Source: Lachnospiraceae bacterium (GTDB lineage: Bacteria > Bacillota > Clostridia > Lachnospirales > Lachnospiraceae). From it: a stretch of 57,170 nucleotides of DNA. Positions 1 to 57,170 of this stretch are shown piece after piece. The DNA lies in assembly GCA_016291405.1 (NCBI GenBank), contig JAEEXG010000010.1, positions 1-57,170 of the forward strand, read 5' to 3'. The translations under genes and the position numbers were made by a program. The notes under the pieces are model-generated. The model did no database searches. It saw only the letters and a program-made list of their open reading frames with translations, and was not told the origin of the DNA. Within the stretch, counting starts at the first letter, position 1, and the number at the start of each line of letters is the position of its first letter.

Positions 1-630
1 ATCGAAAACTGGATGCCGGGACGTACAAACGTTAACGTAAACCTTAAATTCAATAACGCAGTCAAGGCAGGCACCTACACATTGGCGGTTGCAATCCTTG
101 ATAAAGATTCAAAGACTCCTTCAATCAAACTTGCAATTGACGGAGGAAGAAGCGACCTTAGATATCCTTTATACACAGTAAACCTTTCATCAACAGGTGT
201 TGCGGACCCTGAATCAAGCGGACATGCTGAAAATGAAGCTTCTCAGAGCTCTTCAAATGAAAGCACATCCGTACAGACTCAGACTCAGGCATCTCAGACT
301 CAGAGTGCTACTGTTACAGGCGTAACCACAAATACGGGCGTAACTGTACAGGCTACTCAGAATGCAGAAGAAACCGCACCTCAAACTGTTGAAAATACAA
401 AAGAAGAAACAATTGAGACTGTATCAAACGAGCAAAGAGAGATTACGGATAATGAAACAGCTTTGGCAAGCGGAGACTTTGCAGAAGAAACTCCAAGCCC
501 CGAAGCCGTAGCTACCGCAAATCAATCATTTGTGGGAATCATCATTGCTTTAGCAATGGCAGCTCTTTTGGTGCTTGGGTTCTTTGTATACAAAAAGGCA
601 CTTGTGAAAGGGGGAAGTAAGGATGAATAA
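1..630 (+). CDS. C-terminal part of a membrane-anchored surface protein (5' end outside window)
   Basis: The reading frame is open from base 1, so the gene starts before the window. The first ~60 residues (a GTYTLAVAI strand, then IKLAID and a closing strand) resemble the C-terminal beta domain of DUF4832-type or glycoside-hydrolase-associated surface proteins; this is a similarity judgement only. Then comes ~110 residues of Ser/Thr/Gln/Glu-rich linker with repeated QTQ/SQT motifs, typical of a cell-wall-spanning stalk. A single membrane helix (IIIALAMAALLVLGFFVY) and a short Lys-rich cytoplasmic tail follow. There is no LPxTG motif, so it is anchored by the helix rather than by sortase. The stop overlaps the start of the next gene by 8 bp, so the two are co-translated. 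Confidence 0.7.
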   Translation: MENWMPGRTNVNVNLKFNNAVKAGTYTLAVAILDKDSKTPSIKLAIDGGRSDLRYPLYTVNLSSTGVADPESSGHAENEASQSSSNESTSVQTQTQASQTQSATVTGVTTNTGVTVQATQNAEETAPQTVENTKEETIETVSNEQREITDNETALASGDFAEETPSPEAVATANQSFVGIIIALAMAALLVLGFFVYKKALVKGGSKDE

Positions 631-3600
631 GACATTTAAGAAAATCAGAAATGCAGCCCTTGCCCTCTTACTTTCGGTAGGCATGGTGCTTGGTATGGTG
701 CCTTCATACCCCGTTTTTGCGGAAGAAATTGTAAGTCAGGCGGCACCTGCATTATCAATAGCAAACACATACGATAATGTTACAGGATATACCTTTGAAG
801 ATACTGAGGATGGCACTTTAGTAACCTACAAAACAGGCGAATGGTATAAGCTTACTCACGCTGTAGAAAACTCGGATGTTACTAAATACAATAAGCTTTT
901 GGTTGACATAACATTTAATGAACCTACCATTTTCGGTGTTTATTACAGTAACGGTACAAGCGACGTAAAGCTTAGAAGTCACAATTCAACGAATCCTTGT
1001 GATGCGGGAAGACAGACCTTTGAGTTTGATTTAACTGAGGATGTTACGGCTATTCACTTTTACATCGATCCTCCGGTTGATAAGCTTTCTGAGAAAGGGG
1101 TTGAAAAGACACTTGTCATTCACTCCGTTAAGATAGTTCCTGAAGCAGGGGAAGAACCCACTCCCGAACCTACTCCCGATCCTGAACCTGAAGTTCCCGT
1201 TGAAGCGCCTTCAATCGCAATTGACACTGCTTCACCCGGATACACCTTCACAGATGCAGGGGACGGAGCTTTAAAGGTTTCTTTTGAAAGAACAGGGGCA
1301 GCTTGCTATGAAAGAATTAAGGCCAACATTTCAAACTGTGACATTGCAAACTATGATGCCGTAAGAATCGATATAAAGCCTTATGTTGGCATGCAGATGG
1401 CAGTTTTGGACGGTAATGAACAAAACTGGTACAGAAGATATACACCTGCATTTGATTCAGCAAACAGACAGATTGTAGAAATTAAGCTTAACCAAAATGC
1501 TGAAGGTGTACCTGTTACAGATAACATCGATGCACTTAAGTTTTTCCTTGATGCAAACGAAGGAAACACTCCCGGCACAAAGGAATTTACAATTTATAAG
1601 ATTTGGCTTTGCAATTCTTTAGAGCCAATCGTACAGCCTGTTGAGCCTTCTGAGCCCGAAGTAAAGCTTACAGACAAGGCAGTGTTTACAGGCCTTGCAA
1701 GCTGGGATACAGGTTACACAAAGCTTGAAACAAGCGAAGGTTCCTTCGCTACAATTCAGGTTTCAGCCAACGCAGACTGTCGCTTAAGAATGCAGTTTGA
1801 TAAAGACAGCTACAAATTTATACCGGGCGATGTTTTCGTTATGCAGTATGAGGGAACAGAAGCCGACACCTTAAAAGGAATTAAGGAAGCTTACATCGGA
1901 TTCAACGACGGTTCGGGAGAAAACATCATTCTCACAAATCCCGGAGCAAAGAACGACCTTGTATACTTCACAATTCCCGAAGATAAGAATGGTTTCTTTG
2001 CAGAAAAGAAGCCTGACAGAATCAGATTTAAGGGCATCTTAAGCACCAAGGACACAGTAATCAACATTAAGAGCCTTCATATCTATGACGGCGCAGAATT
2101 TGAAGAATACTTAGAGTCACTTAAAGAACCTGTAGTTATCGAAGAACCTACAGAAGACAGATATGCAAAAGTAAACTTTGATACCACTTCAAAGAGCTAT
2201 ACCTTAGAAAAGCAGGCAGACGGTTCTGTAAAGGTTAGCTATGTGCGTGAAGGTAAAGATAACTGGGATACTGTTAAAATCGATATCGTAAACGATGACT
2301 TTGATAAGTACGACCAGTTACGAATCGAACTTACACCTGCTAACGGAATGCAGATGGCAATCCTTACCACACAGGAAAAAGAAGTTTGGTACAGACATCA
2401 CAATGAATTTGAAACGGCCGATAGGCAAGTAATAAAGATTAACTTAAAGAAAGATGACTCAGGTAAGGCGGTTGATTTAACCACCCTTACAGGCATCAGA
2501 CTTTTCTGTGATGCACAGAATAAATTAAGCGGTGAAAGAAGCTTTGTAATCCATAAAATGTGGCTTGCAAATTCATCGGATCCTGACTTTATTCCTACAG
2601 AAAAGGCTAAATTTACAACATTTAGAACTGATGGCGGAGCTACGATTCAAACCCAGGCTGAGGATGGTTTTGCAACACTTACGGGCGATATAAAGTCAAC
2701 CACCCGTCTTTATATGAACTTTGAAAACTACACCTATAAAGCAGGCGATGTGTTCTTAATGAAGTACTCAGGAACCGATTTTGACACTCTTAAGAGCGTT
2801 GAAGCAATCATCGGCTATTCCACAGGAAATGAAGGACACTACAGATTCAGCTCAGCAAAGCAGGCAGGAGAGTACATTTACTTCACTCTTCCCGAAGATA
2901 AGGATTCAAAGTTTGCGTCAAACCAGCCTAAGTACATTCGTTTCAAAGGTGTTCTTTCAGAGACCGGCGAAGATGTTCTCATCAAAGGTCTTCACATCTA
3001 CGACGGCGAAGAATTTAAGAAGTTTGTTTCTTCTTTCTCATACAACGAAGAAGATTGCCCTCAAGGCGTTGCAATTAGCTTTTATTCAGACATTTACTCA
3101 AGAGGATTTGCTTGGGCCACAAACGACCACATCGATTCTCAGCACATTGAGTACATTAAAGCTTCAAACGGTTTGACCAAAGAAACCGTAGACTGGGCAT
3201 CAAAAGATGTTGTAAAGAAAGAAGCTAAGAGAGGCACTGACAGAGTAGACGTATCAAACGTTACATGGCACATGTTCAAGGTTCACTTAGAAAACCTTGA
3301 AAAGGGCGCTACATACTTCTTTAGAGTAGGTAATGAAAAGTTTGGCTTTAGCGATGTAGGTTCTTTCAAGATTGAAGGAGAAAAGGAAGATATCGACAAG
3401 CTTACATTCGTACATTTAACAGACTGTCAGGAAGGTAACCAGTCGGGCTACACAAGATGGGCTAAGGTACTTGAAGCTGCATACAACACAGCTCCCGACT
3501 CTAAGTTTGTGGCCTTCACAGGCGACCTAACGAATGATAGCCACGCTAACCTTACAATGGTTCAGTGGAACTGGGGATTAAATGAGCCTAAGAAAACACT

Positions 3601-4771
3601 TCTTAACTCAATAATCATGCCAAGTGCCGGAAACCACGATGAATATCCTTATTCATTTACGGACAGATTCGACATTAACTGGGCCGATTACATTAAGGTT
3701 GGAGATAAAGATCCCAGAACCAATAAGCCTGTAACCGACGGCACCCTTGATGAAAGGACAGGCGGTTGCTACAGCTTTATGTACGGAGAAGACGTTGCAT
3801 TTATTAACTTAAATACCAACGATACAAACAACGAAGCAGACTTTACCACTCAGTATGAATGGTTAAAGGGCGAACTTGAAAAGTATAAAGACGTTAAGTG
3901 GAAAATCGTGCAGGTACACAAAGGACTTATGTCAACCGGTAACCACACAAACGACGGTGAAGTTGACTGGTTAAGAGACATTCTTCCTCCTTTGTTTGCT
4001 GAGTATAAAGTAGACCTTGTGCTTCAGGGCCATGACCACGTTTACACAAGATCACGCTCATACTACTACGGAAACGACTTCGACGATAAGCTCTACGATG
4101 GTCACACACCTTGCTGGCTTAACGGAATCATCATGGATGACTTTGAGTTCCAGGGTAAGGTAAGACCTCTTACAAACTGGGAACCTAACGGCACCCACTA
4201 TGTCACCATCAACTACTGCGCAAACAAGTCATACGCTGTTGAAAAGAATCTTGATAAGGTAATTTATCCTGCAACTAACCCCATCGCAGGAAACGAATGC
4301 TCGATTCAGCTTACAAACAGCCCTATGTACGGCGTTGTTCAGATTGACGGAGACACACTTATTTACGATTCATACGTATACAAGCCCGATTCCAAAGAAA
4401 GCGTTCTCTACGATACCTTCATGGTACAAAAGGGAACAGACCCTACAGGTGATTGGAACAGAGGTTACAGAGACAGATACGAAGGAAAAGAAGTTATTTC
4501 CTTAGAAGGAATCGATATTGAAGATAAGGAATATGACGGAAAGCCCGTAACATTAGACCTTTCAGGTTTTGTGTCAAATATGCCTATTTTAATCGATTAC
4601 TCACTTTTAAAATTTGATATAACCGGCGACAACGGATTTGCTTCAGATGAAAAGCTTCCTACAGAGAGAGGACACTACACAGTCAAAGTAACCGTTGACA
4701 ACGTGGTCGAAATCGGACGCGAAGCAATTCTTTATTGCGGAGACGATGAGTTCGAATTCTCAATACGGTAG
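623..4771 (+). CDS. Secreted multi-module metallophosphoesterase, purple-acid-phosphatase-like
   Basis: 1382 residues. The N-terminus is a signal peptide (KK..R, then hydrophobic ALALLLSVGMVLGMV, cleavage near VFAEE). Residues ~45-810 hold five beta-rich modules of ~130-150 residues separated by Pro/Glu linkers. Modules 2 and 4 are clear copies of each other (both contain GMQMA), as are modules 3 and 5 (both contain IKxLHIYDG). Residues ~825-920 look like the Fn3-like N-domain of purple acid phosphatases. The calcineurin-like domain follows with its metal ligands: HLTDCQ ~928, GDLTND ~967, GNHDE ~1003, VHKG ~1098, GHDH ~1136. A short beta tail ends the protein; there is no anchor motif. It probably releases phosphate or cleaves a phosphodiester outside the cell; the substrate is not predictable. 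The start has a strong GGGGGAAG ribosome site inside the upstream gene. Confidence 0.85.
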   Translation: MNKTFKKIRNAALALLLSVGMVLGMVPSYPVFAEEIVSQAAPALSIANTYDNVTGYTFEDTEDGTLVTYKTGEWYKLTHAVENSDVTKYNKLLVDITFNEPTIFGVYYSNGTSDVKLRSHNSTNPCDAGRQTFEFDLTEDVTAIHFYIDPPVDKLSEKGVEKTLVIHSVKIVPEAGEEPTPEPTPDPEPEVPVEAPSIAIDTASPGYTFTDAGDGALKVSFERTGAACYERIKANISNCDIANYDAVRIDIKPYVGMQMAVLDGNEQNWYRRYTPAFDSANRQIVEIKLNQNAEGVPVTDNIDALKFFLDANEGNTPGTKEFTIYKIWLCNSLEPIVQPVEPSEPEVKLTDKAVFTGLASWDTGYTKLETSEGSFATIQVSANADCRLRMQFDKDSYKFIPGDVFVMQYEGTEADTLKGIKEAYIGFNDGSGENIILTNPGAKNDLVYFTIPEDKNGFFAEKKPDRIRFKGILSTKDTVINIKSLHIYDGAEFEEYLESLKEPVVIEEPTEDRYAKVNFDTTSKSYTLEKQADGSVKVSYVREGKDNWDTVKIDIVNDDFDKYDQLRIELTPANGMQMAILTTQEKEVWYRHHNEFETADRQVIKINLKKDDSGKAVDLTTLTGIRLFCDAQNKLSGERSFVIHKMWLANSSDPDFIPTEKAKFTTFRTDGGATIQTQAEDGFATLTGDIKSTTRLYMNFENYTYKAGDVFLMKYSGTDFDTLKSVEAIIGYSTGNEGHYRFSSAKQAGEYIYFTLPEDKDSKFASNQPKYIRFKGVLSETGEDVLIKGLHIYDGEEFKKFVSSFSYNEEDCPQGVAISFYSDIYSRGFAWATNDHIDSQHIEYIKASNGLTKETVDWASKDVVKKEAKRGTDRVDVSNVTWHMFKVHLENLEKGATYFFRVGNEKFGFSDVGSFKIEGEKEDIDKLTFVHLTDCQEGNQSGYTRWAKVLEAAYNTAPDSKFVAFTGDLTNDSHANLTMVQWNWGLNEPKKTLLNSIIMPSAGNHDEYPYSFTDRFDINWADYIKVGDKDPRTNKPVTDGTLDERTGGCYSFMYGEDVAFINLNTNDTNNEADFTTQYEWLKGELEKYKDVKWKIVQVHKGLMSTGNHTNDGEVDWLRDILPPLFAEYKVDLVLQGHDHVYTRSRSYYYGNDFDDKLYDGHTPCWLNGIIMDDFEFQGKVRPLTNWEPNGTHYVTINYCANKSYAVEKNLDKVIYPATNPIAGNECSIQLTNSPMYGVVQIDGDTLIYDSYVYKPDSKESVLYDTFMVQKGTDPTGDWNRGYRDRYEGKEVISLEGIDIEDKEYDGKPVTLDLSGFVSNMPILIDYSLLKFDITGDNGFASDEKLPTERGHYTVKVTVDNVVEIGREAILYCGDDEFEFSIR

Positions 4772-4798
4772 TTTCTGGGGAGTTACTACTTTTTACAA

Positions 4799-4833
4799 GA
4801 CGAGGCAGGAAGAAATTCCTGTCTCGTTTTTTG
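4799..4833 (+). terminator. Intrinsic terminator after the metallophosphoesterase
   Basis: Stem GACGAGGCAGGA / TCCTGTCTCGTT (12 bp, wobble pairs allowed) with loop AGAAAT, followed by a run of T. Confidence 0.85.
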
Positions 4834-4843
4834 TGTCTAAATT

Positions 4844-4859
4844 CTTACAAAAATGTAAG
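4844..4859. promoter_or_regulatory. BceR-type operator
   Basis: Perfect inverted repeat CTTACA-AAAA-TGTAAG, about 100 bp before the ATPase start. It matches the TnACA-N4-TGTAA site described for BceR-family response regulators (from memory of the literature). A further TGTAAG half-site lies exactly 20 bp downstream (4874-4879), on the same helix face. A weak promoter (TGGAAG-17-TATGCT) can be drawn downstream, leaving the operator upstream of -35 as expected for an activator. Confidence 0.65.
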
Positions 4860-4956
4860 TTTTAAAAGAAAACTGTAAGGAAAACAAATGGAAGTAGGGT
4901 TTCTTTTTGGATATGCTCATTTTGAAACTATGAGTTAGATTTAAGGGAGATTTAAA

Positions 4957-5712
4957 ATGAGTGAAAAAATGCTTGAACTAAAGGATTTACACAAAACCTA
5001 CCAAACCAAGAGGGGGGAGGTACAGTATGAAGCTTTAAAGGGAATATCTTTTGATGCTTATGAGGGTGACTTCATAGCAATTATGGGTGAGTCGGGATCG
5101 GGTAAAACCACCACTTTAAACATAATTGCATCCTTAGACACCGCCACAATGGGAAATGTAGTCATAGGCGGTACAGACATTTCAAAGATGGGAAATAAGG
5201 AAATCTGCAGATTCAGAAGAGAAAAGCTTGGATTTGTGTTCCAGGACTTTAATTTGCTTAACTACTTTACGGTTAAGGATAACATCGCATTTCCAATGGT
5301 TCTTTTAAATAAGAGCAAAAAAGAAATCGATGAAAGAGTGAATGAACTTTCCGAAAAAACAGGCATCACCAAACTTTTAAACAAATATCCTTATGAGATT
5401 TCAGGTGGAGAAAAGCAAAGAACCGCCGTTGCAAGAGCCTTAGTGTGCAGGCCTACGCTTTTACTTGCAGATGAACCAACAGGCGCCCTTGATTCAAAGA
5501 ATTCCGATCAGTTAATGGACCTTTTTAAAACCTTTAACAACTTAGGACAGACCATAATAATGGTAACTCACAGCGTTAAATCCGCATCCAAGGCAAAGAA
5601 GGTTCTTTTCTTAAAGGACGGCGTAATCGGAGCTACTTTGGAAAAAGAAACCGCAACCGACGAAGAGTTTGAAAATGAAATTGCAAACTTTTTATACAGT
5701 GTAAGAAAGTAG
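4957..5712 (+). CDS. BceA-type ABC transporter ATPase (antimicrobial peptide resistance)
   Basis: 251 residues, the normal length for this family. Walker A GESGSGKT is at 44-51, signature SGGEKQR near 149, and Walker B LLLADEPTGALD near 168, followed by a His switch (MVTHS). The FQDFNLL Q-loop and the TGALDS segment are typical of the MacB/LolD/BceA group. It should power the neighbouring FtsX-like permease, which in characterised BceAB systems removes or frees cell-wall precursors from bacitracin or lantibiotics at the membrane. The start is preceded by AAGGGAG. It forms an operon with the permease (10-bp gap). No bceRS-like histidine kinase or response regulator pair lies beside it. Confidence 0.9.
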   Translation: MSEKMLELKDLHKTYQTKRGEVQYEALKGISFDAYEGDFIAIMGESGSGKTTTLNIIASLDTATMGNVVIGGTDISKMGNKEICRFRREKLGFVFQDFNLLNYFTVKDNIAFPMVLLNKSKKEIDERVNELSEKTGITKLLNKYPYEISGGEKQRTAVARALVCRPTLLLADEPTGALDSKNSDQLMDLFKTFNNLGQTIIMVTHSVKSASKAKKVLFLKDGVIGATLEKETATDEEFENEIANFLYSVRK

Positions 5713-5722
5713 GCGGTGGAAG

Positions 5723-7720
5723 ATGAAGCAATCATTTTGGGCAAAGATCGCATTTAAAAATATAATTGAAAACAGGAATTTCTACATAGCCAATTTAGTG
5801 GTGGACGTATTTACAATCACCGCTTTTTATCTTTTTACATACATGACCCTTAATCCCGGCTTAAAGGCAGCTCCCGGATATGCCACATTAATCCTTGTGC
5901 TTTCTTTAGGCTGTGTTTTTGTGGCTATAATTACACTTTTCTTTAAGCTATACACAAACAGGATTTTATCCAAAAGAAGAAACCGTGAGATGGGGCTTTA
6001 CGCCGCATGGGGGCTGGAATACAAAAACATAGACAGCATTTTGTTTTATGAAACCGTATATATTTACCTTGCAGGTTCATTCTTTGGCTTATTAATAGGT
6101 TTTATTTTTCAAAAGCTTGTTTATAATGGTTTATTTACCCTTATGAAATGTAACAAAGATTATGTGGGAGGATTATCTTTTACTCCCGTATGGATTACTT
6201 TGCTTGTTTTTATCGTTATAGATTTCATTATTCTTTTATCTAATATGAGAAAGATTAGAAAGAATAAAGTCATCACACTTTTAAAAGAAGAAGACGATAC
6301 TGCCCCTGTAAAGAAGTTAACTTTCTTTGATATAGCAAAGGGCGTATTCGGACTTATTCTTATAATCGGTTCGTATTACTACATAAACACAGAGGTAGAT
6401 TTTAGAGAAAGCATAGAGTCTATAATGCTTGCAATAGGCGTTTTCTTTGTGGGAAGTTTCTTTGTGATTTCAGGCGCCATAGTGATGCTTGAAATGTTCT
6501 TAAAAAAGAAAGACAAGGTTTATTATAAAAGCGCCTTCTTTTCAACCCTTGCAAAGCTGATTTCAAGAACCAAGAATAACGCCATGTCACTTTCTGTAAT
6601 AAACATCCTTTTTACATGTGTGATAATCGGCGCATCCACCACAATTTCTTTGTATCTTGGTACGCAAAGACAGGCAAGCGTTGCCTTTAAAGCAGACGGT
6701 CTTGTGAAATGCGGAAACTTTGAGGATAGGGCTCTTTGTAAGGAAGCAATATATGATGCCGCAAGTGAAGCGGGCGTTAATGTTATTAAGTGTGATGAGA
6801 GCGTTTTGCTTGGCTTTCAGACACTGTTTGATGTAGAAAATGGCGTGTACGAAAACGAAGGAATTGAACCCAAAGATCTTCCGGAAGTTGTGGAAATAAG
6901 ACTCCTTTCTGACTTTAACAAAAGCTTTGATGAAAACTATTCGCTTAATGACGGGGAAATTTTACTTGTTACGGATGAAGACCTCCCGATGAAAGACTAT
7001 GAAACCATAGACTTTTACGGTGAAAAGCTTAATGTTAAATATCACTACGACACAAAGCTTTACCCCGGTGTAGATAACATTAAATACGCCTACAACAATT
7101 TTATAATTGTTAAGGACTTTGATACTTTGACAAGTATCCATGAAAAGCTTAAAGAAACAGGCTTTACCAAAGATTTGTCTTATTGGTGTGAATACTATGT
7201 AAATGGCTCAAAGGATGAAAAAATAAACCTTGATGAAATCCTTTATGAAAAGCTTTCTAAGATATCAACTGTTGACTACTTTGACAGTAATGCCACCCAG
7301 CTTCGCACAAGGTATGCAAGAAACGCCATTTTCTTATTCCTAGGAAGCTTTATAAGCCTTATTTTCATTATGTATATGGTATTTATCATGTACTATAAGC
7401 AGATAGAAGAGGCAACGGATGATGCTCCAAATGTCCTTATCATGCAAAAAATCGGAATGTATGATGCTGAAATAAAGAAAAGCATATTTGTAGAAAACGG
7501 GCTTTTGTTCTTTGTGCCCGTTGTAATGGCCTTTTGCCATGTGGCGGCCTGTTTTGGCATGATGAGTGACATTATGAAGATTTTCATGCTTACGGATATA
7601 GCATTTATGAAGCTATGCGTAGTTCTTTTCTGTTTATTTATACTCCTTGTGTATGTTTTAATGTATTACGGAGCATACAAGGTTTACATAAGTATAGTTT
7701 TAAAAAAGAAAACCAATTAA
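5723..7720 (+). CDS. BceB-type ABC transporter permease (FtsX family)
   Basis: 665 residues, close to the usual ~650. Predicted helices: one near residues 17-37, three at ~50-160, two at ~200-260, one near 285-305, and three at the C-terminus (~545-655). Between helices 7 and 8 lies a ~230-residue extracellular domain (about 310-535). This 10-helix layout with a large loop is characteristic of BceB sensors/transporters, where the loop recognises the peptide or its lipid target and signals to a BceS-type kinase. Cotranscribed with the ATPase. No clear terminator follows. Substrate unknown. Confidence 0.9.
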   Translation: MKQSFWAKIAFKNIIENRNFYIANLVVDVFTITAFYLFTYMTLNPGLKAAPGYATLILVLSLGCVFVAIITLFFKLYTNRILSKRRNREMGLYAAWGLEYKNIDSILFYETVYIYLAGSFFGLLIGFIFQKLVYNGLFTLMKCNKDYVGGLSFTPVWITLLVFIVIDFIILLSNMRKIRKNKVITLLKEEDDTAPVKKLTFFDIAKGVFGLILIIGSYYYINTEVDFRESIESIMLAIGVFFVGSFFVISGAIVMLEMFLKKKDKVYYKSAFFSTLAKLISRTKNNAMSLSVINILFTCVIIGASTTISLYLGTQRQASVAFKADGLVKCGNFEDRALCKEAIYDAASEAGVNVIKCDESVLLGFQTLFDVENGVYENEGIEPKDLPEVVEIRLLSDFNKSFDENYSLNDGEILLVTDEDLPMKDYETIDFYGEKLNVKYHYDTKLYPGVDNIKYAYNNFIIVKDFDTLTSIHEKLKETGFTKDLSYWCEYYVNGSKDEKINLDEILYEKLSKISTVDYFDSNATQLRTRYARNAIFLFLGSFISLIFIMYMVFIMYYKQIEEATDDAPNVLIMQKIGMYDAEIKKSIFVENGLLFFVPVVMAFCHVAACFGMMSDIMKIFMLTDIAFMKLCVVLFCLFILLVYVLMYYGAYKVYISIVLKKKTN

Positions 7721-7831
7721 ATAAGCCCTGATAATCTCTTCTTTAACCGCAAAAAACACCATAAATTCGGGCAAAACTTGATATATTTAATATTTTTTGT
7801 TAAAATATCTAAGATTGAGGCTTATGAATAT

Positions 7832-8632
7832 ATGGCGAGAAAGAAAAGGCGAATAAAAAAACATTATACAATTGCCGTTACGTCAGATTATTCAGTAAAG
7901 AAAACCAAATACTACAGGTCCAGATTTAACATTTTCAGAGTATCACTTTTTACCACGATTCTTGTTGTGTTAATCGGTATCGGCCTTACCGCATTTGAGT
8001 TTTACGAACTGAACCAAATGGATTCAAGACTTAAGGTTTTAAAGGATATCATATCCGAACAGGATTCCATCATAGACGAACTGGGAATAAAGAAAGCGGA
8101 GCTTACATCGCAGAATCAGATTTTAAACAACACACTTGCGATGGCCATTGCGGAAAAAGAGAAAAAAGAAGAAGAGGACGCAAAGAACCATCTTCCTTCG
8201 GGATTCCCTTTAACAGGATCTGCTAACATCGTGGATATTTCGGTGCTTGACGAAGAATCGGAAGAACCGGCAGGATATTTTAACTACGATGTTGGAGACA
8301 GGTACACAACGGAAGGCTCAAAGGCCGTAGAGGAAAATCCGATAGCAGTATTTGAAATGTCATCGGTTTCGGACGTTGTGGCCACAGCAGACGGTAGCGT
8401 TATAGCTATCAAAGAAGATGAACTATTTAACCGGTGTATCATGATTGATCACGGTAATGGGTATATCACAATCTACAGAAACAATTCCGAACCCAAGGTC
8501 AACATAGGAGACAATGTTGTAAGGGGCGCAATTCTTTTTGTCGGCGGTGACGATAATATTTATTTAGGATACCAGATCACATACAACGATGAATATGTTG
8601 ATCCTATGCAAGTAATAGCCATTGATGGCTAG
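7832..8632 (+). CDS. Membrane-anchored, degenerate LytM/M23-fold protein
   Basis: The start is set at the ATG giving MARKKRRIKKH; an upstream in-frame ATG at 7778 has no good ribosome site. Layout: ~50-residue basic cytoplasmic tail, one helix (FTTILVVLIGIGLTAFEFY), a coiled coil of ~50 residues, a linker, then a C-terminal M23/LytM-like fold (VVATADGSVI, IDHGNGYITIY, VNIGDNVVRGAILFVGG). Active M23 enzymes have HxxxD and HxH metal sites; here the HxH position reads YRN and no HxxxD is seen, so it is probably non-catalytic, like SpoIIQ-type or scaffold LytM proteins. The stop lies 13 bp before the bactofilin start, so they form one operon. Confidence 0.8.
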   Translation: MARKKRRIKKHYTIAVTSDYSVKKTKYYRSRFNIFRVSLFTTILVVLIGIGLTAFEFYELNQMDSRLKVLKDIISEQDSIIDELGIKKAELTSQNQILNNTLAMAIAEKEKKEEEDAKNHLPSGFPLTGSANIVDISVLDEESEEPAGYFNYDVGDRYTTEGSKAVEENPIAVFEMSSVSDVVATADGSVIAIKEDELFNRCIMIDHGNGYITIYRNNSEPKVNIGDNVVRGAILFVGGDDNIYLGYQITYNDEYVDPMQVIAIDG

Positions 8633-8645
8633 AAGGGAATGGAAA

Positions 8646-9041
8646 ATGGGCAAGAAAGCAGATGATTATGTAGCAAGCCGCGTAAACAGCGTAATAGGAA
8701 AAGGTACGGAGTTCGAGGGTACGATACGCACAAAAGAAACCTGCAGAATCGAAGGTGTTGTTAAAGGAACCATTATTTCCGAAGGCACTTTGATTGTTGG
8801 TAACGGCGGTAAGGTTGACGGAAAAGTTGAAGCCGTTAACATTCTTATCGGCGGAGATGCTTACGGCGAATTATACGCAAGCAACAAGATTGAAGCCAAT
8901 GCCAGCGGACGTATCTTTGGTAACATTCATACAAAGAGCCTTATCGTTGATGAAAATGCAATCTTTGAAGGAACCTGCGAAATGACAGGAAACAAAGAAG
9001 AAGAGAATAAGGCAGAAGAAGAGAAGAAAGAAAACGAATAA
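8646..9041 (+). CDS. Bactofilin (polymer-forming cytoskeletal protein)
   Basis: 131 residues from the ATG at 8646, chosen because AGAAGGGAATGG lies at the right distance. Earlier in-frame starts (TTG 8622, ATG 8625) overlap the upstream stop and lack a ribosome site. The core, ~15-105, is the right-handed beta-helix of DUF583/PF04519 (GTEFEGTIRT, RIEGVVKGTI, KVDGKVEAVN, GDAYGELYA, GRIFGNIHT). The C-terminal tail is very Glu/Lys-rich. Bactofilins polymerise without nucleotide at the membrane and organise local wall synthesis; coupling to an M23 protein is known from other bacteria and fits the upstream neighbour. Confidence 0.9.
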   Translation: MGKKADDYVASRVNSVIGKGTEFEGTIRTKETCRIEGVVKGTIISEGTLIVGNGGKVDGKVEAVNILIGGDAYGELYASNKIEANASGRIFGNIHTKSLIVDENAIFEGTCEMTGNKEEENKAEEEKKENE

Positions 9042-9053
9042 TCAAAAAATAAA

Positions 9054-9083
9054 GCCTTCGGCATTGCCGAAGGCCTTTTTTTT
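9054..9083. terminator. Bidirectional terminator between bactofilin and yerC
   Basis: Perfect stem GCCTTCGGC / GCCGAAGGC with loop ATT. A T-run follows on the + strand, and an A-run lies before it (9043-9053), so it also serves the - strand gene. Confidence 0.95.
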
Positions 9084-9086
9084 ATC

Positions 9087-9374
9087 TTACTTTTTAAGTC
9101 TTGAGAAAATCATTTCATATCCGTCGTTACCATAGTTAAGGGAACGGTTCACTCTGCTGATAGTAGCGGTGGAAGCGCCGGTTTTTTCAGCTATTTCCAT
9201 GTAGGTGTTGCCGGCTTTTAACATTGATGCAACTTCGAAACGCTGTGATAAAGATAAAAGCTCGTTTACTGTGCATAAGTCTTCAAAAAAGCTGTAACAC
9301 TCTTCACGATTTTCAAGACACAAGATGGCGTCAAATAGGTGGTCAACTGCCTCGGTCTTAATTTTTTTGTTCAT
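9087..9374 (-). CDS. yerC: YerC/YecD family TrpR-like protein
   Basis: 95 residues from the ATG at 9374, which has AGGAGG 10 bases upstream; a further 11-codon extension is unlikely. The protein is the TrpR/YerC-YecD helix-turn-helix family: LLSLSQRFEVASMLKAG as the first helices, then TYMEIAEKTGASTATISRVNRSL as the HTH. Length and motifs match the family throughout. YerC is widespread in Firmicutes; its regulatory targets are poorly known. It is transcribed away from the DUF1836 gene from a separate promoter. Confidence 0.9.
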   Translation of the reverse strand: MNKKIKTEAVDHLFDAILCLENREECYSFFEDLCTVNELLSLSQRFEVASMLKAGNTYMEIAEKTGASTATISRVNRSLNYGNDGYEMIFSRLKK

Positions 9375-9415
9375 ATATGCCAATCCTCCTAAGGTCATAT
9401 CCGTCATTTATGTAA

Positions 9416-9444
9416 ATTTTAACATACTAAAGTTTTAAAGTAAA
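9416..9444 (-). promoter_or_regulatory. Promoter for yerC
   Basis: On the - strand, TTTACT - 17 bp - TAAAAT. The -10 matches well, the -35 moderately. Confidence 0.5.
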
Positions 9445-9471
9445 GATGTTAAAAGAAACTTAAACTTTCTC

Positions 9472-9500
9472 TTGAGTAGTAGTTTTTATTACTATATAAT
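9472..9500 (+). promoter_or_regulatory. SigA-type promoter for the DUF1836 gene
   Basis: TTGAGT - 17 bp - TATAAT, 22 bp before the start codon at 9522. Confidence 0.75.
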
Positions 9501-9521
9501 AGTATTCGAGGGCAATGAAAT

Positions 9522-10211
9522 ATGACTATTGATACAAAAGATCTTTTAAACAGCATGATAGCAAGCTTCGAGCGAATGAGCTACATAAAGCCCGAGGAAA
9601 TACCTGACATAGACTTATATATGGATCAGGTCACTACTTTTATGGACGACCGTTTGCGTGCCAGCACACGTAACAAGAATGACGATAAGTTAATGACTAA
9701 AACCATGATTAACAACTATGCTAAGAATGATGTCATTCCTCCGCCGATTCGTAAAAAGTATAATAAAGAGCACCTTTTACTTTTAATTATGATTTATTAC
9801 TTTAAGAGTATACTTCAAATTAATGACATAAAGGACCTCTTAGACCCGATTGTGGAGAAATATTTTAACTCAGAATCTGAATTTGGTATCGAAGATATTT
9901 ATCGAACCATTTTTGACGATAAAGAGGAACAGCTTGCCGGCATCTGTGAAGATGTGGTTAAGCAGTATAAGGAAGCATTGACAAAGTTTAGCGATGCTCC
10001 CGAGTCAGACAAAGATTATCTTCAGATATATTCTTTTGTTTGTACACTAGGTTGTGATGTTTTTGTAAAGAAGCTGGTTATCGAAAAGATAGTCGATTCT
10101 TTAAGAGAACATAGAAAAGAAGAAACCGCGAAGGAGAAATCCGGAGAGGGTTCTTCAAAAGACAATAAATACGACGTTACGGTAGACAAAAAGGATAAAG
10201 GGAAGAAATAA
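9522..10211 (+). CDS. DUF1836 domain protein
   Basis: 229 residues. Residues ~20-150 match DUF1836: IPDIDLYMDQVTTFMDD, then TKTMINNYAKNDVIPPP followed by KKYNKEHLLLLIMIYYFK, the family signature. The TKTMINNYAKNDVI segment looks like a MerR-style winged HTH, so a DNA-binding role is possible but unproven. The C-terminus is a disordered Lys/Glu/Ser tail. It has its own promoter and is followed after 62 bp by an Hpt protein, so the two may be cotranscribed. Confidence 0.85.
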   Translation: MTIDTKDLLNSMIASFERMSYIKPEEIPDIDLYMDQVTTFMDDRLRASTRNKNDDKLMTKTMINNYAKNDVIPPPIRKKYNKEHLLLLIMIYYFKSILQINDIKDLLDPIVEKYFNSESEFGIEDIYRTIFDDKEEQLAGICEDVVKQYKEALTKFSDAPESDKDYLQIYSFVCTLGCDVFVKKLVIEKIVDSLREHRKEETAKEKSGEGSSKDNKYDVTVDKKDKGKK

Positions 10212-10273
10212 TTGCGAGATAGTGCCGGTTGGAGTTATAGGGGATAGAACACCAATCTAAAAAGGAGGCACAC

Positions 10274-10630
10274 ATGCAGATCAGTGATTTGGCACAACAT
10301 GGATTTAATCTCGAAGAAGCCATGGGAGTTTTTTGTATAGGTGACGAAGACATCTATCGAGAAGTGCTGGAAACCGCGTTAGAGGAAGGACGCGAAAAGA
10401 TTCCGCTCTTACAGGAACTCATGGATAAGTCTGATTTTGAGCGTTATATCATAGAAGCTCACGGACTTAAAAACGCTGCAAAGCAAATTGGCGCGGAAAA
10501 TCTTTCCGAATTGGCCAAGTCCTCTGAACTTGAGGGGAAAGCGGGGCATATCGACTACGTAAAAGAAAACCATGAAAAGCTCATGGAAGCTTATAAGGAA
10601 GTTGTTGATACATTAGCCTTGTTGTTTTAA
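10274..10630 (+). CDS. Stand-alone Hpt phosphotransfer protein
   Basis: 118 residues, essentially one Hpt four-helix bundle. The phospho-accepting His is in EAHGLKNAAKQIGA (near residue 58), followed by LSELAKSSELEGKAG, the usual third helix. Preceded by AAAGGAGG. Hpt domains relay phosphate between receivers in multi-step phosphorelays; no histidine kinase or receiver gene lies nearby, so the partner is encoded elsewhere. A second, different Hpt gene lies at 13416. Confidence 0.85.
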   Translation: MQISDLAQHGFNLEEAMGVFCIGDEDIYREVLETALEEGREKIPLLQELMDKSDFERYIIEAHGLKNAAKQIGAENLSELAKSSELEGKAGHIDYVKENHEKLMEAYKEVVDTLALLF

Positions 10631-10638
10631 GCAAGAAA

Positions 10639-10672
10639 GCGGTAGCAAACAGTGAGTTTGTTACCGCTCTTT
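10639..10672. terminator. Bidirectional terminator between hpt and birA
   Basis: Stem GCGGTAGCAAAC / GTTTGTTACCGC (one wobble), loop AGTGA, then TCTTTTCATTT. On the - strand it is followed by TTTCTTGC and may serve birA as well. Confidence 0.8.
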
Positions 10673-11446
10673 TCATTTATTTATTCTTATTGTGAACACT
10701 TCGCCGTTTCGAAGTGTTTTTGTGTTTCCTGAATTATCTTTAATCACAAGCCCCGCTTCTTTATCTATATCAATTACGTGGCCAAATTTCTTTTCTTCAC
10801 CTTCAACATAGGAAATGTCTTTATTAATGAGTATGGATGCAGCCCTATATTCTTCTATATAAGTGTCATTCTCTAAATCTTTTAGCTCTGTTTCAAGATT
10901 TGAAATAATCTTTGCTATCAGAATATTTCTTGTTACATTACTGTTTTCAGGAAGAAACCCTACTATAGGCTTTAAGTCATCCGAAAGCTCATGCTCTAAA
11001 AAGTTAATGCCGATTCCGACAACCACGCTTCCCTTGTTAACCCCCGCCGTCACAGCCTCTGTCAAGATTCCGCATATTTTCTTATTGTCTAAGTAAATGT
11101 CATTTACCCACTTAATACCGCAGTTTAAACCATATAGCTTATCAATTGCTCGCTTTACGCACACACAGGCCTTGGCGGTTGATTTATATGCCTTTTCTAA
11201 AGAATCGGGAGTAAAAACATAAGACATGTAGATACCTGTTTCTTTGGGCGAAAAAAAAGCATGTCCCACGCGCCCGCGACCGTTTGTCTGGCGGTTTGCA
11301 ATTAAGCATGCTTTCTTTAAATTTAAATCCGTTATAAGTCTTTTTGCCTCAGTGTTTGTGGAATCGATTTCTTCGTAAACAATCACGTCTAGGTCAAAGG
11401 GCAAAAGGCTTTTTATTTCTTCTTTTGATAAGTTATTATTTTGCAT
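10673..11446 (-). CDS. birA: Biotin--[acetyl-CoA-carboxylase] ligase without N-terminal HTH
   Basis: 257 residues. Catalytic core: DSTNTEAK ~28, RQTNGRGRVGHAFFS ~52-66 (biotinyl-AMP loop GRGRVG), KWVNDIYLDNKKICGILTEA ~118-137, then the C-terminal SH3-like domain. It attaches biotin to carboxyl-carrier lysines in an ATP-dependent reaction. The N-terminal helix-turn-helix of bifunctional BirA is missing, so this is a group I ligase that does not itself repress transcription. The start codon lies inside the 3' end of the upstream XRE gene (11-bp overlap), so translation is coupled. Confidence 0.92.
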   Translation of the reverse strand: MQNNNLSKEEIKSLLPFDLDVIVYEEIDSTNTEAKRLITDLNLKKACLIANRQTNGRGRVGHAFFSPKETGIYMSYVFTPDSLEKAYKSTAKACVCVKRAIDKLYGLNCGIKWVNDIYLDNKKICGILTEAVTAGVNKGSVVVGIGINFLEHELSDDLKPIVGFLPENSNVTRNILIAKIISNLETELKDLENDTYIEEYRAASILINKDISYVEGEEKKFGHVIDIDKEAGLVIKDNSGNTKTLRNGEVFTIRINK

Positions 11447-11948
11447 TTTCTATCTGCTTTAAAAGCTCTTTATTTATCTTTCCTTCGGAAACAGTCTGGT
11501 CCACCCAAAGTCTTAAGGAATCAACGGTAGTGGAGATTTTGTTAAGCTCCTTTTGAATCTTTAAAAAGTCTGAAAGCTCATCATCAGAGATTTCACCGTC
11601 AACGGTAATCTCGATAAAGCGGGTCTTTGCCTTTTCAAGGGTGTTTAAAGCTGCCAAAGTTTCAAGTGTAATCTGAGAAAGATCCTTCATTGTAACTTCG
11701 TCCACATACTTTTCGCCGATGGGGCATTCGTGAGTGCAGAAGTAGTTACATAAAGTGGGAGCCTTATAGGCTTCGGCCATCTTTAACACTTCATCGGGAT
11801 GGGGAAGTGATTTTTCACTTTCAATCTTCTCGATTCTTTCTGCGGAAACATACTCCATAAGCTCCTCAGCCTTATCGCGTGTAAGGCCTGCAGCTTCACG
11901 GCTTAACTGGTAAATGTTTTTGTTTTCTTTAATGGACCTTTTTCCCAT
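11436..11948 (-). CDS. XRE-family helix-turn-helix protein with Cys cluster
   Basis: 170 residues. Residues ~10-65 form a Cro/XRE-type HTH (NIYQLSREAAGLTRDKAEEL, then IEKIESEKSLPHPDEVLKMAEAY). A conserved-looking C-x3-C-x3-C cluster (LCNYFCTHECPIG, ~88-100) follows and could bind metal or an Fe-S centre. The remainder is a long helical region suited to dimerisation. Ribosome site GAGGTG. It is operonic with birA, but no link to biotin is visible. Target genes unknown. Confidence 0.75.
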   Translation of the reverse strand: MGKRSIKENKNIYQLSREAAGLTRDKAEELMEYVSAERIEKIESEKSLPHPDEVLKMAEAYKAPTLCNYFCTHECPIGEKYVDEVTMKDLSQITLETLAALNTLEKAKTRFIEITVDGEISDDELSDFLKIQKELNKISTTVDSLRLWVDQTVSEGKINKELLKQIENAK

Positions 11949-12120
11949 ATGTACACCTCATAAACCTATTAATAATCGCTAAAATGATTATACAATAATT
12001 TTTTGCCTTGGCAAATTATAATGGCATATTTTTCACTTTATTTTGTTTTCTTTTAGCGCTAAATACTGTATAGTTACTTACGTAAATTAAATATCACATT
12101 TTAAAAGGAGAATAAAATAA

Positions 12121-13074
12121 ATGATGATGATGATTTTAGCAATTATTTGCCTTGTATTGGCTCTTCTTTTCATGAAGATGAAGAAAGAAGGCGGAAAGGC
12201 GGTAATGGCTATACTTTCAACCGTAGCGATTATTTTAACAGTCGTATTTGGTATCGGAAGTTTTGTAAGAGTGGTTCCCACAGGACACACCGGAGTAGTT
12301 ACAACATTTGGTAGAGTTGAAGACATAACCTATGAAGCAGGTATCAATTTTGTAGCTCCCTGGAAGGAAGTAATAAAGATGGACAACCGTACACAGAAGT
12401 CTTCTTTATCACTTAATTGCTTCTCAAGCGATATTCAGGAAGTTACATTAACTTATACAGTTAACTATCAGATCGATAAATCAAACGCTCAGAAGATTTA
12501 CAAGACAATCGGTGTTGACTACTTTGAAAAGGTAGTACAGCCTAAGATTTTGGAAGCAGTTAAAGGCGTGTTTGCTAAATACAATGCAGAAACATTAATT
12601 GCTTCACGAGGAATTCTTTCAAACGAAATCGAAGATATCCTTTCAAAATCACTTGAACAGTACAATGTACAGCTTGTAAGCACATCAATCGAAGACATCG
12701 ACTTTACAGATTCCTTCACAGATGCGGTTGAAGCTAAGCAGGTAGCTGAACAGAACAAGTTAAAAGCTCAGACAGAACAGGAACAGGCAATCATCGAAGC
12801 AAAAGCAAATGCAGAAAAGGTTACAATCGCTGCAGACGCAGATGCTCAGGCACAGATTATCGCAGCTAAGGCCGATGCTGAAGTTGCAAAAATCGGCGCA
12901 GATGCAGCTGAATACCAGGGCCAGAAAGATGCAGCCATCATGAGCAACTTAGGTGCAATGCTTCAGCAATATCCCGAACTTGTTGATTACTACTACGTAA
13001 CCAACTGGAACGGTGAGCTCCCCGAAACTTACATGGGCGAAAATGCTCACACTATCATGGAGTTAAATAAGTAA
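12121..13074 (+). CDS. SPFH/prohibitin-family membrane protein
   Basis: 317 residues. Two N-terminal hydrophobic segments (residues ~1-17 and 27-48), then an SPFH/Band 7 domain beginning VVPTGHTGVVTTFGRVEDITYEAG and ending near residue 200. An Ala/Glu-rich coiled coil (AEQNKLKAQTEQEQAIIEAKANAEK..., ~210-270) and a short C-terminal region with a Tyr run follow. Prohibitin/HflK-like proteins form large ring complexes at the membrane that organise proteases or lipid domains. Ribosome site AAAAGGAG. Four consecutive ATG codons make the exact start uncertain by up to 9 bp. Confidence 0.9.
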   Translation: MMMMILAIICLVLALLFMKMKKEGGKAVMAILSTVAIILTVVFGIGSFVRVVPTGHTGVVTTFGRVEDITYEAGINFVAPWKEVIKMDNRTQKSSLSLNCFSSDIQEVTLTYTVNYQIDKSNAQKIYKTIGVDYFEKVVQPKILEAVKGVFAKYNAETLIASRGILSNEIEDILSKSLEQYNVQLVSTSIEDIDFTDSFTDAVEAKQVAEQNKLKAQTEQEQAIIEAKANAEKVTIAADADAQAQIIAAKADAEVAKIGADAAEYQGQKDAAIMSNLGAMLQQYPELVDYYYVTNWNGELPETYMGENAHTIMELNK

Positions 13075-13085
13075 TTCCACTTTCC

Positions 13086-13117
13086 CCCCCCGAGATATTC
13101 TCGGGGGGATTTTTTTG
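13086..13117 (+). terminator. Strong intrinsic terminator after the SPFH gene
   Basis: Stem CCCCCCGAGA / TCTCGGGGGG, loop TAT, then ATTTTTTT. Confidence 0.95.
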
Positions 13118-13126
13118 CCACTTTCC

Positions 13127-13318
13127 GGGGGCCGTGGTGTATATACTTTCCCTCACAAACGTTCTCACTCTCGTTGCAACGTAGCGGATACATCGGCTCG
13201 AAAAGGTCTCCGCTTCGCTACGGTCGGGTCATAGCAGAGGTCCCCCGGACCTCTTTCCCCCTCGCCGTGTACCAACGTTGCAAAGAGTTGTTCGGGGAAG
13301 TTATACACCACGGCCCCC
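13127..13318. repeat. GC-rich structured intergenic element bounded by 17-bp perfect inverted repeats
   Basis: The stretch 13118-13415 has no gene I can support. Its ends, 13127-13143 (GGGGGCCGTGGTGTATA) and 13302-13318, are exact reverse complements, with similarity continuing ~10 bp inward. Inside are smaller dyads: CGTTGCAACG near 13173 and GAGGTCC-CCC-GGACCTC near 13237. Composition is far more GC-rich than the surroundings. It shares ordered motifs (TCGGCTCG, CTCC..GCTTCGC, GTCC-CC-GGAC) with the insert at 56901-56964. Could be a small non-autonomous mobile element or a structured RNA. Confidence 0.6.
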
Positions 13319-13415
13319 TCGATAACTTCCTCGTTAATATATGAGGGATAGAATGATGGTTGTGTATAGAGGTGAGAGGAGTAAAAGGGGAAAATATCGG
13401 CAAGAAGGGATGACT

Positions 13416-13769
13416 ATGGATTTAAAAAGATTTTATGATGAAATTGGTGGCGACTATGAGGGTGTGTTTGACAGGATCGGAAGCGAAGAGCTTATAGTCA
13501 AGTATTTGCGTAAGTTTAAGGACAGCGATATGCTGGGGCAGTTTAACAGGAGTGTTGATGCGGGAGATTGTAAAGAAGCTTTCAGGCATATGCATTCACT
13601 TAAGGGATTGTGTTTAAATCTTGGATTTACAAAGCTTTTTACAAGCGTGAACGAGCTTTGTGAAGAGTTAAGAGATAAAGATGAAATCAACATATCCGAT
13701 GAGCCAATGGAAGAAGCAATCGAATCTTATGATGAAATAATTGATTTGGTTGAAAGTATTGAAGCATAA
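13416..13769 (+). CDS. Stand-alone Hpt phosphotransfer protein (second)
   Basis: 117 residues from the ATG at 13416, chosen because AGAAGG lies 7-8 bases upstream; in-frame ATGs further upstream would run into the GC-rich element. Hpt fold with active-site His in HMHSLKGLCLNLGF (near residue 58), a short N-terminal helix (LKRFYDEIGGDYEGVFDRI) and a Glu-rich C-terminal helix pair. Only distantly similar to the Hpt protein at 10274. No kinase or receiver partner in the neighbourhood. Confidence 0.85.
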   Translation: MDLKRFYDEIGGDYEGVFDRIGSEELIVKYLRKFKDSDMLGQFNRSVDAGDCKEAFRHMHSLKGLCLNLGFTKLFTSVNELCEELRDKDEINISDEPMEEAIESYDEIIDLVESIEA

Positions 13770-13770
13770 G

Positions 13771-13804
13771 AAAAAGCCTTACGAATTAATCGTAAGGCTT
13801 TTTT
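13771..13804. terminator. Bidirectional terminator between hpt and EIIC gene
   Basis: Stem AAAAAGCCTTACGA / TCGTAAGGCTTTTT with loop ATTAA; A-run and T-run on either side make it work for both convergent genes. Confidence 0.95.
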
Positions 13805-13806
13805 TA

Positions 13807-14886
13807 TTACATATCCTGAAGTTTTAAATCGTTTTCTTTTATAAGACCCATCTTTTTCATTATGATGCAGAAAACTGTAGAAAGAAAAGCGGGTAATATA
13901 AAGCAAACAAGGGCTAAACCTGCAATGTCTACGCCTGTTATGGAAGCTTTGGTACCTGCCGCTATATCGTTAATCCAGCCTGAGTAAACACCAATCTGAC
14001 CCACAAATCCGCAGGTTCCCATACCGGAAGCGATTGCTTCGCCGTTCATTTGCATTTTGAAAATGCAGGTTGAAATGGGGCCTGTAATTGCTGCTGCAAG
14101 TGTCGGGGGGAGCCAAATCAAAGGATTTTTAACTATGTTACCCATCTGAAGCATGCTGGTGCCAAGTCCCTGAGACACAAGACCGCTTGCTTTGTTTTCT
14201 TTAAAACTCATTACCGCAAAGCCAATCATCTGAGCAGAACATCCTGCAACGGCTGCTCCTCCTGCTAAGCCTGTTAAGCCAAGTGCTGCGCAAATTGCTG
14301 CGGAACTAATGGGAAGAGTAAGCACCATACCTACAATAACGGAAACAACGATTCCCATAAAGAAAGGATGAAGCTCGGTTGCCCACATAATTAGTTTTCC
14401 GAATGAACTTGCACCGGCTCCGATTGGGGGGGCACAGGTGAAAGAAAAGAGTGCGCCCACACCGATTGTAACTAAAGGTGTTACAAGTATGTCGATTTTG
14501 GTTTCTTTTGACACAAGCTTACCGATTTCCGAAGCAATGATTGCGGCAAAGAAAACTGCCAAGGGGCCGCCTGCTCCTCCGAGTGAGTTTGCCATAGCGC
14601 CTACTGCAAGCATTGAAAAAAGCACAAGGGGCGGAGAAGATAAGGCGTATGCGATGGAAGCTGCCATTGCGGGGCCTGCTACACCTTTTGCAAAATTTCC
14701 GATGTCTGCAAGAATTTGAATGTTAAATTGTGTACCGAGTGTTGAAAGAATGGTACCCACCAAAAGTGAAGCAAATAAGCCGTTTGCCATAGCACTCATG
14801 GCGTCGATAAAGTATCTTTTTGCGGAAAAAATAATGTTTTTCTTTAAAAGAAACTCTTTGAATTTGGAATTGGATTGATTACCCAT
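13807..14886 (-). CDS. PTS EIIC-like membrane permease (PTS_EIIC_2 family)
   Basis: 359 residues from the ATG at 14886, which has GAGAGGG upstream. About nine to ten hydrophobic segments rich in Gly/Ala, with GTILSTLGTQFNIQILADIGNFAKGVAGPAM near the N-terminus and CAPPIGAGASSFGKLIMWATELHPF in the middle, match the PF13303 EIIC-like family of Firmicutes. No EIIA/EIIB domains or genes are adjacent. Members are of uncertain substrate, so a sugar specificity should not be assumed. Monocistronic. Confidence 0.8.
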   Translation of the reverse strand: MGNQSNSKFKEFLLKKNIIFSAKRYFIDAMSAMANGLFASLLVGTILSTLGTQFNIQILADIGNFAKGVAGPAMAASIAYALSSPPLVLFSMLAVGAMANSLGGAGGPLAVFFAAIIASEIGKLVSKETKIDILVTPLVTIGVGALFSFTCAPPIGAGASSFGKLIMWATELHPFFMGIVVSVIVGMVLTLPISSAAICAALGLTGLAGGAAVAGCSAQMIGFAVMSFKENKASGLVSQGLGTSMLQMGNIVKNPLIWLPPTLAAAITGPISTCIFKMQMNGEAIASGMGTCGFVGQIGVYSGWINDIAAGTKASITGVDIAGLALVCFILPAFLSTVFCIIMKKMGLIKENDLKLQDM

Positions 14887-15042
14887 AACCGGTTTCCCTC
14901 TCAAATCTTTTTTGCTTTTCACTATATTAAAGATAAAAGAACCTGTCAACACAATAAAAGAATAAATTTCCCCATTTATGCTAATAATTTGCTCACATTT
15001 TACTGATAAGATAAGTTATAAGTTTATGCTTTTGGAGGAACG

Positions 15043-17019
15043 ATGCGAAATCAAAAGATAATATCGCGAGTTGTTTTGATAGTTGTCTTGTGTGAAATTC
15101 TGATTCAGGGTGTGGTATTTTTCTTTATTTCAAATAAAGTGAGTGCCACCTTGGAAAGCCATGACATAGAAGAGCTTCAGGTAATAGCCAAGGACAGATC
15201 GCAGATTGTGGAACTTTATATAGATAACTACATTAATTTAGTGCAGGCCTATGCAAAGGACCCTGTTATTTTAAATGCGGTTCTAAATCCCGATGACAAA
15301 GAAGCCGTAAGGGATGCAAAGGAGTATACCGCAAGATTTTCAAAAGACGTGGAATCACTGGACGGTTTCTTTGTGGCTGACTGGGAAGAAACCAAGATAT
15401 TTGTGGCTTCAAACGAAAAGCTTATCGGTGAATACGTAAGAACCGGAAGCGCAAGGCAAATGATAAAGGACAGAATGAAAGACCATTTTGAGCCATTCTG
15501 TTACGGAATCGGAAAAGCTTCAGGTGAGCACGGAAAAGTAATGGTTGTGTTAAAGGCCATGCAGGATAGTAAGGGAAATGTTGTAGGCATAGTGGGAGGC
15601 TCGATTTTCCTTGATAAGCTCCAGGAAGAGCTTGAAAAGCAGGCAAATAACGGAGTAAGCGGTGTTAAATACGTGCTTATAGATGCAAACATTTCTTCCT
15701 ATATTTTCTCTGATAAGGGCGATATACCCGGAAGCGAGATCGTTGATGACTGGCTTAAAAAGGTTTTGATGGAGCAAAGAATCGGAAATGGTGAGCCCTA
15801 CAGAACATACAACGAAGCCGGCATGAGATATATAGACGTTTACAGCTACATTAAAGGTGTAGACTGGCTCTTTGTGGTTTCAACATCAATGGAAGATAAC
15901 TACGCCACCACTACAAAGATTTTAATATCCATGATGCTAATGTTTGTGGGCGCGGTGTTTGTGGTAGTGCTGCTTACGGTTGCAGGTCTAAACAGAATTT
16001 TAAAGCCTTTATCCATAATAGGTGATTCCATAGATAAAATTAAGGTCAATTCCTTTGATTTTGAGGAAGAAGAGGACTTTAAAAAGATATTAAAGCGTGA
16101 CGATGACTACGGAAATGTGGCGCGCCTTATTACAAGCCTTGGAAAGAATATAGCAGGAAAGAATGAAATCTTTTCAGAGCTTTTAAAGGCTCAAAGCTCT
16201 GCTTTTGTGGCTTTGGACGTTAAGACCTGGGACATAGTGCTTATTAATGAAGCAGCCCATAAGCTTTTGGGAGTGGAAGGAGATGTGCTCTCAGAAGGCG
16301 ATGTAAGGGAAATCTTTGAAGAAGTTGGCGAATACAATACGGCGGTATTAAGGGATGTTATCGACACTGTAGTTAAGACAGGTTCCTGCTCAAAAGAAGT
16401 AATGTTTACTCATAAAGACGGCCGAGACATTTATGTATTTGTACTTGGTAAATGCGTTACTTTATCAAATAACTCTGAAGTGCTTATGCTTTCTGCTTCG
16501 GATATTACGGAAAGAAAGATAGAGGAAAAGCAAAAGAACATGCAGACCTTTATCGATGAAACCACAGGCTTATTGGATGAGCAAAGCGGCATCACTCATA
16601 TAGAAAGAAAACTTAAGGACCAAATAGACGGTATGTTTATGCTTCTTAGTGTAGACAGGTTTTCAAAGTATGTGGAAGAAAAAGGCGAGAAGGCGGGAGA
16701 GCTGGTGATTCAAAGTATCACAAACTCAATGCGCCAGACCTTTAGAGGAAACGATATCTTAATTCATATAAAGGATGACAGGTTTGCGGTCTTTGTATCG
16801 GGAGTTTTGGAAAATGAAGTCTGCAACAATATTATAAGAAGACTGTTTAATCTTATTGAGGCAGCAGAAGTAAACAAAGACGACAACACAAAGTTCTTTA
16901 TAAGAATAGGTGCCGTAAGAAGCAATAAGTTTAAAGACTACGAAGGAATGGTTAAAAGGGCTGAAGGCGCTATGAAGGATTGTAGCGGCGCCTTAGGAAA
17001 TTCATATTTCTTGATTTAA
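15043..17019 (+). CDS. Membrane sensor: dCache-like, HAMP-like, PAS and degenerate GGDEF domains
   Basis: 658 residues. TM1 ~7-30, extracellular dCache-type domain ~35-280 (VADWEETKIFVAS, GIGKASGEHGKVMVVLKAM, GVDWLFVVS), TM2 ~288-312, a short HAMP-like linker, PAS ~375-490 ending in SDITERKIEEKQK, then a GGDEF-fold domain (~500-655). The active-site loop that should read GGDEF reads IKDDRF (in ILIHIKDDRFAVFV), so diguanylate cyclase activity is unlikely; the domain may be a GTP- or c-di-GMP-independent signalling module. No EAL domain follows. Good ribosome site (TTGGAGGAACG). Ligand unknown. Confidence 0.85.
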   Translation: MRNQKIISRVVLIVVLCEILIQGVVFFFISNKVSATLESHDIEELQVIAKDRSQIVELYIDNYINLVQAYAKDPVILNAVLNPDDKEAVRDAKEYTARFSKDVESLDGFFVADWEETKIFVASNEKLIGEYVRTGSARQMIKDRMKDHFEPFCYGIGKASGEHGKVMVVLKAMQDSKGNVVGIVGGSIFLDKLQEELEKQANNGVSGVKYVLIDANISSYIFSDKGDIPGSEIVDDWLKKVLMEQRIGNGEPYRTYNEAGMRYIDVYSYIKGVDWLFVVSTSMEDNYATTTKILISMMLMFVGAVFVVVLLTVAGLNRILKPLSIIGDSIDKIKVNSFDFEEEEDFKKILKRDDDYGNVARLITSLGKNIAGKNEIFSELLKAQSSAFVALDVKTWDIVLINEAAHKLLGVEGDVLSEGDVREIFEEVGEYNTAVLRDVIDTVVKTGSCSKEVMFTHKDGRDIYVFVLGKCVTLSNNSEVLMLSASDITERKIEEKQKNMQTFIDETTGLLDEQSGITHIERKLKDQIDGMFMLLSVDRFSKYVEEKGEKAGELVIQSITNSMRQTFRGNDILIHIKDDRFAVFVSGVLENEVCNNIIRRLFNLIEAAEVNKDDNTKFFIRIGAVRSNKFKDYEGMVKRAEGAMKDCSGALGNSYFLI

Positions 17020-17024
17020 TAAAA

Positions 17025-17051
17025 AAACCGTTGGAATTAATCCAACGGTTT
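17025..17051. terminator. Bidirectional terminator
   Basis: Stem AAACCGTTGGA / TCCAACGGTTT, loop ATTAA, with T-rich tail on the + strand and A-run on the other side for the convergent lipoprotein gene. Confidence 0.9.
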
Positions 17052-17064
17052 CTTTTTGCTTAAA

Positions 17065-18069
17065 TTACTTTTGAAGCACTAAATCGGATAATCCGATTTC
17101 TGACTGACGCTGATCTAAGACGTTTTGAATCTGATTCTGTGGATATACCGATAAATTGTTATCCGCAAAAATCTTTCTTATAGGATTTTCGCTGTCATAG
17201 ATTGACGCGTCTTCAATGGGAGCAAAGTCTTTGTCAAAATAATAGTAGGTGTAGAAGTATTCCTTCCAGTCACCGTTATCAAAGTAGTAAGACTCGATGC
17301 AAAGGTTTTCGATGTTTTCAATGCTTGAAAGATCCAATACTACGGAGTCATTTTCTGCGGGAAGATAATAGTCTGAGCTTACTACACCCATATCAAATGA
17401 GTAGTTGTACCACTGAATGTATTGAGCATCTTTATTTAAGTATCCAAGTTCGCCGGCACCGCTTGCAGCTCCTGAAGAACCTGCATTTTTAACATATCCT
17501 GTAGGAAGAATTTCTGTGCTTGAACGTGTATAAGATTCACAGTTATATGTAACGTGCAAAGCACCTTCAACTTCCTTAATTACCATGTGGATGTTAAACT
17601 GTTCTGCTTCGCCTAAAACAACGTTAACGTTAACCAAAAGCTCCTGAACTGAGTCCATGCCGCAATCGATGTAGTCGTTTGTTACATCCTGAATTGTAGC
17701 TTTAACGCCGCCCCAGTTTGACTCTACGCTCTTAAGTAAAGCGTCCTTGATTTCATCAAGTGAGTATTCGGTACCGGGTGTAAAGAGGTTCTTTGTTTCA
17801 AAGTAACTTCCGTGATCTGCATCCTTATCAAAGGTTACTTTAACATCTCCTGAAAGAAAACCTTCGTAAAGTGCCATGTAGTCAGTGTCTGTATCGGTTG
17901 TTTCTGTTTCTGCCTCTACGCTTACGTTAGTAGCTTCTGCTTTATTATCAACGCTTTCAATGGGTTCCTGCTTTAAGCCTGCATCAACCGATGAAGCGTT
18001 TTCTTTTGTGCAGGCACACATAAAAACCAATGTTAATACTGCTCCCAAAACCAACAGTTTTCTTTTCAT
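17065..18069 (-). CDS. Lipoprotein of unknown function
   Basis: 334 residues from the ATG at 18069 (GAGGAGG 8 bases upstream; the ATG at 18075 is too close). Signal peptide KRKLLVLGAVLTLVFMCAC with a lipobox-like MCAC, followed by a ~45-residue Thr/Glu/Asp-rich linker. The mature part has a folded domain (~60-185) resembling NTF2/DUF-like secreted lipoprotein domains, a Gly/Ser/Ala linker near residue 205, and a second domain rich in Tyr and Asp. I do not recognise the family. Surface-anchored; no operon partner. Confidence 0.75.
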   Translation of the reverse strand: MKRKLLVLGAVLTLVFMCACTKENASSVDAGLKQEPIESVDNKAEATNVSVEAETETTDTDTDYMALYEGFLSGDVKVTFDKDADHGSYFETKNLFTPGTEYSLDEIKDALLKSVESNWGGVKATIQDVTNDYIDCGMDSVQELLVNVNVVLGEAEQFNIHMVIKEVEGALHVTYNCESYTRSSTEILPTGYVKNAGSSGAASGAGELGYLNKDAQYIQWYNYSFDMGVVSSDYYLPAENDSVVLDLSSIENIENLCIESYYFDNGDWKEYFYTYYYFDKDFAPIEDASIYDSENPIRKIFADNNLSVYPQNQIQNVLDQRQSEIGLSDLVLQK

Positions 18070-18233
18070 AATCATACCCTCCTCGTTTGTATTTTTATGA
18101 TGGGTTGAGTATAGCCCCCTTTTTTGCAGATTTTTAATGGAAAAACTTTAAGATTCTATTAAAGAGCCTGATTCGCAGGATTTGTATAAAGAAACAAGTT
18201 GATTTTACGTTCATTACGGAGTACCATTGCTTT

Positions 18234-18620
18234 ATGACAAAAATTTTACTTGATGTAAGAATGTTAAGAGCATATGACAGTTTTAAAGCTTTATGCGCAC
18301 TTTGCTTAAAGCCTGACGATTTTTGTGACAAACTCTGGAACGAGTTTTTGCAAAAGCCCGCTCTTTACGAAGAGTACGAGTATTACATTAAGAATAAGGA
18401 TTTAAGAGACACCTTTACCTTCGAAGGCTATTCCCTTACCGATATATATGTTTATATTCTCACAAAGTATAAGCTTATGATGGATAAAGGAAAGAACGGG
18501 CTTGAAGAGTCAAAAGAACCCATAATTTTGGATTCCTTTATGTTTATGGCTGAATTCATGAACGAGCCCGATAAATACAGAAAGAAACTCGAAGAAGGAA
18601 AGGGCATGGACTTTTTCTAG
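18234..18620 (+). CDS. Small conserved-looking hypothetical protein
   Basis: 128 residues, soluble, mostly helical, rich in Tyr, Phe and Lys (LYEEYEYYIKNKDL, LTDIYVYILTKYKLMMDKGKNG). No signal peptide or membrane segment and no family recognised. Codon use matches its neighbours and a terminator follows immediately, both supporting a real gene. The ribosome site is weak at the chosen ATG. Confidence 0.6.
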   Translation: MTKILLDVRMLRAYDSFKALCALCLKPDDFCDKLWNEFLQKPALYEEYEYYIKNKDLRDTFTFEGYSLTDIYVYILTKYKLMMDKGKNGLEESKEPIILDSFMFMAEFMNEPDKYRKKLEEGKGMDFF

Positions 18621-18630
18621 AATAAATTAT

Positions 18631-18661
18631 CCCCCGAGATTACTCTTGGGGGTGATTTTTT
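18631..18661 (+). terminator. Terminator hairpin just upstream of mntP ribosome site
   Basis: Stem CCCCCGAGA / TCTTGGGGG, loop TTAC, T6 run ending where the mntP ribosome site (GGAGG 18662) begins. Either ends the preceding transcript or attenuates mntP. Confidence 0.8.
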
Positions 18662-18673
18662 GGAGGTTTTGCA

Positions 18674-19264
18674 TTGCATTTATTATTTATATTTAATTCG
18701 ATTTTACTTGGCATCGGCCTTGCAATGGATGCTTTCTCCGTATCGTTGGCAAACGGCTTAAACGAGCCTAAGATGAGGGCAAAAAGAGTACTTGGAATAT
18801 CGGGAATGTTTGCTTTGTTTCAGTGGGCAATGCCTTTAACAGGATGGGTGCTTATTCATACAATTGCCGAAAAATTCAATGCTTTTTATAAATTCATTCC
18901 TTGGATTGCTCTTATTCTTTTAGTCTTTATAGGAATAAAGATGATTATTGAAGGCATTAGGGATGAGGCGGAAAAAGAAGCTGAAAGAAGTGAAAAGAGA
19001 CTTTCTTTTAAGATGCTTTTGGTGCAGGCGGTTGCTACATCCATAGATGCGTTGTCAGTAGGATTTACAATCGCCGACTATAAATTTGTGTCGGCACTTT
19101 GCGCTTCACTTATCATCGGAGTGGTGACTTGGGCTATCTGCATCGGAGGTCTCATAATAGGAAAACGCTTCGGCATGAAGTTTGCAAGAATCGCGTCTTA
19201 TTTGGGCGGCGCCATATTAATTATTATAGGAATAGAAATTTTTGTAAGTCATATGTTTTCTTAA
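18674..19264 (+). CDS. mntP: Manganese efflux pump MntP
   Basis: 196 residues, six predicted helices. The two internally repeated family motifs are present: GLAMDAFSVSLANG near residue 15 and ATSIDALSVGF near 120, whose Asp residues are needed for Mn2+ export. The start is a TTG with GGAGG 7 bases upstream; no ATG fits. MntP genes are often under a yybP-ykoY riboswitch, but none is visible here: only a terminator-like hairpin separates it from the previous gene. Confidence 0.92.
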   Translation: MHLLFIFNSILLGIGLAMDAFSVSLANGLNEPKMRAKRVLGISGMFALFQWAMPLTGWVLIHTIAEKFNAFYKFIPWIALILLVFIGIKMIIEGIRDEAEKEAERSEKRLSFKMLLVQAVATSIDALSVGFTIADYKFVSALCASLIIGVVTWAICIGGLIIGKRFGMKFARIASYLGGAILIIIGIEIFVSHMFS

Positions 19265-19267
19265 GTA

Positions 19268-19296
19268 TTGACAAACAAATTTCCAAGGTATATTGT
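19268..19296 (+). promoter_or_regulatory. Promoter of the dapF-dapL-carAB-purF operon
   Basis: TTGACA - 17 bp - TATTGT. The same arrangement (TTGACAAAC, 17-bp spacer, TATTGT) recurs before glnN, so transcripts begin only a few bases before the leader hairpin. Confidence 0.8.
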
Positions 19297-19305
19297 ACTT
19301 AACAA

Positions 19306-19348
19306 GAAGCAAAGGCGCTTCGGACTATGGTCCGAAGTGCCTTCTTTT
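19306..19348 (+). promoter_or_regulatory. ANTAR-type antiterminator/terminator leader upstream of dapF
   Basis: Hairpin GAAGC-[AAAGGC]-GCTTC at 19306-19321 has a hexaloop with A1 and G4. The alternative fold is a terminator: AAGGCGCTTCGGAC (19312-19325) pairs with 19330-19343, loop TATG, then CTTTT. The loop and 3' arm of the small hairpin are part of the terminator stem, so binding of an ANTAR protein to the small hairpin would prevent termination. Confidence 0.75.
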
Positions 19349-19376
19349 GTATGTAGAAGTTTAAAGGATACCGGGC

Positions 19377-20261
19377 ATGAAAGTAGATTTTGTTAAGATG
19401 GAAGGCTGCGGCAATGACTATGTGTACATTGACTGCGTAAAAGAGGAGTTTAAATACCCCTATAAATCGGATTTGGCGGTATGTATAAGTGATCGGCATT
19501 TCGGAGTCGGCTCCGACGGTCTTATTTTTGTAAATAAATCTGAAATCGCAGACTTTGAAATGGAAATGTATAATTCCGACGGCTCAAGAAGCGAAATGTG
19601 CGGAAACGGCATAAGATGCGTGGCAAAGCTTGTATATGACAAAGGCTATACCGATAAAAAGCACTTTACCATTGAAAGCATGGGAGCCATAAAGAAAATA
19701 TTCATTGAAGAGGAAGAAGATCATAAGGCAAATCTTATTACTGTAGATATGGGAGAGCCCATACTTACCCCTTCACTCATTCCGGTTTCTTTGGACACTG
19801 ATGCAAAAATAGCAAAGCAAGTGCCCATTTCAATTGATTTATTAAGCGCAAAGGCAACCTGCGTGTCAATGGGCAATCCTCACGCCGTGATTTTTACGGA
19901 TACAATGACAAGAAGCTGGGAAGATTTAAAAGCGCTTCCAATAGAAAGGCTCGGCCCCTCATTTGAAAACCACAAAATGTTTCCAAAACGCGTAAACACT
20001 GAATTTGTTAAGGTGCTTGATAAAGAAAACGTGGAAATGAGAGTGTGGGAGAGAGGCGCAGGGGAAACCTTGGCCTGCGGAACAGGGTGCTGCGCCACAG
20101 TGGTAGCCTGCGTTTTAAATGAAAGAACGGAAAGAAGAGTAACCGTTCACTTGCTTGGCGGAGATTTAAAGATTTACTGGAGCGAAGAAGACAATCACGT
20201 TTATATGACAGGTCCCGCAAAGACTGTATTTACGGGAAGTTTTGATACAAAGAAAAATTAG
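19377..20261 (+). CDS. dapF: Diaminopimelate epimerase
   Basis: 294 residues. The N-terminal MEGCGNDYVYID, first catalytic Cys in SEMCGNGIRC (~80) and second in ACGTGCCATVVAC (~232) are diagnostic. It converts LL- to meso-diaminopimelate for lysine and peptidoglycan. First gene of an operon continuing with dapL, carA, carB and purF, which gives the two last steps of the DapL variant of the pathway together. Weak AAAGGA ribosome site 8 bases before the ATG. Confidence 0.95.
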   Translation: MKVDFVKMEGCGNDYVYIDCVKEEFKYPYKSDLAVCISDRHFGVGSDGLIFVNKSEIADFEMEMYNSDGSRSEMCGNGIRCVAKLVYDKGYTDKKHFTIESMGAIKKIFIEEEEDHKANLITVDMGEPILTPSLIPVSLDTDAKIAKQVPISIDLLSAKATCVSMGNPHAVIFTDTMTRSWEDLKALPIERLGPSFENHKMFPKRVNTEFVKVLDKENVEMRVWERGAGETLACGTGCCATVVACVLNERTERRVTVHLLGGDLKIYWSEEDNHVYMTGPAKTVFTGSFDTKKN

Positions 20262-20292
20262 TGTTTACATTATGTAAACCAGAGGTATAAAT

Positions 20293-21468
20293 ATGAAAAT
20301 AAACAAAGATTACCTTAACTTAAAAGAAAGCTACCTTTTTGCGGACATCGCCGCAAGGGTAAGAAAGCACAAAGAAGAGCATGCGGATGCTGATATTATC
20401 AGCCTTGGAATCGGAGATGTCACAAAGCCTTTATCTAAGCCCATTATCGAAGCGCTAAATTCAGCAGTATCCGATATGGCAAGTGCCGACACATTTAAAG
20501 GATATGCTCCCGACAGAGGATATGAGTTTTTAAGAAGCAAGATTATTGAAAACGATTATAAAAAGCGCGGAATCGATTTAGATTTGGATGAAATCTTTGT
20601 ATCGGACGGAGCAAAGAGCGATTGCGGTAACATCCAGGAAATCTTTGATAAGGATAACGTGGTGGCAGTGCCGGATCCTGTTTACCCCGTATATGCAGAC
20701 ACAAATATTATGGCAGGAAGAAAGCTTGTTTATTTACCCTGCCTTAAAGAAAACGGATTTGTGCCCGAAATGCCTAAGGAAAAGGTTGACATAATATATC
20801 TATGCTTTCCTAATAACCCTACGGGCATGGTTATTACAAAAAATAAATTGCAGGAATTTGTCGATTACGCTATAAAGAATGAAGCGGTCATTATTTATGA
20901 CGCGGCTTATGAAGCTTATATAACGGATCCTTCGATTCCCCATTCTATTTATGAGTGTAAGGGGGCAAAAAGCGTTGCCATAGAGCTTCACTCATTTTCT
21001 AAGAATGCAGGCTTTACAGGCTTAAGACTTGGCTATAGCGTAGTGCCTAAGGAATTAAAGTGCGATGGGGTTTCTTTAAACTCATTATGGTTAAGACGTC
21101 ATTCAACAAAATATAACGGAGCCCCCTACATTGTGCAAAGAGCGGGCGAAGCGGTATATTCAGAAGTCGGAAAAGAAGCCGTAAAGAAGCAGGTTTCTGA
21201 ATACATGGAAAATGCCAAGGCTATTTACGATGGCTTAACATCAATGGGATATGAAGTATACGGTGGCAAGAACGCTCCGTACATTTGGCTTAAAACCCCC
21301 GATAATTTGTCGGGATGGGATTTCTTTGACCTTCTTTTAAAGAAAGCACAGGTTGTTGGCACCCCGGGAGAAGGCTTTGGAAGCTGCGGAGCCGGTTTCT
21401 TTAGACTGACTGCTTTTGCAAGCAAAGAAAACACAGAAAAAGCGCTTGAAAGAATAAGCAAGCTTTAA
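20293..21468 (+). CDS. dapL: LL-diaminopimelate aminotransferase
   Basis: 391 residues, class I/II PLP aminotransferase. PLP lysine in HSFSKNAGFTGLRLGY (~235), NPTG motif CFPNNPTGMVITK (~175), and phosphate-binding SDGAKSD (~100). The N-terminal DYLNLKESYLFADIAARV is the DapL type rather than AspC. It makes LL-DAP directly from tetrahydrodipicolinate and glutamate, so the cell needs no succinyl- or acetyl-branch enzymes. A 31-bp gap after dapF contains the ribosome site AGAGG. Confidence 0.93.
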   Translation: MKINKDYLNLKESYLFADIAARVRKHKEEHADADIISLGIGDVTKPLSKPIIEALNSAVSDMASADTFKGYAPDRGYEFLRSKIIENDYKKRGIDLDLDEIFVSDGAKSDCGNIQEIFDKDNVVAVPDPVYPVYADTNIMAGRKLVYLPCLKENGFVPEMPKEKVDIIYLCFPNNPTGMVITKNKLQEFVDYAIKNEAVIIYDAAYEAYITDPSIPHSIYECKGAKSVAIELHSFSKNAGFTGLRLGYSVVPKELKCDGVSLNSLWLRRHSTKYNGAPYIVQRAGEAVYSEVGKEAVKKQVSEYMENAKAIYDGLTSMGYEVYGGKNAPYIWLKTPDNLSGWDFFDLLLKKAQVVGTPGEGFGSCGAGFFRLTAFASKENTEKALERISKL

Positions 21469-21488
21469 GATATACAAGGGAGAATGAT

Positions 21489-22586
21489 ATGAACGGTCGC
21501 AAAAAAAGAAAGCTGGTCTTGGAGGACGGAAGCATTTTTGAAGGTGATTCCTTCGGAGCTAATTCGGATAAGCTTTCGGAAATCGTATTCAACACTTCAA
21601 TGGTGGGTTATCAGGAGATTTTATCGGATCTTTCCTATACCGACCAGGCAGTGGTGATGACATTTCCTCTAATCGGCAATTACGGAATCAATGATTCCGA
21701 TTTTGAGTCGCGTCACCCGGGGCTCAATGCTTTTATTGTGAAGGATTATTGTGATGCACCTTCACACCATGCTTTGGTTGAAGAACTCGAGCAAACCATG
21801 AAGCGCTACGATATAGCGGGTATCAGTGGCGTTGACACAAGGAAACTAACAAGAATTATACGTGAAAAAGGAAGCCTCAAGGCACTTATTACGGATGTTG
21901 ATACTCCGAATGATGAGTGCTTGAGGCTTATTTCTAATTTTGAATATAAAACCGACCAGGTTTTAAGGGCCACAAGAAAAGAAAGAGAGATTTTCCCCGC
22001 AAAGGAAGAAAAGTATAGGATTGTTGCAATAGACTGCGGCATGAAAATGAACATCGTAAACTGCTTAAACGACTTAGGGGTTTCTGTAACGGTTGTTCCT
22101 GAAAATACAACATCCGAAGAAATCTTAAGTTACAAGCCTGACGGCCTCTTTATTTCAAACGGCCCGGGGGATCCTGAAAATGCGGTAAATGCCATAAAGG
22201 CTGTAAAAGAGTTAAAAGGTAAGCTTCCCATATTCGGAATTTGCTTGGGACACCAGATAGTTTCTTTAGCCTACGGTGCAAAAACCTATAAGCTTAAATT
22301 TGGTCACAGAGGTGCAAACCACCCTGTTAAAAACTTAAAGACGGGGCTTGTGGAAATAACCTCACAGAACCATTCTTATGCGGTTGATGCGGATAGCTTA
22401 AAGGGCACAGGCCTTGAAGCCACACATATTAATTTGCTTGATAACACCATCGAAGGAGTGGAATGTAAGAAAGATAAGGTTTTTAGCGTTCAGTACCATC
22501 CGGAGAGCGCGCCGGGACCTACCGACGGAAGATACCTTTTTGATGAATTCCTGACTCTTTTAAAGGAGGCAAAGAAAAATGCCTAA
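21489..22586 (+). CDS. carA: Carbamoyl-phosphate synthase small (glutaminase) subunit
   Basis: 365 residues. N-terminal CPSase small domain (LVLEDGSIFEGDSFG, FNTSMVGYQEILSDLSY) and C-terminal class I glutamine amidotransferase: Cys nucleophile in FGICLGHQ (~255), His/Glu in VQYHPESAPGP (~338). It releases ammonia from glutamine for CarB. Ribosome site AAGGGAG. Overlaps carB by 8 bp, so the two subunits are translationally coupled. Confidence 0.95.
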   Translation: MNGRKKRKLVLEDGSIFEGDSFGANSDKLSEIVFNTSMVGYQEILSDLSYTDQAVVMTFPLIGNYGINDSDFESRHPGLNAFIVKDYCDAPSHHALVEELEQTMKRYDIAGISGVDTRKLTRIIREKGSLKALITDVDTPNDECLRLISNFEYKTDQVLRATRKEREIFPAKEEKYRIVAIDCGMKMNIVNCLNDLGVSVTVVPENTTSEEILSYKPDGLFISNGPGDPENAVNAIKAVKELKGKLPIFGICLGHQIVSLAYGAKTYKLKFGHRGANHPVKNLKTGLVEITSQNHSYAVDADSLKGTGLEATHINLLDNTIEGVECKKDKVFSVQYHPESAPGPTDGRYLFDEFLTLLKEAKKNA

Positions 22587-25500
22587 GCGAACTGATATAA
22601 AGAAAATTTTGGTTATAGGCTCAGGGCCTATTGTAATTGGTCAGGCCGCAGAGTTTGACTACGCAGGCACCCAAGGATGCCTTGCTTTAAAAGAAGAGGG
22701 GTACGAGGTTGTGCTTTGTAACTCAAACCCCGCAACAATAATGACCGATAACACGGTTGCAGACAAAGTCTACATGGAGCCTTTGACCCTTGAATATCTG
22801 GCAAAGATAATCCGCGTTGAAAGACCTGATGCGGTTTTAGCGGGCCTTGGCGGACAAACAGGCTTAAACCTTGCCATGCAGCTTGAAGAAGACGGCGTTT
22901 TAAAGCAATGCCGTTGCACCCTTCTTGGCACAAAGAAAGAAAGCATCGCCCTTGCGGAAGACAGGGAACTTTTTAAAAACATGTGTGAAGAAATCGGCGA
23001 GCCTGTCCTTAAATCGCTGGTTGTAAACACCATGGAAGATGGAATTGCCGCTGCAAAAGAAATAGGCTTCCCACTTGTGGTGCGCCCGGGATTTACTCTT
23101 GGCGGCACCGGAGGCGGCTTTGCTGAAAATGAAAAAGAGTATAAAGAGATACTTAAAAACGCCCTTGCTTTGTCTCCCGTAAACGAGGCTTTGATTGAAA
23201 AAAGCGTTAAGGGATACAAAGAAATCGAATACGAAGTAATAAGAGATGCAAATGATACAGCCCTTGTAATCTGTAACATGGAAAACATTGACCCTGTAGG
23301 CATTCATACAGGTGACTCGGCGGTTGTGTGCCCTTCCATGACACTTACAAACAATGAGTATCATATGCTTAGAGACTCAGCTTTAAAAATCATTAGACAC
23401 TTAAAAATTGAAGGGGGCTGTAACGTACAGTTCGCCTTGTCTCCTGATTCAAAGGATTATTACTTAATCGAAGTAAATCCCAGAGTCTCCCGTTCATCAG
23501 CCCTTGCATCAAAGGCAAGCGGATATCCTATTGCATGGGTTTCTGCAAAGATAGCGGTAGGCTTAACCTTAGAAGAAATAAGGCTTAAAAATACCCCTGC
23601 CTGCTTTGAACCGGCTCTAGACTACGTGGTAAGTAAACTGGCCAGATTTCCCTTTGATAAGTTTAGGGATGCTAACCCTACTTTAGGCACTCAAATGAAG
23701 GCTACGGGAGAAGTTATGAGCGTAGGCCGTACTTTTGAAGAAAGCTTCTTAAAAGCTGTTCGTTCCCTTGAAACAGGCCATGATTACTTAAGAGATAAGG
23801 GCTTGGTTCAAAAAAGCCTTGATGAATTGTATGAGTTTATAAAGATTGGCACGGATACACGTCTCTATGCTTTAGCAGAAATTTTACGTAAGGGCGGAAG
23901 CATTGAGACAATTTGTAAGAACACAGGAATCGATAAATTCTTTGTTGAAAAGTTTAAAAAGATCGTTGATAAGGAAGCTGATTTAAAGGCTAACCCTAAG
24001 GACTTATGTAAACTAAAAGAAGCAAAGAAGATGGGCTTTCCCGATACAGAAATTGCCCGCCTTTGGAATATGGACTTACGCGACTTGGAAGACTTTAGGC
24101 GTGAAAATCACATTAAGCCCGTATACAAGATGATTGACTCTTGTGCGTCCGAATTTAAGAGTTATATTCCCTATTTTTACTCTACCTACGAAGACGAAAA
24201 CGAGTCTATAGTAACAAACAATAAAAAGGTTATAGTGTTAGGTTCAGGCCCCATAAGAATCGGTCAGGGCGTAGAGTTTGACTATTCAACGGTTCATGCC
24301 ATTAAGACCATTAAGAGCCAGGGCTATGAAGCAATTATTATAAACAATAACCCTGAAACCGTTTCAACCGACTACACAACAGCGGATAAACTTTATTTCG
24401 AACCTCTTTGTGTAGAGGACGTAATGGATATTATCGAAATGGAAAAGCCCGACGGCGTTATAGTTTCTTTGGGCGGACAGACCGCAATCAACCTTGCAAA
24501 TCCTTTGCACGACAGAGGGGTTAAGATCATCGGCACCGACGTTGAAGCAATCGATAAGGCAGAGGACAGAGACTTATTTGAAAAGCTTTTGGAAGAGCTT
24601 AACATTCCAAAGCCTGAAGGATACGTGGCAACAACCATCGATGAAGGTTTAAAGATTGCAGAAAAGGTGGGCTATCCCGTCCTTGTGCGCCCTTCCTTTG
24701 TGCTTGGAGGCCGTGCTATGCAGATAGTATCAAAACCTTCAGAAATGATTCGCTACTTACAAAGCGCCGCGGAAGTGGACAAAGACCGCCCCGTCCTTGT
24801 GGATAAATACATAATGGGTAAGGAACTTGAAACCGACGCTATCTGTGACGGTAAAGACGTGTTTGTGCCGGGCATCATGGAACTTGTTGAGAGAACCGGT
24901 GTCCATTCGGGCGACTCAATAAGTGTGTACCCGCCCTTTACAGTGTCAGATAAGGTTAAAGAAACCATCCTAGATTACACAAAGAGGCTTGGCCTTGGCA
25001 TAGGAATCGTGGGACTTTTTAACATCCAGTTCATTGTTGACGGTGAAGATAACGTGTATGTTATCGAAGTTAATCCCCGCTCTTCAAGAACGGTTCCCTT
25101 TATATCAAAAGCAACGGGCGTGCGCCTTGCGGACATTGCCACAAAAGTTATTCTTGGTGTAAGTTTAAAAGAGCAGGATGTGCTTAAAGAAACAAGCCGC
25201 CATGACAGATATTACGTAAAAGTTCCTGCTTTCTCATTCTTAAAACTTAAGGGTATGGATTCTTATTTGTCACCTGAAATGAAGTCAACAGGTGAAGCTA
25301 TCGGATACGATAAAAAGCTTCATAGGGCTATGTATAAAGCACTTGTTGCTTCAGGTCTTAAGTTAAAGAATCACGGCACCATGATAGTTTCTTTGGCCGA
25401 TGAAGACAAAGTGGAAGCAATGCCCATAATTAAGGGATTTTACGACCTTGGATTTAACATTGAGGCTACCTCTCTTACGGGTAAATACCTTGCGGATTAC

Positions 25501-25755
25501 GGCATCAAAAATAAAGTAAGAAAGAAAATAAGCGAGGGAAGTAACGAAATTTTGGAAGCTATTGCCAGCGGTGATGTTAGCTACGTTATCAATACCAGAG
25601 CCATTCTTTCAGGGGTTCACTACGAAGACGGCGTCCTTATAAGGCAATGCGCCACACAAAATAACGTGACACTTTTCACATCTCTTGATACCTTAAGAGT
25701 GGTACTTAAAGTTTTACAGGAGCAGGATTTGTCTGTTTCTGAAATCTTTGACTAA
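22579..25755 (+). CDS. carB: Carbamoyl-phosphate synthase large subunit
   Basis: 1058 residues, standard length. Two ATP-grasp halves: GSGPIVIGQAAEFDYAGTQ near 14 and GSGPIRIGQGVEFDYSTVHA near 556, with metal-binding IEVNPRVSRSSALASKASG and IEVNPRSSRTVPFISKATG. C-terminal MGS-like allosteric domain (~930-1058). It makes carbamoyl phosphate for pyrimidines and arginine from bicarbonate, ammonia and two ATP. Ribosome site AAAGGAGG lies within the end of carA. Confidence 0.97.
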   Translation: MPKRTDIKKILVIGSGPIVIGQAAEFDYAGTQGCLALKEEGYEVVLCNSNPATIMTDNTVADKVYMEPLTLEYLAKIIRVERPDAVLAGLGGQTGLNLAMQLEEDGVLKQCRCTLLGTKKESIALAEDRELFKNMCEEIGEPVLKSLVVNTMEDGIAAAKEIGFPLVVRPGFTLGGTGGGFAENEKEYKEILKNALALSPVNEALIEKSVKGYKEIEYEVIRDANDTALVICNMENIDPVGIHTGDSAVVCPSMTLTNNEYHMLRDSALKIIRHLKIEGGCNVQFALSPDSKDYYLIEVNPRVSRSSALASKASGYPIAWVSAKIAVGLTLEEIRLKNTPACFEPALDYVVSKLARFPFDKFRDANPTLGTQMKATGEVMSVGRTFEESFLKAVRSLETGHDYLRDKGLVQKSLDELYEFIKIGTDTRLYALAEILRKGGSIETICKNTGIDKFFVEKFKKIVDKEADLKANPKDLCKLKEAKKMGFPDTEIARLWNMDLRDLEDFRRENHIKPVYKMIDSCASEFKSYIPYFYSTYEDENESIVTNNKKVIVLGSGPIRIGQGVEFDYSTVHAIKTIKSQGYEAIIINNNPETVSTDYTTADKLYFEPLCVEDVMDIIEMEKPDGVIVSLGGQTAINLANPLHDRGVKIIGTDVEAIDKAEDRDLFEKLLEELNIPKPEGYVATTIDEGLKIAEKVGYPVLVRPSFVLGGRAMQIVSKPSEMIRYLQSAAEVDKDRPVLVDKYIMGKELETDAICDGKDVFVPGIMELVERTGVHSGDSISVYPPFTVSDKVKETILDYTKRLGLGIGIVGLFNIQFIVDGEDNVYVIEVNPRSSRTVPFISKATGVRLADIATKVILGVSLKEQDVLKETSRHDRYYVKVPAFSFLKLKGMDSYLSPEMKSTGEAIGYDKKLHRAMYKALVASGLKLKNHGTMIVSLADEDKVEAMPIIKGFYDLGFNIEATSLTGKYLADYGIKNKVRKKISEGSNEILEAIASGDVSYVINTRAILSGVHYEDGVLIRQCATQNNVTLFTSLDTLRVVLKVLQEQDLSVSEIFD

Positions 25756-25764
25756 GGAGTAAAG

Positions 25765-27138
25765 ATGGATAAACTCAAAGAAAAATGCGGAGTTTTTGGC
25801 ATATTTACAAAGAACGGAAATGTTTCTTACGACATTTTCTACGGCCTCACCGCTTTGCAGCACAGAGGACAAGAGTCTGCGGGAATGGCGGTTTGCGATA
25901 CTGACGGAGAAAAGGGAAACATCGGATTTTACAAGAACATGGGCCTTGTAAGCGAAGTTTTCAGAGAAGATAAGCTAGCAGAGCTTAAGGGAAATATCGG
26001 CGTTGGGCATGTGCGCTATTCAACTACCGGCGGAAGCAAAATAGAAAACGCCCAGCCCGTTGTGTTTAACTATTCAAAGGGGACACTGGCAACCGTACAT
26101 AACGGAAACCTTGTTAACACGGATGCCTTAAGACAAGAGCTTTTTGACGAAGGATGTGTCCTTAGAAGCGACACTGATACAGAAGTTTTGGCCCTTCTTG
26201 TTGCCAAAGAACGCTCCCACACAAAGACTATACAAGAAGCCGTAGAAAGGGTTGCGGCAAAGATTGTGGGAAGCTATGCGATTATTATAATGAGCCCAAG
26301 AAAGCTTGTTGCAATGCGCGATCCCTTAGGTTTAAAACCTATGTGCATAGGCAAAAGAGGGGAGGATATTATCATTGCCTCTGAGTCTTGCGCATTGTCT
26401 TCAGTTGATGCTGAGTTTGTAAGAGATGTAGAGCCCGGTGAAATCATCACCGTTTCAAAAGACGGCATATCTTCGAACAAAAAGCTTTGCGGAAAGAAAG
26501 CCGCTCACTGTATTTTTGAATACATTTATTTTGCGAGACTAGACTCTGTAATAGACGGAAGAGCAGTCTATGAAGCCCGCCATAAAGCAGGGCAGATGCT
26601 TGCAAAGAATTACCCTGTTGAAGCAGACATTGTAACAGGAGTCCCTGATTCAGGCCTTGCTGCTGCGGAAGGGTATTCTGCATATTCGGGCATTCCCTTT
26701 GAACTTGCTTTTCATAAAAACAGTTACCTTGGAAGGACTTTTATTAAGCCCACGGATAAAGAGAGAAAAGCTGCGGTGCACCTTAAACTAAACGTTATTG
26801 AAGCTGCCGTTAAGGGTAAAAGAATCGTCATTATCGATGACTCTATAGTTCGCGGCACCACAATGGCTAATCTTATAAAGCTTTTAAAAGAAAAGGGAGC
26901 AAAAGAAGTGCACGTTCGCATCAGTTCTCCGCCCTTTTTACACCCTTGCTACTACGGAACCGATGTCCCCAGTAACAAAGAACTTATAGCCTCAAATAAC
27001 GGCACCGAAGATATAAGAAAACGTATCGGAGCAGATTCTTTGTACTATGCAAAAGTGGAAGATTTTAGCGAGATGGTAGGAGATTTGCCTATTTGCAAGG
27101 CTTGCTTTGACGGAAATTATCCTACAAAAAATTTTTAA
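25765..27138 (+). CDS. purF: Amidophosphoribosyltransferase
   Basis: 457 residues. Ntn-type glutaminase with catalytic Cys at position 8 (KEKCGVFGIF), implying removal of a 7-residue propeptide; QHRGQESAGM follows. The PRPP site is VIIDDSIVRGTT (~355). Cys residues consistent with the Fe-S type of Bacillus-like PurF occur in AHCIFEYIYF and near the C-terminus (PICKACFDG). First committed step of purine synthesis. It is unusual for purF to end a dap/car operon; all but the dap genes consume glutamine, consistent with shared nitrogen control. Confidence 0.95.
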   Translation: MDKLKEKCGVFGIFTKNGNVSYDIFYGLTALQHRGQESAGMAVCDTDGEKGNIGFYKNMGLVSEVFREDKLAELKGNIGVGHVRYSTTGGSKIENAQPVVFNYSKGTLATVHNGNLVNTDALRQELFDEGCVLRSDTDTEVLALLVAKERSHTKTIQEAVERVAAKIVGSYAIIIMSPRKLVAMRDPLGLKPMCIGKRGEDIIIASESCALSSVDAEFVRDVEPGEIITVSKDGISSNKKLCGKKAAHCIFEYIYFARLDSVIDGRAVYEARHKAGQMLAKNYPVEADIVTGVPDSGLAAAEGYSAYSGIPFELAFHKNSYLGRTFIKPTDKERKAAVHLKLNVIEAAVKGKRIVIIDDSIVRGTTMANLIKLLKEKGAKEVHVRISSPPFLHPCYYGTDVPSNKELIASNNGTEDIRKRIGADSLYYAKVEDFSEMVGDLPICKACFDGNYPTKNF

Positions 27139-27146
27139 AAAAAGTG

Positions 27147-27175
27147 TTGACAAACAAAAAACATGAGTATATTGT
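27147..27175 (+). promoter_or_regulatory. Promoter of glnN-amt
   Basis: TTGACA - 17 bp - TATTGT, same hexamers and spacer length as the dapF promoter. Confidence 0.8.
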
Positions 27176-27184
27176 ATAGCACAT

Positions 27185-27227
27185 AAAGCAAAGGCGCTTT
27201 AGGATAAATTCCTAAGGCGCCTTTTTC
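27185..27227 (+). promoter_or_regulatory. ANTAR-type antiterminator/terminator leader upstream of glnN
   Basis: Small hairpin AAAGC-[AAAGGC]-GCTTT at 27185-27200 with the A1/G4 hexaloop. Competing terminator: AAGGCGCTTTAGGA (27191-27204) with 27210-27223, loop TAAAT, then a T-run. The two folds share 27191-27200. Confidence 0.8.
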
Positions 27228-27257
27228 TTTACAAATTTTTGAAAGGGAGAAAATAAC

Positions 27258-29357
27258 ATGGAAAAGAAGATTCCTGAAATCTATGGAAGTTTGGTATTCA
27301 ATGACAAAGTAATGCGCGACAAACTTCCCAAAGACATTTACAAAGCTTTAAGGAAGACAATCGACAATAATACGCATTTGGAACTTGACGTAGCAAATGC
27401 CGTTGCAGTTGCGATGAAGGAATGGGCAATCGAAAACGGAGCTACCCATTTTACACATTGGTTCCAGCCTCTTACAGGATATACCGCTGAAAAGCATGAC
27501 AGCTTCATTGCTCCGGGTGCTTGCGGTGACATCACAATGGAGTTTTCGGGAAAAGAACTTGTAAAGGGTGAACCCGATGCCTCAAGCTTTCCTTCAGGTG
27601 GCATAAGAGCTACATTCGAAGCTAGAGGATATACAAACTGGGATCCCACTTCTCCCGCATTTATTAAAGACAAAACACTTTGCATCCCCACAGCATTCTG
27701 TTCATACTCAGGGGAAGCACTTGATAAAAAGACACCTCTCCTTCGTTCAATGGAAGCATTAAGCAAGGAAGCGGTTAAAGTATTAAAGCTTCTTGGAAGA
27801 GACGATGTTACGGGCGTTAGCACAACAGTTGGTCCCGAACAGGAATACTTCCTTATCGATGAAGAAGATTACAAGTTAAGAAAAGACTTGATCTTTACAG
27901 GAAGAACACTTCTTGGAGCAATGCCTCCCAAGGGTCAGGAAATGGACGACCATTACTTCGGAGCATTGAAGCCTCGTGTATCAGAGTACATGCACGAACT
28001 TGACGAAGAGTTATGGAAGCTTGGAATTCCCGTTAAGACAAAGCATAACGAAGTTGCTCCTTGTCAGCACGAGCTTGCACCTGTATATGATACAGCAAAC
28101 GTAGCAGTTGACAGAAACCAGCTTACAATGGAAGTTATGAAGAAGGTTGCTAAGAAACACGGTTATGTATGCCTCCTTCACGAAAAGCCTTTCGCAGGAG
28201 TAAACGGTTCAGGTAAGCACAACAACTGGTCAATCGGAATTAACGGAGGAGACAACCTCTTAGATCCCGGCAAGACACCTGCAGAAAACCTTCAGTTCCT
28301 TGTTTTCTTACTTGCAGTAATAAGTGCTGTTGATGATTACGCAGACCTTTTAAGATTATCGGTAGCAAGTGCAGGAAACGACCATAGACTCGGAGCCAAC
28401 GAAGCACCTCCCGCAATCATTTCAATCTTCTTGGGAGATGAACTTGCAGCTGTGCTTGATGCTATCGAGCACGATAAACTCTTTGCTAAAAAGGGTAAAG
28501 AAAGACTTGAGACAGGCGCTGCCGTATTACCTCATTTCTTTAAAGATACAACAGACAGAAACCGTACATCACCTTTTGCATTTACGGGAAATAAATTTGA
28601 ATTCAGATCACTTGGTTCTTCATTCTCAGTTGCAGGCCCCAACGTTGTTCTTAATACAGCAGTTGCCGAAGAACTTTCAAAGTTTGCAAAAGAACTTGAA
28701 GGAGTTAAGAAGGATAAGCTTGAAGAAGCCGTACATGCACTTTTAAAGAAGGCATTAAAGCAGCATAAGAGAGTGCTCTTTAACGGAAACGGATATACAG
28801 ATGAATGGGTTGAAGAAGCTAAGAAGAGAGGCCTTTACAACTTAAGAAGCACTCCGGAAGCTATTCCGAGACTTCTTGAAAAGAAGAACATGGACCTTTT
28901 CATGAGCCATGGTATTTACTCAGAAACAGAGTTAAGAGCACGCTACGAAGTAATGCTTGAAAACTACTGCAAGACCCTTCACATTGAAGCATTGACCATG
29001 GAAGATATGGTAAATAAGCAGTTCTTACCCGCTCTTATGAACTACACTGATGATATCGTTGTATCGGCACTTAACAAGAAAGAATTCTCAGATGCTTTAT
29101 CAACCGTTGCCGAAGAAGCTTTATCAAAGAAACTTTCAGGATACTATGAATCCGTATCTAAGCTTAACGATAAGCTTAAAGCAGATGTAGCTAAGGCTGA
29201 AAAGATTACTGATTCTTTAAAGCAGGCTTCTTTCTACCACGATACAATCGTTACGGATATGGAAAAATTAAGAGCCGTTGCGGATGAAGCGGAAGGCCTT
29301 ATCCCCGAAGACATCTTACCTTATCCTACATACGAAAAGATGTTGTTCTACGTATAA
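27258..29357 (+). CDS. glnN: Glutamine synthetase type III
   Basis: 699 residues, the size of GSIII dodecamers, much larger than type I. Type III features include [19 protein letters not shown], the metal-binding [33 protein letters not shown], and [20 protein letters not shown]. It assimilates ammonium with ATP and glutamate. Ribosome site AAAGGGAG. Placed directly before amt, with an ANTAR-type leader before each gene, it is probably the main ammonium-assimilating GS here; the type I homologue at 40718 looks inactive. Confidence 0.95.
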
Positions 29358-29389
29358 AGTGTAAAGGGAAAACAGAATAAAGAACAAAA

Positions 29390-29433
29390 TGCAAAGGCGC
29401 AGACAAACATAAAAGTCTGCGCCTTAATTTTTT
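29390..29433 (+). promoter_or_regulatory. ANTAR-type leader between glnN and amt
   Basis: TGC-[AAAGGC]-GCA (29390-29401) keeps the hexaloop but has only a 3-bp closing stem. Terminator: AAGGCGCAGAC (29394-29404) with 29415-29425 (perfect 11 bp), loop of ten bases, then TTTTTT. No promoter lies between glnN and this element, so it acts as an internal gate in the operon. Confidence 0.65.
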
Positions 29434-29450
29434 AAAAGGAGAATAAAAAC

Positions 29451-31157
29451 ATGAGCGAGACATTTTCAGTATGGTTCTTAATCGGAGCCGCCCTGGTGTT
29501 TTGGATGCAAGCAGGATTTGCAATGGTGGAGGCAGGCTTTACAAGAGCCAAGAACACCGGTAACATCCTCATGAAAAACTTAATGGACTTCTGTATCGGT
29601 ACAGTAGTTTTTATCTTAATCGGATTTGGATTACTTCTTGGAGAAGACGTTGTAGGGCTTATCGGTAAGCCGGGATTTGACATCTTCACATCATACGAAA
29701 ACTTTGACTGGTCAAACTTCGTATTTAACTTAGTATTTTGTGCCACAACCGCAACAATCGTTTCAGGTGCCATGGCAGAGCGTACAAAATTCTTATCATA
29801 TTGTATTTATTCAGGCGTTATTTCAGCACTTATATACCCCATCGAAGCTCACTGGGTATGGGGAGGCGGTTTCCTTGCTCAGATGGGATTCCACGATTTC
29901 GCAGGTTCTGCAGCAATTCACATGGTTGGCGGTATCTCAGCATTAATCGGTGCTAAATTATTAGGACCCAGAATCGGTAAGTTTGAAAAAGATGAAACAG
30001 GAAAGATTACAAAAGTAAATGCTTTCCCCGGACACAACCTTCCTATCGGTTGTTTGGGTGTTTTCATTCTCTGGCTTGGCTGGTACGGATTTAACGGTGC
30101 CGCAGCAACAAGCGTTGAACAGTTAGGTTCAATCTTTGTTACAACAACAATTGCTCCCGCAATTGCAACAGTAGTATGTATGATCTTTACCTGGATTAAA
30201 TACGGTAAGCCCGATGTTTCAATGTGCTTAAACGCTTCTTTGGCAGGCTTGGTAGCTATCACAGCTCCCTGTGATGTAACAGATGCATTTGGTGCAATCG
30301 TAATCGGTGCTGTAGCAGGTTTACTCGTAGTATTTGGTGTTTGGTTCTTAGATTATAAGTTAAGAATAGACGATCCCGTTGGTGCCGTTGCGGTTCACTG
30401 CTTAAACGGTATCTGGGGTACCATTGCAACAGGCTTATTTGCAACAACATCGGCTCCCGGAAATGATTCTTTGGTTGGTTTATTCTACGGCGGCGGAGTA
30501 AAACCCTTACTTATTCAGTTACTTGGCTTTGCAGCAATCGCTGCTTGGACAGCAGTAACAATCACAATCGCTTTTGTAATCATCAAAAAGTGTGTTGGCT
30601 TAAGAGTTACAGAGGAAGAAGAAATTGTTGGTCTTGACTCAACAGAACATGGTCTTCCTTCAGCATATGCAGGCTTCTCAATCATGGATATTTCAAACAC
30701 CATGACGATGGCAATCAACGAAAACACTGTTTTGGAGCCTTCTCAGATAGAGAAGAAGGCAGAAATGAGCGTCCCTGTAGTAAGAGAAGGTGGTATAGAT
30801 ACCGGAATGTCAAAGGTTGTTATCATTGCTCGACTTTCAAAGTACGATGCTTTAAAGAAAGCAATGAACGACCTTGGCGTAACGGGCATGACAGTCACAC
30901 AGGTTATGGGCTGTGGCATCCAGAAGGGTGCAGGAGATATGTACAGAGGTGTCGAAGTCGATGCAACCTTGCTTCCTAAGGTTAAGGTTGAAGTGGTTGT
31001 AAGCAACATTCCTGTAGAATCAGTTATCGCAGCTGCTAAGAAAGCTCTTTACACAGGCAACATCGGCGATGGCAAGATCTTTGTTTACAACGTTTCAAAA
31101 GTTGTTAAGATACGTACCGGCGAAGAAGACTTTGAAGCTTTGCAGGACGTTGAGTAA
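29451..31157 (+). CDS. amt: Ammonium transporter with fused PII domain
   Basis: 568 residues. N-terminal ~405 residues form an 11-helix Amt channel (GFAMVEAGFTRAKNTGNILMKN, DFAGSAAIHMVGG, GAVAVHCLNGIWG; pore His pair in the conserved helices). After a short linker, residues ~450-560 are a complete PII/GlnB domain (MSKVVIIARLSKYDALKKAMNDLGV, MGCGIQKGAGDMYRG, LLPKVKVEVVV). In free GlnK/GlnB the T-loop carries Tyr51; here the aligned position is Val (MYRGVEV), so uridylylation at 51 is impossible. The fused domain would gate the channel directly in response to effector binding. Confidence 0.95.
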   Translation: MSETFSVWFLIGAALVFWMQAGFAMVEAGFTRAKNTGNILMKNLMDFCIGTVVFILIGFGLLLGEDVVGLIGKPGFDIFTSYENFDWSNFVFNLVFCATTATIVSGAMAERTKFLSYCIYSGVISALIYPIEAHWVWGGGFLAQMGFHDFAGSAAIHMVGGISALIGAKLLGPRIGKFEKDETGKITKVNAFPGHNLPIGCLGVFILWLGWYGFNGAAATSVEQLGSIFVTTTIAPAIATVVCMIFTWIKYGKPDVSMCLNASLAGLVAITAPCDVTDAFGAIVIGAVAGLLVVFGVWFLDYKLRIDDPVGAVAVHCLNGIWGTIATGLFATTSAPGNDSLVGLFYGGGVKPLLIQLLGFAAIAAWTAVTITIAFVIIKKCVGLRVTEEEEIVGLDSTEHGLPSAYAGFSIMDISNTMTMAINENTVLEPSQIEKKAEMSVPVVREGGIDTGMSKVVIIARLSKYDALKKAMNDLGVTGMTVTQVMGCGIQKGAGDMYRGVEVDATLLPKVKVEVVVSNIPVESVIAAAKKALYTGNIGDGKIFVYNVSKVVKIRTGEEDFEALQDVE

Positions 31158-31176
31158 TTTAATATAAGTTTCTAAT

Positions 31177-31200
31177 CTTGCAGGACCTGCGTCCTGCAAG
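31177..31200 (+). terminator. Hairpin after amt without clear T-run
   Basis: Perfect stem CTTGCAGGAC / GTCCTGCAAG, loop CTGC, but no T-run follows; perhaps a 3' stabiliser upstream of the real terminator. Confidence 0.5.
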
Positions 31201-31225
31201 TCAGGAAATAAATTTTCCCTCTTTC

Positions 31226-31273
31226 AAAACAAGGCAGCTCGGGCTCGCGACACCCGATTCTGCCTTGTTTTTT
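31226..31273 (+). terminator. Intrinsic terminator of the glnN-amt operon
   Basis: Stem AAAACAAGGCAG / CTGCCTTGTTTT enclosing a second stem TCGGG / CCCGA, followed by TT. Confidence 0.85.
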
Positions 31274-31314
31274 GCACATACCCTCTTAACGCTTTAAAGT
31301 ATTAAAGAAAACTA

Positions 31315-31343
31315 TTGACAAACTCTGCACCACTGTATACAAT
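31315..31343 (+). promoter_or_regulatory. Promoter of the asnB-pyrG-gltBD-GS-ANTAR operon
   Basis: TTGACA - 17 bp - TACAAT; TTGACAAAC again matches the other two nitrogen promoters. Confidence 0.8.
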
Positions 31344-31353
31344 TGAACAATAT

Positions 31354-31404
31354 AGAGCGACAAAGGCGTCGCGGTTAACTACCGTGCCTTTGTCGCTCTT
31401 TTTA
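31354..31404 (+). promoter_or_regulatory. ANTAR-type antiterminator/terminator leader upstream of asnB
   Basis: Small hairpin GCGAC-[AAAGGC]-GTCGC at 31357-31372. Terminator: 31354-31367 (AGAGCGACAAAGGC) pairs perfectly over 14 bp with 31386-31399, with an inner CGGT/ACCG stem, then CTTTTT. Here the terminator uses the 5' arm and loop, whereas in the dapF and glnN leaders it uses loop and 3' arm. Confidence 0.8.
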
Positions 31405-31425
31405 TGTGTAAGGAAGGATTTTAAC

Positions 31426-33003
31426 ATGTGCTCAATATTTGGCTATCAAGGAAAGAAATACTCAAAAGAAGAGTTACGCCCGTTCTTTGAAGAGACAATC
31501 TCAAGAGGACCGGACATGGAAAGAATGGAAGAGTTTGACGGAGGAGTGTTCGGGTTTTTAAGACTTTCAATCATGGGTCTTAATGAAAGCGGAATGCAGC
31601 CCTTTAATTTAAACGGAAACAAGCTTATCTGTAACGGTGAAATCTATGGTTTCCGTCCTATTAAAGAAGAACTTTCAAAAGAATATGACTTTAAGAGCGA
31701 ATCGGATTGCGAAATACTTCTTCCCATGTATGAAAAATACGGGCCCGAAATGTTTTCAAAGCTTGATGCCGAGTATGCACTTGTAATATACGATCACAAA
31801 AGAAAATCTTTGGTGGCAGCAAGAGATCCGATCGGAATCAGACCTTTGTTTTACGGATATCCTGCAGAGGGAGAAATAGTATTTGCAAGCGAAGCTAAAA
31901 ACCTGGTTGGACTTGTGCCTAAGATTTTTCCTTTCCCTCCGGGACACTATTACATTGACGGAAACTTCATTTGCTATAACGACATAGCTCACGTAAGCGA
32001 ATATAGCGATGATAAGCTTCCGGAAGTATGTAAAAACATAAAAGAAAAGCTTATTAAAGGTATTGAAAAAAGACTTGATGCTGATGCACCTGTAGGATTT
32101 TTATTAAGCGGCGGTCTTGATTCTTCCCTTGTGTGTGCGGTTTCTGCAAAGCTTTTAAATAAGCCTATTAAAACTTTTGCAATAGGCATGAGCACCGATG
32201 CCATTGACTTAAAGTATGCAAAAGAAGTTGCTGATTATATAAAGAGCGATCATACGGAAGTAATTATTACGGATAAAGACGTAATAGAAGCTCTTCCAAA
32301 GGTAGTTCACTTACTTGGAACCTTTGATATCACCACAATAAGAGCAAGCATCGGTATGTATTTAGTTTGTAAGGCTATTCATGAAAACACTGATGTGCGC
32401 GTTCTTTTGACAGGTGAAATCTCAGACGAACTCTTTGGATATAAATATACAGACTTTGCACCTGATGCAGAGGCTTTCCAAAAAGAAGCCGTAAAGAGAA
32501 TCAGAGAGCTTTATATGTACGATGTTCTTCGTGCAGACAGATGCATAAGCGTAAACTCCATGGAAGCAAGAGTTCCCTTCGGAGATTTGGATTTTGTTAA
32601 ATACGTAATGAGCATTAATCCAAAGCTTAAGATGAACACTTACAACAAAGGAAAGTATTTGCTTCGTCATGCTTTTGAAGGAGATTATCTTCCTTACGAC
32701 ATCTTAATGCGAGAAAAGGCAGCGTTTTCAGATGCTGTGGGCCATTCAATGGTTGATTACTTAAAGGCTTACGCAGAGTCAAAATACACTGATGAAGAAT
32801 ACGAAGAAAAAAGAAAGAAATACACTCATGCAACTCCATTTACAAAAGAGTCGCTTCTTTACAGGGAGTTGTTTGAAAAGTTCTATCCCGGACAGGGCGA
32901 AATGATAAAGGATTTCTGGATGCCCAATAAGTCTTGGGAAGGATGTAATGTGACGGACCCTTCCGCAAGAGTGCTTACTAACTACGGGGCAAGCGGAGTT
33001 TAG
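31426..33003 (+). CDS. asnB: Asparagine synthetase (glutamine-hydrolysing)
   Basis: 525 residues from the ATG at 31426, which gives the required N-terminal Met-Cys (MCSIFGYQG): Cys2 becomes the Ntn nucleophile. An upstream in-frame start would read through the promoter and leader and is rejected. Glutaminase domain 1-~190 (RGPD, GEIYG), synthetase domain with the PP-loop FLLSGGLDSSLVCA (~224) and SDELFGYKY. It forms asparagine from aspartate, ATP and glutamine. First gene of the largest nitrogen operon. Ribosome site AAGGAAGG. Confidence 0.95.
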   Translation: MCSIFGYQGKKYSKEELRPFFEETISRGPDMERMEEFDGGVFGFLRLSIMGLNESGMQPFNLNGNKLICNGEIYGFRPIKEELSKEYDFKSESDCEILLPMYEKYGPEMFSKLDAEYALVIYDHKRKSLVAARDPIGIRPLFYGYPAEGEIVFASEAKNLVGLVPKIFPFPPGHYYIDGNFICYNDIAHVSEYSDDKLPEVCKNIKEKLIKGIEKRLDADAPVGFLLSGGLDSSLVCAVSAKLLNKPIKTFAIGMSTDAIDLKYAKEVADYIKSDHTEVIITDKDVIEALPKVVHLLGTFDITTIRASIGMYLVCKAIHENTDVRVLLTGEISDELFGYKYTDFAPDAEAFQKEAVKRIRELYMYDVLRADRCISVNSMEARVPFGDLDFVKYVMSINPKLKMNTYNKGKYLLRHAFEGDYLPYDILMREKAAFSDAVGHSMVDYLKAYAESKYTDEEYEEKRKKYTHATPFTKESLLYRELFEKFYPGQGEMIKDFWMPNKSWEGCNVTDPSARVLTNYGASGV

Positions 33004-33094
33004 TTTACATAACGTGAGATAACCGGCAATGTCTTGGCAGGGCAGTCGGATAAACAATAAACAAAGTTTTTTTAAAAAGAGGGAGAAATTAGAT

Positions 33095-34699
33095 ATGGTA
33101 AAGTATGTGTTTGTTATGGGAGGCGTTGTTTCAGGGCTTGGAAAGGGCATTACGGCAGCATCCTTGGGAAGGCTTTTAAAGGCAAGAGGCTACAAGGTTA
33201 CGATGCAGAAGTTTGACCCCTACATTAACGTAGACCCGGGAACCATGAACCCGATTCAGCACGGAGAAGTTTTCGTAACCGACGACGGATGCGAAACAGA
33301 CTTAGACCTTGGTCACTATGAGAGATTTATCAATGAAAGTCTTGATAAAAACTCAAACGTTACAACAGGTAAGATTTATCAGACCGTTCTTAACAAAGAA
33401 CGTCACGGTGATTACGGCGGAGGAACGGTTCAGGTAATTCCCCATATTACCAACGAAATAAAGTCGCGTTTTTACAAAGAAAAAGAAGATGGCGAAACAA
33501 CAGTATCAATCGTGGAAGTCGGAGGTACTGTGGGAGACATTGAAAGCCAGCCCTTCTTGGAAGCAATAAGACAATTCAGGACTGAAGTGGGACGTGACAA
33601 TTCGGTAATCATACACGTAACGCTCATTCCTTACATAAAGGCGTCGGGCGAACTTAAGACAAAACCCACTCAGATGAGCGTTAAGAGCTTACAGAGCATG
33701 GGACTTTGGCCCGACATTTTAGTGTGCAGATCGGATTATCCTTTGGACGATCATTTAAAAGAAAAAATAGCACTTTTCTGTAATGTAAGAAAAGAACACG
33801 TATTAGAAAACTTAGATGCACCTTCTTTGTACGAAGTGCCCATGATGCTTGAAAAAGAAGGCATTGCTGATGCGGTTTGCGAGCTTTTAAACCTTCCTTT
33901 AAGAAAGCCTGATTTAACAGCCTGGGAAGCAATGCTTAAGAAAGAAAAGAATCCAAAGAGAACCGTTAAGGTTGCATTGGTTGGAAAATATGTAGCTTTG
34001 CATGATGCATATTTAAGCGTTGCTGAAGCTCTTAAGCATGCAGGAATAGACGAAGAAGCAAAAGTTTTGATTGAGTGGATAGATTCAGAAACCCTTGAAG
34101 AAGATGGAAAAGAAGAAATCTTAAAGGATGTATCCGCAATCGTTGTTCCGGGAGGCTTTGGTGTAAGAGGAACCTACGGAAAAATAAAAGCAATTAAGTA
34201 TGCAAGAGAAAACAAGATTCCATTCCTTGGCCTATGTCTTGGAATGCAGTTATCAATTATAGAATTTGCAAGAAACGTTTGCGGACTTAAAGATGCGGAT
34301 TCTTCAGAATTAAATCCTGATACGAAGAATCCCGTAATCTACCTTATGCCCGAACAAAACGGAGTTGTAAACCTTGGAGGCACATTAAGACTCGGAGCTT
34401 ATCCTTGTAAGTTAAAGAAAGACACCAAGGCATATGAACTTTACGGACAGGAAAATATAAGCGAGAGACACCGTCACAGATACGAAGTTAACAACGACTA
34501 CAGAGACATCTTAACAAAGAACGGTCTGGTGCTCTCCGGAGAGTCACCTGACGGAAGAATAGTTGAAATGATTGAGCTTAAAGACCACCCCTACTTTGTG
34601 GCAACTCAGGCTCACCCCGAATTTAAATCACGCCCCGATGTGGCACATCCTTTGTTTAAAGGCCTTATCGCGGCGGCAGTAAAGAAAAATCAATCGTGA
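33095..34699 (+). CDS. pyrG: CTP synthase
   Basis: 534 residues from the ATG at 33095 (ribosome site GAGGGAG). N-terminal synthase domain [23 protein letters not shown] with the P-loop, [13 protein letters not shown], and [13 protein letters not shown]-terminal class I amidotransferase: Cys in LGLCLGMQ (~380), His/Glu in [10 protein letters not shown] (~512). Converts UTP to CTP with glutamine nitrogen. Together with asnB and gltB this makes a run of glutamine-consuming enzymes. Confidence 0.96.
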
Positions 34700-34709
34700 G
34701 GAGATAAAA

Positions 34710-37700
34710 ATGGAAAACGGACCCCAGAATAAAACAATGTATGATCCCTCTTTTGAGCATGATAATTGCGGTATCGGCGCCGTATGTGATGTAAACGGAA
34801 AGAAAAGTCACGCGGTAGTGGATGACGCTCTTAAAATAGTTGAAAACTTAGAGCACAGAGCCGGAAAAGACGCTAAGGGCGAAACCGGTGACGGCGTTGG
34901 AATTTTAACTCAGATTCCTCATAAGTTTTTCGCAAAAGTCTTAAAGGACACAGACATAGTGCTTCCAAAAGAAAAGGAATATGGAGTCGGCGTTTTCTTT
35001 TTCCCTAAAGAGGAACTTAAACTTAGCCAGGCAAAGAAGATGTTTGAAGTCATTGTGGAAAAGGAAGGACTTAAATTCTTAGGCTGGAGAAAAGTTCCCA
35101 CCAATGAAAAGGTTTTGGGATTTAAGGCTTTAGAGAGCTGCCCCGAAATCTATCAGGGCTTTATTGCAAGGCCCGCAGGACTTAAGACTGATTTAGAGTT
35201 TGACAGAAAGCTTTATGTAATAAGAAGAGTCTTTGAGCAAAGTAACGATAACACTTACGTGCCTTCCCTTTCTTCAAGAACCATAGTTTATAAGGGAATG
35301 TTTCTTGTAGGACAGTTAAGACTTTTCTATAACGACTTACTTGATAAATCTTATGAATCTGCAATCGCAATGGTTCATTCAAGATTTTCAACAAACACAA
35401 ATCCAAGCTGGCACAGAGCTCATCCTAACAGAATGCTTGTGCATAACGGTGAAATTAATACTATTCGCGGTAATGTCGATAAGATGCTTGCCCGTGAAGA
35501 AACCATGTTCACAGATGCCTTTTCACCTGAAGACATGACAAGAGTTCTTCCTGTAATTCCTTCAGAAGGTTCTGACTCAGCTATGCTTGATAATGCCCTT
35601 GAGTTCATGGTTATGAGCGGTATGGACTTACCACTTGCTGCTATGATTTTAATTCCCGAACCTTGGGATCACAACGATACAATCTCTGATAAGGTAAGAG
35701 ACTTCTACGGATACTATGCCACAATGATGGAGCCTTGGGACGGCCCTGCATCCATTATGTTTTCAGACGGTGATGTGATGGGAGCAATCCTTGACAGAAA
35801 CGGCTTAAGACCTTCAAGATACTACGTCATGGATGACGGAAGAATCATTCTTTCTTCTGAAGTAGGCGTTCTTGATATCGATGAGTCTCATGTAATTAAA
35901 AAAGAAAGAATCCATCCCGGCAAGATGTTACTTGTTGATTTAAAGCTTCATAAGATTTATGAAGACAGCGAAATTAAGGAAAAGTATGCATCAAAAGAGC
36001 CTTACGGCGAATGGATTGACTGTAACACAATTAAGTTAAAAGATTTAAAGATTCCAAATGTAAAGCCGGTTTCTTACAGCGATGAAGAGCTTACAAAGCT
36101 TCAGAAAGCCTTTGGCTACACCTATGAAGAGTATGCCGAAGAAATAATGAGCATGGCTCTTAATAAGACTGAGCACATCGGAGCCATGGGCGTTGATACA
36201 CCCCTTGCGGTTTTAAGCTCTCAGTATAGGCCTTTGTTTGATTACTTTAAGCAAAGCTTTGCTCAGGTTACAAACCCGCCTATTGATGCAGCAAGAGAAA
36301 AGATTGTTACATCGACTGCTGTATATGTTGGTAAAAACGGTAATTTGCTTTCTGAAAACCCTGAAAACTGCCGTGTTTTAAAGATTCAGAATCCTATTCT
36401 TACTGACCTTGACATGCTTAAAATAAAGGCAATGGATAAGGAAGGATTTAAGGTAGTTACAATACCTATTATCTACTATAAAAAGATGCCTATCGAGAGA
36501 GTTTTAGACCATCTTTTTGTAGAAGTTGACAGAGCTTATAAGAGTGGCGCCGATATTTTGATCCTTTCAGACAGAGGAGTAGATGAAAACCATGTAGCGC
36601 TTCCTTCATTACTTGCGGTTGCTGCTGTTCACAGACACTTGGTGCAGACAAAGAAATGTACCGCAATGAGCCTTATTTTGGAATCAGGCGAGCCCAGAGA
36701 AGTGCATCATTTTGCCACACTTTTAGGCTTTGGTGTAAGTGCCGTTAACCCGTACCTTGCACATGCTTCAATTGGAAAGCTTATTGAAGACGAGCTTCTT
36801 AATAAAGACTATTATGCAGCCGTTGATGACTACGACAAAGCAGTTTTACAAGGCATTATTAAGATTGCGTCAAAAATGGGTATTTCAGCCATTCAGTCAT
36901 ATCAGGGCAGCAGAATTTTTGAGGCAGTTGGTATCGGAAGCTCACTTATTGATAAATACTTTACGGGAACAGTAAGCCGAATCGGAGGTATAGAGTTAGA
37001 GGATATTGCCGAACAGACAGATGCACTTCATTCAAAAGCATTTGACTCTTTGGGCTTATCCAGTAACTTAACCATTTCTTCCGTTGGACGCCACAAGATG
37101 CGCGCCCAGGGTGAGACCCACAGATATAACCCTAAGACCATTCACATGCTTCAGTGTGCTTCAAGAGAAGGCAACTACGATAAATTCAAAGAATACACAA
37201 AGATGGTTGATGCCGAAGAAACCGGATACTTAAGAAGCTTACTTGAGTTTAATTATCCCGAAAAAGGCATTGATTTAAGCCTTGTTGAAAGTGAAGACGA
37301 AATCGTAAAGCGCTTTAAAACAGGCGCCATGTCTTATGGTTCAATTTCAAAAGAGGCCCATGAAACCTTGGCAATTGCCATGAACCACCTTCAGGGTAAA
37401 TCAAACAGCGGTGAAGGCGGAGAAAGCGATGAAAGAATCGAATCGCAGGGCACAAAGAATGACAGAAGCTCAGCCATTAAGCAGGTAGCTTCCGGTAGAT
37501 TTGGCGTAACGGAAAGATATTTATCAAGCGCTAAAGAAATACAGATTAAGATGGCGCAAGGCGCAAAGCCCGGTGAAGGCGGACATTTGCCCGCAAAGAA
37601 AGTTTACCCTTGGATTGCAAAGACAAGGCATTCAACTCCGGGTGTCAGCTTAATTTCACCGCCACCTCATCATGATATATATTCGATCGAAGATTTGGCC

Positions 37701-39254
37701 CAGTTAATCTATGACCTTAAAAATGCAAACAAGTATGCACGAATTTCCGTAAAGCTTGTTGCGGAAGCAGGGGTTGGAACAATTGCGGCAGGTGTTGCAA
37801 AAGCAGGTGCCGGAGTAATCCTTATTTCAGGTTATGACGGAGGAACCGGCGCAGCTCCCATTAGTTCAATCCATAACGCAGGAATACCTTGGGAAATGGG
37901 ACTTTCTGAGACACATCAGACTCTTATCCAAAACGGCTTAAGAGACAAGGTTGTAATAGAAACAGACGGAAAGCTTATGAGCGGTAAAGACGTTGCCATT
38001 GCGGCAATGCTTGGTGCGGAAGAGTTTGGCTTTGCAACAGCTCCTTTGGTTACTCTAGGATGCGTCATGATGAGAGTATGTAATCTTGACACATGCCCCA
38101 TGGGAATCGCCACTCAGAATCCCGAACTACGAAAGAACTTTTCAGGTAAGCCTGAATACGTAGAAAACTTCATGCGCTTTATAGCAAGAGAATTACGAGA
38201 GTATATGGCAAAGCTTGGTGTAAAGAGCGTTGATGAACTGGTAGGCAGAACAGACTTACTTAAGATGAGAGATAACTTAAGTAAGAGAGAAAAGAAACTT
38301 GATTTATCAAGAATTCTTTCTTATGAATCCGTAGGCCTTGGAAAGAAAGATTACTATGATTTCAAGCTTGAAAATACAGTTGATGAAAGAAAGCTTCTTA
38401 CGGATAAAGAAATCTTACAGGCAGCAGAAGGAAACGGTTCTGTAAAGAAAAAGGTTAAAGTCTTAAATACAGACAGAACCTTCGGAACCCTTCTTGGAGC
38501 TTACATTGTAAGAAAGAACCACAAAGGATTAAAGGAAGACAGCATTACATTAGAGTGTGAAGGTTCGGGCGGACAAAGCTTTGGAGCATTTATTCCAAAG
38601 GGCTTAACCATCAGCCTAACGGGCGATTCCAATGACTATTTCGGAAAAGGTTTATCAGGCGGTAAGCTTTGCGTGAAGGTTCCCGCCAATGCCGCATATA
38701 AGTCTCATGAAAACGTAATCATCGGTAATGTTGCTTTGTACGGAGCCACATCCGGACAAGCCTACATTGCGGGCGTAGCGGGCGAAAGATTCTGCGTGCG
38801 TAATTCAGGAGCTGTTGCGGTGGTTGAAGGCGTAGGAGAGCACGGATGCGAATACATGACAGGTGGTCGCGCCGTAATCTTAGGTCCTACAGGAAAGAAC
38901 TTTGCAGCCGGCATGAGCGGTGGTATTGCATATGTTCTTGATGAAGATAATTGCTTATACAAAAACCTTAACAAAGAACTTGTATTGATGGAAAAGCTTG
39001 AGCATAAGGTTGATAAAGAAGAGCTTAAGGAAATGCTTAAAAACCACGTTAAGTACACAGGCTCTCAAAAGGCCAAAGAAGTGCTTGATAACTTTGATGA
39101 ATATGTACCCAAGTTTAAAAAGATCATCCCTGCGGATTATAAAAAGCTTCTTACTTTAATCAGTAAGTACGAAGAGCAGGGTGAAGAAAAAGAAGAAGCC
39201 GAAATTGATGCATTTTATGAAAGCATCGGTAAAAAGAAGGGAGAAGGGGTATGA
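34710..39254 (+). CDS. gltB: Glutamate synthase large subunit
   Basis: 1514 residues, normal length. Propeptide then Cys nucleophile in DNCGIGAVCDV (~20); amidotransferase domain to ~430; central domain; FMN-binding synthase domain (~810-1190) with GEGGESDERIESQGTKNDRS, KPGEGGHLPAKKV and GYDGGTGAAP; Cys residues CNLDTCPMGIATQNPELR for the 3Fe-4S centre (~1130); C-terminal beta-helix GXGXG domain (~1250-1450). Makes two glutamates from glutamine and 2-oxoglutarate with GltD. Overlaps gltD by 4 bp. Confidence 0.97.
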   Translation: MENGPQNKTMYDPSFEHDNCGIGAVCDVNGKKSHAVVDDALKIVENLEHRAGKDAKGETGDGVGILTQIPHKFFAKVLKDTDIVLPKEKEYGVGVFFFPKEELKLSQAKKMFEVIVEKEGLKFLGWRKVPTNEKVLGFKALESCPEIYQGFIARPAGLKTDLEFDRKLYVIRRVFEQSNDNTYVPSLSSRTIVYKGMFLVGQLRLFYNDLLDKSYESAIAMVHSRFSTNTNPSWHRAHPNRMLVHNGEINTIRGNVDKMLAREETMFTDAFSPEDMTRVLPVIPSEGSDSAMLDNALEFMVMSGMDLPLAAMILIPEPWDHNDTISDKVRDFYGYYATMMEPWDGPASIMFSDGDVMGAILDRNGLRPSRYYVMDDGRIILSSEVGVLDIDESHVIKKERIHPGKMLLVDLKLHKIYEDSEIKEKYASKEPYGEWIDCNTIKLKDLKIPNVKPVSYSDEELTKLQKAFGYTYEEYAEEIMSMALNKTEHIGAMGVDTPLAVLSSQYRPLFDYFKQSFAQVTNPPIDAAREKIVTSTAVYVGKNGNLLSENPENCRVLKIQNPILTDLDMLKIKAMDKEGFKVVTIPIIYYKKMPIERVLDHLFVEVDRAYKSGADILILSDRGVDENHVALPSLLAVAAVHRHLVQTKKCTAMSLILESGEPREVHHFATLLGFGVSAVNPYLAHASIGKLIEDELLNKDYYAAVDDYDKAVLQGIIKIASKMGISAIQSYQGSRIFEAVGIGSSLIDKYFTGTVSRIGGIELEDIAEQTDALHSKAFDSLGLSSNLTISSVGRHKMRAQGETHRYNPKTIHMLQCASREGNYDKFKEYTKMVDAEETGYLRSLLEFNYPEKGIDLSLVESEDEIVKRFKTGAMSYGSISKEAHETLAIAMNHLQGKSNSGEGGESDERIESQGTKNDRSSAIKQVASGRFGVTERYLSSAKEIQIKMAQGAKPGEGGHLPAKKVYPWIAKTRHSTPGVSLISPPPHHDIYSIEDLAQLIYDLKNANKYARISVKLVAEAGVGTIAAGVAKAGAGVILISGYDGGTGAAPISSIHNAGIPWEMGLSETHQTLIQNGLRDKVVIETDGKLMSGKDVAIAAMLGAEEFGFATAPLVTLGCVMMRVCNLDTCPMGIATQNPELRKNFSGKPEYVENFMRFIARELREYMAKLGVKSVDELVGRTDLLKMRDNLSKREKKLDLSRILSYESVGLGKKDYYDFKLENTVDERKLLTDKEILQAAEGNGSVKKKVKVLNTDRTFGTLLGAYIVRKNHKGLKEDSITLECEGSGGQSFGAFIPKGLTISLTGDSNDYFGKGLSGGKLCVKVPANAAYKSHENVIIGNVALYGATSGQAYIAGVAGERFCVRNSGAVAVVEGVGEHGCEYMTGGRAVILGPTGKNFAAGMSGGIAYVLDEDNCLYKNLNKELVLMEKLEHKVDKEELKEMLKNHVKYTGSQKAKEVLDNFDEYVPKFKKIIPADYKKLLTLISKYEEQGEEKEEAEIDAFYESIGKKKGEGV

Positions 39255-40705
39255 GTGATATGAAGAGACCTGATTTTTTTGAATTTCATGAAAGCCCCGA
39301 TTTAAAGAAGCAGATCGAAGAGGCAAAGAAATGCAATAACTGCGGTGTGCCCTTTTGTCAGGCAGGAACTTTGATTGCAGGCATGACTTCGGGATGTCCT
39401 TTAAATAACCTGGTGCCTGAAACTAACAGCTTGGTTTCACAGGGAAACTTTAAGCAGGCTTATATAAGGCTTTCAAAGACACACAGCTTCCCTGAGTTTA
39501 CTTCAAGGGTTTGCCCTGCACTTTGCGAAGCAGCCTGCACCTGCGGCCTTCACACATCGCCCATTCCCACTAAGGAAAATGAGCGTGCAATAATTGACTA
39601 TGCTTTTGAAAATGACTTGGTTAAGGAAGTAAAACCTGCCACCCGTACGGGAAAGAAGATAGCCATTATAGGAAGCGGCCCTTCAGGCCTTGCAGCAGCA
39701 CAGCTTCTTAATATGAGAGGCCACAGTGTAACGGTTTATGAAAGATCCGATCGTCCCGGAGGTCTACTTCGCTACGGAATCCCTAACATGAAGTTAGACA
39801 AACGAGTGTTAGACAGACGTATTGGTTTGCTAACGGATGCAGGGGTTACATTTAAGTGTAGCGTTGATGTGGGTAAAGACGTAAAAGCCAAGGAATTACT
39901 TAAAGAATATGACAGAGTCATTCTTTGCTGCGGAGCTTCAAATCCAAGAGACATTAAGGCTCCCGGAAGAGATGCAAAAGGAATCTACTTTGCGGTCGAT
40001 TTCTTAAAAGAAGTAAGTAAAAAGCTTATGGACTTAAACTATGATAACGACGCTTTGGTTGACTTTGGAGGCTTTTCTTTTAAAAGCCTTAAAGGAAAAA
40101 GCGTTGTGGTTATAGGTGGCGGTGATACGGGAAATGACTGTGTGGGAACGGCTGTTAGATTAGGAGCAGATGCTGTAACACAGCTTGAAATGATGCCTAA
40201 GCCCCCTGAATGTAGAAGCTGCACAAATCCTTGGCCCGAATGGCCGAAAGTTTTAAAGACAGATTACGGTCAGTTAGATGCCATTAAAGCATTCGGACAG
40301 GACCCGAGAATCTTTGAAACTACGGTAAAAGAATTTGTTAAAGGTAAAGACGGTAACGTGTCTTCTGTTAAAACCGTTAAGCTTTCTTTTGAAAAAGATC
40401 CTGCTACGGGAAGAAACGTAATGAAAGAGGTAGCGGGAAGCGAAGCTGAGATAAAGGCAGACCTTGTGCTTATTGCAGCAGGATTTTTAGGCGCACAAAG
40501 TTACATAGTCTCTGATTTTGGTGTAGAATGTAATGAAAGAACCAATGTATCCACTAAGGAAGGCGACTTTAAGACAAGTGTGGAAAGAGTATTTTCCGCA
40601 GGCGATATGAGAAGAGGCCAGTCATTGGTAGTCTGGGCCATTTCCGAAGGAAGAAAGGTTGCAGCCAAGGTGGATGAGTCGCTTATGGGCTATACCAACT
40701 TGTAG
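39251..40705 (+). CDS. gltD: Glutamate synthase small subunit
   Basis: 484 residues. N-terminal Cys clusters CNNCGVPFCQAG and CPALCEAACTCG for 4Fe-4S centres, FAD-binding AIIGSGPSGLAAAQLL (~140), and NADPH-binding VVVIGGGDTGNDCVGTA (~285), ending with FSAGDMRRGQSLVVWAI. Passes electrons from NADPH to GltB. The start ATG overlaps the stop of gltB (ATGA), so translation is coupled for 1:1 assembly. Confidence 0.97.
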   Translation: MSDMKRPDFFEFHESPDLKKQIEEAKKCNNCGVPFCQAGTLIAGMTSGCPLNNLVPETNSLVSQGNFKQAYIRLSKTHSFPEFTSRVCPALCEAACTCGLHTSPIPTKENERAIIDYAFENDLVKEVKPATRTGKKIAIIGSGPSGLAAAQLLNMRGHSVTVYERSDRPGGLLRYGIPNMKLDKRVLDRRIGLLTDAGVTFKCSVDVGKDVKAKELLKEYDRVILCCGASNPRDIKAPGRDAKGIYFAVDFLKEVSKKLMDLNYDNDALVDFGGFSFKSLKGKSVVVIGGGDTGNDCVGTAVRLGADAVTQLEMMPKPPECRSCTNPWPEWPKVLKTDYGQLDAIKAFGQDPRIFETTVKEFVKGKDGNVSSVKTVKLSFEKDPATGRNVMKEVAGSEAEIKADLVLIAAGFLGAQSYIVSDFGVECNERTNVSTKEGDFKTSVERVFSAGDMRRGQSLVVWAISEGRKVAAKVDESLMGYTNL

Positions 40706-40717
40706 AGAGGAAGAAAA

Positions 40718-41953
40718 ATGAACACAAAAGATGACATTTTAAACATTATAGAAGAGGAAGATATTGAATTCATCCGCCTTCAATTTACCGATGTTTTCGG
40801 CAATTTAAAGAATGTTGCCGTAACTCCGGGGCAAATAGACAGAGTGGTGGAGGGAAGATATTCATTCGAAGGAAGCGCAGTATTTGACGGCCTTACGGAT
40901 GAGACTCTTTATTTAAAACCTGACCTTGATACTTTTGTGATTTTACCCTGGCGCCCTAAGCAGGGAAAGGTAGGAAAGCTTCTTTGCAGCGTCTATACCG
41001 CTGACGGAAAGCCATTTGAACTTTGCCCAAGAAACATTTTAAAAAGAAACCTTTCTGTACTTGATGAAAAGGGAATGGATGCCTTTATAGACCCTGAGTG
41101 TGAGTTTTTCTTATTCCACACCGATGAACAGGGACTTGCAACAACCATTACTCATGAGCAGGCAGGCTATATGGATGTAGGCCCCGTGGACCTTGGAGAA
41201 AATGCTCGTCGTGACATGGTTCTTACCCTTGAAGATATGGGATTTGACATTAAATCTTCTCACCATGAAAAGGCACCCGGACAGCATGAAATCGACTTTA
41301 GAGGTGACTGTGGCGTTAAGGCTGCCGATGATGTAATGACCTTTAAATTTGCTGTAAGAAGTGTTGCAAAAGGCTTTGGCCTTCATGCCACATTTATGCC
41401 AAGCCCCATTCAGGATGCACCGGGATCCGGCATGCATCTTAGGGTTTCTTTGTACAAAGACAACAGAAATATATTTAATTCAAATAAAGAAATCGCTGAA
41501 AAGTTTGCTGCGGGAGTGCTTAAGTTTGCTCCCGAAATATGCGCATTTTCAAATCCCTTGGTTAACTCTTACAAGCGTCTAAAAAACTGGAAGGTTTCAA
41601 AGAAACCCGCTCCCGATAAGAACCTTGTTTGCGTTTGCGATGATTACGGCGAAAGAAGCGTGGAAGTAAGATTCCCCGATCCTTCCGCAAATATTTACGC
41701 AGTTATTTCTTTAATTTTAAGAGCAGGACTTAAAGGAATCGATGAAAACATTGATTTAGCAAGTGTTCCTTTCAAGGGCCTTCCCGGAAATTTAAAGGAT
41801 GCTTTATTACTTGCGCATGACAGCGAGTTTGTAAAAGAAGTTTTGGGCGATAAGTTTACACAGACTTATGTAAACCAAAAGTTCCTGGAGTGGGATGAAT
41901 ATCTTAACAAAGTCTCTGACTGGGAAATCGAAAAGTACTTATTAAAAGTTTGA
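40718..41953 (+). CDS. Glutamine synthetase type I homologue, probably catalytically impaired
   Basis: 411 residues versus ~440 for Bacillus-type GlnA. The first 285 residues follow GlnA closely (FIRLQFTDVFGNLKNV, PECEFFLF, SSHHEKAPGQHEIDF, GSGMHLRVSL). After NPLVNSYKRL, the expected GYEAP Glu-flap and the NRSPLIRVP segment, which supply the catalytic Glu and substrate-binding Arg, are replaced by a Lys-rich stretch and KNLVCVCDDYGERS; RVE.R.PDP then resumes the family pattern as VEVRFPDPSAN. Synthesis activity is therefore doubtful. Position directly before the ANTAR regulator gene suggests a sensing partner, as GS regulates GlnR/TnrA in Bacillus. Confidence 0.85.
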   Translation: MNTKDDILNIIEEEDIEFIRLQFTDVFGNLKNVAVTPGQIDRVVEGRYSFEGSAVFDGLTDETLYLKPDLDTFVILPWRPKQGKVGKLLCSVYTADGKPFELCPRNILKRNLSVLDEKGMDAFIDPECEFFLFHTDEQGLATTITHEQAGYMDVGPVDLGENARRDMVLTLEDMGFDIKSSHHEKAPGQHEIDFRGDCGVKAADDVMTFKFAVRSVAKGFGLHATFMPSPIQDAPGSGMHLRVSLYKDNRNIFNSNKEIAEKFAAGVLKFAPEICAFSNPLVNSYKRLKNWKVSKKPAPDKNLVCVCDDYGERSVEVRFPDPSANIYAVISLILRAGLKGIDENIDLASVPFKGLPGNLKDALLLAHDSEFVKEVLGDKFTQTYVNQKFLEWDEYLNKVSDWEIEKYLLKV

Positions 41954-41963
41954 TGAGGTATAT

Positions 41964-42509
41964 ATGGGAAGTGTAATTGTAGCCATTCCCAATTTGGATA
42001 ATGCCCAAAAGATCGGCGACATACTTAAAAAGCATGGGTTTACGCCGGATGCTTTGTGCACCCTTGGCTCGAAAGTGCTAAGGAAAGCAGGTGAGCTTGA
42101 GTTTGGCATCGTGATTTGCACAAAGCGCCTTAAAGACATGAGCTATACCGAGCTTTATGAGTATTTGCCCGAGTATTTTGAAGTGCTTTTGTTAAGTTCC
42201 GATACCGACGATTACAAGCCAAAAGACGGCATTATGAGGCTTTCAAATCCTTTCAGGACTGCAGATTTGATAAATACCGTGGATATGATGCTTCAAAGGC
42301 TCTCTTCCAAGGTTAAGAAAAATAAAAAGCGTCCCGTAAGAAGCGTTGAAGAGCAAAAGCAGATTGAAGAGGCTAAGCATCTTTTGATGGAAAGAAACGA
42401 CATGACGGAGCCCGAAGCCTTTAGATACATACAAAAAACAAGCATGGATACCGGCCGCACAATGGTAGAGTCGGCGCAGATGATTCTAATGCTTAATTGG
42501 GAAAGATAG
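41964..42509 (+). CDS. ANTAR-domain RNA-binding antiterminator (NitR-like)
   Basis: 181 residues. Residues ~1-115 have a receiver-like fold, but the strand-3 position that normally carries the phospho-acceptor Asp reads FGIVICTKRL, and the N-terminal acidic pair is also missing, so it cannot be phosphorylated in the usual way. Residues ~122-178 are a clear ANTAR domain: EEQKQIEEAKHLLMERNDMTE, then PEAFRYIQKTSMDTGRTM and a final VESAQMILM helix. ANTAR proteins bind hairpins with A1/G4 hexaloops and block terminators. Last gene of the asnB operon, 10 bp after the GS homologue, itself under such a leader, so autoregulation is likely. A NitR-type ANTAR regulator next to glnA is known in solventogenic clostridia. 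Confidence 0.9.
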   Translation: MGSVIVAIPNLDNAQKIGDILKKHGFTPDALCTLGSKVLRKAGELEFGIVICTKRLKDMSYTELYEYLPEYFEVLLLSSDTDDYKPKDGIMRLSNPFRTADLINTVDMMLQRLSSKVKKNKKRPVRSVEEQKQIEEAKHLLMERNDMTEPEAFRYIQKTSMDTGRTMVESAQMILMLNWER

Positions 42510-42522
42510 AACTTTATAAAAC

Positions 42523-42554
42523 AAAAAGAACTAGGTTTAACCCTAGTTCTTTTT
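42523..42554. terminator. Bidirectional terminator after the ANTAR gene
   Basis: Stem AAAAAGAACTAGG / CCTAGTTCTTTTT, loop TTTAAC. Its right arm contains the stop codon of the convergent esterase gene. Confidence 0.92.
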
Positions 42555-43451
42555 TATATGCTCTTTAAAGAAATTACATTCATCATCGTTACAGATTTTA
42601 GCCATGTCTTCACGCATGTTGCAGTGGAACACATGATAGAGCTTTTGTTCTTTACTTCCGTAATACTTATATACGTAAGGCACATTTTTTTCATCAAATA
42701 TCTTTATAAGCCTCGGAGACTGTTTTCTTAAAAAGTCTCCCGGGCAGGTCATTACAAAAGATTTAGGAAATTCGGATGTTATGTGCTTTGATGCGTTTAT
42801 AAAGTTTAGTTCCGTTTTCTTTCCGCCGTTTGTTAATATGTCTTTTATAAGGGCGTTACTAAGAAGGGCATCCATTCTGTTAAAGAAGTACTTTCCGCAG
42901 TTTAGAGCGATTGCATTTAACTTAAATCCCTTAGGCAAAGAAAGGTAAGCATCCGGATACATTTTCTTTATGTCATCTTCAAACTCTTTGTTTGTAATCA
43001 GGTTTGAAAAAGTTGCAAGAAGATGAGCGCCCGCAGAGTCGCCCACTGCGAACAAATTCTTTGTATCAAGGCCGTATTTTTCGGCATTTTCATGTATCCA
43101 TTCAAAGGCTTTACATATGTCTTCAAGTGCTGTTGGATACTTAAACTCAGGGGCTAACCTGTAAGAAAAGTTAACAACGGCAAATCCCCTTTCAGCTAAG
43201 CTCATGGCATAGAATTGATACACATCCTTATCTCCATACACCCAGGCACCGCCATGGACGATTGCAATAACGGGAAGGTGGTTTCCGACTTCTTTTTTCG
43301 GCCTGTAAACATCAAGCAAATTCCAGGTGGGATGCGGACCGTACGAAATATCATCAAATCTTTCGATGGTTTCGGGAGTGGCCAAACCCGCGTCTCTTTT
43401 CCTATCGCCCGATCCAAAGTCGGCTCTGATCTTGTCGCTGTTTTTAGACAT
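42543..43451 (-). CDS. Alpha/beta hydrolase, HSL-type esterase
   Basis: 302 residues. Oxyanion motif VHGGAWVYGDKD (~82), nucleophile GDSAGAHL (~157) and a late catalytic His in YHVFHCNMREDM (~280) place it in the hormone-sensitive-lipase/family IV carboxylesterases. No signal peptide, so cytoplasmic. SYRLAPEFKYPTALED is typical of the family. Natural substrate unknown (acyl or acetyl esters). Monocistronic; ribosome site GAAAGGAA. Confidence 0.88.
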   Translation of the reverse strand: MSKNSDKIRADFGSGDRKRDAGLATPETIERFDDISYGPHPTWNLLDVYRPKKEVGNHLPVIAIVHGGAWVYGDKDVYQFYAMSLAERGFAVVNFSYRLAPEFKYPTALEDICKAFEWIHENAEKYGLDTKNLFAVGDSAGAHLLATFSNLITNKEFEDDIKKMYPDAYLSLPKGFKLNAIALNCGKYFFNRMDALLSNALIKDILTNGGKKTELNFINASKHITSEFPKSFVMTCPGDFLRKQSPRLIKIFDEKNVPYVYKYYGSKEQKLYHVFHCNMREDMAKICNDDECNFFKEHIKKN

Positions 43452-43586
43452 ATTAATTTCCTTTCATAATTTCATGAGGGATTATTAAGAATTATCACCC
43501 TAGTTTCTTCAGATTGACAGATTATATTTTAGATTATAAGACAAGAGTACCAATGAGTACAGAAAAAACAATCTATGAGGGATAAT

Positions 43587-44045
43587 ATGGAAAAACAAAG
43601 AAAGATTTTAAAACAAATTGAGATTGTAGCATTTGCTTGCTACATTTTTTTGATGCTTTATTTGGTGTTTTTTATGAGAACGCCTACCACGCATCGCTTT
43701 AATTTGATACCTTTTTACACTTTTTACAAGGTATTTGAAACAGGAAACTTCTTTATAATCATCGTAAACATTTTGGGCAACTTCTTTTTCTTTATGCCCC
43801 TTGATTATTACTTAATCAAGTTTTTTAAGATTAAAAGCTTAAAGGCAAACATCCTTGCTTCATTTTTAAGCATTTTAGTGATTGAAGTGCTTCAGTTTGT
43901 TTTCAGAGTGGGTGTATTTGATGTTGACGATTTAATCCTTTGCACCTTTGGAATGGCGCTTTTTGGACACTTCTATAACAAGATCGGCAGCATAAGAAGT
44001 GAACTTTTAAGAAGACTTCCTTTGAGAAAAGTCGATACCATTTAA
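43587..44045 (+). CDS. VanZ-like membrane protein
   Basis: 152 residues from the ATG at 43587 (GAGGG 5 bases upstream; an ATG 12 bases earlier has no site). Four hydrophobic helices with the VanZ-family pattern: FMRTPTTHRFNLIPF after helix 1, NILGNFFFFMPLDYYL in helix 2, EVLQFVFRVGVFDVDDLILCTFGMALF at the end. VanZ raises teicoplanin resistance in enterococci, but most homologues are uncharacterised. Confidence 0.85.
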   Translation: MEKQRKILKQIEIVAFACYIFLMLYLVFFMRTPTTHRFNLIPFYTFYKVFETGNFFIIIVNILGNFFFFMPLDYYLIKFFKIKSLKANILASFLSILVIEVLQFVFRVGVFDVDDLILCTFGMALFGHFYNKIGSIRSELLRRLPLRKVDTI

Positions 44046-44131
44046 GCCTTTTGATTTATTTTCAATCGCAATATTATGTAGTATTATATTGCTATGTCTA
44101 AAAAATAAATGGTATTTCGGGGAGTGGATGA

Positions 44132-45349
44132 ATGAAGAAATCCGGTAAGATATTAGCCACAATAGGAGTACTTGCGTTTCTTACAGTAGTGGGAGCGTTT
44201 GTTTTCTATGTGATATCACAGATTCTGGGAAAGGCGGAACCTAAGCCTGTGGATACTTTAACCGAGACTCCTATCGAGATGCCGGTTTCTTCAAACGAAA
44301 TAAAAGAAGAAGTTACGGATGTTTCCGCACAGGAAGAAACTGTTTCTGAAAATGAGGGAGAAAGCGTTTCTGAAAACGAACCTGAAGTTATTGAAGAAGT
44401 AAAGGAACCTGAACCTGCTCCGGAAGCGCCTAAGGAAGAGCCATCGACAGAAGTCATCAATGATACAATGGCTCCGATTTTCTTGACGTTTTCAGGCTCT
44501 CCACAGGTAAAGGTAGGAGATGCTTTTGACATTCATAAATATGTAGGATATGCGGACGATGTGGACAGAGAGGTTGACATAACTATCAATGGAACAGTGG
44601 ATACATCAGTTGTGGGAGCATATCCTATTTCTATTGTCTTAACGGATGACGCGGGCCACACCACGGTTAAAGACATGACCGTAAATGTGGTAACTGACAT
44701 TGTCTCGGCGCCGCCTGTCACTATTCCCGAAACATTTGCAGATTTTATTGCAAACTACAAAACCGATTCAACGAGCGTCGGAATCGACGTATCAAGATGG
44801 CAAAATGAGATAGACTTTTCAAGAGTTGCCGCAGCAGGTTGCGAATTTGCATACATCCGAATCGGCGGATTCGACGACGGTGAGCTATACACTGACAGAT
44901 ACTACTATCAGAACATTCAGAATGCCAAGGCTGCAGGCCTTAAAGTAGGAATCTATTGGCACGCGGAAGATAAAAATCCCGAAGAAGTAAGGGCCTGCGT
45001 TAACTATTTAATGGCGGTTCTTAACGGAGAACACTTAGACTTTCCAATTGTTTATGACTGGGAAGACTTTAAAAACTTTGAGCGTTACGGCATGAACCTT
45101 TATGACTTAAATGAAAACTATGCCACCTTTGAAAGAGAAGTGGAGAAGTTTGGATACAGTGCATGCTTATATTCAAGTAAAAACTATATGTTAAATGCTT
45201 GGATTACGGAGAAAAAGAATCCAATCTGGCTAGCCCACTACACATCGGCTACAAACTATCAAGGTCCCTACTTTATGTGGCAGCAATCCTGCTGGGGCCA
45301 AATCGATGGTATAGCGGGAGATGTGGATTTTGATGTTTGGTATTATTGA
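44132..45349 (+). CDS. Membrane-anchored GH25 lysozyme with Ig-like domain
   Basis: 405 residues. N-terminal membrane helix (~7-30) without a clear cleavage site, then a ~70-residue Glu/Pro/Ser-rich linker with VSENE repeats. An Ig-like/DUF5011-type domain follows (TMAPIFLTFSG..., to VVTD, ~110-190), then a GH25 muramidase domain (~205-405): GIDVSRWQNEIDF with the catalytic Asp, AYIRIGGFDDG, IVYDWEDF with the acidic pair, and a C-terminal WQQSCWGQIDGI strand. It cleaves the glycan backbone of peptidoglycan outside the membrane, probably in wall remodelling. Ribosome site GGGGAG. Confidence 0.92.
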   Translation: MKKSGKILATIGVLAFLTVVGAFVFYVISQILGKAEPKPVDTLTETPIEMPVSSNEIKEEVTDVSAQEETVSENEGESVSENEPEVIEEVKEPEPAPEAPKEEPSTEVINDTMAPIFLTFSGSPQVKVGDAFDIHKYVGYADDVDREVDITINGTVDTSVVGAYPISIVLTDDAGHTTVKDMTVNVVTDIVSAPPVTIPETFADFIANYKTDSTSVGIDVSRWQNEIDFSRVAAAGCEFAYIRIGGFDDGELYTDRYYYQNIQNAKAAGLKVGIYWHAEDKNPEEVRACVNYLMAVLNGEHLDFPIVYDWEDFKNFERYGMNLYDLNENYATFEREVEKFGYSACLYSSKNYMLNAWITEKKNPIWLAHYTSATNYQGPYFMWQQSCWGQIDGIAGDVDFDVWYY

Positions 45350-45386
45350 TGTAAGGTAAATGACAATAATTTAACGCACAAAAGTG

Positions 45387-45415
45387 TTGACGTACTAAAG
45401 TGCTGTTGCTATAAT
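45387..45415 (+). promoter_or_regulatory. Promoter of the AGCS symporter gene
   Basis: TTGACG - 17 bp - TATAAT, with the same GTGTTGAC context as the glnN promoter. Confidence 0.8.
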
Positions 45416-45425
45416 CTATTCTAAG

Positions 45426-45465
45426 ATGTCCAAAGGCGGATGTGTTGCCGTCTTTGGGCGTTTTT
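45426..45465 (+). promoter_or_regulatory. ANTAR-type antiterminator/terminator upstream of a glycine riboswitch
   Basis: ATGTCC-[AAAGGC]-GGATGT hairpin (45426-45443; two wobble pairs) with the shared hexaloop. Terminator: CCAAAGGCGG (45430-45439) with CCGTCTTTGG (45448-45457), followed by GCGTTTTT. The glycine aptamer starts ~10 bases later. Confidence 0.72.
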
Positions 45466-45475
45466 ATAATAATCT

Positions 45476-45542
45476 TGGAGAGACCCGAAAGGGAGCCGAA
45501 GGTGTAAGGTTATCTTACCGATCTCTCAGGCAAAAGGACAGG
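45476..45542 (+). ncRNA. Glycine riboswitch (single aptamer)
   Basis: Contains the conserved blocks GGAGAGACC, GAAAGGGAGCCGAAGG and CTCTCAGGCAAAAGGACAG in order. Only one complete aptamer is seen. It ends 10 bases before the start codon and its 3' end (ACAGGAG) overlaps the ribosome site, and there is no terminator between aptamer and gene, so control of translation initiation is more likely than termination. Confidence 0.92.
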
Positions 45543-45552
45543 AGTGTAGAGA

Positions 45553-47076
45553 ATGGAGAATTTAGTAACAAAAGTGACGAACGTAAACGATGTCGTCAAC
45601 AGCTTTGCATGGGGCTGGTTCGCAATATTCATGCTTCTTGGTACAGGCCTAATCTGTACCGTCATCACAAAGTGCTTCCAGATTTCACATTTAGGACATT
45701 GGTGGAAGCAAACTATCGGTTCAATGTTTCACAAAGACACACATAAGAAAAAGGACAGAGGTTCTGTATCGCAGTTTCAGGCTCTTTGCACAGCTTTAGC
45801 TGCCACAATCGGAACCGGTAACATCGCAGGTGTTGCTGCCGCCATTTGCGTAGGCGGTCCCGGTGCAGTTTTCTGGATGTGGATTGCGGCATTTCTTGGA
45901 ATGATGACAAACTACTCGGAAAATATTTTGGGTATTTATTTCAGACGAAAGAACAAAGAAGGCGAGTGGTCCGGTGGCCCTATGTACTACTTAACGGACG
46001 GTCTTGGAAGCTATAAGGGCTTTAAGATAATCGGTAAAGTAATGTCTGTTATTTTCGCTATCTTTGCGGCAATTGCTTCCTTTGGTATCGGTAACATGGG
46101 TCAGATTAACAAAATCACCCTTAACATAGAATCCGCTTTCTTTGCGGGTGTAAGTGCGCCTACATTTTTGGGTACAAGCGTTACAAACTGGATCATCGGT
46201 GCAATCTTAATGATAATCGGCGGATTTATCATTATCGGCGGACTTCAGAGAATAGCTTCTTTTGCAGAACGTGTTGTACCTTTCATGGCAATCGTTTATG
46301 TAATCGGTTCACTTATCATTATGTTTGCTCACATTTCTTCAATCGGAGCAATGTTTGGATCAATATTTAAATTTGCATTCGGCGCCAAAGCAATAGCCGG
46401 CGGTATTGCAGGTGAAGCTTTGAAGCTTGCTATTAAGAACGGTTGTAAGAGAGGAATCTTTTCCAATGAAGCAGGTCTTGGTTCATCCGTTATGGTTCAC
46501 TCAAATTCAAACGTAATCGAGCCTGTTAAACAGGGTATGTGGGGAATCTTTGAAGTGTTTGCGGACACCATGATTGTCTGCACCATGACAGCCATTGTTG
46601 TGTTATCATCAGGCATGATTGACCTTACAACAGGAGCACCGATTGAAGGCGTTAAAGACGCTACCCTTGTTGCCACGGCTTTTGGTAACGTGTTTGGTAA
46701 GCCCGGAGAATGGTTTATCGCTATAGCGGTTTTGCTCTTTGCTTTCACAACCGTTATGGGCTGGTCTCACTACGGATCAAAGGCAGTAGAGTACCTGTTT
46801 GGCACTAAGGGCGCAAAGGTTTACAGAGTGATATTCGTGCTTATGATGATTTCAGGTGCTGTAATGACTTCATCACTTGCATGGGACGTATCTGACACCT
46901 TTAACGGCCTAATGATGATTCCAAACCTTATCGGTGTGCTTTCATTAACGCCAATCGTGATTAAATTAACCAAAAACTACGTCGACAGAAATATTAAAGG
47001 TAAAGACGTAAAGCCAATGCTTTCAGCAATTCCGGAAGTTCAGGAAGAGATGGAAAAGAGTTTAAAGAAACAGTAA
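45553..47076 (+). CDS. Sodium:alanine/glycine symporter (AGCS family)
   Basis: 507 residues, ~11 helices. Family motifs: LCTALAATIGTGNIAGVAAAI, GGPGAVFWMWIAAFLGM, EWSGGPMYYLTDGLG, and FSNEAGLGSSVMVHSNS. Imports (or exports) Ala/Gly with Na+. The glycine riboswitch directly upstream points to glycine as the relevant substrate, and the AAAGGC/terminator element before it links the gene to nitrogen control. Monocistronic, ended by a strong terminator. Confidence 0.94.
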   Translation: MENLVTKVTNVNDVVNSFAWGWFAIFMLLGTGLICTVITKCFQISHLGHWWKQTIGSMFHKDTHKKKDRGSVSQFQALCTALAATIGTGNIAGVAAAICVGGPGAVFWMWIAAFLGMMTNYSENILGIYFRRKNKEGEWSGGPMYYLTDGLGSYKGFKIIGKVMSVIFAIFAAIASFGIGNMGQINKITLNIESAFFAGVSAPTFLGTSVTNWIIGAILMIIGGFIIIGGLQRIASFAERVVPFMAIVYVIGSLIIMFAHISSIGAMFGSIFKFAFGAKAIAGGIAGEALKLAIKNGCKRGIFSNEAGLGSSVMVHSNSNVIEPVKQGMWGIFEVFADTMIVCTMTAIVVLSSGMIDLTTGAPIEGVKDATLVATAFGNVFGKPGEWFIAIAVLLFAFTTVMGWSHYGSKAVEYLFGTKGAKVYRVIFVLMMISGAVMTSSLAWDVSDTFNGLMMIPNLIGVLSLTPIVIKLTKNYVDRNIKGKDVKPMLSAIPEVQEEMEKSLKKQ

Positions 47077-47085
47077 CGGATATAT

Positions 47086-47111
47086 AAAAGGCACCCGAAA
47101 GGGTGCCTTTT
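47086..47111 (+). terminator. Intrinsic terminator after the symporter
   Basis: Stem AAAAGGCACCC / GGGTGCCTTTT with GAAA tetraloop and T-run. Confidence 0.95.
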
Positions 47112-47128
47112 TAGTTTGTTTATTTAAC

Positions 47129-47896
47129 TTACTTTTGTGCCACAATCAAGTATCTGTGAATCGTTCCTTCACAAACGCCTTTTGAGTCAATTTCTTCCTG
47201 CATTTTTAGAAGCTTATCAAAGCACTTGTCTACCGAAAAGCCGGGAAATTCCCATTCAATGATGTGAGCAAACCATACAAAGGCTCCGACATCATAAAAG
47301 CGGATAGGCCTGAAGGCTTCTTCGGCTCTTATAATCTTTAAGCCTGCTTCTTCAAATTCCTTTTTCTGAATAGATAAGGTAAGGTCAGGAAAAGGTGTGG
47401 GCACGTCAGGGAGAACCATCTTTACAAGGTCTCTGTCATTTTCTGCCCCAACCTGCTCTGTAATAAACAACCCGTTCTTCTTAAGAAGTCTGGCAGTTTC
47501 TTTAGGATCAAAATCCCCGTGTCTGTTTATAATCATATCAAAAGAAGAGTCTGCAAAAGGAATATTGGATGCGTCATCGCAAGCCTTAAAGTCAATTCCA
47601 AGGGGTAAAAGTTCCTTCTTACAAAGCTCTACATTCGGAGGAAATCCTTCTGTAGCTGCAGTGTTTTTGTAGAGGTGATTTAAAGAACGCAAAAACTCTC
47701 CGCCACCTGTATCAAAATCCAACAACTTCATGTCACTTGAAAGCTTTTCGTCAATGATTTTCTTATAGTCCCAAGGAAGGTCGTCTTCCTCTTCATATCG
47801 ACCGTGGATGTGAGAGAAGTCCCATCCGTGGATGTGCGCAATTTTTTCTTCTGCTTCCCATTCTTTTCTTAATTTATTTATTCTTTCTGTATTCAT
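47129..47896 (-). CDS. Class I SAM-dependent methyltransferase behind a leader peptide
   Basis: 255 residues. The SAM-binding motif I is LLDFDTGGGEFLRSL (~57-71), followed by an acidic residue after strand 2 (AATEGF), motif II FKACDDASNIPFADSSFDMIINRHG, and a Tyr/Phe-rich C-terminal lid. N-terminal IAHIHGWDFSHIHGRY is His-rich. Target unknown; rRNA or small-molecule methylation are both possible. Ribosome site AAGGAG 5 bases before the ATG. A short start-stop ORF with strong ribosome site and alternative hairpins lie in the 5' leader, the arrangement used for drug-inducible resistance methyltransferases. Confidence 0.85.
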   Translation of the reverse strand: MNTERINKLRKEWEAEEKIAHIHGWDFSHIHGRYEEEDDLPWDYKKIIDEKLSSDMKLLDFDTGGGEFLRSLNHLYKNTAATEGFPPNVELCKKELLPLGIDFKACDDASNIPFADSSFDMIINRHGDFDPKETARLLKKNGLFITEQVGAENDRDLVKMVLPDVPTPFPDLTLSIQKKEFEEAGLKIIRAEEAFRPIRFYDVGAFVWFAHIIEWEFPGFSVDKCFDKLLKMQEEIDSKGVCEGTIHRYLIVAQK

Positions 47897-47937
47897 ATCT
47901 GCTCCTTATTCAAATAATTGTTATTAAGTACTATTTG

Positions 47938-48012
47938 TCGGTGCAGTATGTGACAGCAAAACTATTAAATTAACCTCGGTACAACCTGCTGTCAGCATTA
48001 TAACTGCACCGA
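47938..48012 (-). promoter_or_regulatory. Alternative hairpins in the methyltransferase leader
   Basis: Outer arms 47938-47947 and 48003-48012 are perfect 10-bp complements (TCGGTGCAGT), and inner arms 47952-47957 and 47988-47993 pair as GACAGC/GCTGTC. A competing pairing joins 48008-48013 with 47975-47980 (CTCGGT/ACCGAG). The first arm lies in the last codons of the leader peptide, so ribosome position would decide which fold forms. Neither fold covers the downstream ribosome site and no strong T-run follows, so the exact mechanism is open. Confidence 0.55.
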
Positions 48013-48033
48013 GTAGTTACCTCGCATTCTCAT
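47998..48033 (-). CDS. Leader peptide MRMRGNYSVQL
   Basis: An 11-codon ORF beginning with ATG preceded by AAGGAGG at ideal spacing and ending in TAA, 101 bp before the methyltransferase start. The Arg-Met-Arg at positions 2-4 matches the Arg/Lys-x-Arg/Lys motif known to stall macrolide-bound ribosomes (as in the ErmD leader). Too short for protein homology; the call rests on the ribosome site and the flanking hairpins. Confidence 0.6.
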   Translation of the reverse strand: MRMRGNYSVQL

Positions 48034-48117
48034 GATTACCTCCTTGCCGGCCATTGACTATTTTGTGCCGACTGCCTTATGTTACAACTATTTAGCTGTC
48101 ATAATCAAGCACTATTC

Positions 48118-48465
48118 TTACCAGCGTTCCATATTTGTTTTAAATTTCTTTGTGTAGATTTCTTTTAATTCATTTGCCGATATTCCATAGCAAAGTAAAA
48201 CGTCATTATAAAACATCAGTACATCCGCCAATTCTTCAATCAGATGCTCACGATGGGGACTGTCAATATCGCAGGCATGGTCGCCGTGCTTCTTTACGAT
48301 ATCAATAACCTCACCGATTTCACCTGTCATCCAAAGCAGTTTATTTTTACCTACCTCAGGCGATATGCCTTCCCATTTGTCTTTATACTTTTCCTGCAAA
48401 GCGCGTTGCATATCAAGCATTTCATTTATTCCAAAATCTTTGTTAGAATTGCTCGCGGTTTCCAC
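48118..48465 (-). CDS. MazG-like nucleotide pyrophosphohydrolase
   Basis: 115 residues. The all-alpha NTP pyrophosphatase core: LLWMTGEIGEVIDIVKKHG (ExxE) and HLIEELADVLMFYNDVL (ExxxD) carry the Mg-binding acidic residues. It probably hydrolyses non-canonical or (d)NTPs. Start is GTG with AAGGGAG upstream, 12 bp after the stop of the XRE gene, so they form a small operon. Confidence 0.85.
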   Translation of the reverse strand: METASNSNKDFGINEMLDMQRALQEKYKDKWEGISPEVGKNKLLWMTGEIGEVIDIVKKHGDHACDIDSPHREHLIEELADVLMFYNDVLLCYGISANELKEIYTKKFKTNMERW

Positions 48466-48477
48466 TTTTTTTCTCCC

Positions 48478-48711
48478 TTATTTACCCTTTTTGTCTTCTC
48501 CATACATGTGGCTGATTGATTTTTGATAATACGCAGCCAAGCGGTAGAGAGTAGCAGCATCAGGTAGAGAAAGCCCCTGCTCCCAAGATGCCACAGCGGT
48601 TTTACTCTTTCCCACAACCTTTCCAAGTTCTGATTGAGTGATCCCTTTTTCTTTTCTGCATTCAATTAAAACAGTTCTTATATGATCTCTGATTTCAAAA
48701 TCTGTATCCAT
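48478..48711 (-). CDS. Small XRE-family transcriptional regulator
   Basis: 77 residues from the ATG at 48711 (AAAGGAG 8 bases upstream). One Cro/C1 HTH: IRTVLIECRKEKGITQSELGKVVG, then KSKTAVASWEQGLSLPDAATLYRLAAYY. No ligand-binding domain. Cotranscribed with the MazG-like gene; resembles prophage or island-type regulators. Confidence 0.85.
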   Translation of the reverse strand: MDTDFEIRDHIRTVLIECRKEKGITQSELGKVVGKSKTAVASWEQGLSLPDAATLYRLAAYYQKSISHMYGEDKKGK

Positions 48712-48759
48712 GCTAGATTCTCCTTTGAGTATCATCATAACACAAAATGAAAATGAATA

Positions 48760-49728
48760 CTAAAAATTTGTACAGAAAATATTGGAGGAAGCGAGCATTT
48801 CTTTGATATGTTCTTTATTTTTACTTCCGACAATTATATGGTCGCATCCCGCTAAAGCAAATTCCAAGAGCTCCTTTAGGGAGTGTTCTTTTAGTGCATC
48901 GCCCATGGCAAGCGGCATGCTTGCGACGGTCTTAAAACCAAGCTTGTGGCAGGCGTCGGCGAGAGTCAGTGCTTCGCCGTTAACATGTTGGCTAAGCACG
49001 GTACAAGGATAAGGGCAGAGCATATTGTACTCAAATATGACGTATTTTAAGTGACTTTCCCCACCACACACCTTTTCAGCGCGTTTCTTTATTTCTTCAA
49101 GCTCAAAATGCCATTTGGTTTCTTGCGGCTCTTTACCCATGAATTCAAGGGCGATACCATAATTTCTAATCTTGTTTTCTTTCACCTTACATTCGTACCA
49201 AGAAAGAAGATTCTCCATTTTATCATAGAAACCGGACTCATCCATTCCTAAGCGGGTTATTTCTGGAATGTGAATGTAGTGAAGATCTATAGTTTCAAGG
49301 CCAAGATTTTCAAGGCTTTTATTAAGGGCTATTTCGAAAAAAGCAGGATTAAGAGTCTGTCTAAGGCCTTCATAATTGGTAAAGTCACTATCCGATATAC
49401 CTTGAGGTTTTAAAATGTTTTCAAGATACATTTTTGGATTCGTCTTTTCTGTTATATCGCCAAAAAGAAGCCCTGCCTTAGAAGTTACAAATATGTCTTC
49501 ACGATTTATAACTCCGGTATTGATAAGCTCACGGATGGCAATTCCTTCGTCTTTTTCTGAGCGCATACCGCGATAGTTGATTGCTCCGTCTATTGTATAA
49601 ATGCCGTTTTGAACGGCATACTTGATTGCTTCTTGGTACATGGCTGAAACTTCGTCGCTTACGTCGCCAAGGTGGGTTCCAAGCGCTATGCGCGACATAT
49701 CTTTTTTTGAATGTCCTTGTATCAACAT
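48760..49728 (-). CDS. Aldo/keto reductase family protein
   Basis: 322 residues from the ATG at 49728 (GAGAGGA upstream); an upstream extension of 50 codons would run through an intergenic repeat and is rejected. TIM-barrel AKR features: IALGTHLGD at strand 1, GIYTIDGAINYRGMRSE with the Asp-x4-Tyr pair, EDIFVTSKAGLLF with the Lys, IDLHYIHIPE, and a late IIVGSKNKEHIKEML cofactor-binding segment. Probably NADPH-dependent; substrate unknown. Confidence 0.85.
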   Translation of the reverse strand: MLIQGHSKKDMSRIALGTHLGDVSDEVSAMYQEAIKYAVQNGIYTIDGAINYRGMRSEKDEGIAIRELINTGVINREDIFVTSKAGLLFGDITEKTNPKMYLENILKPQGISDSDFTNYEGLRQTLNPAFFEIALNKSLENLGLETIDLHYIHIPEITRLGMDESGFYDKMENLLSWYECKVKENKIRNYGIALEFMGKEPQETKWHFELEEIKKRAEKVCGGESHLKYVIFEYNMLCPYPCTVLSQHVNGEALTLADACHKLGFKTVASMPLAMGDALKEHSLKELLEFALAGCDHIIVGSKNKEHIKEMLASSNIFCTNF

Positions 49729-49814
49729 TAAGTTAAAATCCTCTCTCAATCGTAAATTTAAGTTAAATAATAACACCGCCCTAAAATGGAGTTCAAGCAT
49801 TTCATATAAAACGG

Positions 49815-49842
49815 TGGCCCACAGGGACAGGGGTGGTGGTTC
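49815..49842. repeat. Possible copy of a dispersed GGGAC-GGG repeat
   Basis: CCCACAGGGACAGGGGTGG resembles the blocks near 52987 and 56410 (GGGACGGG followed within a short distance by GGTGG). Weak match; listed to support the repeat family. Confidence 0.35.
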
Positions 49843-49877
49843 ATCAAAGTCAAATACTAATTTTTTGTACAAAAGCA

Positions 49878-49906
49878 TTGACGGTACGAGATTGTTGTAC
49901 TAATAT
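49878..49906 (+). promoter_or_regulatory. Promoter in front of an orphan leader
   Basis: TTGACG - 17 bp - TAATAT, pointing right into the triple-repeat leader and away from the aldo/keto reductase. Confidence 0.6.
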
Positions 49907-49947
49907 GAAGGAACATCAAAAGATGTATTGGTTTCCTTGCCAAGCGA

Positions 49948-50060
49948 AACGGGACCTATATTAGATGGGAACCCCACCATATAAAACAAACGGGAGTTAT
50001 ATCAGATGGGAACCCTACCATATAAAACAAATGGGAGTTTTAATAGCGGGAATCCCTACC
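49948..50060 (+). repeat. Three 41-nt tandem repeats in an orphan 5' leader
   Basis: Units share ACGGGA, TATATxAG and GATGGGAACCC(C/T)ACC, then ATATAAAACAA. The first GGG of each unit is at 49951, 49992 and 50033 (steps of 41), the second at 49967, 50008 and 50048. Unit 3 is the most diverged. Each unit could form a small GGG/CCC hairpin. Lies between a promoter and a terminator, so probably transcribed as a structured leader. The whole stretch 49729-50198 contains no other gene I can support. Confidence 0.6.
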
Positions 50061-50075
50061 GGCGAAAAGGATTAT

Positions 50076-50109
50076 ATGAGCTGCTTCATTTTGAAGCGGC
50101 TCATTTTTT
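50076..50109 (+). terminator. Leader terminator
   Basis: Stem ATGAGCTGCTTCA / TGAAGCGGCTCAT (one mismatch), loop TTT, T6 run. Located just before a ribosome site, as in attenuated leaders. Confidence 0.8.
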
Positions 50110-50125
50110 GATTAAGGAGATAAAT

Positions 50126-50203
50126 GTGAGCAAATTGGATTACGGTCATCGAATTTTAAAGAAATGGAAGCTTTATTGGATAGAAGGATTAATAAAACTT
50201 AGA
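50126..50203 (+). pseudogene. Truncated start of a gene behind the orphan leader
   Basis: GTG start with AAGGAG 6 bases upstream, encoding VSKLDYGHRILKKWKLYWIE and a few more residues before the frame runs into the antisense 3' end of the acetyltransferase gene. Only ~26 codons look genuine. No family recognised. It appears that the gene controlled by the leader has been cut off by a rearrangement. Confidence 0.4.
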
Positions 50204-51008
50204 TGCGACTATTTAGATAAGAAGCATAAACGCTTTCTGAGCCTACAATTGTTTCAAAGCCCATTTCCTTATACAGAGCATTTTCAGATGCATTATCGAT
50301 ATCTACCAGAACCATCATTCCGCTTGGCTTATTAATTTCAATTGCTTTAGCGAGCATGTCCTTGCGGAAGTGTTCGAAGCCTTTCTTAGTAAAAAGCGCG
50401 TATATTTCGTTTTCTTTAAAACAAGAAGTAATGTCTAAATATCCCACAAGTTCGCCCTTATCAATCGACACAATTATTTTGAAGCGTTCAGTTGCATCAA
50501 GCACCTTCTCCGCTGTCCAATATGTATCCTTTTCGTGCAAAGAAGTGTATTGTTCTTTATATTGTTCATTTAGCTCAAAGACGTTTTGAGAGGCACCAAA
50601 AGAAACCTCATTTGTTAACCTGAGTTTCACCTGAGGCGCTTCAAATTCAGCATTTTTTGCTTTAAGAATACTATTTAAAATTGTATTGCGTGGATTATAT
50701 ACAAAATCAATCCTCGAATTTGGATTGCTTGCCTCGATGTAGTCTATCATCGATAGCCACGCTTCTTCAGAACGAGAAAATCCCACTATAAGTTCTACAA
50801 ATTGTTCTTCCGGGATGATAAGCCACACGAATAGTCCGTCTGTAACCCCGTTGTGGCTTGATACAAAAATCTTCTCGTTTTTCTTTTGATTTGCCTTGTA
50901 CAGATTGTCCGGATTATATGAAAAATGTGGGTCAGAGAAGATAGGGTCTTGTGATATTTCTTTTATAAAAGAAGAGTATTGTTCTACGCTTTTAACTTCG
51001 ACAATCAT
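50199..51008 (-). CDS. GNAT-family N-acetyltransferase
   Basis: 269 residues. The C-terminal half is the GNAT fold: KIIVSIDKGELVGYLDITSC (strands 3-4), then IYALFTKKGFEHFRKDMLAKAIEINKPSGMMVLVDIDNASENALYKEMGFETI (acetyl-CoA helix and the ENALYKEMGF motif). The N-terminal half (SQDPIFSDPHFSYNP, GLFVWLIIPEEQFVELIVGFSRSEEAW) looks like a second, degenerate GNAT domain. Substrate unknown. Its start overlaps a fragment of another GNAT gene. Confidence 0.85.
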   Translation of the reverse strand: MIVEVKSVEQYSSFIKEISQDPIFSDPHFSYNPDNLYKANQKKNEKIFVSSHNGVTDGLFVWLIIPEEQFVELIVGFSRSEEAWLSMIDYIEASNPNSRIDFVYNPRNTILNSILKAKNAEFEAPQVKLRLTNEVSFGASQNVFELNEQYKEQYTSLHEKDTYWTAEKVLDATERFKIIVSIDKGELVGYLDITSCFKENEIYALFTKKGFEHFRKDMLAKAIEINKPSGMMVLVDIDNASENALYKEMGFETIVGSESVYASYLNSRI

Positions 51009-51186
51009 TTTTTATGTAGTAGATATCATTTCCTTCCATGTAGTTTGTTCTTGAAAAGCCGCGCCTTTCATAAAAGACTGCAGCTTTGAAGTTATCTTTG
51101 TGACATCCCAAAATGATAGGACGCTCTCCAAAATCAGAATAAACACGCATTAAGTTCTTCAAACTTGATGTCCATCTAGAAAACTT
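50992..51186 (-). pseudogene. C-terminal fragment of a different GNAT acetyltransferase
   Basis: Reading on from the TAG of the GNAT gene at 51187 in the same frame gives KFSRWTSSLKNLMRVYSDF, then GERPIILGCHKDNFKAAV, FYERRGFSRTNYMEGND and IYYIKND. ILG(C)HKDN..AVxFYERRGF..T is the classic C-terminal GNAT motif. It has no start codon of its own, so it is a remnant. Confidence 0.65.
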
Positions 51187-51663
51187 CTAAATACTCATCC
51201 ACACACCTTCATCATGGATGCTTGCGCCTTCGATGCTTCTGTAAAATCGCTGTGCCTCATCGTTTCTTGCCATCAGAGCGATGAGAAGGTGGATATTTCT
51301 TCCTTTCAATTCCTCTTTAAGAGTGAAGAGCAATTCCTGAGCGACTTTTTTATGACGTTTGCTTTTTAATACGCTGATCCAGTCAAGATAGGCTGAACCG
51401 CAATCCGCATCGGCGCGGCTAGAAATAATATTGGCATCGATTCGCCCGATAACTTCTCCCTTTTCTACAGCAAGAAGGGAGAGAGAATTCACGAAGCGAG
51501 GATCGGTAAAAGACTTTATGAGATTGCTTCTGTAAGTTTCATCCGGCTCCCAATAGTAGGTATCCGGCTCTTCGATGCGAAGTTGCTTCTCGTATTTAAT
51601 AACCTTATCGATATAATCGGCAGAAAAAGGCACTACGCGGTAATCTATGCAAGAATTATTCAT
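51187..51663 (-). CDS. GNAT-family N-acetyltransferase
   Basis: 158 residues. GNAT order: AVEKGEVIGRIDANII (strand 3-4), YLDWISVLKSKRHKKVAQELLFTLKEEL (acetyl-CoA loop and helix), then IALMARNDEAQRFYRSIEG. The normal ending IHDEGVWMSI is intact, so this copy is complete. A diverged duplicate of its last ~23 codons lies at 53595. Ribosome site AAAGGAGCG. Substrate unknown. Confidence 0.85.
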   Translation of the reverse strand: MNNSCIDYRVVPFSADYIDKVIKYEKQLRIEEPDTYYWEPDETYRSNLIKSFTDPRFVNSLSLLAVEKGEVIGRIDANIISSRADADCGSAYLDWISVLKSKRHKKVAQELLFTLKEELKGRNIHLLIALMARNDEAQRFYRSIEGASIHDEGVWMSI

Positions 51664-51733
51664 GTATTCGCTCCTTTAGGCTAAATGCTTAGACTATTTT
51701 ATCATAAGAATACGGGGGAGTGAGAAAAAACTC

Positions 51734-51763
51734 TTGACGAATTATCATAACTAGGCGTAGAAA
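51734..51763 (+). promoter_or_regulatory. Probable promoter of the thiolase gene
   Basis: TTGACG - 18 bp - TAGAAA, 27 bp before the start. Confidence 0.4.
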
Positions 51764-51789
51764 TGTAATTGGAATTGGAGGTAAATAAT

Positions 51790-52974
51790 ATGGCAAGAAA
51801 AGTTGTATTGGCAGGCGCATGCAGAACTGCAATCGGAACAATGGGAGGTACACTCTCTACAACACCCGCACCCGCCCTTGGAACAATCGTAATCAAGGAA
51901 GCACTTAAGAGAGCGGGAGTAAAGCCCGAGCAGGTTGATGAAGTTTATATGGGCTGCGTTATTCAGGCAGGCCTTGGACAGAACCCCGCAAGACAGGCAG
52001 CGGTAAATGCAGGAATTCCCGTTGAAGTTCCCGCAACTACAATTAATGTGCTTTGCGGATCGGGCCTTCACTGCGTAAACCTTGCAGCAAAGCTTATCAG
52101 CATGGGCGATGCAGATATCATCGTGGCAGGCGGTATGGAAAACATGTCCATGGCACCTTACCTTTTACAGCAGGGACGTTACGGATACCGTATGGGCTCA
52201 GGTGAACTTCAGGATGCAATGATAAAGGATGCTTTAACTGATGCTTTTGGCGGATACCACATGGGTATGACTGCAGAAAATATTGCAGAGCAGTGGCACT
52301 TAACAAGAGAGCAGCTTGATGAATTTGCGGCTTGGTCACAGAACAAGGCAGAAAAGGCAATCGCAGAAGGAAAGTTCAAGGAAGAAATTGTTCCCGTTGA
52401 AGTAAAGAAAAAGAAAGAAACAATAATTTTTGATACAGATGAAGGTCCTCGTAAAGGCGTTACCGTTGAAGGTATCTCAGGCCTTAAGCCCGCCTTCAAG
52501 AAGGACGGCGGTGTTGTTACCGCAGCCAACTCTTCAGGTATCAACGATGCTGCTTCATGTATCATTGTTATGAGTGAAGAAAAGGCAAAAGAATTAGGCG
52601 TAAAGCCTCTTGGCACATGGATTGCCGGTGAACTCGCAGGCGTTGAGCCCAGCATCATGGGTATCGGTCCTGTAGCCGCAACCAGAAAAGTAATGAAGAA
52701 GGCAGGCTATTCAATCGGCGACTTCGATTTGATCGAAGCAAACGAAGCTTTCGCAGCACAGTCTGTAGCCGTTCAGCATGACCTTGGCTTCTCAAAGGAC
52801 ATCTTAAACGTAAACGGCGGCGCTATCGCTTTAGGCCATCCCGTTGGATGCTCAGGTAACAGAATTTTAGTTACCCTTCTTTACGAAATGCAGAGACGTA
52901 AAGCAAATAAAGGCCTTGCAACCCTCTGCGTAGGCGGTGGCATGGGCTGCGCAGCAATCGTCGAGCGCTACTAA
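51790..52974 (+). CDS. Acetyl-CoA C-acetyltransferase (thiolase)
   Basis: 394 residues from the ATG at 51790 (GGAGG upstream; an ATG 21 bases earlier lies before the site). Active-site Cys in [15 protein letters not shown] (~88), [10 protein letters not shown] (~347) and CVGGGMGCA (~377) supply the Cys-His-Cys catalytic set. Condenses two acetyl-CoA to acetoacetyl-CoA, the first step of butyrate formation in related bacteria; the other butyrate genes are not in the window. Confidence 0.95.
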
Positions 52975-52986
52975 TTGCTACCTCGA

Positions 52987-53073
52987 ATGGTCCTAAGGGA
53001 CGGGGTTAGCGGTCCATTTTAGCTAATAATGAAAGGACATCCGATTGGATGTCCTTTTTTTGTTACCGAAGTG
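52987..53073. repeat. Dispersed repeat, copy with embedded terminator
   Basis: Contains GGTCCTAAGGGACGGGGTTA with GCGGTCC just after, and TTACCGAAGTGGTG at 53060-53073, both also present in the same order near 56410-56457. Here the terminator at 53035-53061 lies between them; in the other copy it is absent. Confidence 0.55.
53035..53061 (+). terminator. Intrinsic terminator after the thiolase gene
   Basis: Stem GGACATCC / GGATGTCC, loop GATT, T7 run. Confidence 0.92.
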
Positions 53074-53095
53074 GTGATATTAACCTGAGTATTTA

Positions 53096-53575
53096 TCATT
53101 CAATATTGTTCAGCCCGTCATAAAGTTCGTTGAAGGATTTCATTTTGCTGCATCTGCCAAAGGATAAATCTTTGTCATCACCAAACTCAAGCAAAAAGCA
53201 CTTTGACAGCTCTTCAACAGTCTGTTCCAATGCGTTGAAAAACTGATTATAGGCAAAGTTCCATGCCGGAGTCCCTTCTTCAAAGTGGCTTGTAATTAAG
53301 GACTCTGTCACCTGATCCAAGGGATACATTTTGATATGCATTAACTCATGCACGATCACTTCTTCAAGATTTTCCTGCTTGGGATTTCCTATGTTTAAAA
53401 GTAAAATTGCTTTCTTATCATCACAGTCAATCTTAAAATCACCGGTCTTTCGCCAGGTTTTATCTTCAACAAATTCAAGCTTTATATCCCAGTCCGGTGT
53501 AATCCGAAGTTTCTTGATATATTTGTCAAATAAAGCTGATAAGTGTTCTTTGCTATATTTTTCTTCCACTAACAT
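53096..53575 (-). CDS. Small HExxH protein, putative zinc metallopeptidase
   Basis: 159 residues. EEVIVHELMHIKM carries a HELMH zinc-binding motif near residue 78 and a possible third ligand downstream (SHFEEGTPAWN). The order (beta sheet, HExxH helix, then a helical C-terminus) fits minimal gluzincin or SprT/ImmA-like folds. No signal peptide, so cytoplasmic. Family not recognised; peptidase activity inferred from the motif only. Ribosome site GAAAGGTA. Confidence 0.65.
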   Translation of the reverse strand: MLVEEKYSKEHLSALFDKYIKKLRITPDWDIKLEFVEDKTWRKTGDFKIDCDDKKAILLLNIGNPKQENLEEVIVHELMHIKMYPLDQVTESLITSHFEEGTPAWNFAYNQFFNALEQTVEELSKCFLLEFGDDKDLSFGRCSKMKSFNELYDGLNNIE

Positions 53576-53594
53576 AAATAAATACCTTTCTTTC

Positions 53595-53663
53595 CTAAAA
53601 TTTCATCCACACGCCTTCATCATGAATAGCGGCATTTTCGATATTTCTGTAAAACCGGAATAT
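53595..53663 (-). pseudogene. C-terminal remnant of a GNAT paralogue
   Basis: One frame reads IFRFYRNIENAAIHDEGVW then MKF and stop, closely matching the end of the GNAT protein at 51187 (RFYRSIEGASIHDEGVWMSI). Nothing of the rest of that gene is present upstream. Confidence 0.65.
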
Positions 53664-53742
53664 TGTTCTATCACTTTTTTCTCTTGTGCTGTTAACTCCT
53701 TGCTCACTTCCTAAACCCTCAATTCTCAGGTTTATTCATTTT

Positions 53743-54402
53743 TTAATACTCCATAACATCAATTTTCTTTTGCAGTACTCCTGCGTAATCGTGGGCGGTT
53801 TTGCCGACTTTCTCAGGGTTGACGGGATAATGGATATTATAAAGAAGCCCATTATCGCCGGTCTTGTCCGCTAAATGATCTTCATCGATATGAGCACCGA
53901 TGATCTCAAGGCAAAGAATCACGTGATCGTCGTCTGGAACGATTTCTTTTTCCCAGGCAAGCTTACATTCAAGGTTCATGAAACATTCTCCGACCATGGG
54001 TGCATTAACCCACGAAGCATTAGTAACTGTAAGCCCAGATGCGGTGATCTCATCTGCATCAAACTGATTGTTTTTGATGGTATCCATACAGGCAGCATGG
54101 TGATTGGCGGAAAAGAAATTAATCACAGCCTGCCTTGTTTCCTGAAGACTCTTGTACAGATGGCCATTCTTATTAACGCTGGCGAGTATGGCATAAAAGC
54201 CGTTACCGTGATCCGCACTGGTAAAAGTCGCCCAGGACTGCATACAGGCATTGGGTTTGCCGTTTGATTTATAAGTTGTAACAAGAAACATCGGAGAGGG
54301 TATGGACATCACGAACTCTTTCCATGAAAAACCGAAGTTACGGGAAAAATCCCCGAATGTTCCTTTCATCTGTTCAGGCATTTCTTTGTATGAGTATTTC
54401 AT
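53743..54402 (-). CDS. Flavin reductase-like (FMN-binding split barrel) protein
   Basis: 219 residues. FPMFLVTTYKS-type strand (SPMFLVTTYKSNGKPNACMQSWATFTS) and GFYAILASVNKNGHLYKSL, NFFSANHHAACMDT, then a long C-terminal half with MVGECFMNLECKL; this is the flavin-reductase-like domain that binds FMN. Probably an NAD(P)H-flavin or flavin-dependent redox protein. Ribosome site AAAGGAGG lies in the 3' end of the upstream gene (29-bp overlap). A paralogue reduced to its two ends lies at 55979. Confidence 0.88.
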   Translation of the reverse strand: MKYSYKEMPEQMKGTFGDFSRNFGFSWKEFVMSIPSPMFLVTTYKSNGKPNACMQSWATFTSADHGNGFYAILASVNKNGHLYKSLQETRQAVINFFSANHHAACMDTIKNNQFDADEITASGLTVTNASWVNAPMVGECFMNLECKLAWEKEIVPDDDHVILCLEIIGAHIDEDHLADKTGDNGLLYNIHYPVNPEKVGKTAHDYAGVLQKKIDVMEY

Positions 54403-55144
54403 AATCGCCTCCTTTGCTTTGTAGCAGTCTTTCCGTTTCTGTTATAGCATCGATTGATTTTGCAACAGCTGAATCGAGGAAATTCGTGCATTCCTCCCGA
54501 GAAAATCCTATAAATGGATACTTACCCGCTTCGAGGGTCGGAAGATAGTACATCATCTTGATCTTAGCCGGTATAGCTCCCTTGGGTAGATAGTCGATAT
54601 AGTCAGGGAAAAATTCCAATCCCTGAATCTCGGTAAAATAACCCGAATCAGGATGAGAATCAAGGTATTCCCGCTCTATCACAAAGAAATCCTTCATTCG
54701 GTCTTTTCTGTCGGGAAACAGCCTTTTGAAATTGTCCCAGTTTTCTTCCATGCCTGCGGATTTATCTCGTAGTTCATTGATGGATTTTGCTCGTTTCCAG
54801 GCTTCGGAAACCCTTGTTGCATCTCTGGTAGTTCTTTGAAGCTCTGCATCGGTTATTAAGTGTGCATAATAACCATACAAAAATGATAATTCTTCCTTAG
54901 ATGAAATCTTATCGAGTCTTTTTATAATGTATTCATCCCTGAAAACAATGCCGTCATCTGCAGTTTTTCTTTTGGCTTTCATCCAATGTGTTACCTCTCT
55001 TGGAGGAGTAAATTCTGTCCAGTCATCATTGGGAATATTGCAGTCGGGAGCAATATTACCAACACAGAATTCATGCCTCGCAAGCCAAGGGAGCTTTTCT
55101 AGTATTCTGTCTGCAACGATCAAATGTGAAACCCATTCCGCCAT
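54374..55144 (-). CDS. Zinc-dependent phospholipase C-like family protein
   Basis: 256 residues from the ATG at 55144 (AAAGAAG weakly upstream); a GTG 60 bp earlier has no ribosome site. The N-terminal AEWVSHLIVADRILEKL, CVGNIAPDCNIPNDDWTEF, REVTHWMKAKRK and FLYGYYAHLITDAE give spaced His/Asp residues of the ZnPLC-like/S1-P1 nuclease fold. No signal peptide, so probably cytoplasmic; the substrate is unknown. Its end overlaps the flavin reductase start, so they are co-translated. Confidence 0.75.
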   Translation of the reverse strand: MAEWVSHLIVADRILEKLPWLARHEFCVGNIAPDCNIPNDDWTEFTPPREVTHWMKAKRKTADDGIVFRDEYIIKRLDKISSKEELSFLYGYYAHLITDAELQRTTRDATRVSEAWKRAKSINELRDKSAGMEENWDNFKRLFPDRKDRMKDFFVIEREYLDSHPDSGYFTEIQGLEFFPDYIDYLPKGAIPAKIKMMYYLPTLEAGKYPFIGFSREECTNFLDSAVAKSIDAITETERLLQSKGGDYEILIQRNA

Positions 55145-55236
55145 ATTATATTCTTCTTTCGCGCTGTATTTGATTAAGTTAATTGGTCTGATCTTGTGAC
55201 TCACTTTTATCTATGTATTCTTTAATAATATTTTGC

Positions 55237-55974
55237 TTAATTAGCGTTACGCACTTTTTGTGCTACAAAGGAGATTACTTTGGACGATAGTTGGCTGGTT
55301 CTGTTGTCGCGCGGTATTTCATATTCCTGTGCAACTACTGTTTTCTTTACTACAGTCCATCCTTCGAAGATTCCATCAAGATATGTCATGATCTGATCCG
55401 ATTTCAGGTTGACTTCAAAGTTTGGCTCAAGACTAGCACCAGTTTCTGCATCGACTTCGGTGACATCGGAATTAATGACAAGACATACACGCCCGTTCTT
55501 TTTGATGCCGTGGGCTATTTCCTGCAATTTATCGATAAAATGCTGCTTTGTATCAATGTGTTCCAGCGCCGAAACGGCGAGGATTAGATCATATTCGGCA
55601 GTGGGAATGGCAAATTCCTCAATAGGCGTCGTGATCCCGTTAATGCGATCACTTACATTATGTTCAAGGGCGTTCTTTTTCAAAATATCTATTGCAACAT
55701 CAAGAATATCAACGCAATCTATGATACATGCGTTGCCCTGAAATGACTCTGCAATGTAAATGCTGTTTCTTCCAACACCGCATCCGAGATCCAAAACATG
55801 TAATTCATTATAATCCGAAAAAGAAGGCATAATGTCTTGTACGGTCTTTATCGGCTTCTTTAACCATGTGTCCGATGCGTAAAGCTTCTCGTGAGTATAT
55901 ACCTCGGTATGAGAAGCTGCTTCATTTTGTCTGATGCGGCTAAGTCGATCAGTCTGCTTTTTGGTATCCATCAT
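55237..55974 (-). CDS. Class I SAM-dependent methyltransferase
   Basis: 245 residues from the ATG at 55974 (or 55971), chosen because it lies just after the stop of a 17-codon ORF and has no ribosome site of its own, implying coupling. Motif I LHVLDLGCGVGRNSIYIAE, motif II IIDCVDILDVAIDILKKNA, YDLILAVSALEHID and KNGRVCLVINSDV define a type 11/12 methyltransferase. The N-terminus (SHTEVYTHEKLYASDTWLKKP) resembles tellurite-resistance TehB-like enzymes. Target unknown. Confidence 0.85.
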   Translation of the reverse strand: MMDTKKQTDRLSRIRQNEAASHTEVYTHEKLYASDTWLKKPIKTVQDIMPSFSDYNELHVLDLGCGVGRNSIYIAESFQGNACIIDCVDILDVAIDILKKNALEHNVSDRINGITTPIEEFAIPTAEYDLILAVSALEHIDTKQHFIDKLQEIAHGIKKNGRVCLVINSDVTEVDAETGASLEPNFEVNLKSDQIMTYLDGIFEGWTVVKKTVVAQEYEIPRDNRTSQLSSKVISFVAQKVRNAN

Positions 55975-55978
55975 TTTT

Positions 55979-56032
55979 TTAGTATTCAGCCACATCTATC
56001 TGTCCAGGCATTTCTTTGTATAAATATTTCAT
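55979..56032 (-). pseudogene. Flavin reductase paralogue reduced to its first 11 and last 6 codons
   Basis: Reads MKYLYKEMPGQIDVAEY then stop. The first 11 residues match the start of the flavin reductase at 54402 (MKYSYKEMPEQ) and the last six match its end (IDVMEY). The ribosome site GAGG is retained. The ~200 central codons are gone. It now precedes the methyltransferase by 4 bp and may serve as its translation starter. Confidence 0.75.
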
Positions 56033-56068
56033 TTTGTACCTCACTCATCTAACATCAGTTTGCCGGCT

Positions 56069-56335
56069 TTAGCCTACTTTCTTTTCTCGTGGAGCTACAC
56101 CGCCTACTACCAAATTCCCGACCTCGGGAATTTGGTCTAAAATACTGTGTCCGGCGTTTTCACACGCAATCATTGCTCGCTTTATCACCTTATGAAAATT
56201 ATCCCATTTTGCGTATTCCCAAACAGGCGCAAGCTCTCTGGCGTTCCAGTATTCACTACCATCATTGTGAATATGTTTTATATCTTCAAATCTTTTATAA
56301 TCTTTTCCCTTAAGAGACGTCGTATTCTTGTCCGC
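56069..56335 (-). pseudogene. N-terminal fragment of a DinD-like DNA-damage-inducible protein
   Basis: On the - strand one frame reads KDYKRFEDIKHIHNDGSEYW, then NARELAPVWEYAKWDNFHKV, IKRAMIACENAGHSILDQIP, and EVGNLVVGGVAPREKKVG before a stop. FEDIKHI..G.EYW.ARELxxVL.Y..W.NF..VI is the signature of damage-inducible protein D / BRO-like N-terminal domains. There is no in-frame start (a likely ATG upstream is in another frame) and most of the ~280-residue protein is missing. Confidence 0.7.
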
Positions 56336-56409
56336 CCTTCAGAACTGATGTTCGAAATCATTCTATCATACTTTTTGGAATATTGCACTAGGAAATTTAC
56401 TTATTATGA

Positions 56410-56457
56410 ACCATAGGGACGGGTTTAAGGGTCCTTTTTTCTTACCGAAGTGGTGGG
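56410..56457. repeat. Dispersed repeat, copy without terminator
   Basis: ACCATAGGGACGGGTTTAAG, then GGTCC and CTTACCGAAGTGGTGGGG; shares two blocks in order with 52987-53073. Immediately left of the 74-bp array. Confidence 0.55.
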
Positions 56458-56492
56458 GTTAGATTATCTTATAGCAGGAGCGCGTGGTGGTT

Positions 56493-56826
56493 TTTGACTA
56501 AATCAGGTGGAAAGCAGATTCCTAGTCAAGGATTTCGGGCTTTTTAGGAACACGTGGACCCCCTTTTTTGACTAAGGTAAAGCAAAATGGAAATTTTAGT
56601 CAAAGAATTTTGGAAAATAGGAAGATTACGACGGCGATTTTTTGACTAAAAAGAATTGTCAGAGCTTCTTAAGTCAAAAATCCTCTTTTATAAAACATCA
56701 AAATGAACAAATTCATTGACTAAGAGAAGGAGAATGATTGTGTTTAGTCAAAAATAAAATTTACAGTGGGATTATATTCAAGAATTCTTTGACTAAAAAT
56801 AGCAAAATAATGACTATGGGTCAAAA
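56493..56826. repeat. 74-bp periodic array of paired inverted 9-mers
   Basis: Five units. Left motif TTTGACTAA at 56493, 56567, 56641, 56715 (ATTGACTAA) and 56788; right motif TTAGTCAAA or one to two changes at 56522, 56596, 56670, 56744 and 56817. The left-to-right offset is 29 in every unit and the period is 74, 74, 74, 73. The 20-bp and 36-bp stretches between motifs are unrelated between units. Left and right motifs are reverse complements, so each unit can form a 9-bp stem with a 20-nt loop. Not coding (many stops) and not CRISPR by repeat length. Confidence 0.85.
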
Positions 56827-56881
56827 ACGCCCGCCAAGACTGTAAGTAGCACAAGATGGGGCGCAAGACCGACGAGGCATA

Positions 56882-57026
56882 TCTGCGGAAGACGGGACTT
56901 GGTCTCGCCTTCGGCTCGGTCGGTGCTCCTCGCTTCGCGAGGGTCGTCCACCGGACGACCGCACCCCACACGATTGCAAGGTATTGTGATCATGAAAGCA
57001 TTCGAAAATCCCATCCTCCGCAGACA
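56882..57026. other. tRNA-Leu-like fragment split by a GC-rich insert, with inverted tRNA-like ends
   Basis: 56882-56900 matches the 3' acceptor/T-arm of the tRNA-Leu gene (57062-57080) at 18 of 19 bases, and 56965-56979 matches the next tRNA segment (57084-57098) perfectly. Between them 64 bp (56901-56964) replace three bases of the T-loop. The insert folds into GGTCGTCC/GGACGACC and CTCGC/GCGAG hairpins. 57007-57026 is an imperfect inverted copy of 56882-56900. Confidence 0.7.
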
Positions 57027-57029
57027 AAA

Positions 57030-57057
57030 AAAGACTAAGCATTTCTGCTTAGTCTTT
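57030..57057 (-). terminator. Terminator of tRNA-Leu
   Basis: Stem AAAGACTAAGCA / TGCTTAGTCTTT, loop of four, followed on the - strand by a run of seven T. Confidence 0.9.
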
Positions 57058-57063
57058 ATTGTC

Positions 57064-57148
57064 TGCGGAAGATGGGACTTGAACCCACACGATTGCAATA
57101 ATCACAAGATCCTTAGTCTTGCTCGTCTGCCAGTTCCGACACTTCCGC
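57064..57148 (-). tRNA. tRNA-Leu (anticodon AAG)
   Basis: 85 nt, class II tRNA with a long variable arm. Acceptor GCGGAAG/CTTCCGC, discriminator A, anticodon stem CAAGA/TCTTG with loop CTAAGGA (anticodon AAG, reading CUU and, after inosine modification, other CUN codons), T-loop TTCAAGT. CCA is not encoded. Length, discriminator and variable arm all fit tRNA-Leu. Confidence 0.93.
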
Positions 57149-57170
57149 GAACCGCTGTATTGTTTAGTTG

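Follow-up and report, generated by a model that had tools for sequence, protein, structure and literature searches.

Described ANTAR attenuators have two hexaloops, which in the eut leaders are separated by linkers of 5-12 nt, and in EutV both matter. The locus analyzed here raises the question of whether leaders with one hexaloop could be attenuators of the same kind. The window, 57,170 nt of Lachnospiraceae bacterium GCA_016291405.1 (contig JAEEXG010000010.1, positions 1-57,170, forward strand), had been described from its letters as holding five leaders, before dapF, glnN, amt, asnB and agcS, that each show one AAAGGC hairpin, and these were proposed to form a local nitrogen regulon of an ANTAR protein encoded at 41964.

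Hexaloop hairpins and terminators in the window

All five leaders have the AAAGGC hairpin where the preliminary description placed it, and in each it shares bases with an intrinsic terminator, as claimed there (Table 1). Specifically, all five have a six-nucleotide loop in which positions 1 and 4 are A and G, closed by a stem of 3 bp or more, which is the ANTAR target criterion of Ramesh 2012, and in all five the loop and the 3' arm of the hairpin are part of the terminator (-18.8 to -31.1 kcal/mol). A near-consensus -35/-10 pair ends 9 (dapF), 8 (glnN), 13 (asnB) and 10 (agcS) nt before the hairpin. The amt leader has no convincing promoter (7/12 matches) and therefore probably lies inside a glnN-amt transcript; of the five it is the least secure, having a 3-bp stem and no clear promoter.

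The glycine riboswitch before agcS is an element separate from, and 3' of, the agcS attenuator. At gathering scores this riboswitch and a tRNA are the only Rfam matches in the whole window, and a match at E<=2 (19200-46000) over the glnN leader, at 31.3 of 58 bits, was taken as chance.

Table 1. Positions of the leaders, their predicted promoters and the genes behind them.
Feature	Position	Strand	Details
dapF-dapL-carA-carB-purF operon promoter, predicted	19268..19296	+	TTGACA, 17 nt, TATTGT
dapF leader, overlapping intrinsic terminator	19305..19348	+	-25.9 kcal/mol
dapF leader, hexaloop hairpin	19306..19321	+	GAAGC/GCTTC, 5 bp; loop 19311-19316
dapF, dapL, carA, carB, purF	19377..27138	+	closely spaced, behind dapF leader
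carB	22579-25755	+	name from position and size
glnN promoter, predicted	27147..27175	+	TTGACA, 17 nt, TATTGT
glnN leader, hexaloop hairpin	27184..27201	+	TAAAGC/GCTTTA, 6 bp; loop 27190-27195
glnN leader, overlapping terminator	27184..27231	+	-26.3 kcal/mol
glnN	27258..29357	+	type III glutamine synthetase
amt leader, hexaloop hairpin	29390..29401	+	TGC/GCA, 3 bp, -1.1 kcal/mol; loop 29393-29398
amt leader, overlapping terminator	29394..29425	+	-18.8 kcal/mol
amt	29451..31157	+	ammonium transporter fused to P-II domain
asnB-pyrG-gltB-gltD-glnA-antar run promoter, predicted	31315..31343	+	TTGACA, 17 nt, TACAAT
asnB leader, overlapping terminator	31354..31399	+	-31.1 kcal/mol
asnB leader, hexaloop hairpin	31357..31372	+	GCGAC/GTCGC, 5 bp; loop 31362-31367
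asnB, pyrG, gltB, gltD	31426..40705	+	behind asnB leader, one run with glnA and ANTAR gene
gltB	34710-39254	+	name from position and size
glnA-type glutamine synthetase	40718..41953	+	directly 5' of ANTAR gene
ANTAR protein gene	41964..42509	+	181 aa
agcS promoter, predicted	45387..45415	+	TTGACG, 17 nt, TATAAT
agcS leader, overlapping terminator	45423..45464	+	-23.9 kcal/mol
agcS leader, hexaloop hairpin	45426..45443	+	ATGTCC/GGATGT, 6 bp including two G-U; loop 45432-45437
glycine riboswitch aptamer	45465..45551	+	RF00504, 57.7 bits; between agcS attenuator and agcS start codon
agcS	45553..47076	+	sodium:alanine symporter family

No excess of a second hexaloop in the leaders

We collected 64 leaders (55 distinct) from 80 relatives' loci and the window by the presence of an A1/G4 hexaloop closed by 3 bp or more. 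The single hairpin per leader, singled out earlier as unusual, holds in the window and in the relatives examined, and we regard this single-hexaloop architecture as the main result. None of the five window leaders has another A1/G4 hexaloop within 60 nt upstream. In the wider set a scan that follows the published definition (at least 3 bp, A1, G4), not calibrated on a known dual-hexaloop leader, found one within 60 nt upstream in 6/54 leaders vs 6.4 in shuffles, with no excess, and one at P1-like spacing in 2/64 vs 2.9, which is no commoner than chance. The two tandem hairpins with a short linker of the dual-hexaloop criterion of Ramesh 2012 are therefore not a feature of this set. Downstream of the hairpin a second hexaloop occurs in 6/54 leaders vs 2.9 in shuffles, a slight excess that we leave uninterpreted; three of the six, in L122, L134 and L138, are glnA leaders that resemble one another.

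Ordinary dual-hexaloop targets would give the same picture if P1 had been missed, either through start sites that lie further upstream or through a degenerate P1. The start sites are indeed predicted rather than mapped, and while a promoter with at least 10/12 matches precedes 44/54 leaders vs 0.9 in shuffles, 16-29 nt separate its -10 element from the hairpin in 11 of those 44. Against this, the good promoter ends only 5-13 nt before the hairpin in the other 33, a second hexaloop upstream or at P1-like spacing is no more frequent than in shuffles, and loci of other families have the same appearance. We regard a missed P1 as unlikely.

A single hexaloop might not suffice, because EutV needs the P1 hairpin in vivo (PMC3369931) and a longer linker abolished its antitermination in vitro (PMC8934654). 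The leader sequences fit the minimal ANTAR motif of Walshe 2022, for which one hexaloop with G4 is enough for binding. Walshe 2022 expects sites with one hexaloop in settings free of the time constraint that transcription imposes; how far single hexaloops are used is a question that the structure paper leaves open.

The ANTAR protein and its co-occurrence with the element

The gene at 41964 matches PF03861 at 65.3 bits (cut-off 27.3) and is the sole PF03861 match found in the genome search. Its product has a receiver-like domain without phospho-Asp, a long helix and a C-terminal ANTAR domain; the phospho-acceptor position of EutV type, Asp54, is Asp in 0/37 aligned proteins. The EutV contact positions Lys149, Glu160 and Met172 are kept in 37/37, and the Tyr164 position is F, Y or H in 37/37. 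K143 is kept in 11/37, K147 in 6/37, R142 in 3/37, and R175 and R177 in 0/37, with Arg168 replaced by Gln and Asn173 by Asp throughout (37/37); in EutV itself the N173A/R175A/R177A mutant lost binding. The Foldseek hits Rv1626 and EutV superpose with a whole-chain rmsd of 14-16 A, and the domain orientation is therefore not trusted.

The ANTAR gene lies directly 3' of glnA (<=175 nt) in 77/80 loci and at 338 nt in one, the remaining two loci being cut by contig ends. By scan, no element is present 5' of glnA in 48 of the 74 loci where 300 nt or more of upstream sequence is available. Among these 48, inspection by eye shows glnA behind gltD in many, and L141 and L149 have the hairpin and failed the T-run rule; L115, L118, L129 and L142 are examples with no element and no such excuse. 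Of the 26 loci with an element 5' of glnA, at least L075, L078 and L132 are doubtful.

A covariance model, R1, was built from the leaders and, as the preliminary description had suggested, searched over the genome and its relatives, and also over a sample of 243 genomes of the class. At E<=1 in its own genome R1 matched two of the five window leaders and lost dapF, amt and agcS despite their membership of the training set, so the genome counts are lower bounds. The element is found in at least 57/243 sampled genomes, and 45/58 R1-found loci in other genomes precede glnN, glnA, asnB, amt, gdhA, gltB, carA or dapF, with no listed target or no hairpin at the other 13. Overall the element recurs through the class before nitrogen and amidotransferase genes, and the regulon is not a local one as first described.

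Could the hairpin be a real antiterminator that some other protein binds? Its binding by the ANTAR protein is something we infer, and in 4/57 element-positive genomes (G076, G092, G096 and G273) neither the profile nor PF03861 gives an ANTAR match, G273 having a good hairpin 5' of a purC-like gene (L243). However, the A1/G4 loop is the published ANTAR signature, and the single ANTAR gene detected in the genome stands in the run behind one of the elements. The element also co-occurs with ANTAR genes. In tables compiled by hand from listings, with the own genome included, an ANTAR-profile match is present in 53/57 element-positive vs 81/186 element-negative genomes of the class sample (p 3e-12). 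Among relatives the element is present in 30/38 with an ANTAR match, the other 8 having no R1 match, vs 4/22 without (p 7e-6), and in other families of the order only, in 6/9 vs 0/15 (p 6e-4). It lies within 20 kb of an ANTAR gene in 23/57 element-positive genomes. Recognition by a different protein is thus very unlikely.

Loop, stem and terminator

Binding could also act without read-through, by protecting the mRNA at its 5' end or destabilising it there, or by engaging a second hairpin in trans; the hairpin does seem to lie near the mRNA 5' end, and in the EutV crystal the two hexaloops contacted by the dimer belong to separate RNA molecules (PMC8934654). We hold this to be highly improbable, since the terminators are far stronger than the hairpins that they overlap (medians -24 vs -3 kcal/mol, the overlap being given by construction of the scan) and the characterised eut, nas and ami leaders work by antitermination.

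The stem covariation first seen in the window extends to the relatives, where 64 leaders score 0.593, compared with 0.251 +/- 0.026 for shuffles and no more than 0.227 for slid partners, the three inner pairs, and not the three outer ones, having been required at selection. Among the 55 rows, both partners are changed in 29, 14 and 16 for the outer three pairs, which fail to pair in 29, 21 and 9; the latter counts against our preferred explanation. The closing pair is C-G in 64/64 leaders. When the hairpin is not required, AANGG[CT] sites in terminators 5' of target genes have a stem of at least 3 bp in 45/63 cases vs 6/133 for 11 loops altered at position 1, 2, 4 or 5. Among intergenic hexaloop-terminators with a stem of at least 4 bp, the A1/G4 class accounts for 43/125 and the next class for 14.

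A strict scan of both strands of the window (A1/G4 hexaloop, stem of at least 3 bp, terminator of at most -18 kcal/mol, at least 11 pairs) returned 7 sites, vs a mean of 0.25 (max 2) in 40 dinucleotide shuffles; besides the five leaders they comprise one at 7497 and the dapF leader read on the minus strand. Stems of at least 5 bp are present in 4 (dapF, glnN, asnB and agcS), vs a mean of 0.025 (max 1). As a hexamer alone, AAAGGC is only mildly over-represented in the window (70 vs 51), and raw pattern counts show no enrichment genome-wide (33 vs 38 in the reversed control, and 30 vs 31). Hairpin and terminator together are the only combination that separates the sites from background in the genome. 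A rescan of 60 loci from the raw genome searches, with 3 further raw matches having no locus to rescan, kept the window leaders, three C71 elements and one candidate on contig C70 (L028, an AAAGGC loop in a terminator with a 3 bp stem and promoter 7/12) and left a few weak or opposite-strand matches.

That the hairpins are accidents of A-rich bidirectional terminators, in which A runs before GGC..GCC arms yield functionless AAAGGC loops, is barely credible: the mild hexamer enrichment, a terminator with an AAAGGA loop at 53032 and the C70 terminator without a good promoter speak for it, whereas the C-G closing pair and the placement right behind promoters speak against it, and chance hairpins of this kind were set aside on the covariation and altered-loop test.

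Proposed mechanism and significance

We consider it very probable that the leaders are transcription attenuators antiterminated via a single hexaloop by a glnA-linked ANTAR protein of NitR type. That this protein is the controller, that it antiterminates and that nitrogen is the signal are what we infer from sequence, and the earlier reading as an ANTAR nitrogen regulon is largely supported, by covariation, co-occurrence, proximity and nitrogen/amidotransferase targets, with its confinement to this locus given up. RNA polymerase would start a few bases before the small A1/G4 hexaloop hairpin, as the predicted start sites suggest. Without the protein, the loop and 3' arm of this weak hairpin would be absorbed into the stronger intrinsic terminator and transcription would stop. 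The ANTAR protein, with its pseudo-receiver, would bind the hexaloop and hold the hairpin, allowing read-through into the nitrogen and amidotransferase genes, and the single hexaloop near the transcript 5' end would serve both recruitment and antitermination. The protein's own operon would be among the targets, giving positive feedback through the asnB leader. It may be active at low glutamine, perhaps via contact with glutamine synthetase instead of phosphorylation.

More tentatively, and with somewhat less than even confidence, a Clostridia clade of glnA-linked pseudo-receiver ANTAR proteins may use single-hexaloop antitermination at the first transcript nucleotides, dispensing with P1, which a 5'-terminal position or a longer stem would replace, and with glutamine synthetase relaying the glutamine signal. 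The leaders provide a natural set of one-hexaloop attenuators in which single-hexaloop use is directly testable, and a first map of a nitrogen regulon for Lachnospiraceae; a literature search on ANTAR together with Lachnospiraceae, at the level of titles and abstracts, turned up no such nitrogen-regulon study.

Comparison with known systems

The leaders share with the EutV attenuators of Enterococcus faecalis, and with NasR/nasF and AmiR/amiE, the A1/G4 hexaloop, the demand on the closing pair and the overlap with a terminator. In contrast, those attenuators have two hexaloops where the leaders here have one, and EutV is phosphorylated whereas the ANTAR protein here is without phospho-Asp. With AmiR the protein has in common an ANTAR domain behind a pseudo-receiver, so described for AmiR (PMC8934654) and seen here as a profile match. 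AmiR is controlled by AmiC; here a different protein, or a ligand, would take that role, and the neighbor is glnA.

NitR of Clostridium saccharobutylicum is likewise a nitrogen-linked ANTAR antiterminator, and its gene adjoins glnA, as the ANTAR genes do here. A passage of the review PMC6316151 describes NitR as an ANTAR protein that reportedly can antiterminate and that induces the GS/GOGAT genes when nitrogen is limiting. By that passage, NitR is a known case of GS/GOGAT genes under ANTAR control in C. saccharobutylicum, and the ANTAR protein here resembles it. The difference is in the wider targets found here, namely asnB, pyrG, carA, purF, dapF, gdhA, amt, agcS and purA.

Five window leaders carry a hexaloop hairpin that overlaps a terminator

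The preliminary description had placed AAAGGC hairpins before dapF, glnN, amt, asnB and agcS, with the loop serving as one terminator arm, and both features were found as described. In all five leaders the loop is AAAGGC, and the loop and 3' arm of the hairpin lie within the terminator; since these bases belong to both structures, hairpin and terminator are mutually exclusive. Folding of the five leaders gave -18.8 to -31.1 kcal/mol for the overlapping terminators versus -1.1 to -6.5 kcal/mol for the lone hairpins, so the terminator is expected to prevail by default. Strict scanning of the window returned seven hairpin-terminator sites including the five leaders (four sites with a stem of at least 5 bp), as compared to a mean of 0.25 sites (0.025 with such a stem) in 40 dinucleotide shuffles scanned the same way.

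The near-consensus promoters of four leaders end 8-13 nt 5' of the hairpin, and the amt leader is probably located inside the glnN transcript. As the genes from asnB to the ANTAR gene are closely spaced, the ANTAR gene falls within the gene run behind the asnB hexaloop; a search of the 2.8 Mb assembly, which is 99% complete, found no PF03861 match besides this gene. Given the glycine riboswitch aptamer listed in the table, agcS appears to be controlled by two leader regulators arranged in series. Outside the window, two pattern searches plus R1, a covariance model of the element, followed by the hairpin-terminator scan, revealed three more promoter-proximal hexaloop-terminators in this genome, all on contig C71 (4819, 5619 and 10371), and one candidate on C70 with a 3 bp stem and no good promoter. 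This list is possibly incomplete, since one pattern misses stems of the amt and agcS kind and the other sees AAAGGC only.

Leaders and associated features in the window and on contig C71
Feature	Position	Stem	Promoter	Genes behind it
dapF leader		5 bp	near-consensus	dapF, dapL, carA, carB (named from position and size only), purF
glnN leader		6 bp	near-consensus	glnN
amt leader		3 bp	none near-consensus (best match 7/12)	amt fused to C-terminal P-II domain (PF00909 + PF00543), 29451-31157
asnB leader		5 bp	near-consensus	asnB, pyrG, gltB (named from position and size only), gltD, glnA, ANTAR gene (41964-42509, 181 aa)
agcS leader		6 bp (two G-U)	near-consensus	agcS
Glycine riboswitch aptamer, directly 3' of agcS hexaloop terminator	45465-45551			
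C71 element			10/12	class I glutamine amidotransferase/peptidase C26 gene
C71 element			9/12	PPDK_N-domain gene
C71 element			11/12	ABC transporter ATPase gene

The element precedes nitrogen genes in other genomes

Leaders were collected from the best 80 of 585 loci in one scan of named genomes with an ANTAR alignment, the nearest of which is L072, a Lachnospiraceae MAG locus whose ANTAR protein is 97% identical. Scanning these loci and the window (loop AANG[GA][CT], stem of at least 3 bp, terminator) gave 92 matches, with 54 preceding homologues of window genes. Ten of the remaining 38 were added from their downstream ORF (gdhA 4, pyrG 3, aspS-like 2, purA 1, as named from our reading of the translations), and the other 28 were excluded by eye, as a group, for not resembling leaders. 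Two of those excluded (L093 and L147) lie just 3' of the ANTAR gene. The resulting 64 leaders, contributed by the window and by 43 of the 80 loci, precede glnA (20), pyrG (13), glnN (5), gltB (5), asnB (4), gdhA (4), carA (3), purF (3), agcS (2), aspS-like (2), dapF (1), amt (1) and purA (1) genes; the functional coherence of this set is circular, because the leaders were chosen by these genes. The element is directly 5' of glnA in 26 of 74 loci, some of them doubtful. Drancourtella massiliensis (L105) and Lachnospiraceae bacterium NC2008 (L087) are among the cultured relatives carrying the element. Four hexaloop-free glnA leaders (L115, L118, L129 and L142) have, by eye, another similar stretch in common, and a different control may act on them.

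A better check than this set is provided by 58 loci from relatives and the wider class, because they were picked by the RNA model and not by gene. Some of these loci come from closely related genomes. The scan recovers the hairpin in 55 of the 58, and in 45 the gene behind the element is a homologue of glnN (20), glnA (9), asnB (6), amt (4), gdhA (2), gltB (2), carA or dapF. These model-found loci are the best evidence for the predicted nitrogen regulon. An unexpected kind of target is seen at L163 and L219, from two different families, where the element precedes chemoreceptor-like genes as read from translations.

Stem covariation and loop specificity

Over 55 distinct rows the stem covariation score was 0.593, whereas shuffles scored 0.251 and slid partners no more than 0.227, with the three inner stem pairs, but not the outer three, having been required at leader selection. 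The outer three pairs are unpaired in 9, 21 and 29 of the 55 rows and changed on both sides in 29, 14 and 16. When a hairpin was not required, 45 of the 63 AANGG[CT] loops located in terminators 5' of the genes had a stem of at least 3 bp, versus 6 of 133 for 11 altered loop patterns under the same test. Of the 125 intergenic hexaloop-terminators that have a stem of at least 4 bp, whatever their loop sequence, 43 carry A1 and G4 (loop positions 1 and 4), the next class numbering 14. The closing pair is C-G in 64/64 leaders, in agreement with the demand of EutV for a particular closing-pair sequence stated in the accessible text of Ramesh 2012 (PMC3369931).

Most leaders show a single hexaloop, near the predicted transcript start

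The earlier claim of a single hairpin per leader also held up, as an upstream second A1/G4 hexaloop is not above shuffle expectation. By the published definition, one occurs within 60 nt upstream in 6 of 54 leaders versus 6.4 in shuffles, and at a spacing like that of P1, the upstream hexaloop of described dual-hexaloop attenuators, in 2 of 64 versus 2.9. Downstream the count is 6 of 54 versus 2.9. Among 29 class loci examined, 27 have a scan match near the model match and 26 show an AANG loop with a stem of 3-8 bp; two have a second hexaloop, 38 and 42 nt upstream. The few second hexaloops seen in the relatives' loci sit, by eye, in or before the -10 region. Model matches in pairs 75-99 nt apart (G292:C34 5576/5655, G029:C6 109944/110019 and G007:C99 57489/57588) are possible tandem attenuators.

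A predicted promoter with at least 10/12 matches is present in 44 of 54 leaders versus 0.9 in shuffles (maximum 3), and in 46 versus 1.0 for the larger set of 64; a laxer cut of 8 gives 51 of 54 versus 19.6. In 33 of the 44 good promoters 5-13 nt separate the end of the -10 from the hairpin, and in the other 11 the distance is 16-29 nt. Since transcription usually starts ~7 nt after the -10, the hairpin of most leaders would begin roughly between +1 and +7, as judged from these predicted start sites.

The element co-occurs with ANTAR genes

Of 60 relatives, 34 have an R1 match at E<=0.01, namely 30 of 38 with an ANTAR-protein match versus 4 of 22 without (Fisher test). The four exceptions comprise G022, which has a PF03861 match, and three incomplete genomes (64-85%). 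Across 24 genomes from other families of the order, the element is found in 6 of 9 with an ANTAR match versus 0 of 15 without (Fisher test). A class sample of 243 genomes has the element in 57 (E<=0.005) and a match to our ANTAR protein profile in 134 (E<=0.001), a few weak matches spanning the receiver part only. An ANTAR match is present in 53 of 57 element-positive versus 81 of 186 element-negative genomes (p 3e-12). This genome is counted in both the sample of relatives and the class sample, and genomes supplying model training rows are possibly counted too. No PF03861 match was found in the four class exceptions. A strong predicted hexaloop attenuator precedes a purC-like gene at L243 (genome G273), where no ANTAR match was found. 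Among the ANTAR matches listed, the element is <=20 kb from an ANTAR gene in at least 23 of 57 genomes (at least 24 of 72 elements), this genome included.

The ANTAR protein lacks the phospho-Asp

Profile comparison ranks Rv1626, EutV, NasR and AmiR first, and fold comparison Rv1626 and EutV first with AmiR at rank 23. The AlphaFold model has a receiver-like domain, a long helix and ANTAR helices (mean pLDDT 85.5, pTM 0.63). Taking the RNA-contact residues of EutV from the accessible text of Walshe 2022 (PMC8934654), the positions of Lys149, Glu160 and Met172 are conserved in 37/37 relatives and that of Tyr164 is occupied by F, Y or H in all 37, whereas Arg168 is replaced by Gln and Asn173 by Asp throughout. 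Other contacts are retained in fewer relatives (Lys143 11/37, Lys147 6/37, Arg142 3/37, Arg175 and Arg177 0/37). The phospho-Asp is absent in 37/37 relatives, and glnA is immediately 5' of the ANTAR gene in 77 of the 80 loci (best 80 of 585); activation through phosphorylation is thus unlikely, and control by a partner or ligand likely. Glutamine synthetase would be the obvious candidate partner, given the position of its gene and the analogous case of Bacillus TnrA (PMC6316151, accessible text).

Comparison with known ANTAR systems

Dual-hexaloop ANTAR RNAs and their link to nitrogen genes are already described (Ramesh 2012), actinobacterial ANTAR RNAs were also searched for as dual stem loops (PMC8164766), and NitR is a clostridial ANTAR regulator that induces GS/GOGAT genes when nitrogen is limiting (PMC6316151), all as given in the accessible parts of these sources. 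The corresponding text of Walshe 2022 holds a single hexaloop to be enough for binding and two to be necessary for antitermination, and names single-hexaloop use as an open question. No one-hexaloop attenuator was found in the largely non-subscription literature searched. The dual-hexaloop family has two hexaloops whereas the element here has one, and because this defining feature was tested and differs, the element is outside the family by the strict rule; it is nonetheless predicted to work like a family member. The leaders are real and well conserved, and are best read as putative NitR-type attenuators with a single hexaloop near the 5' end.
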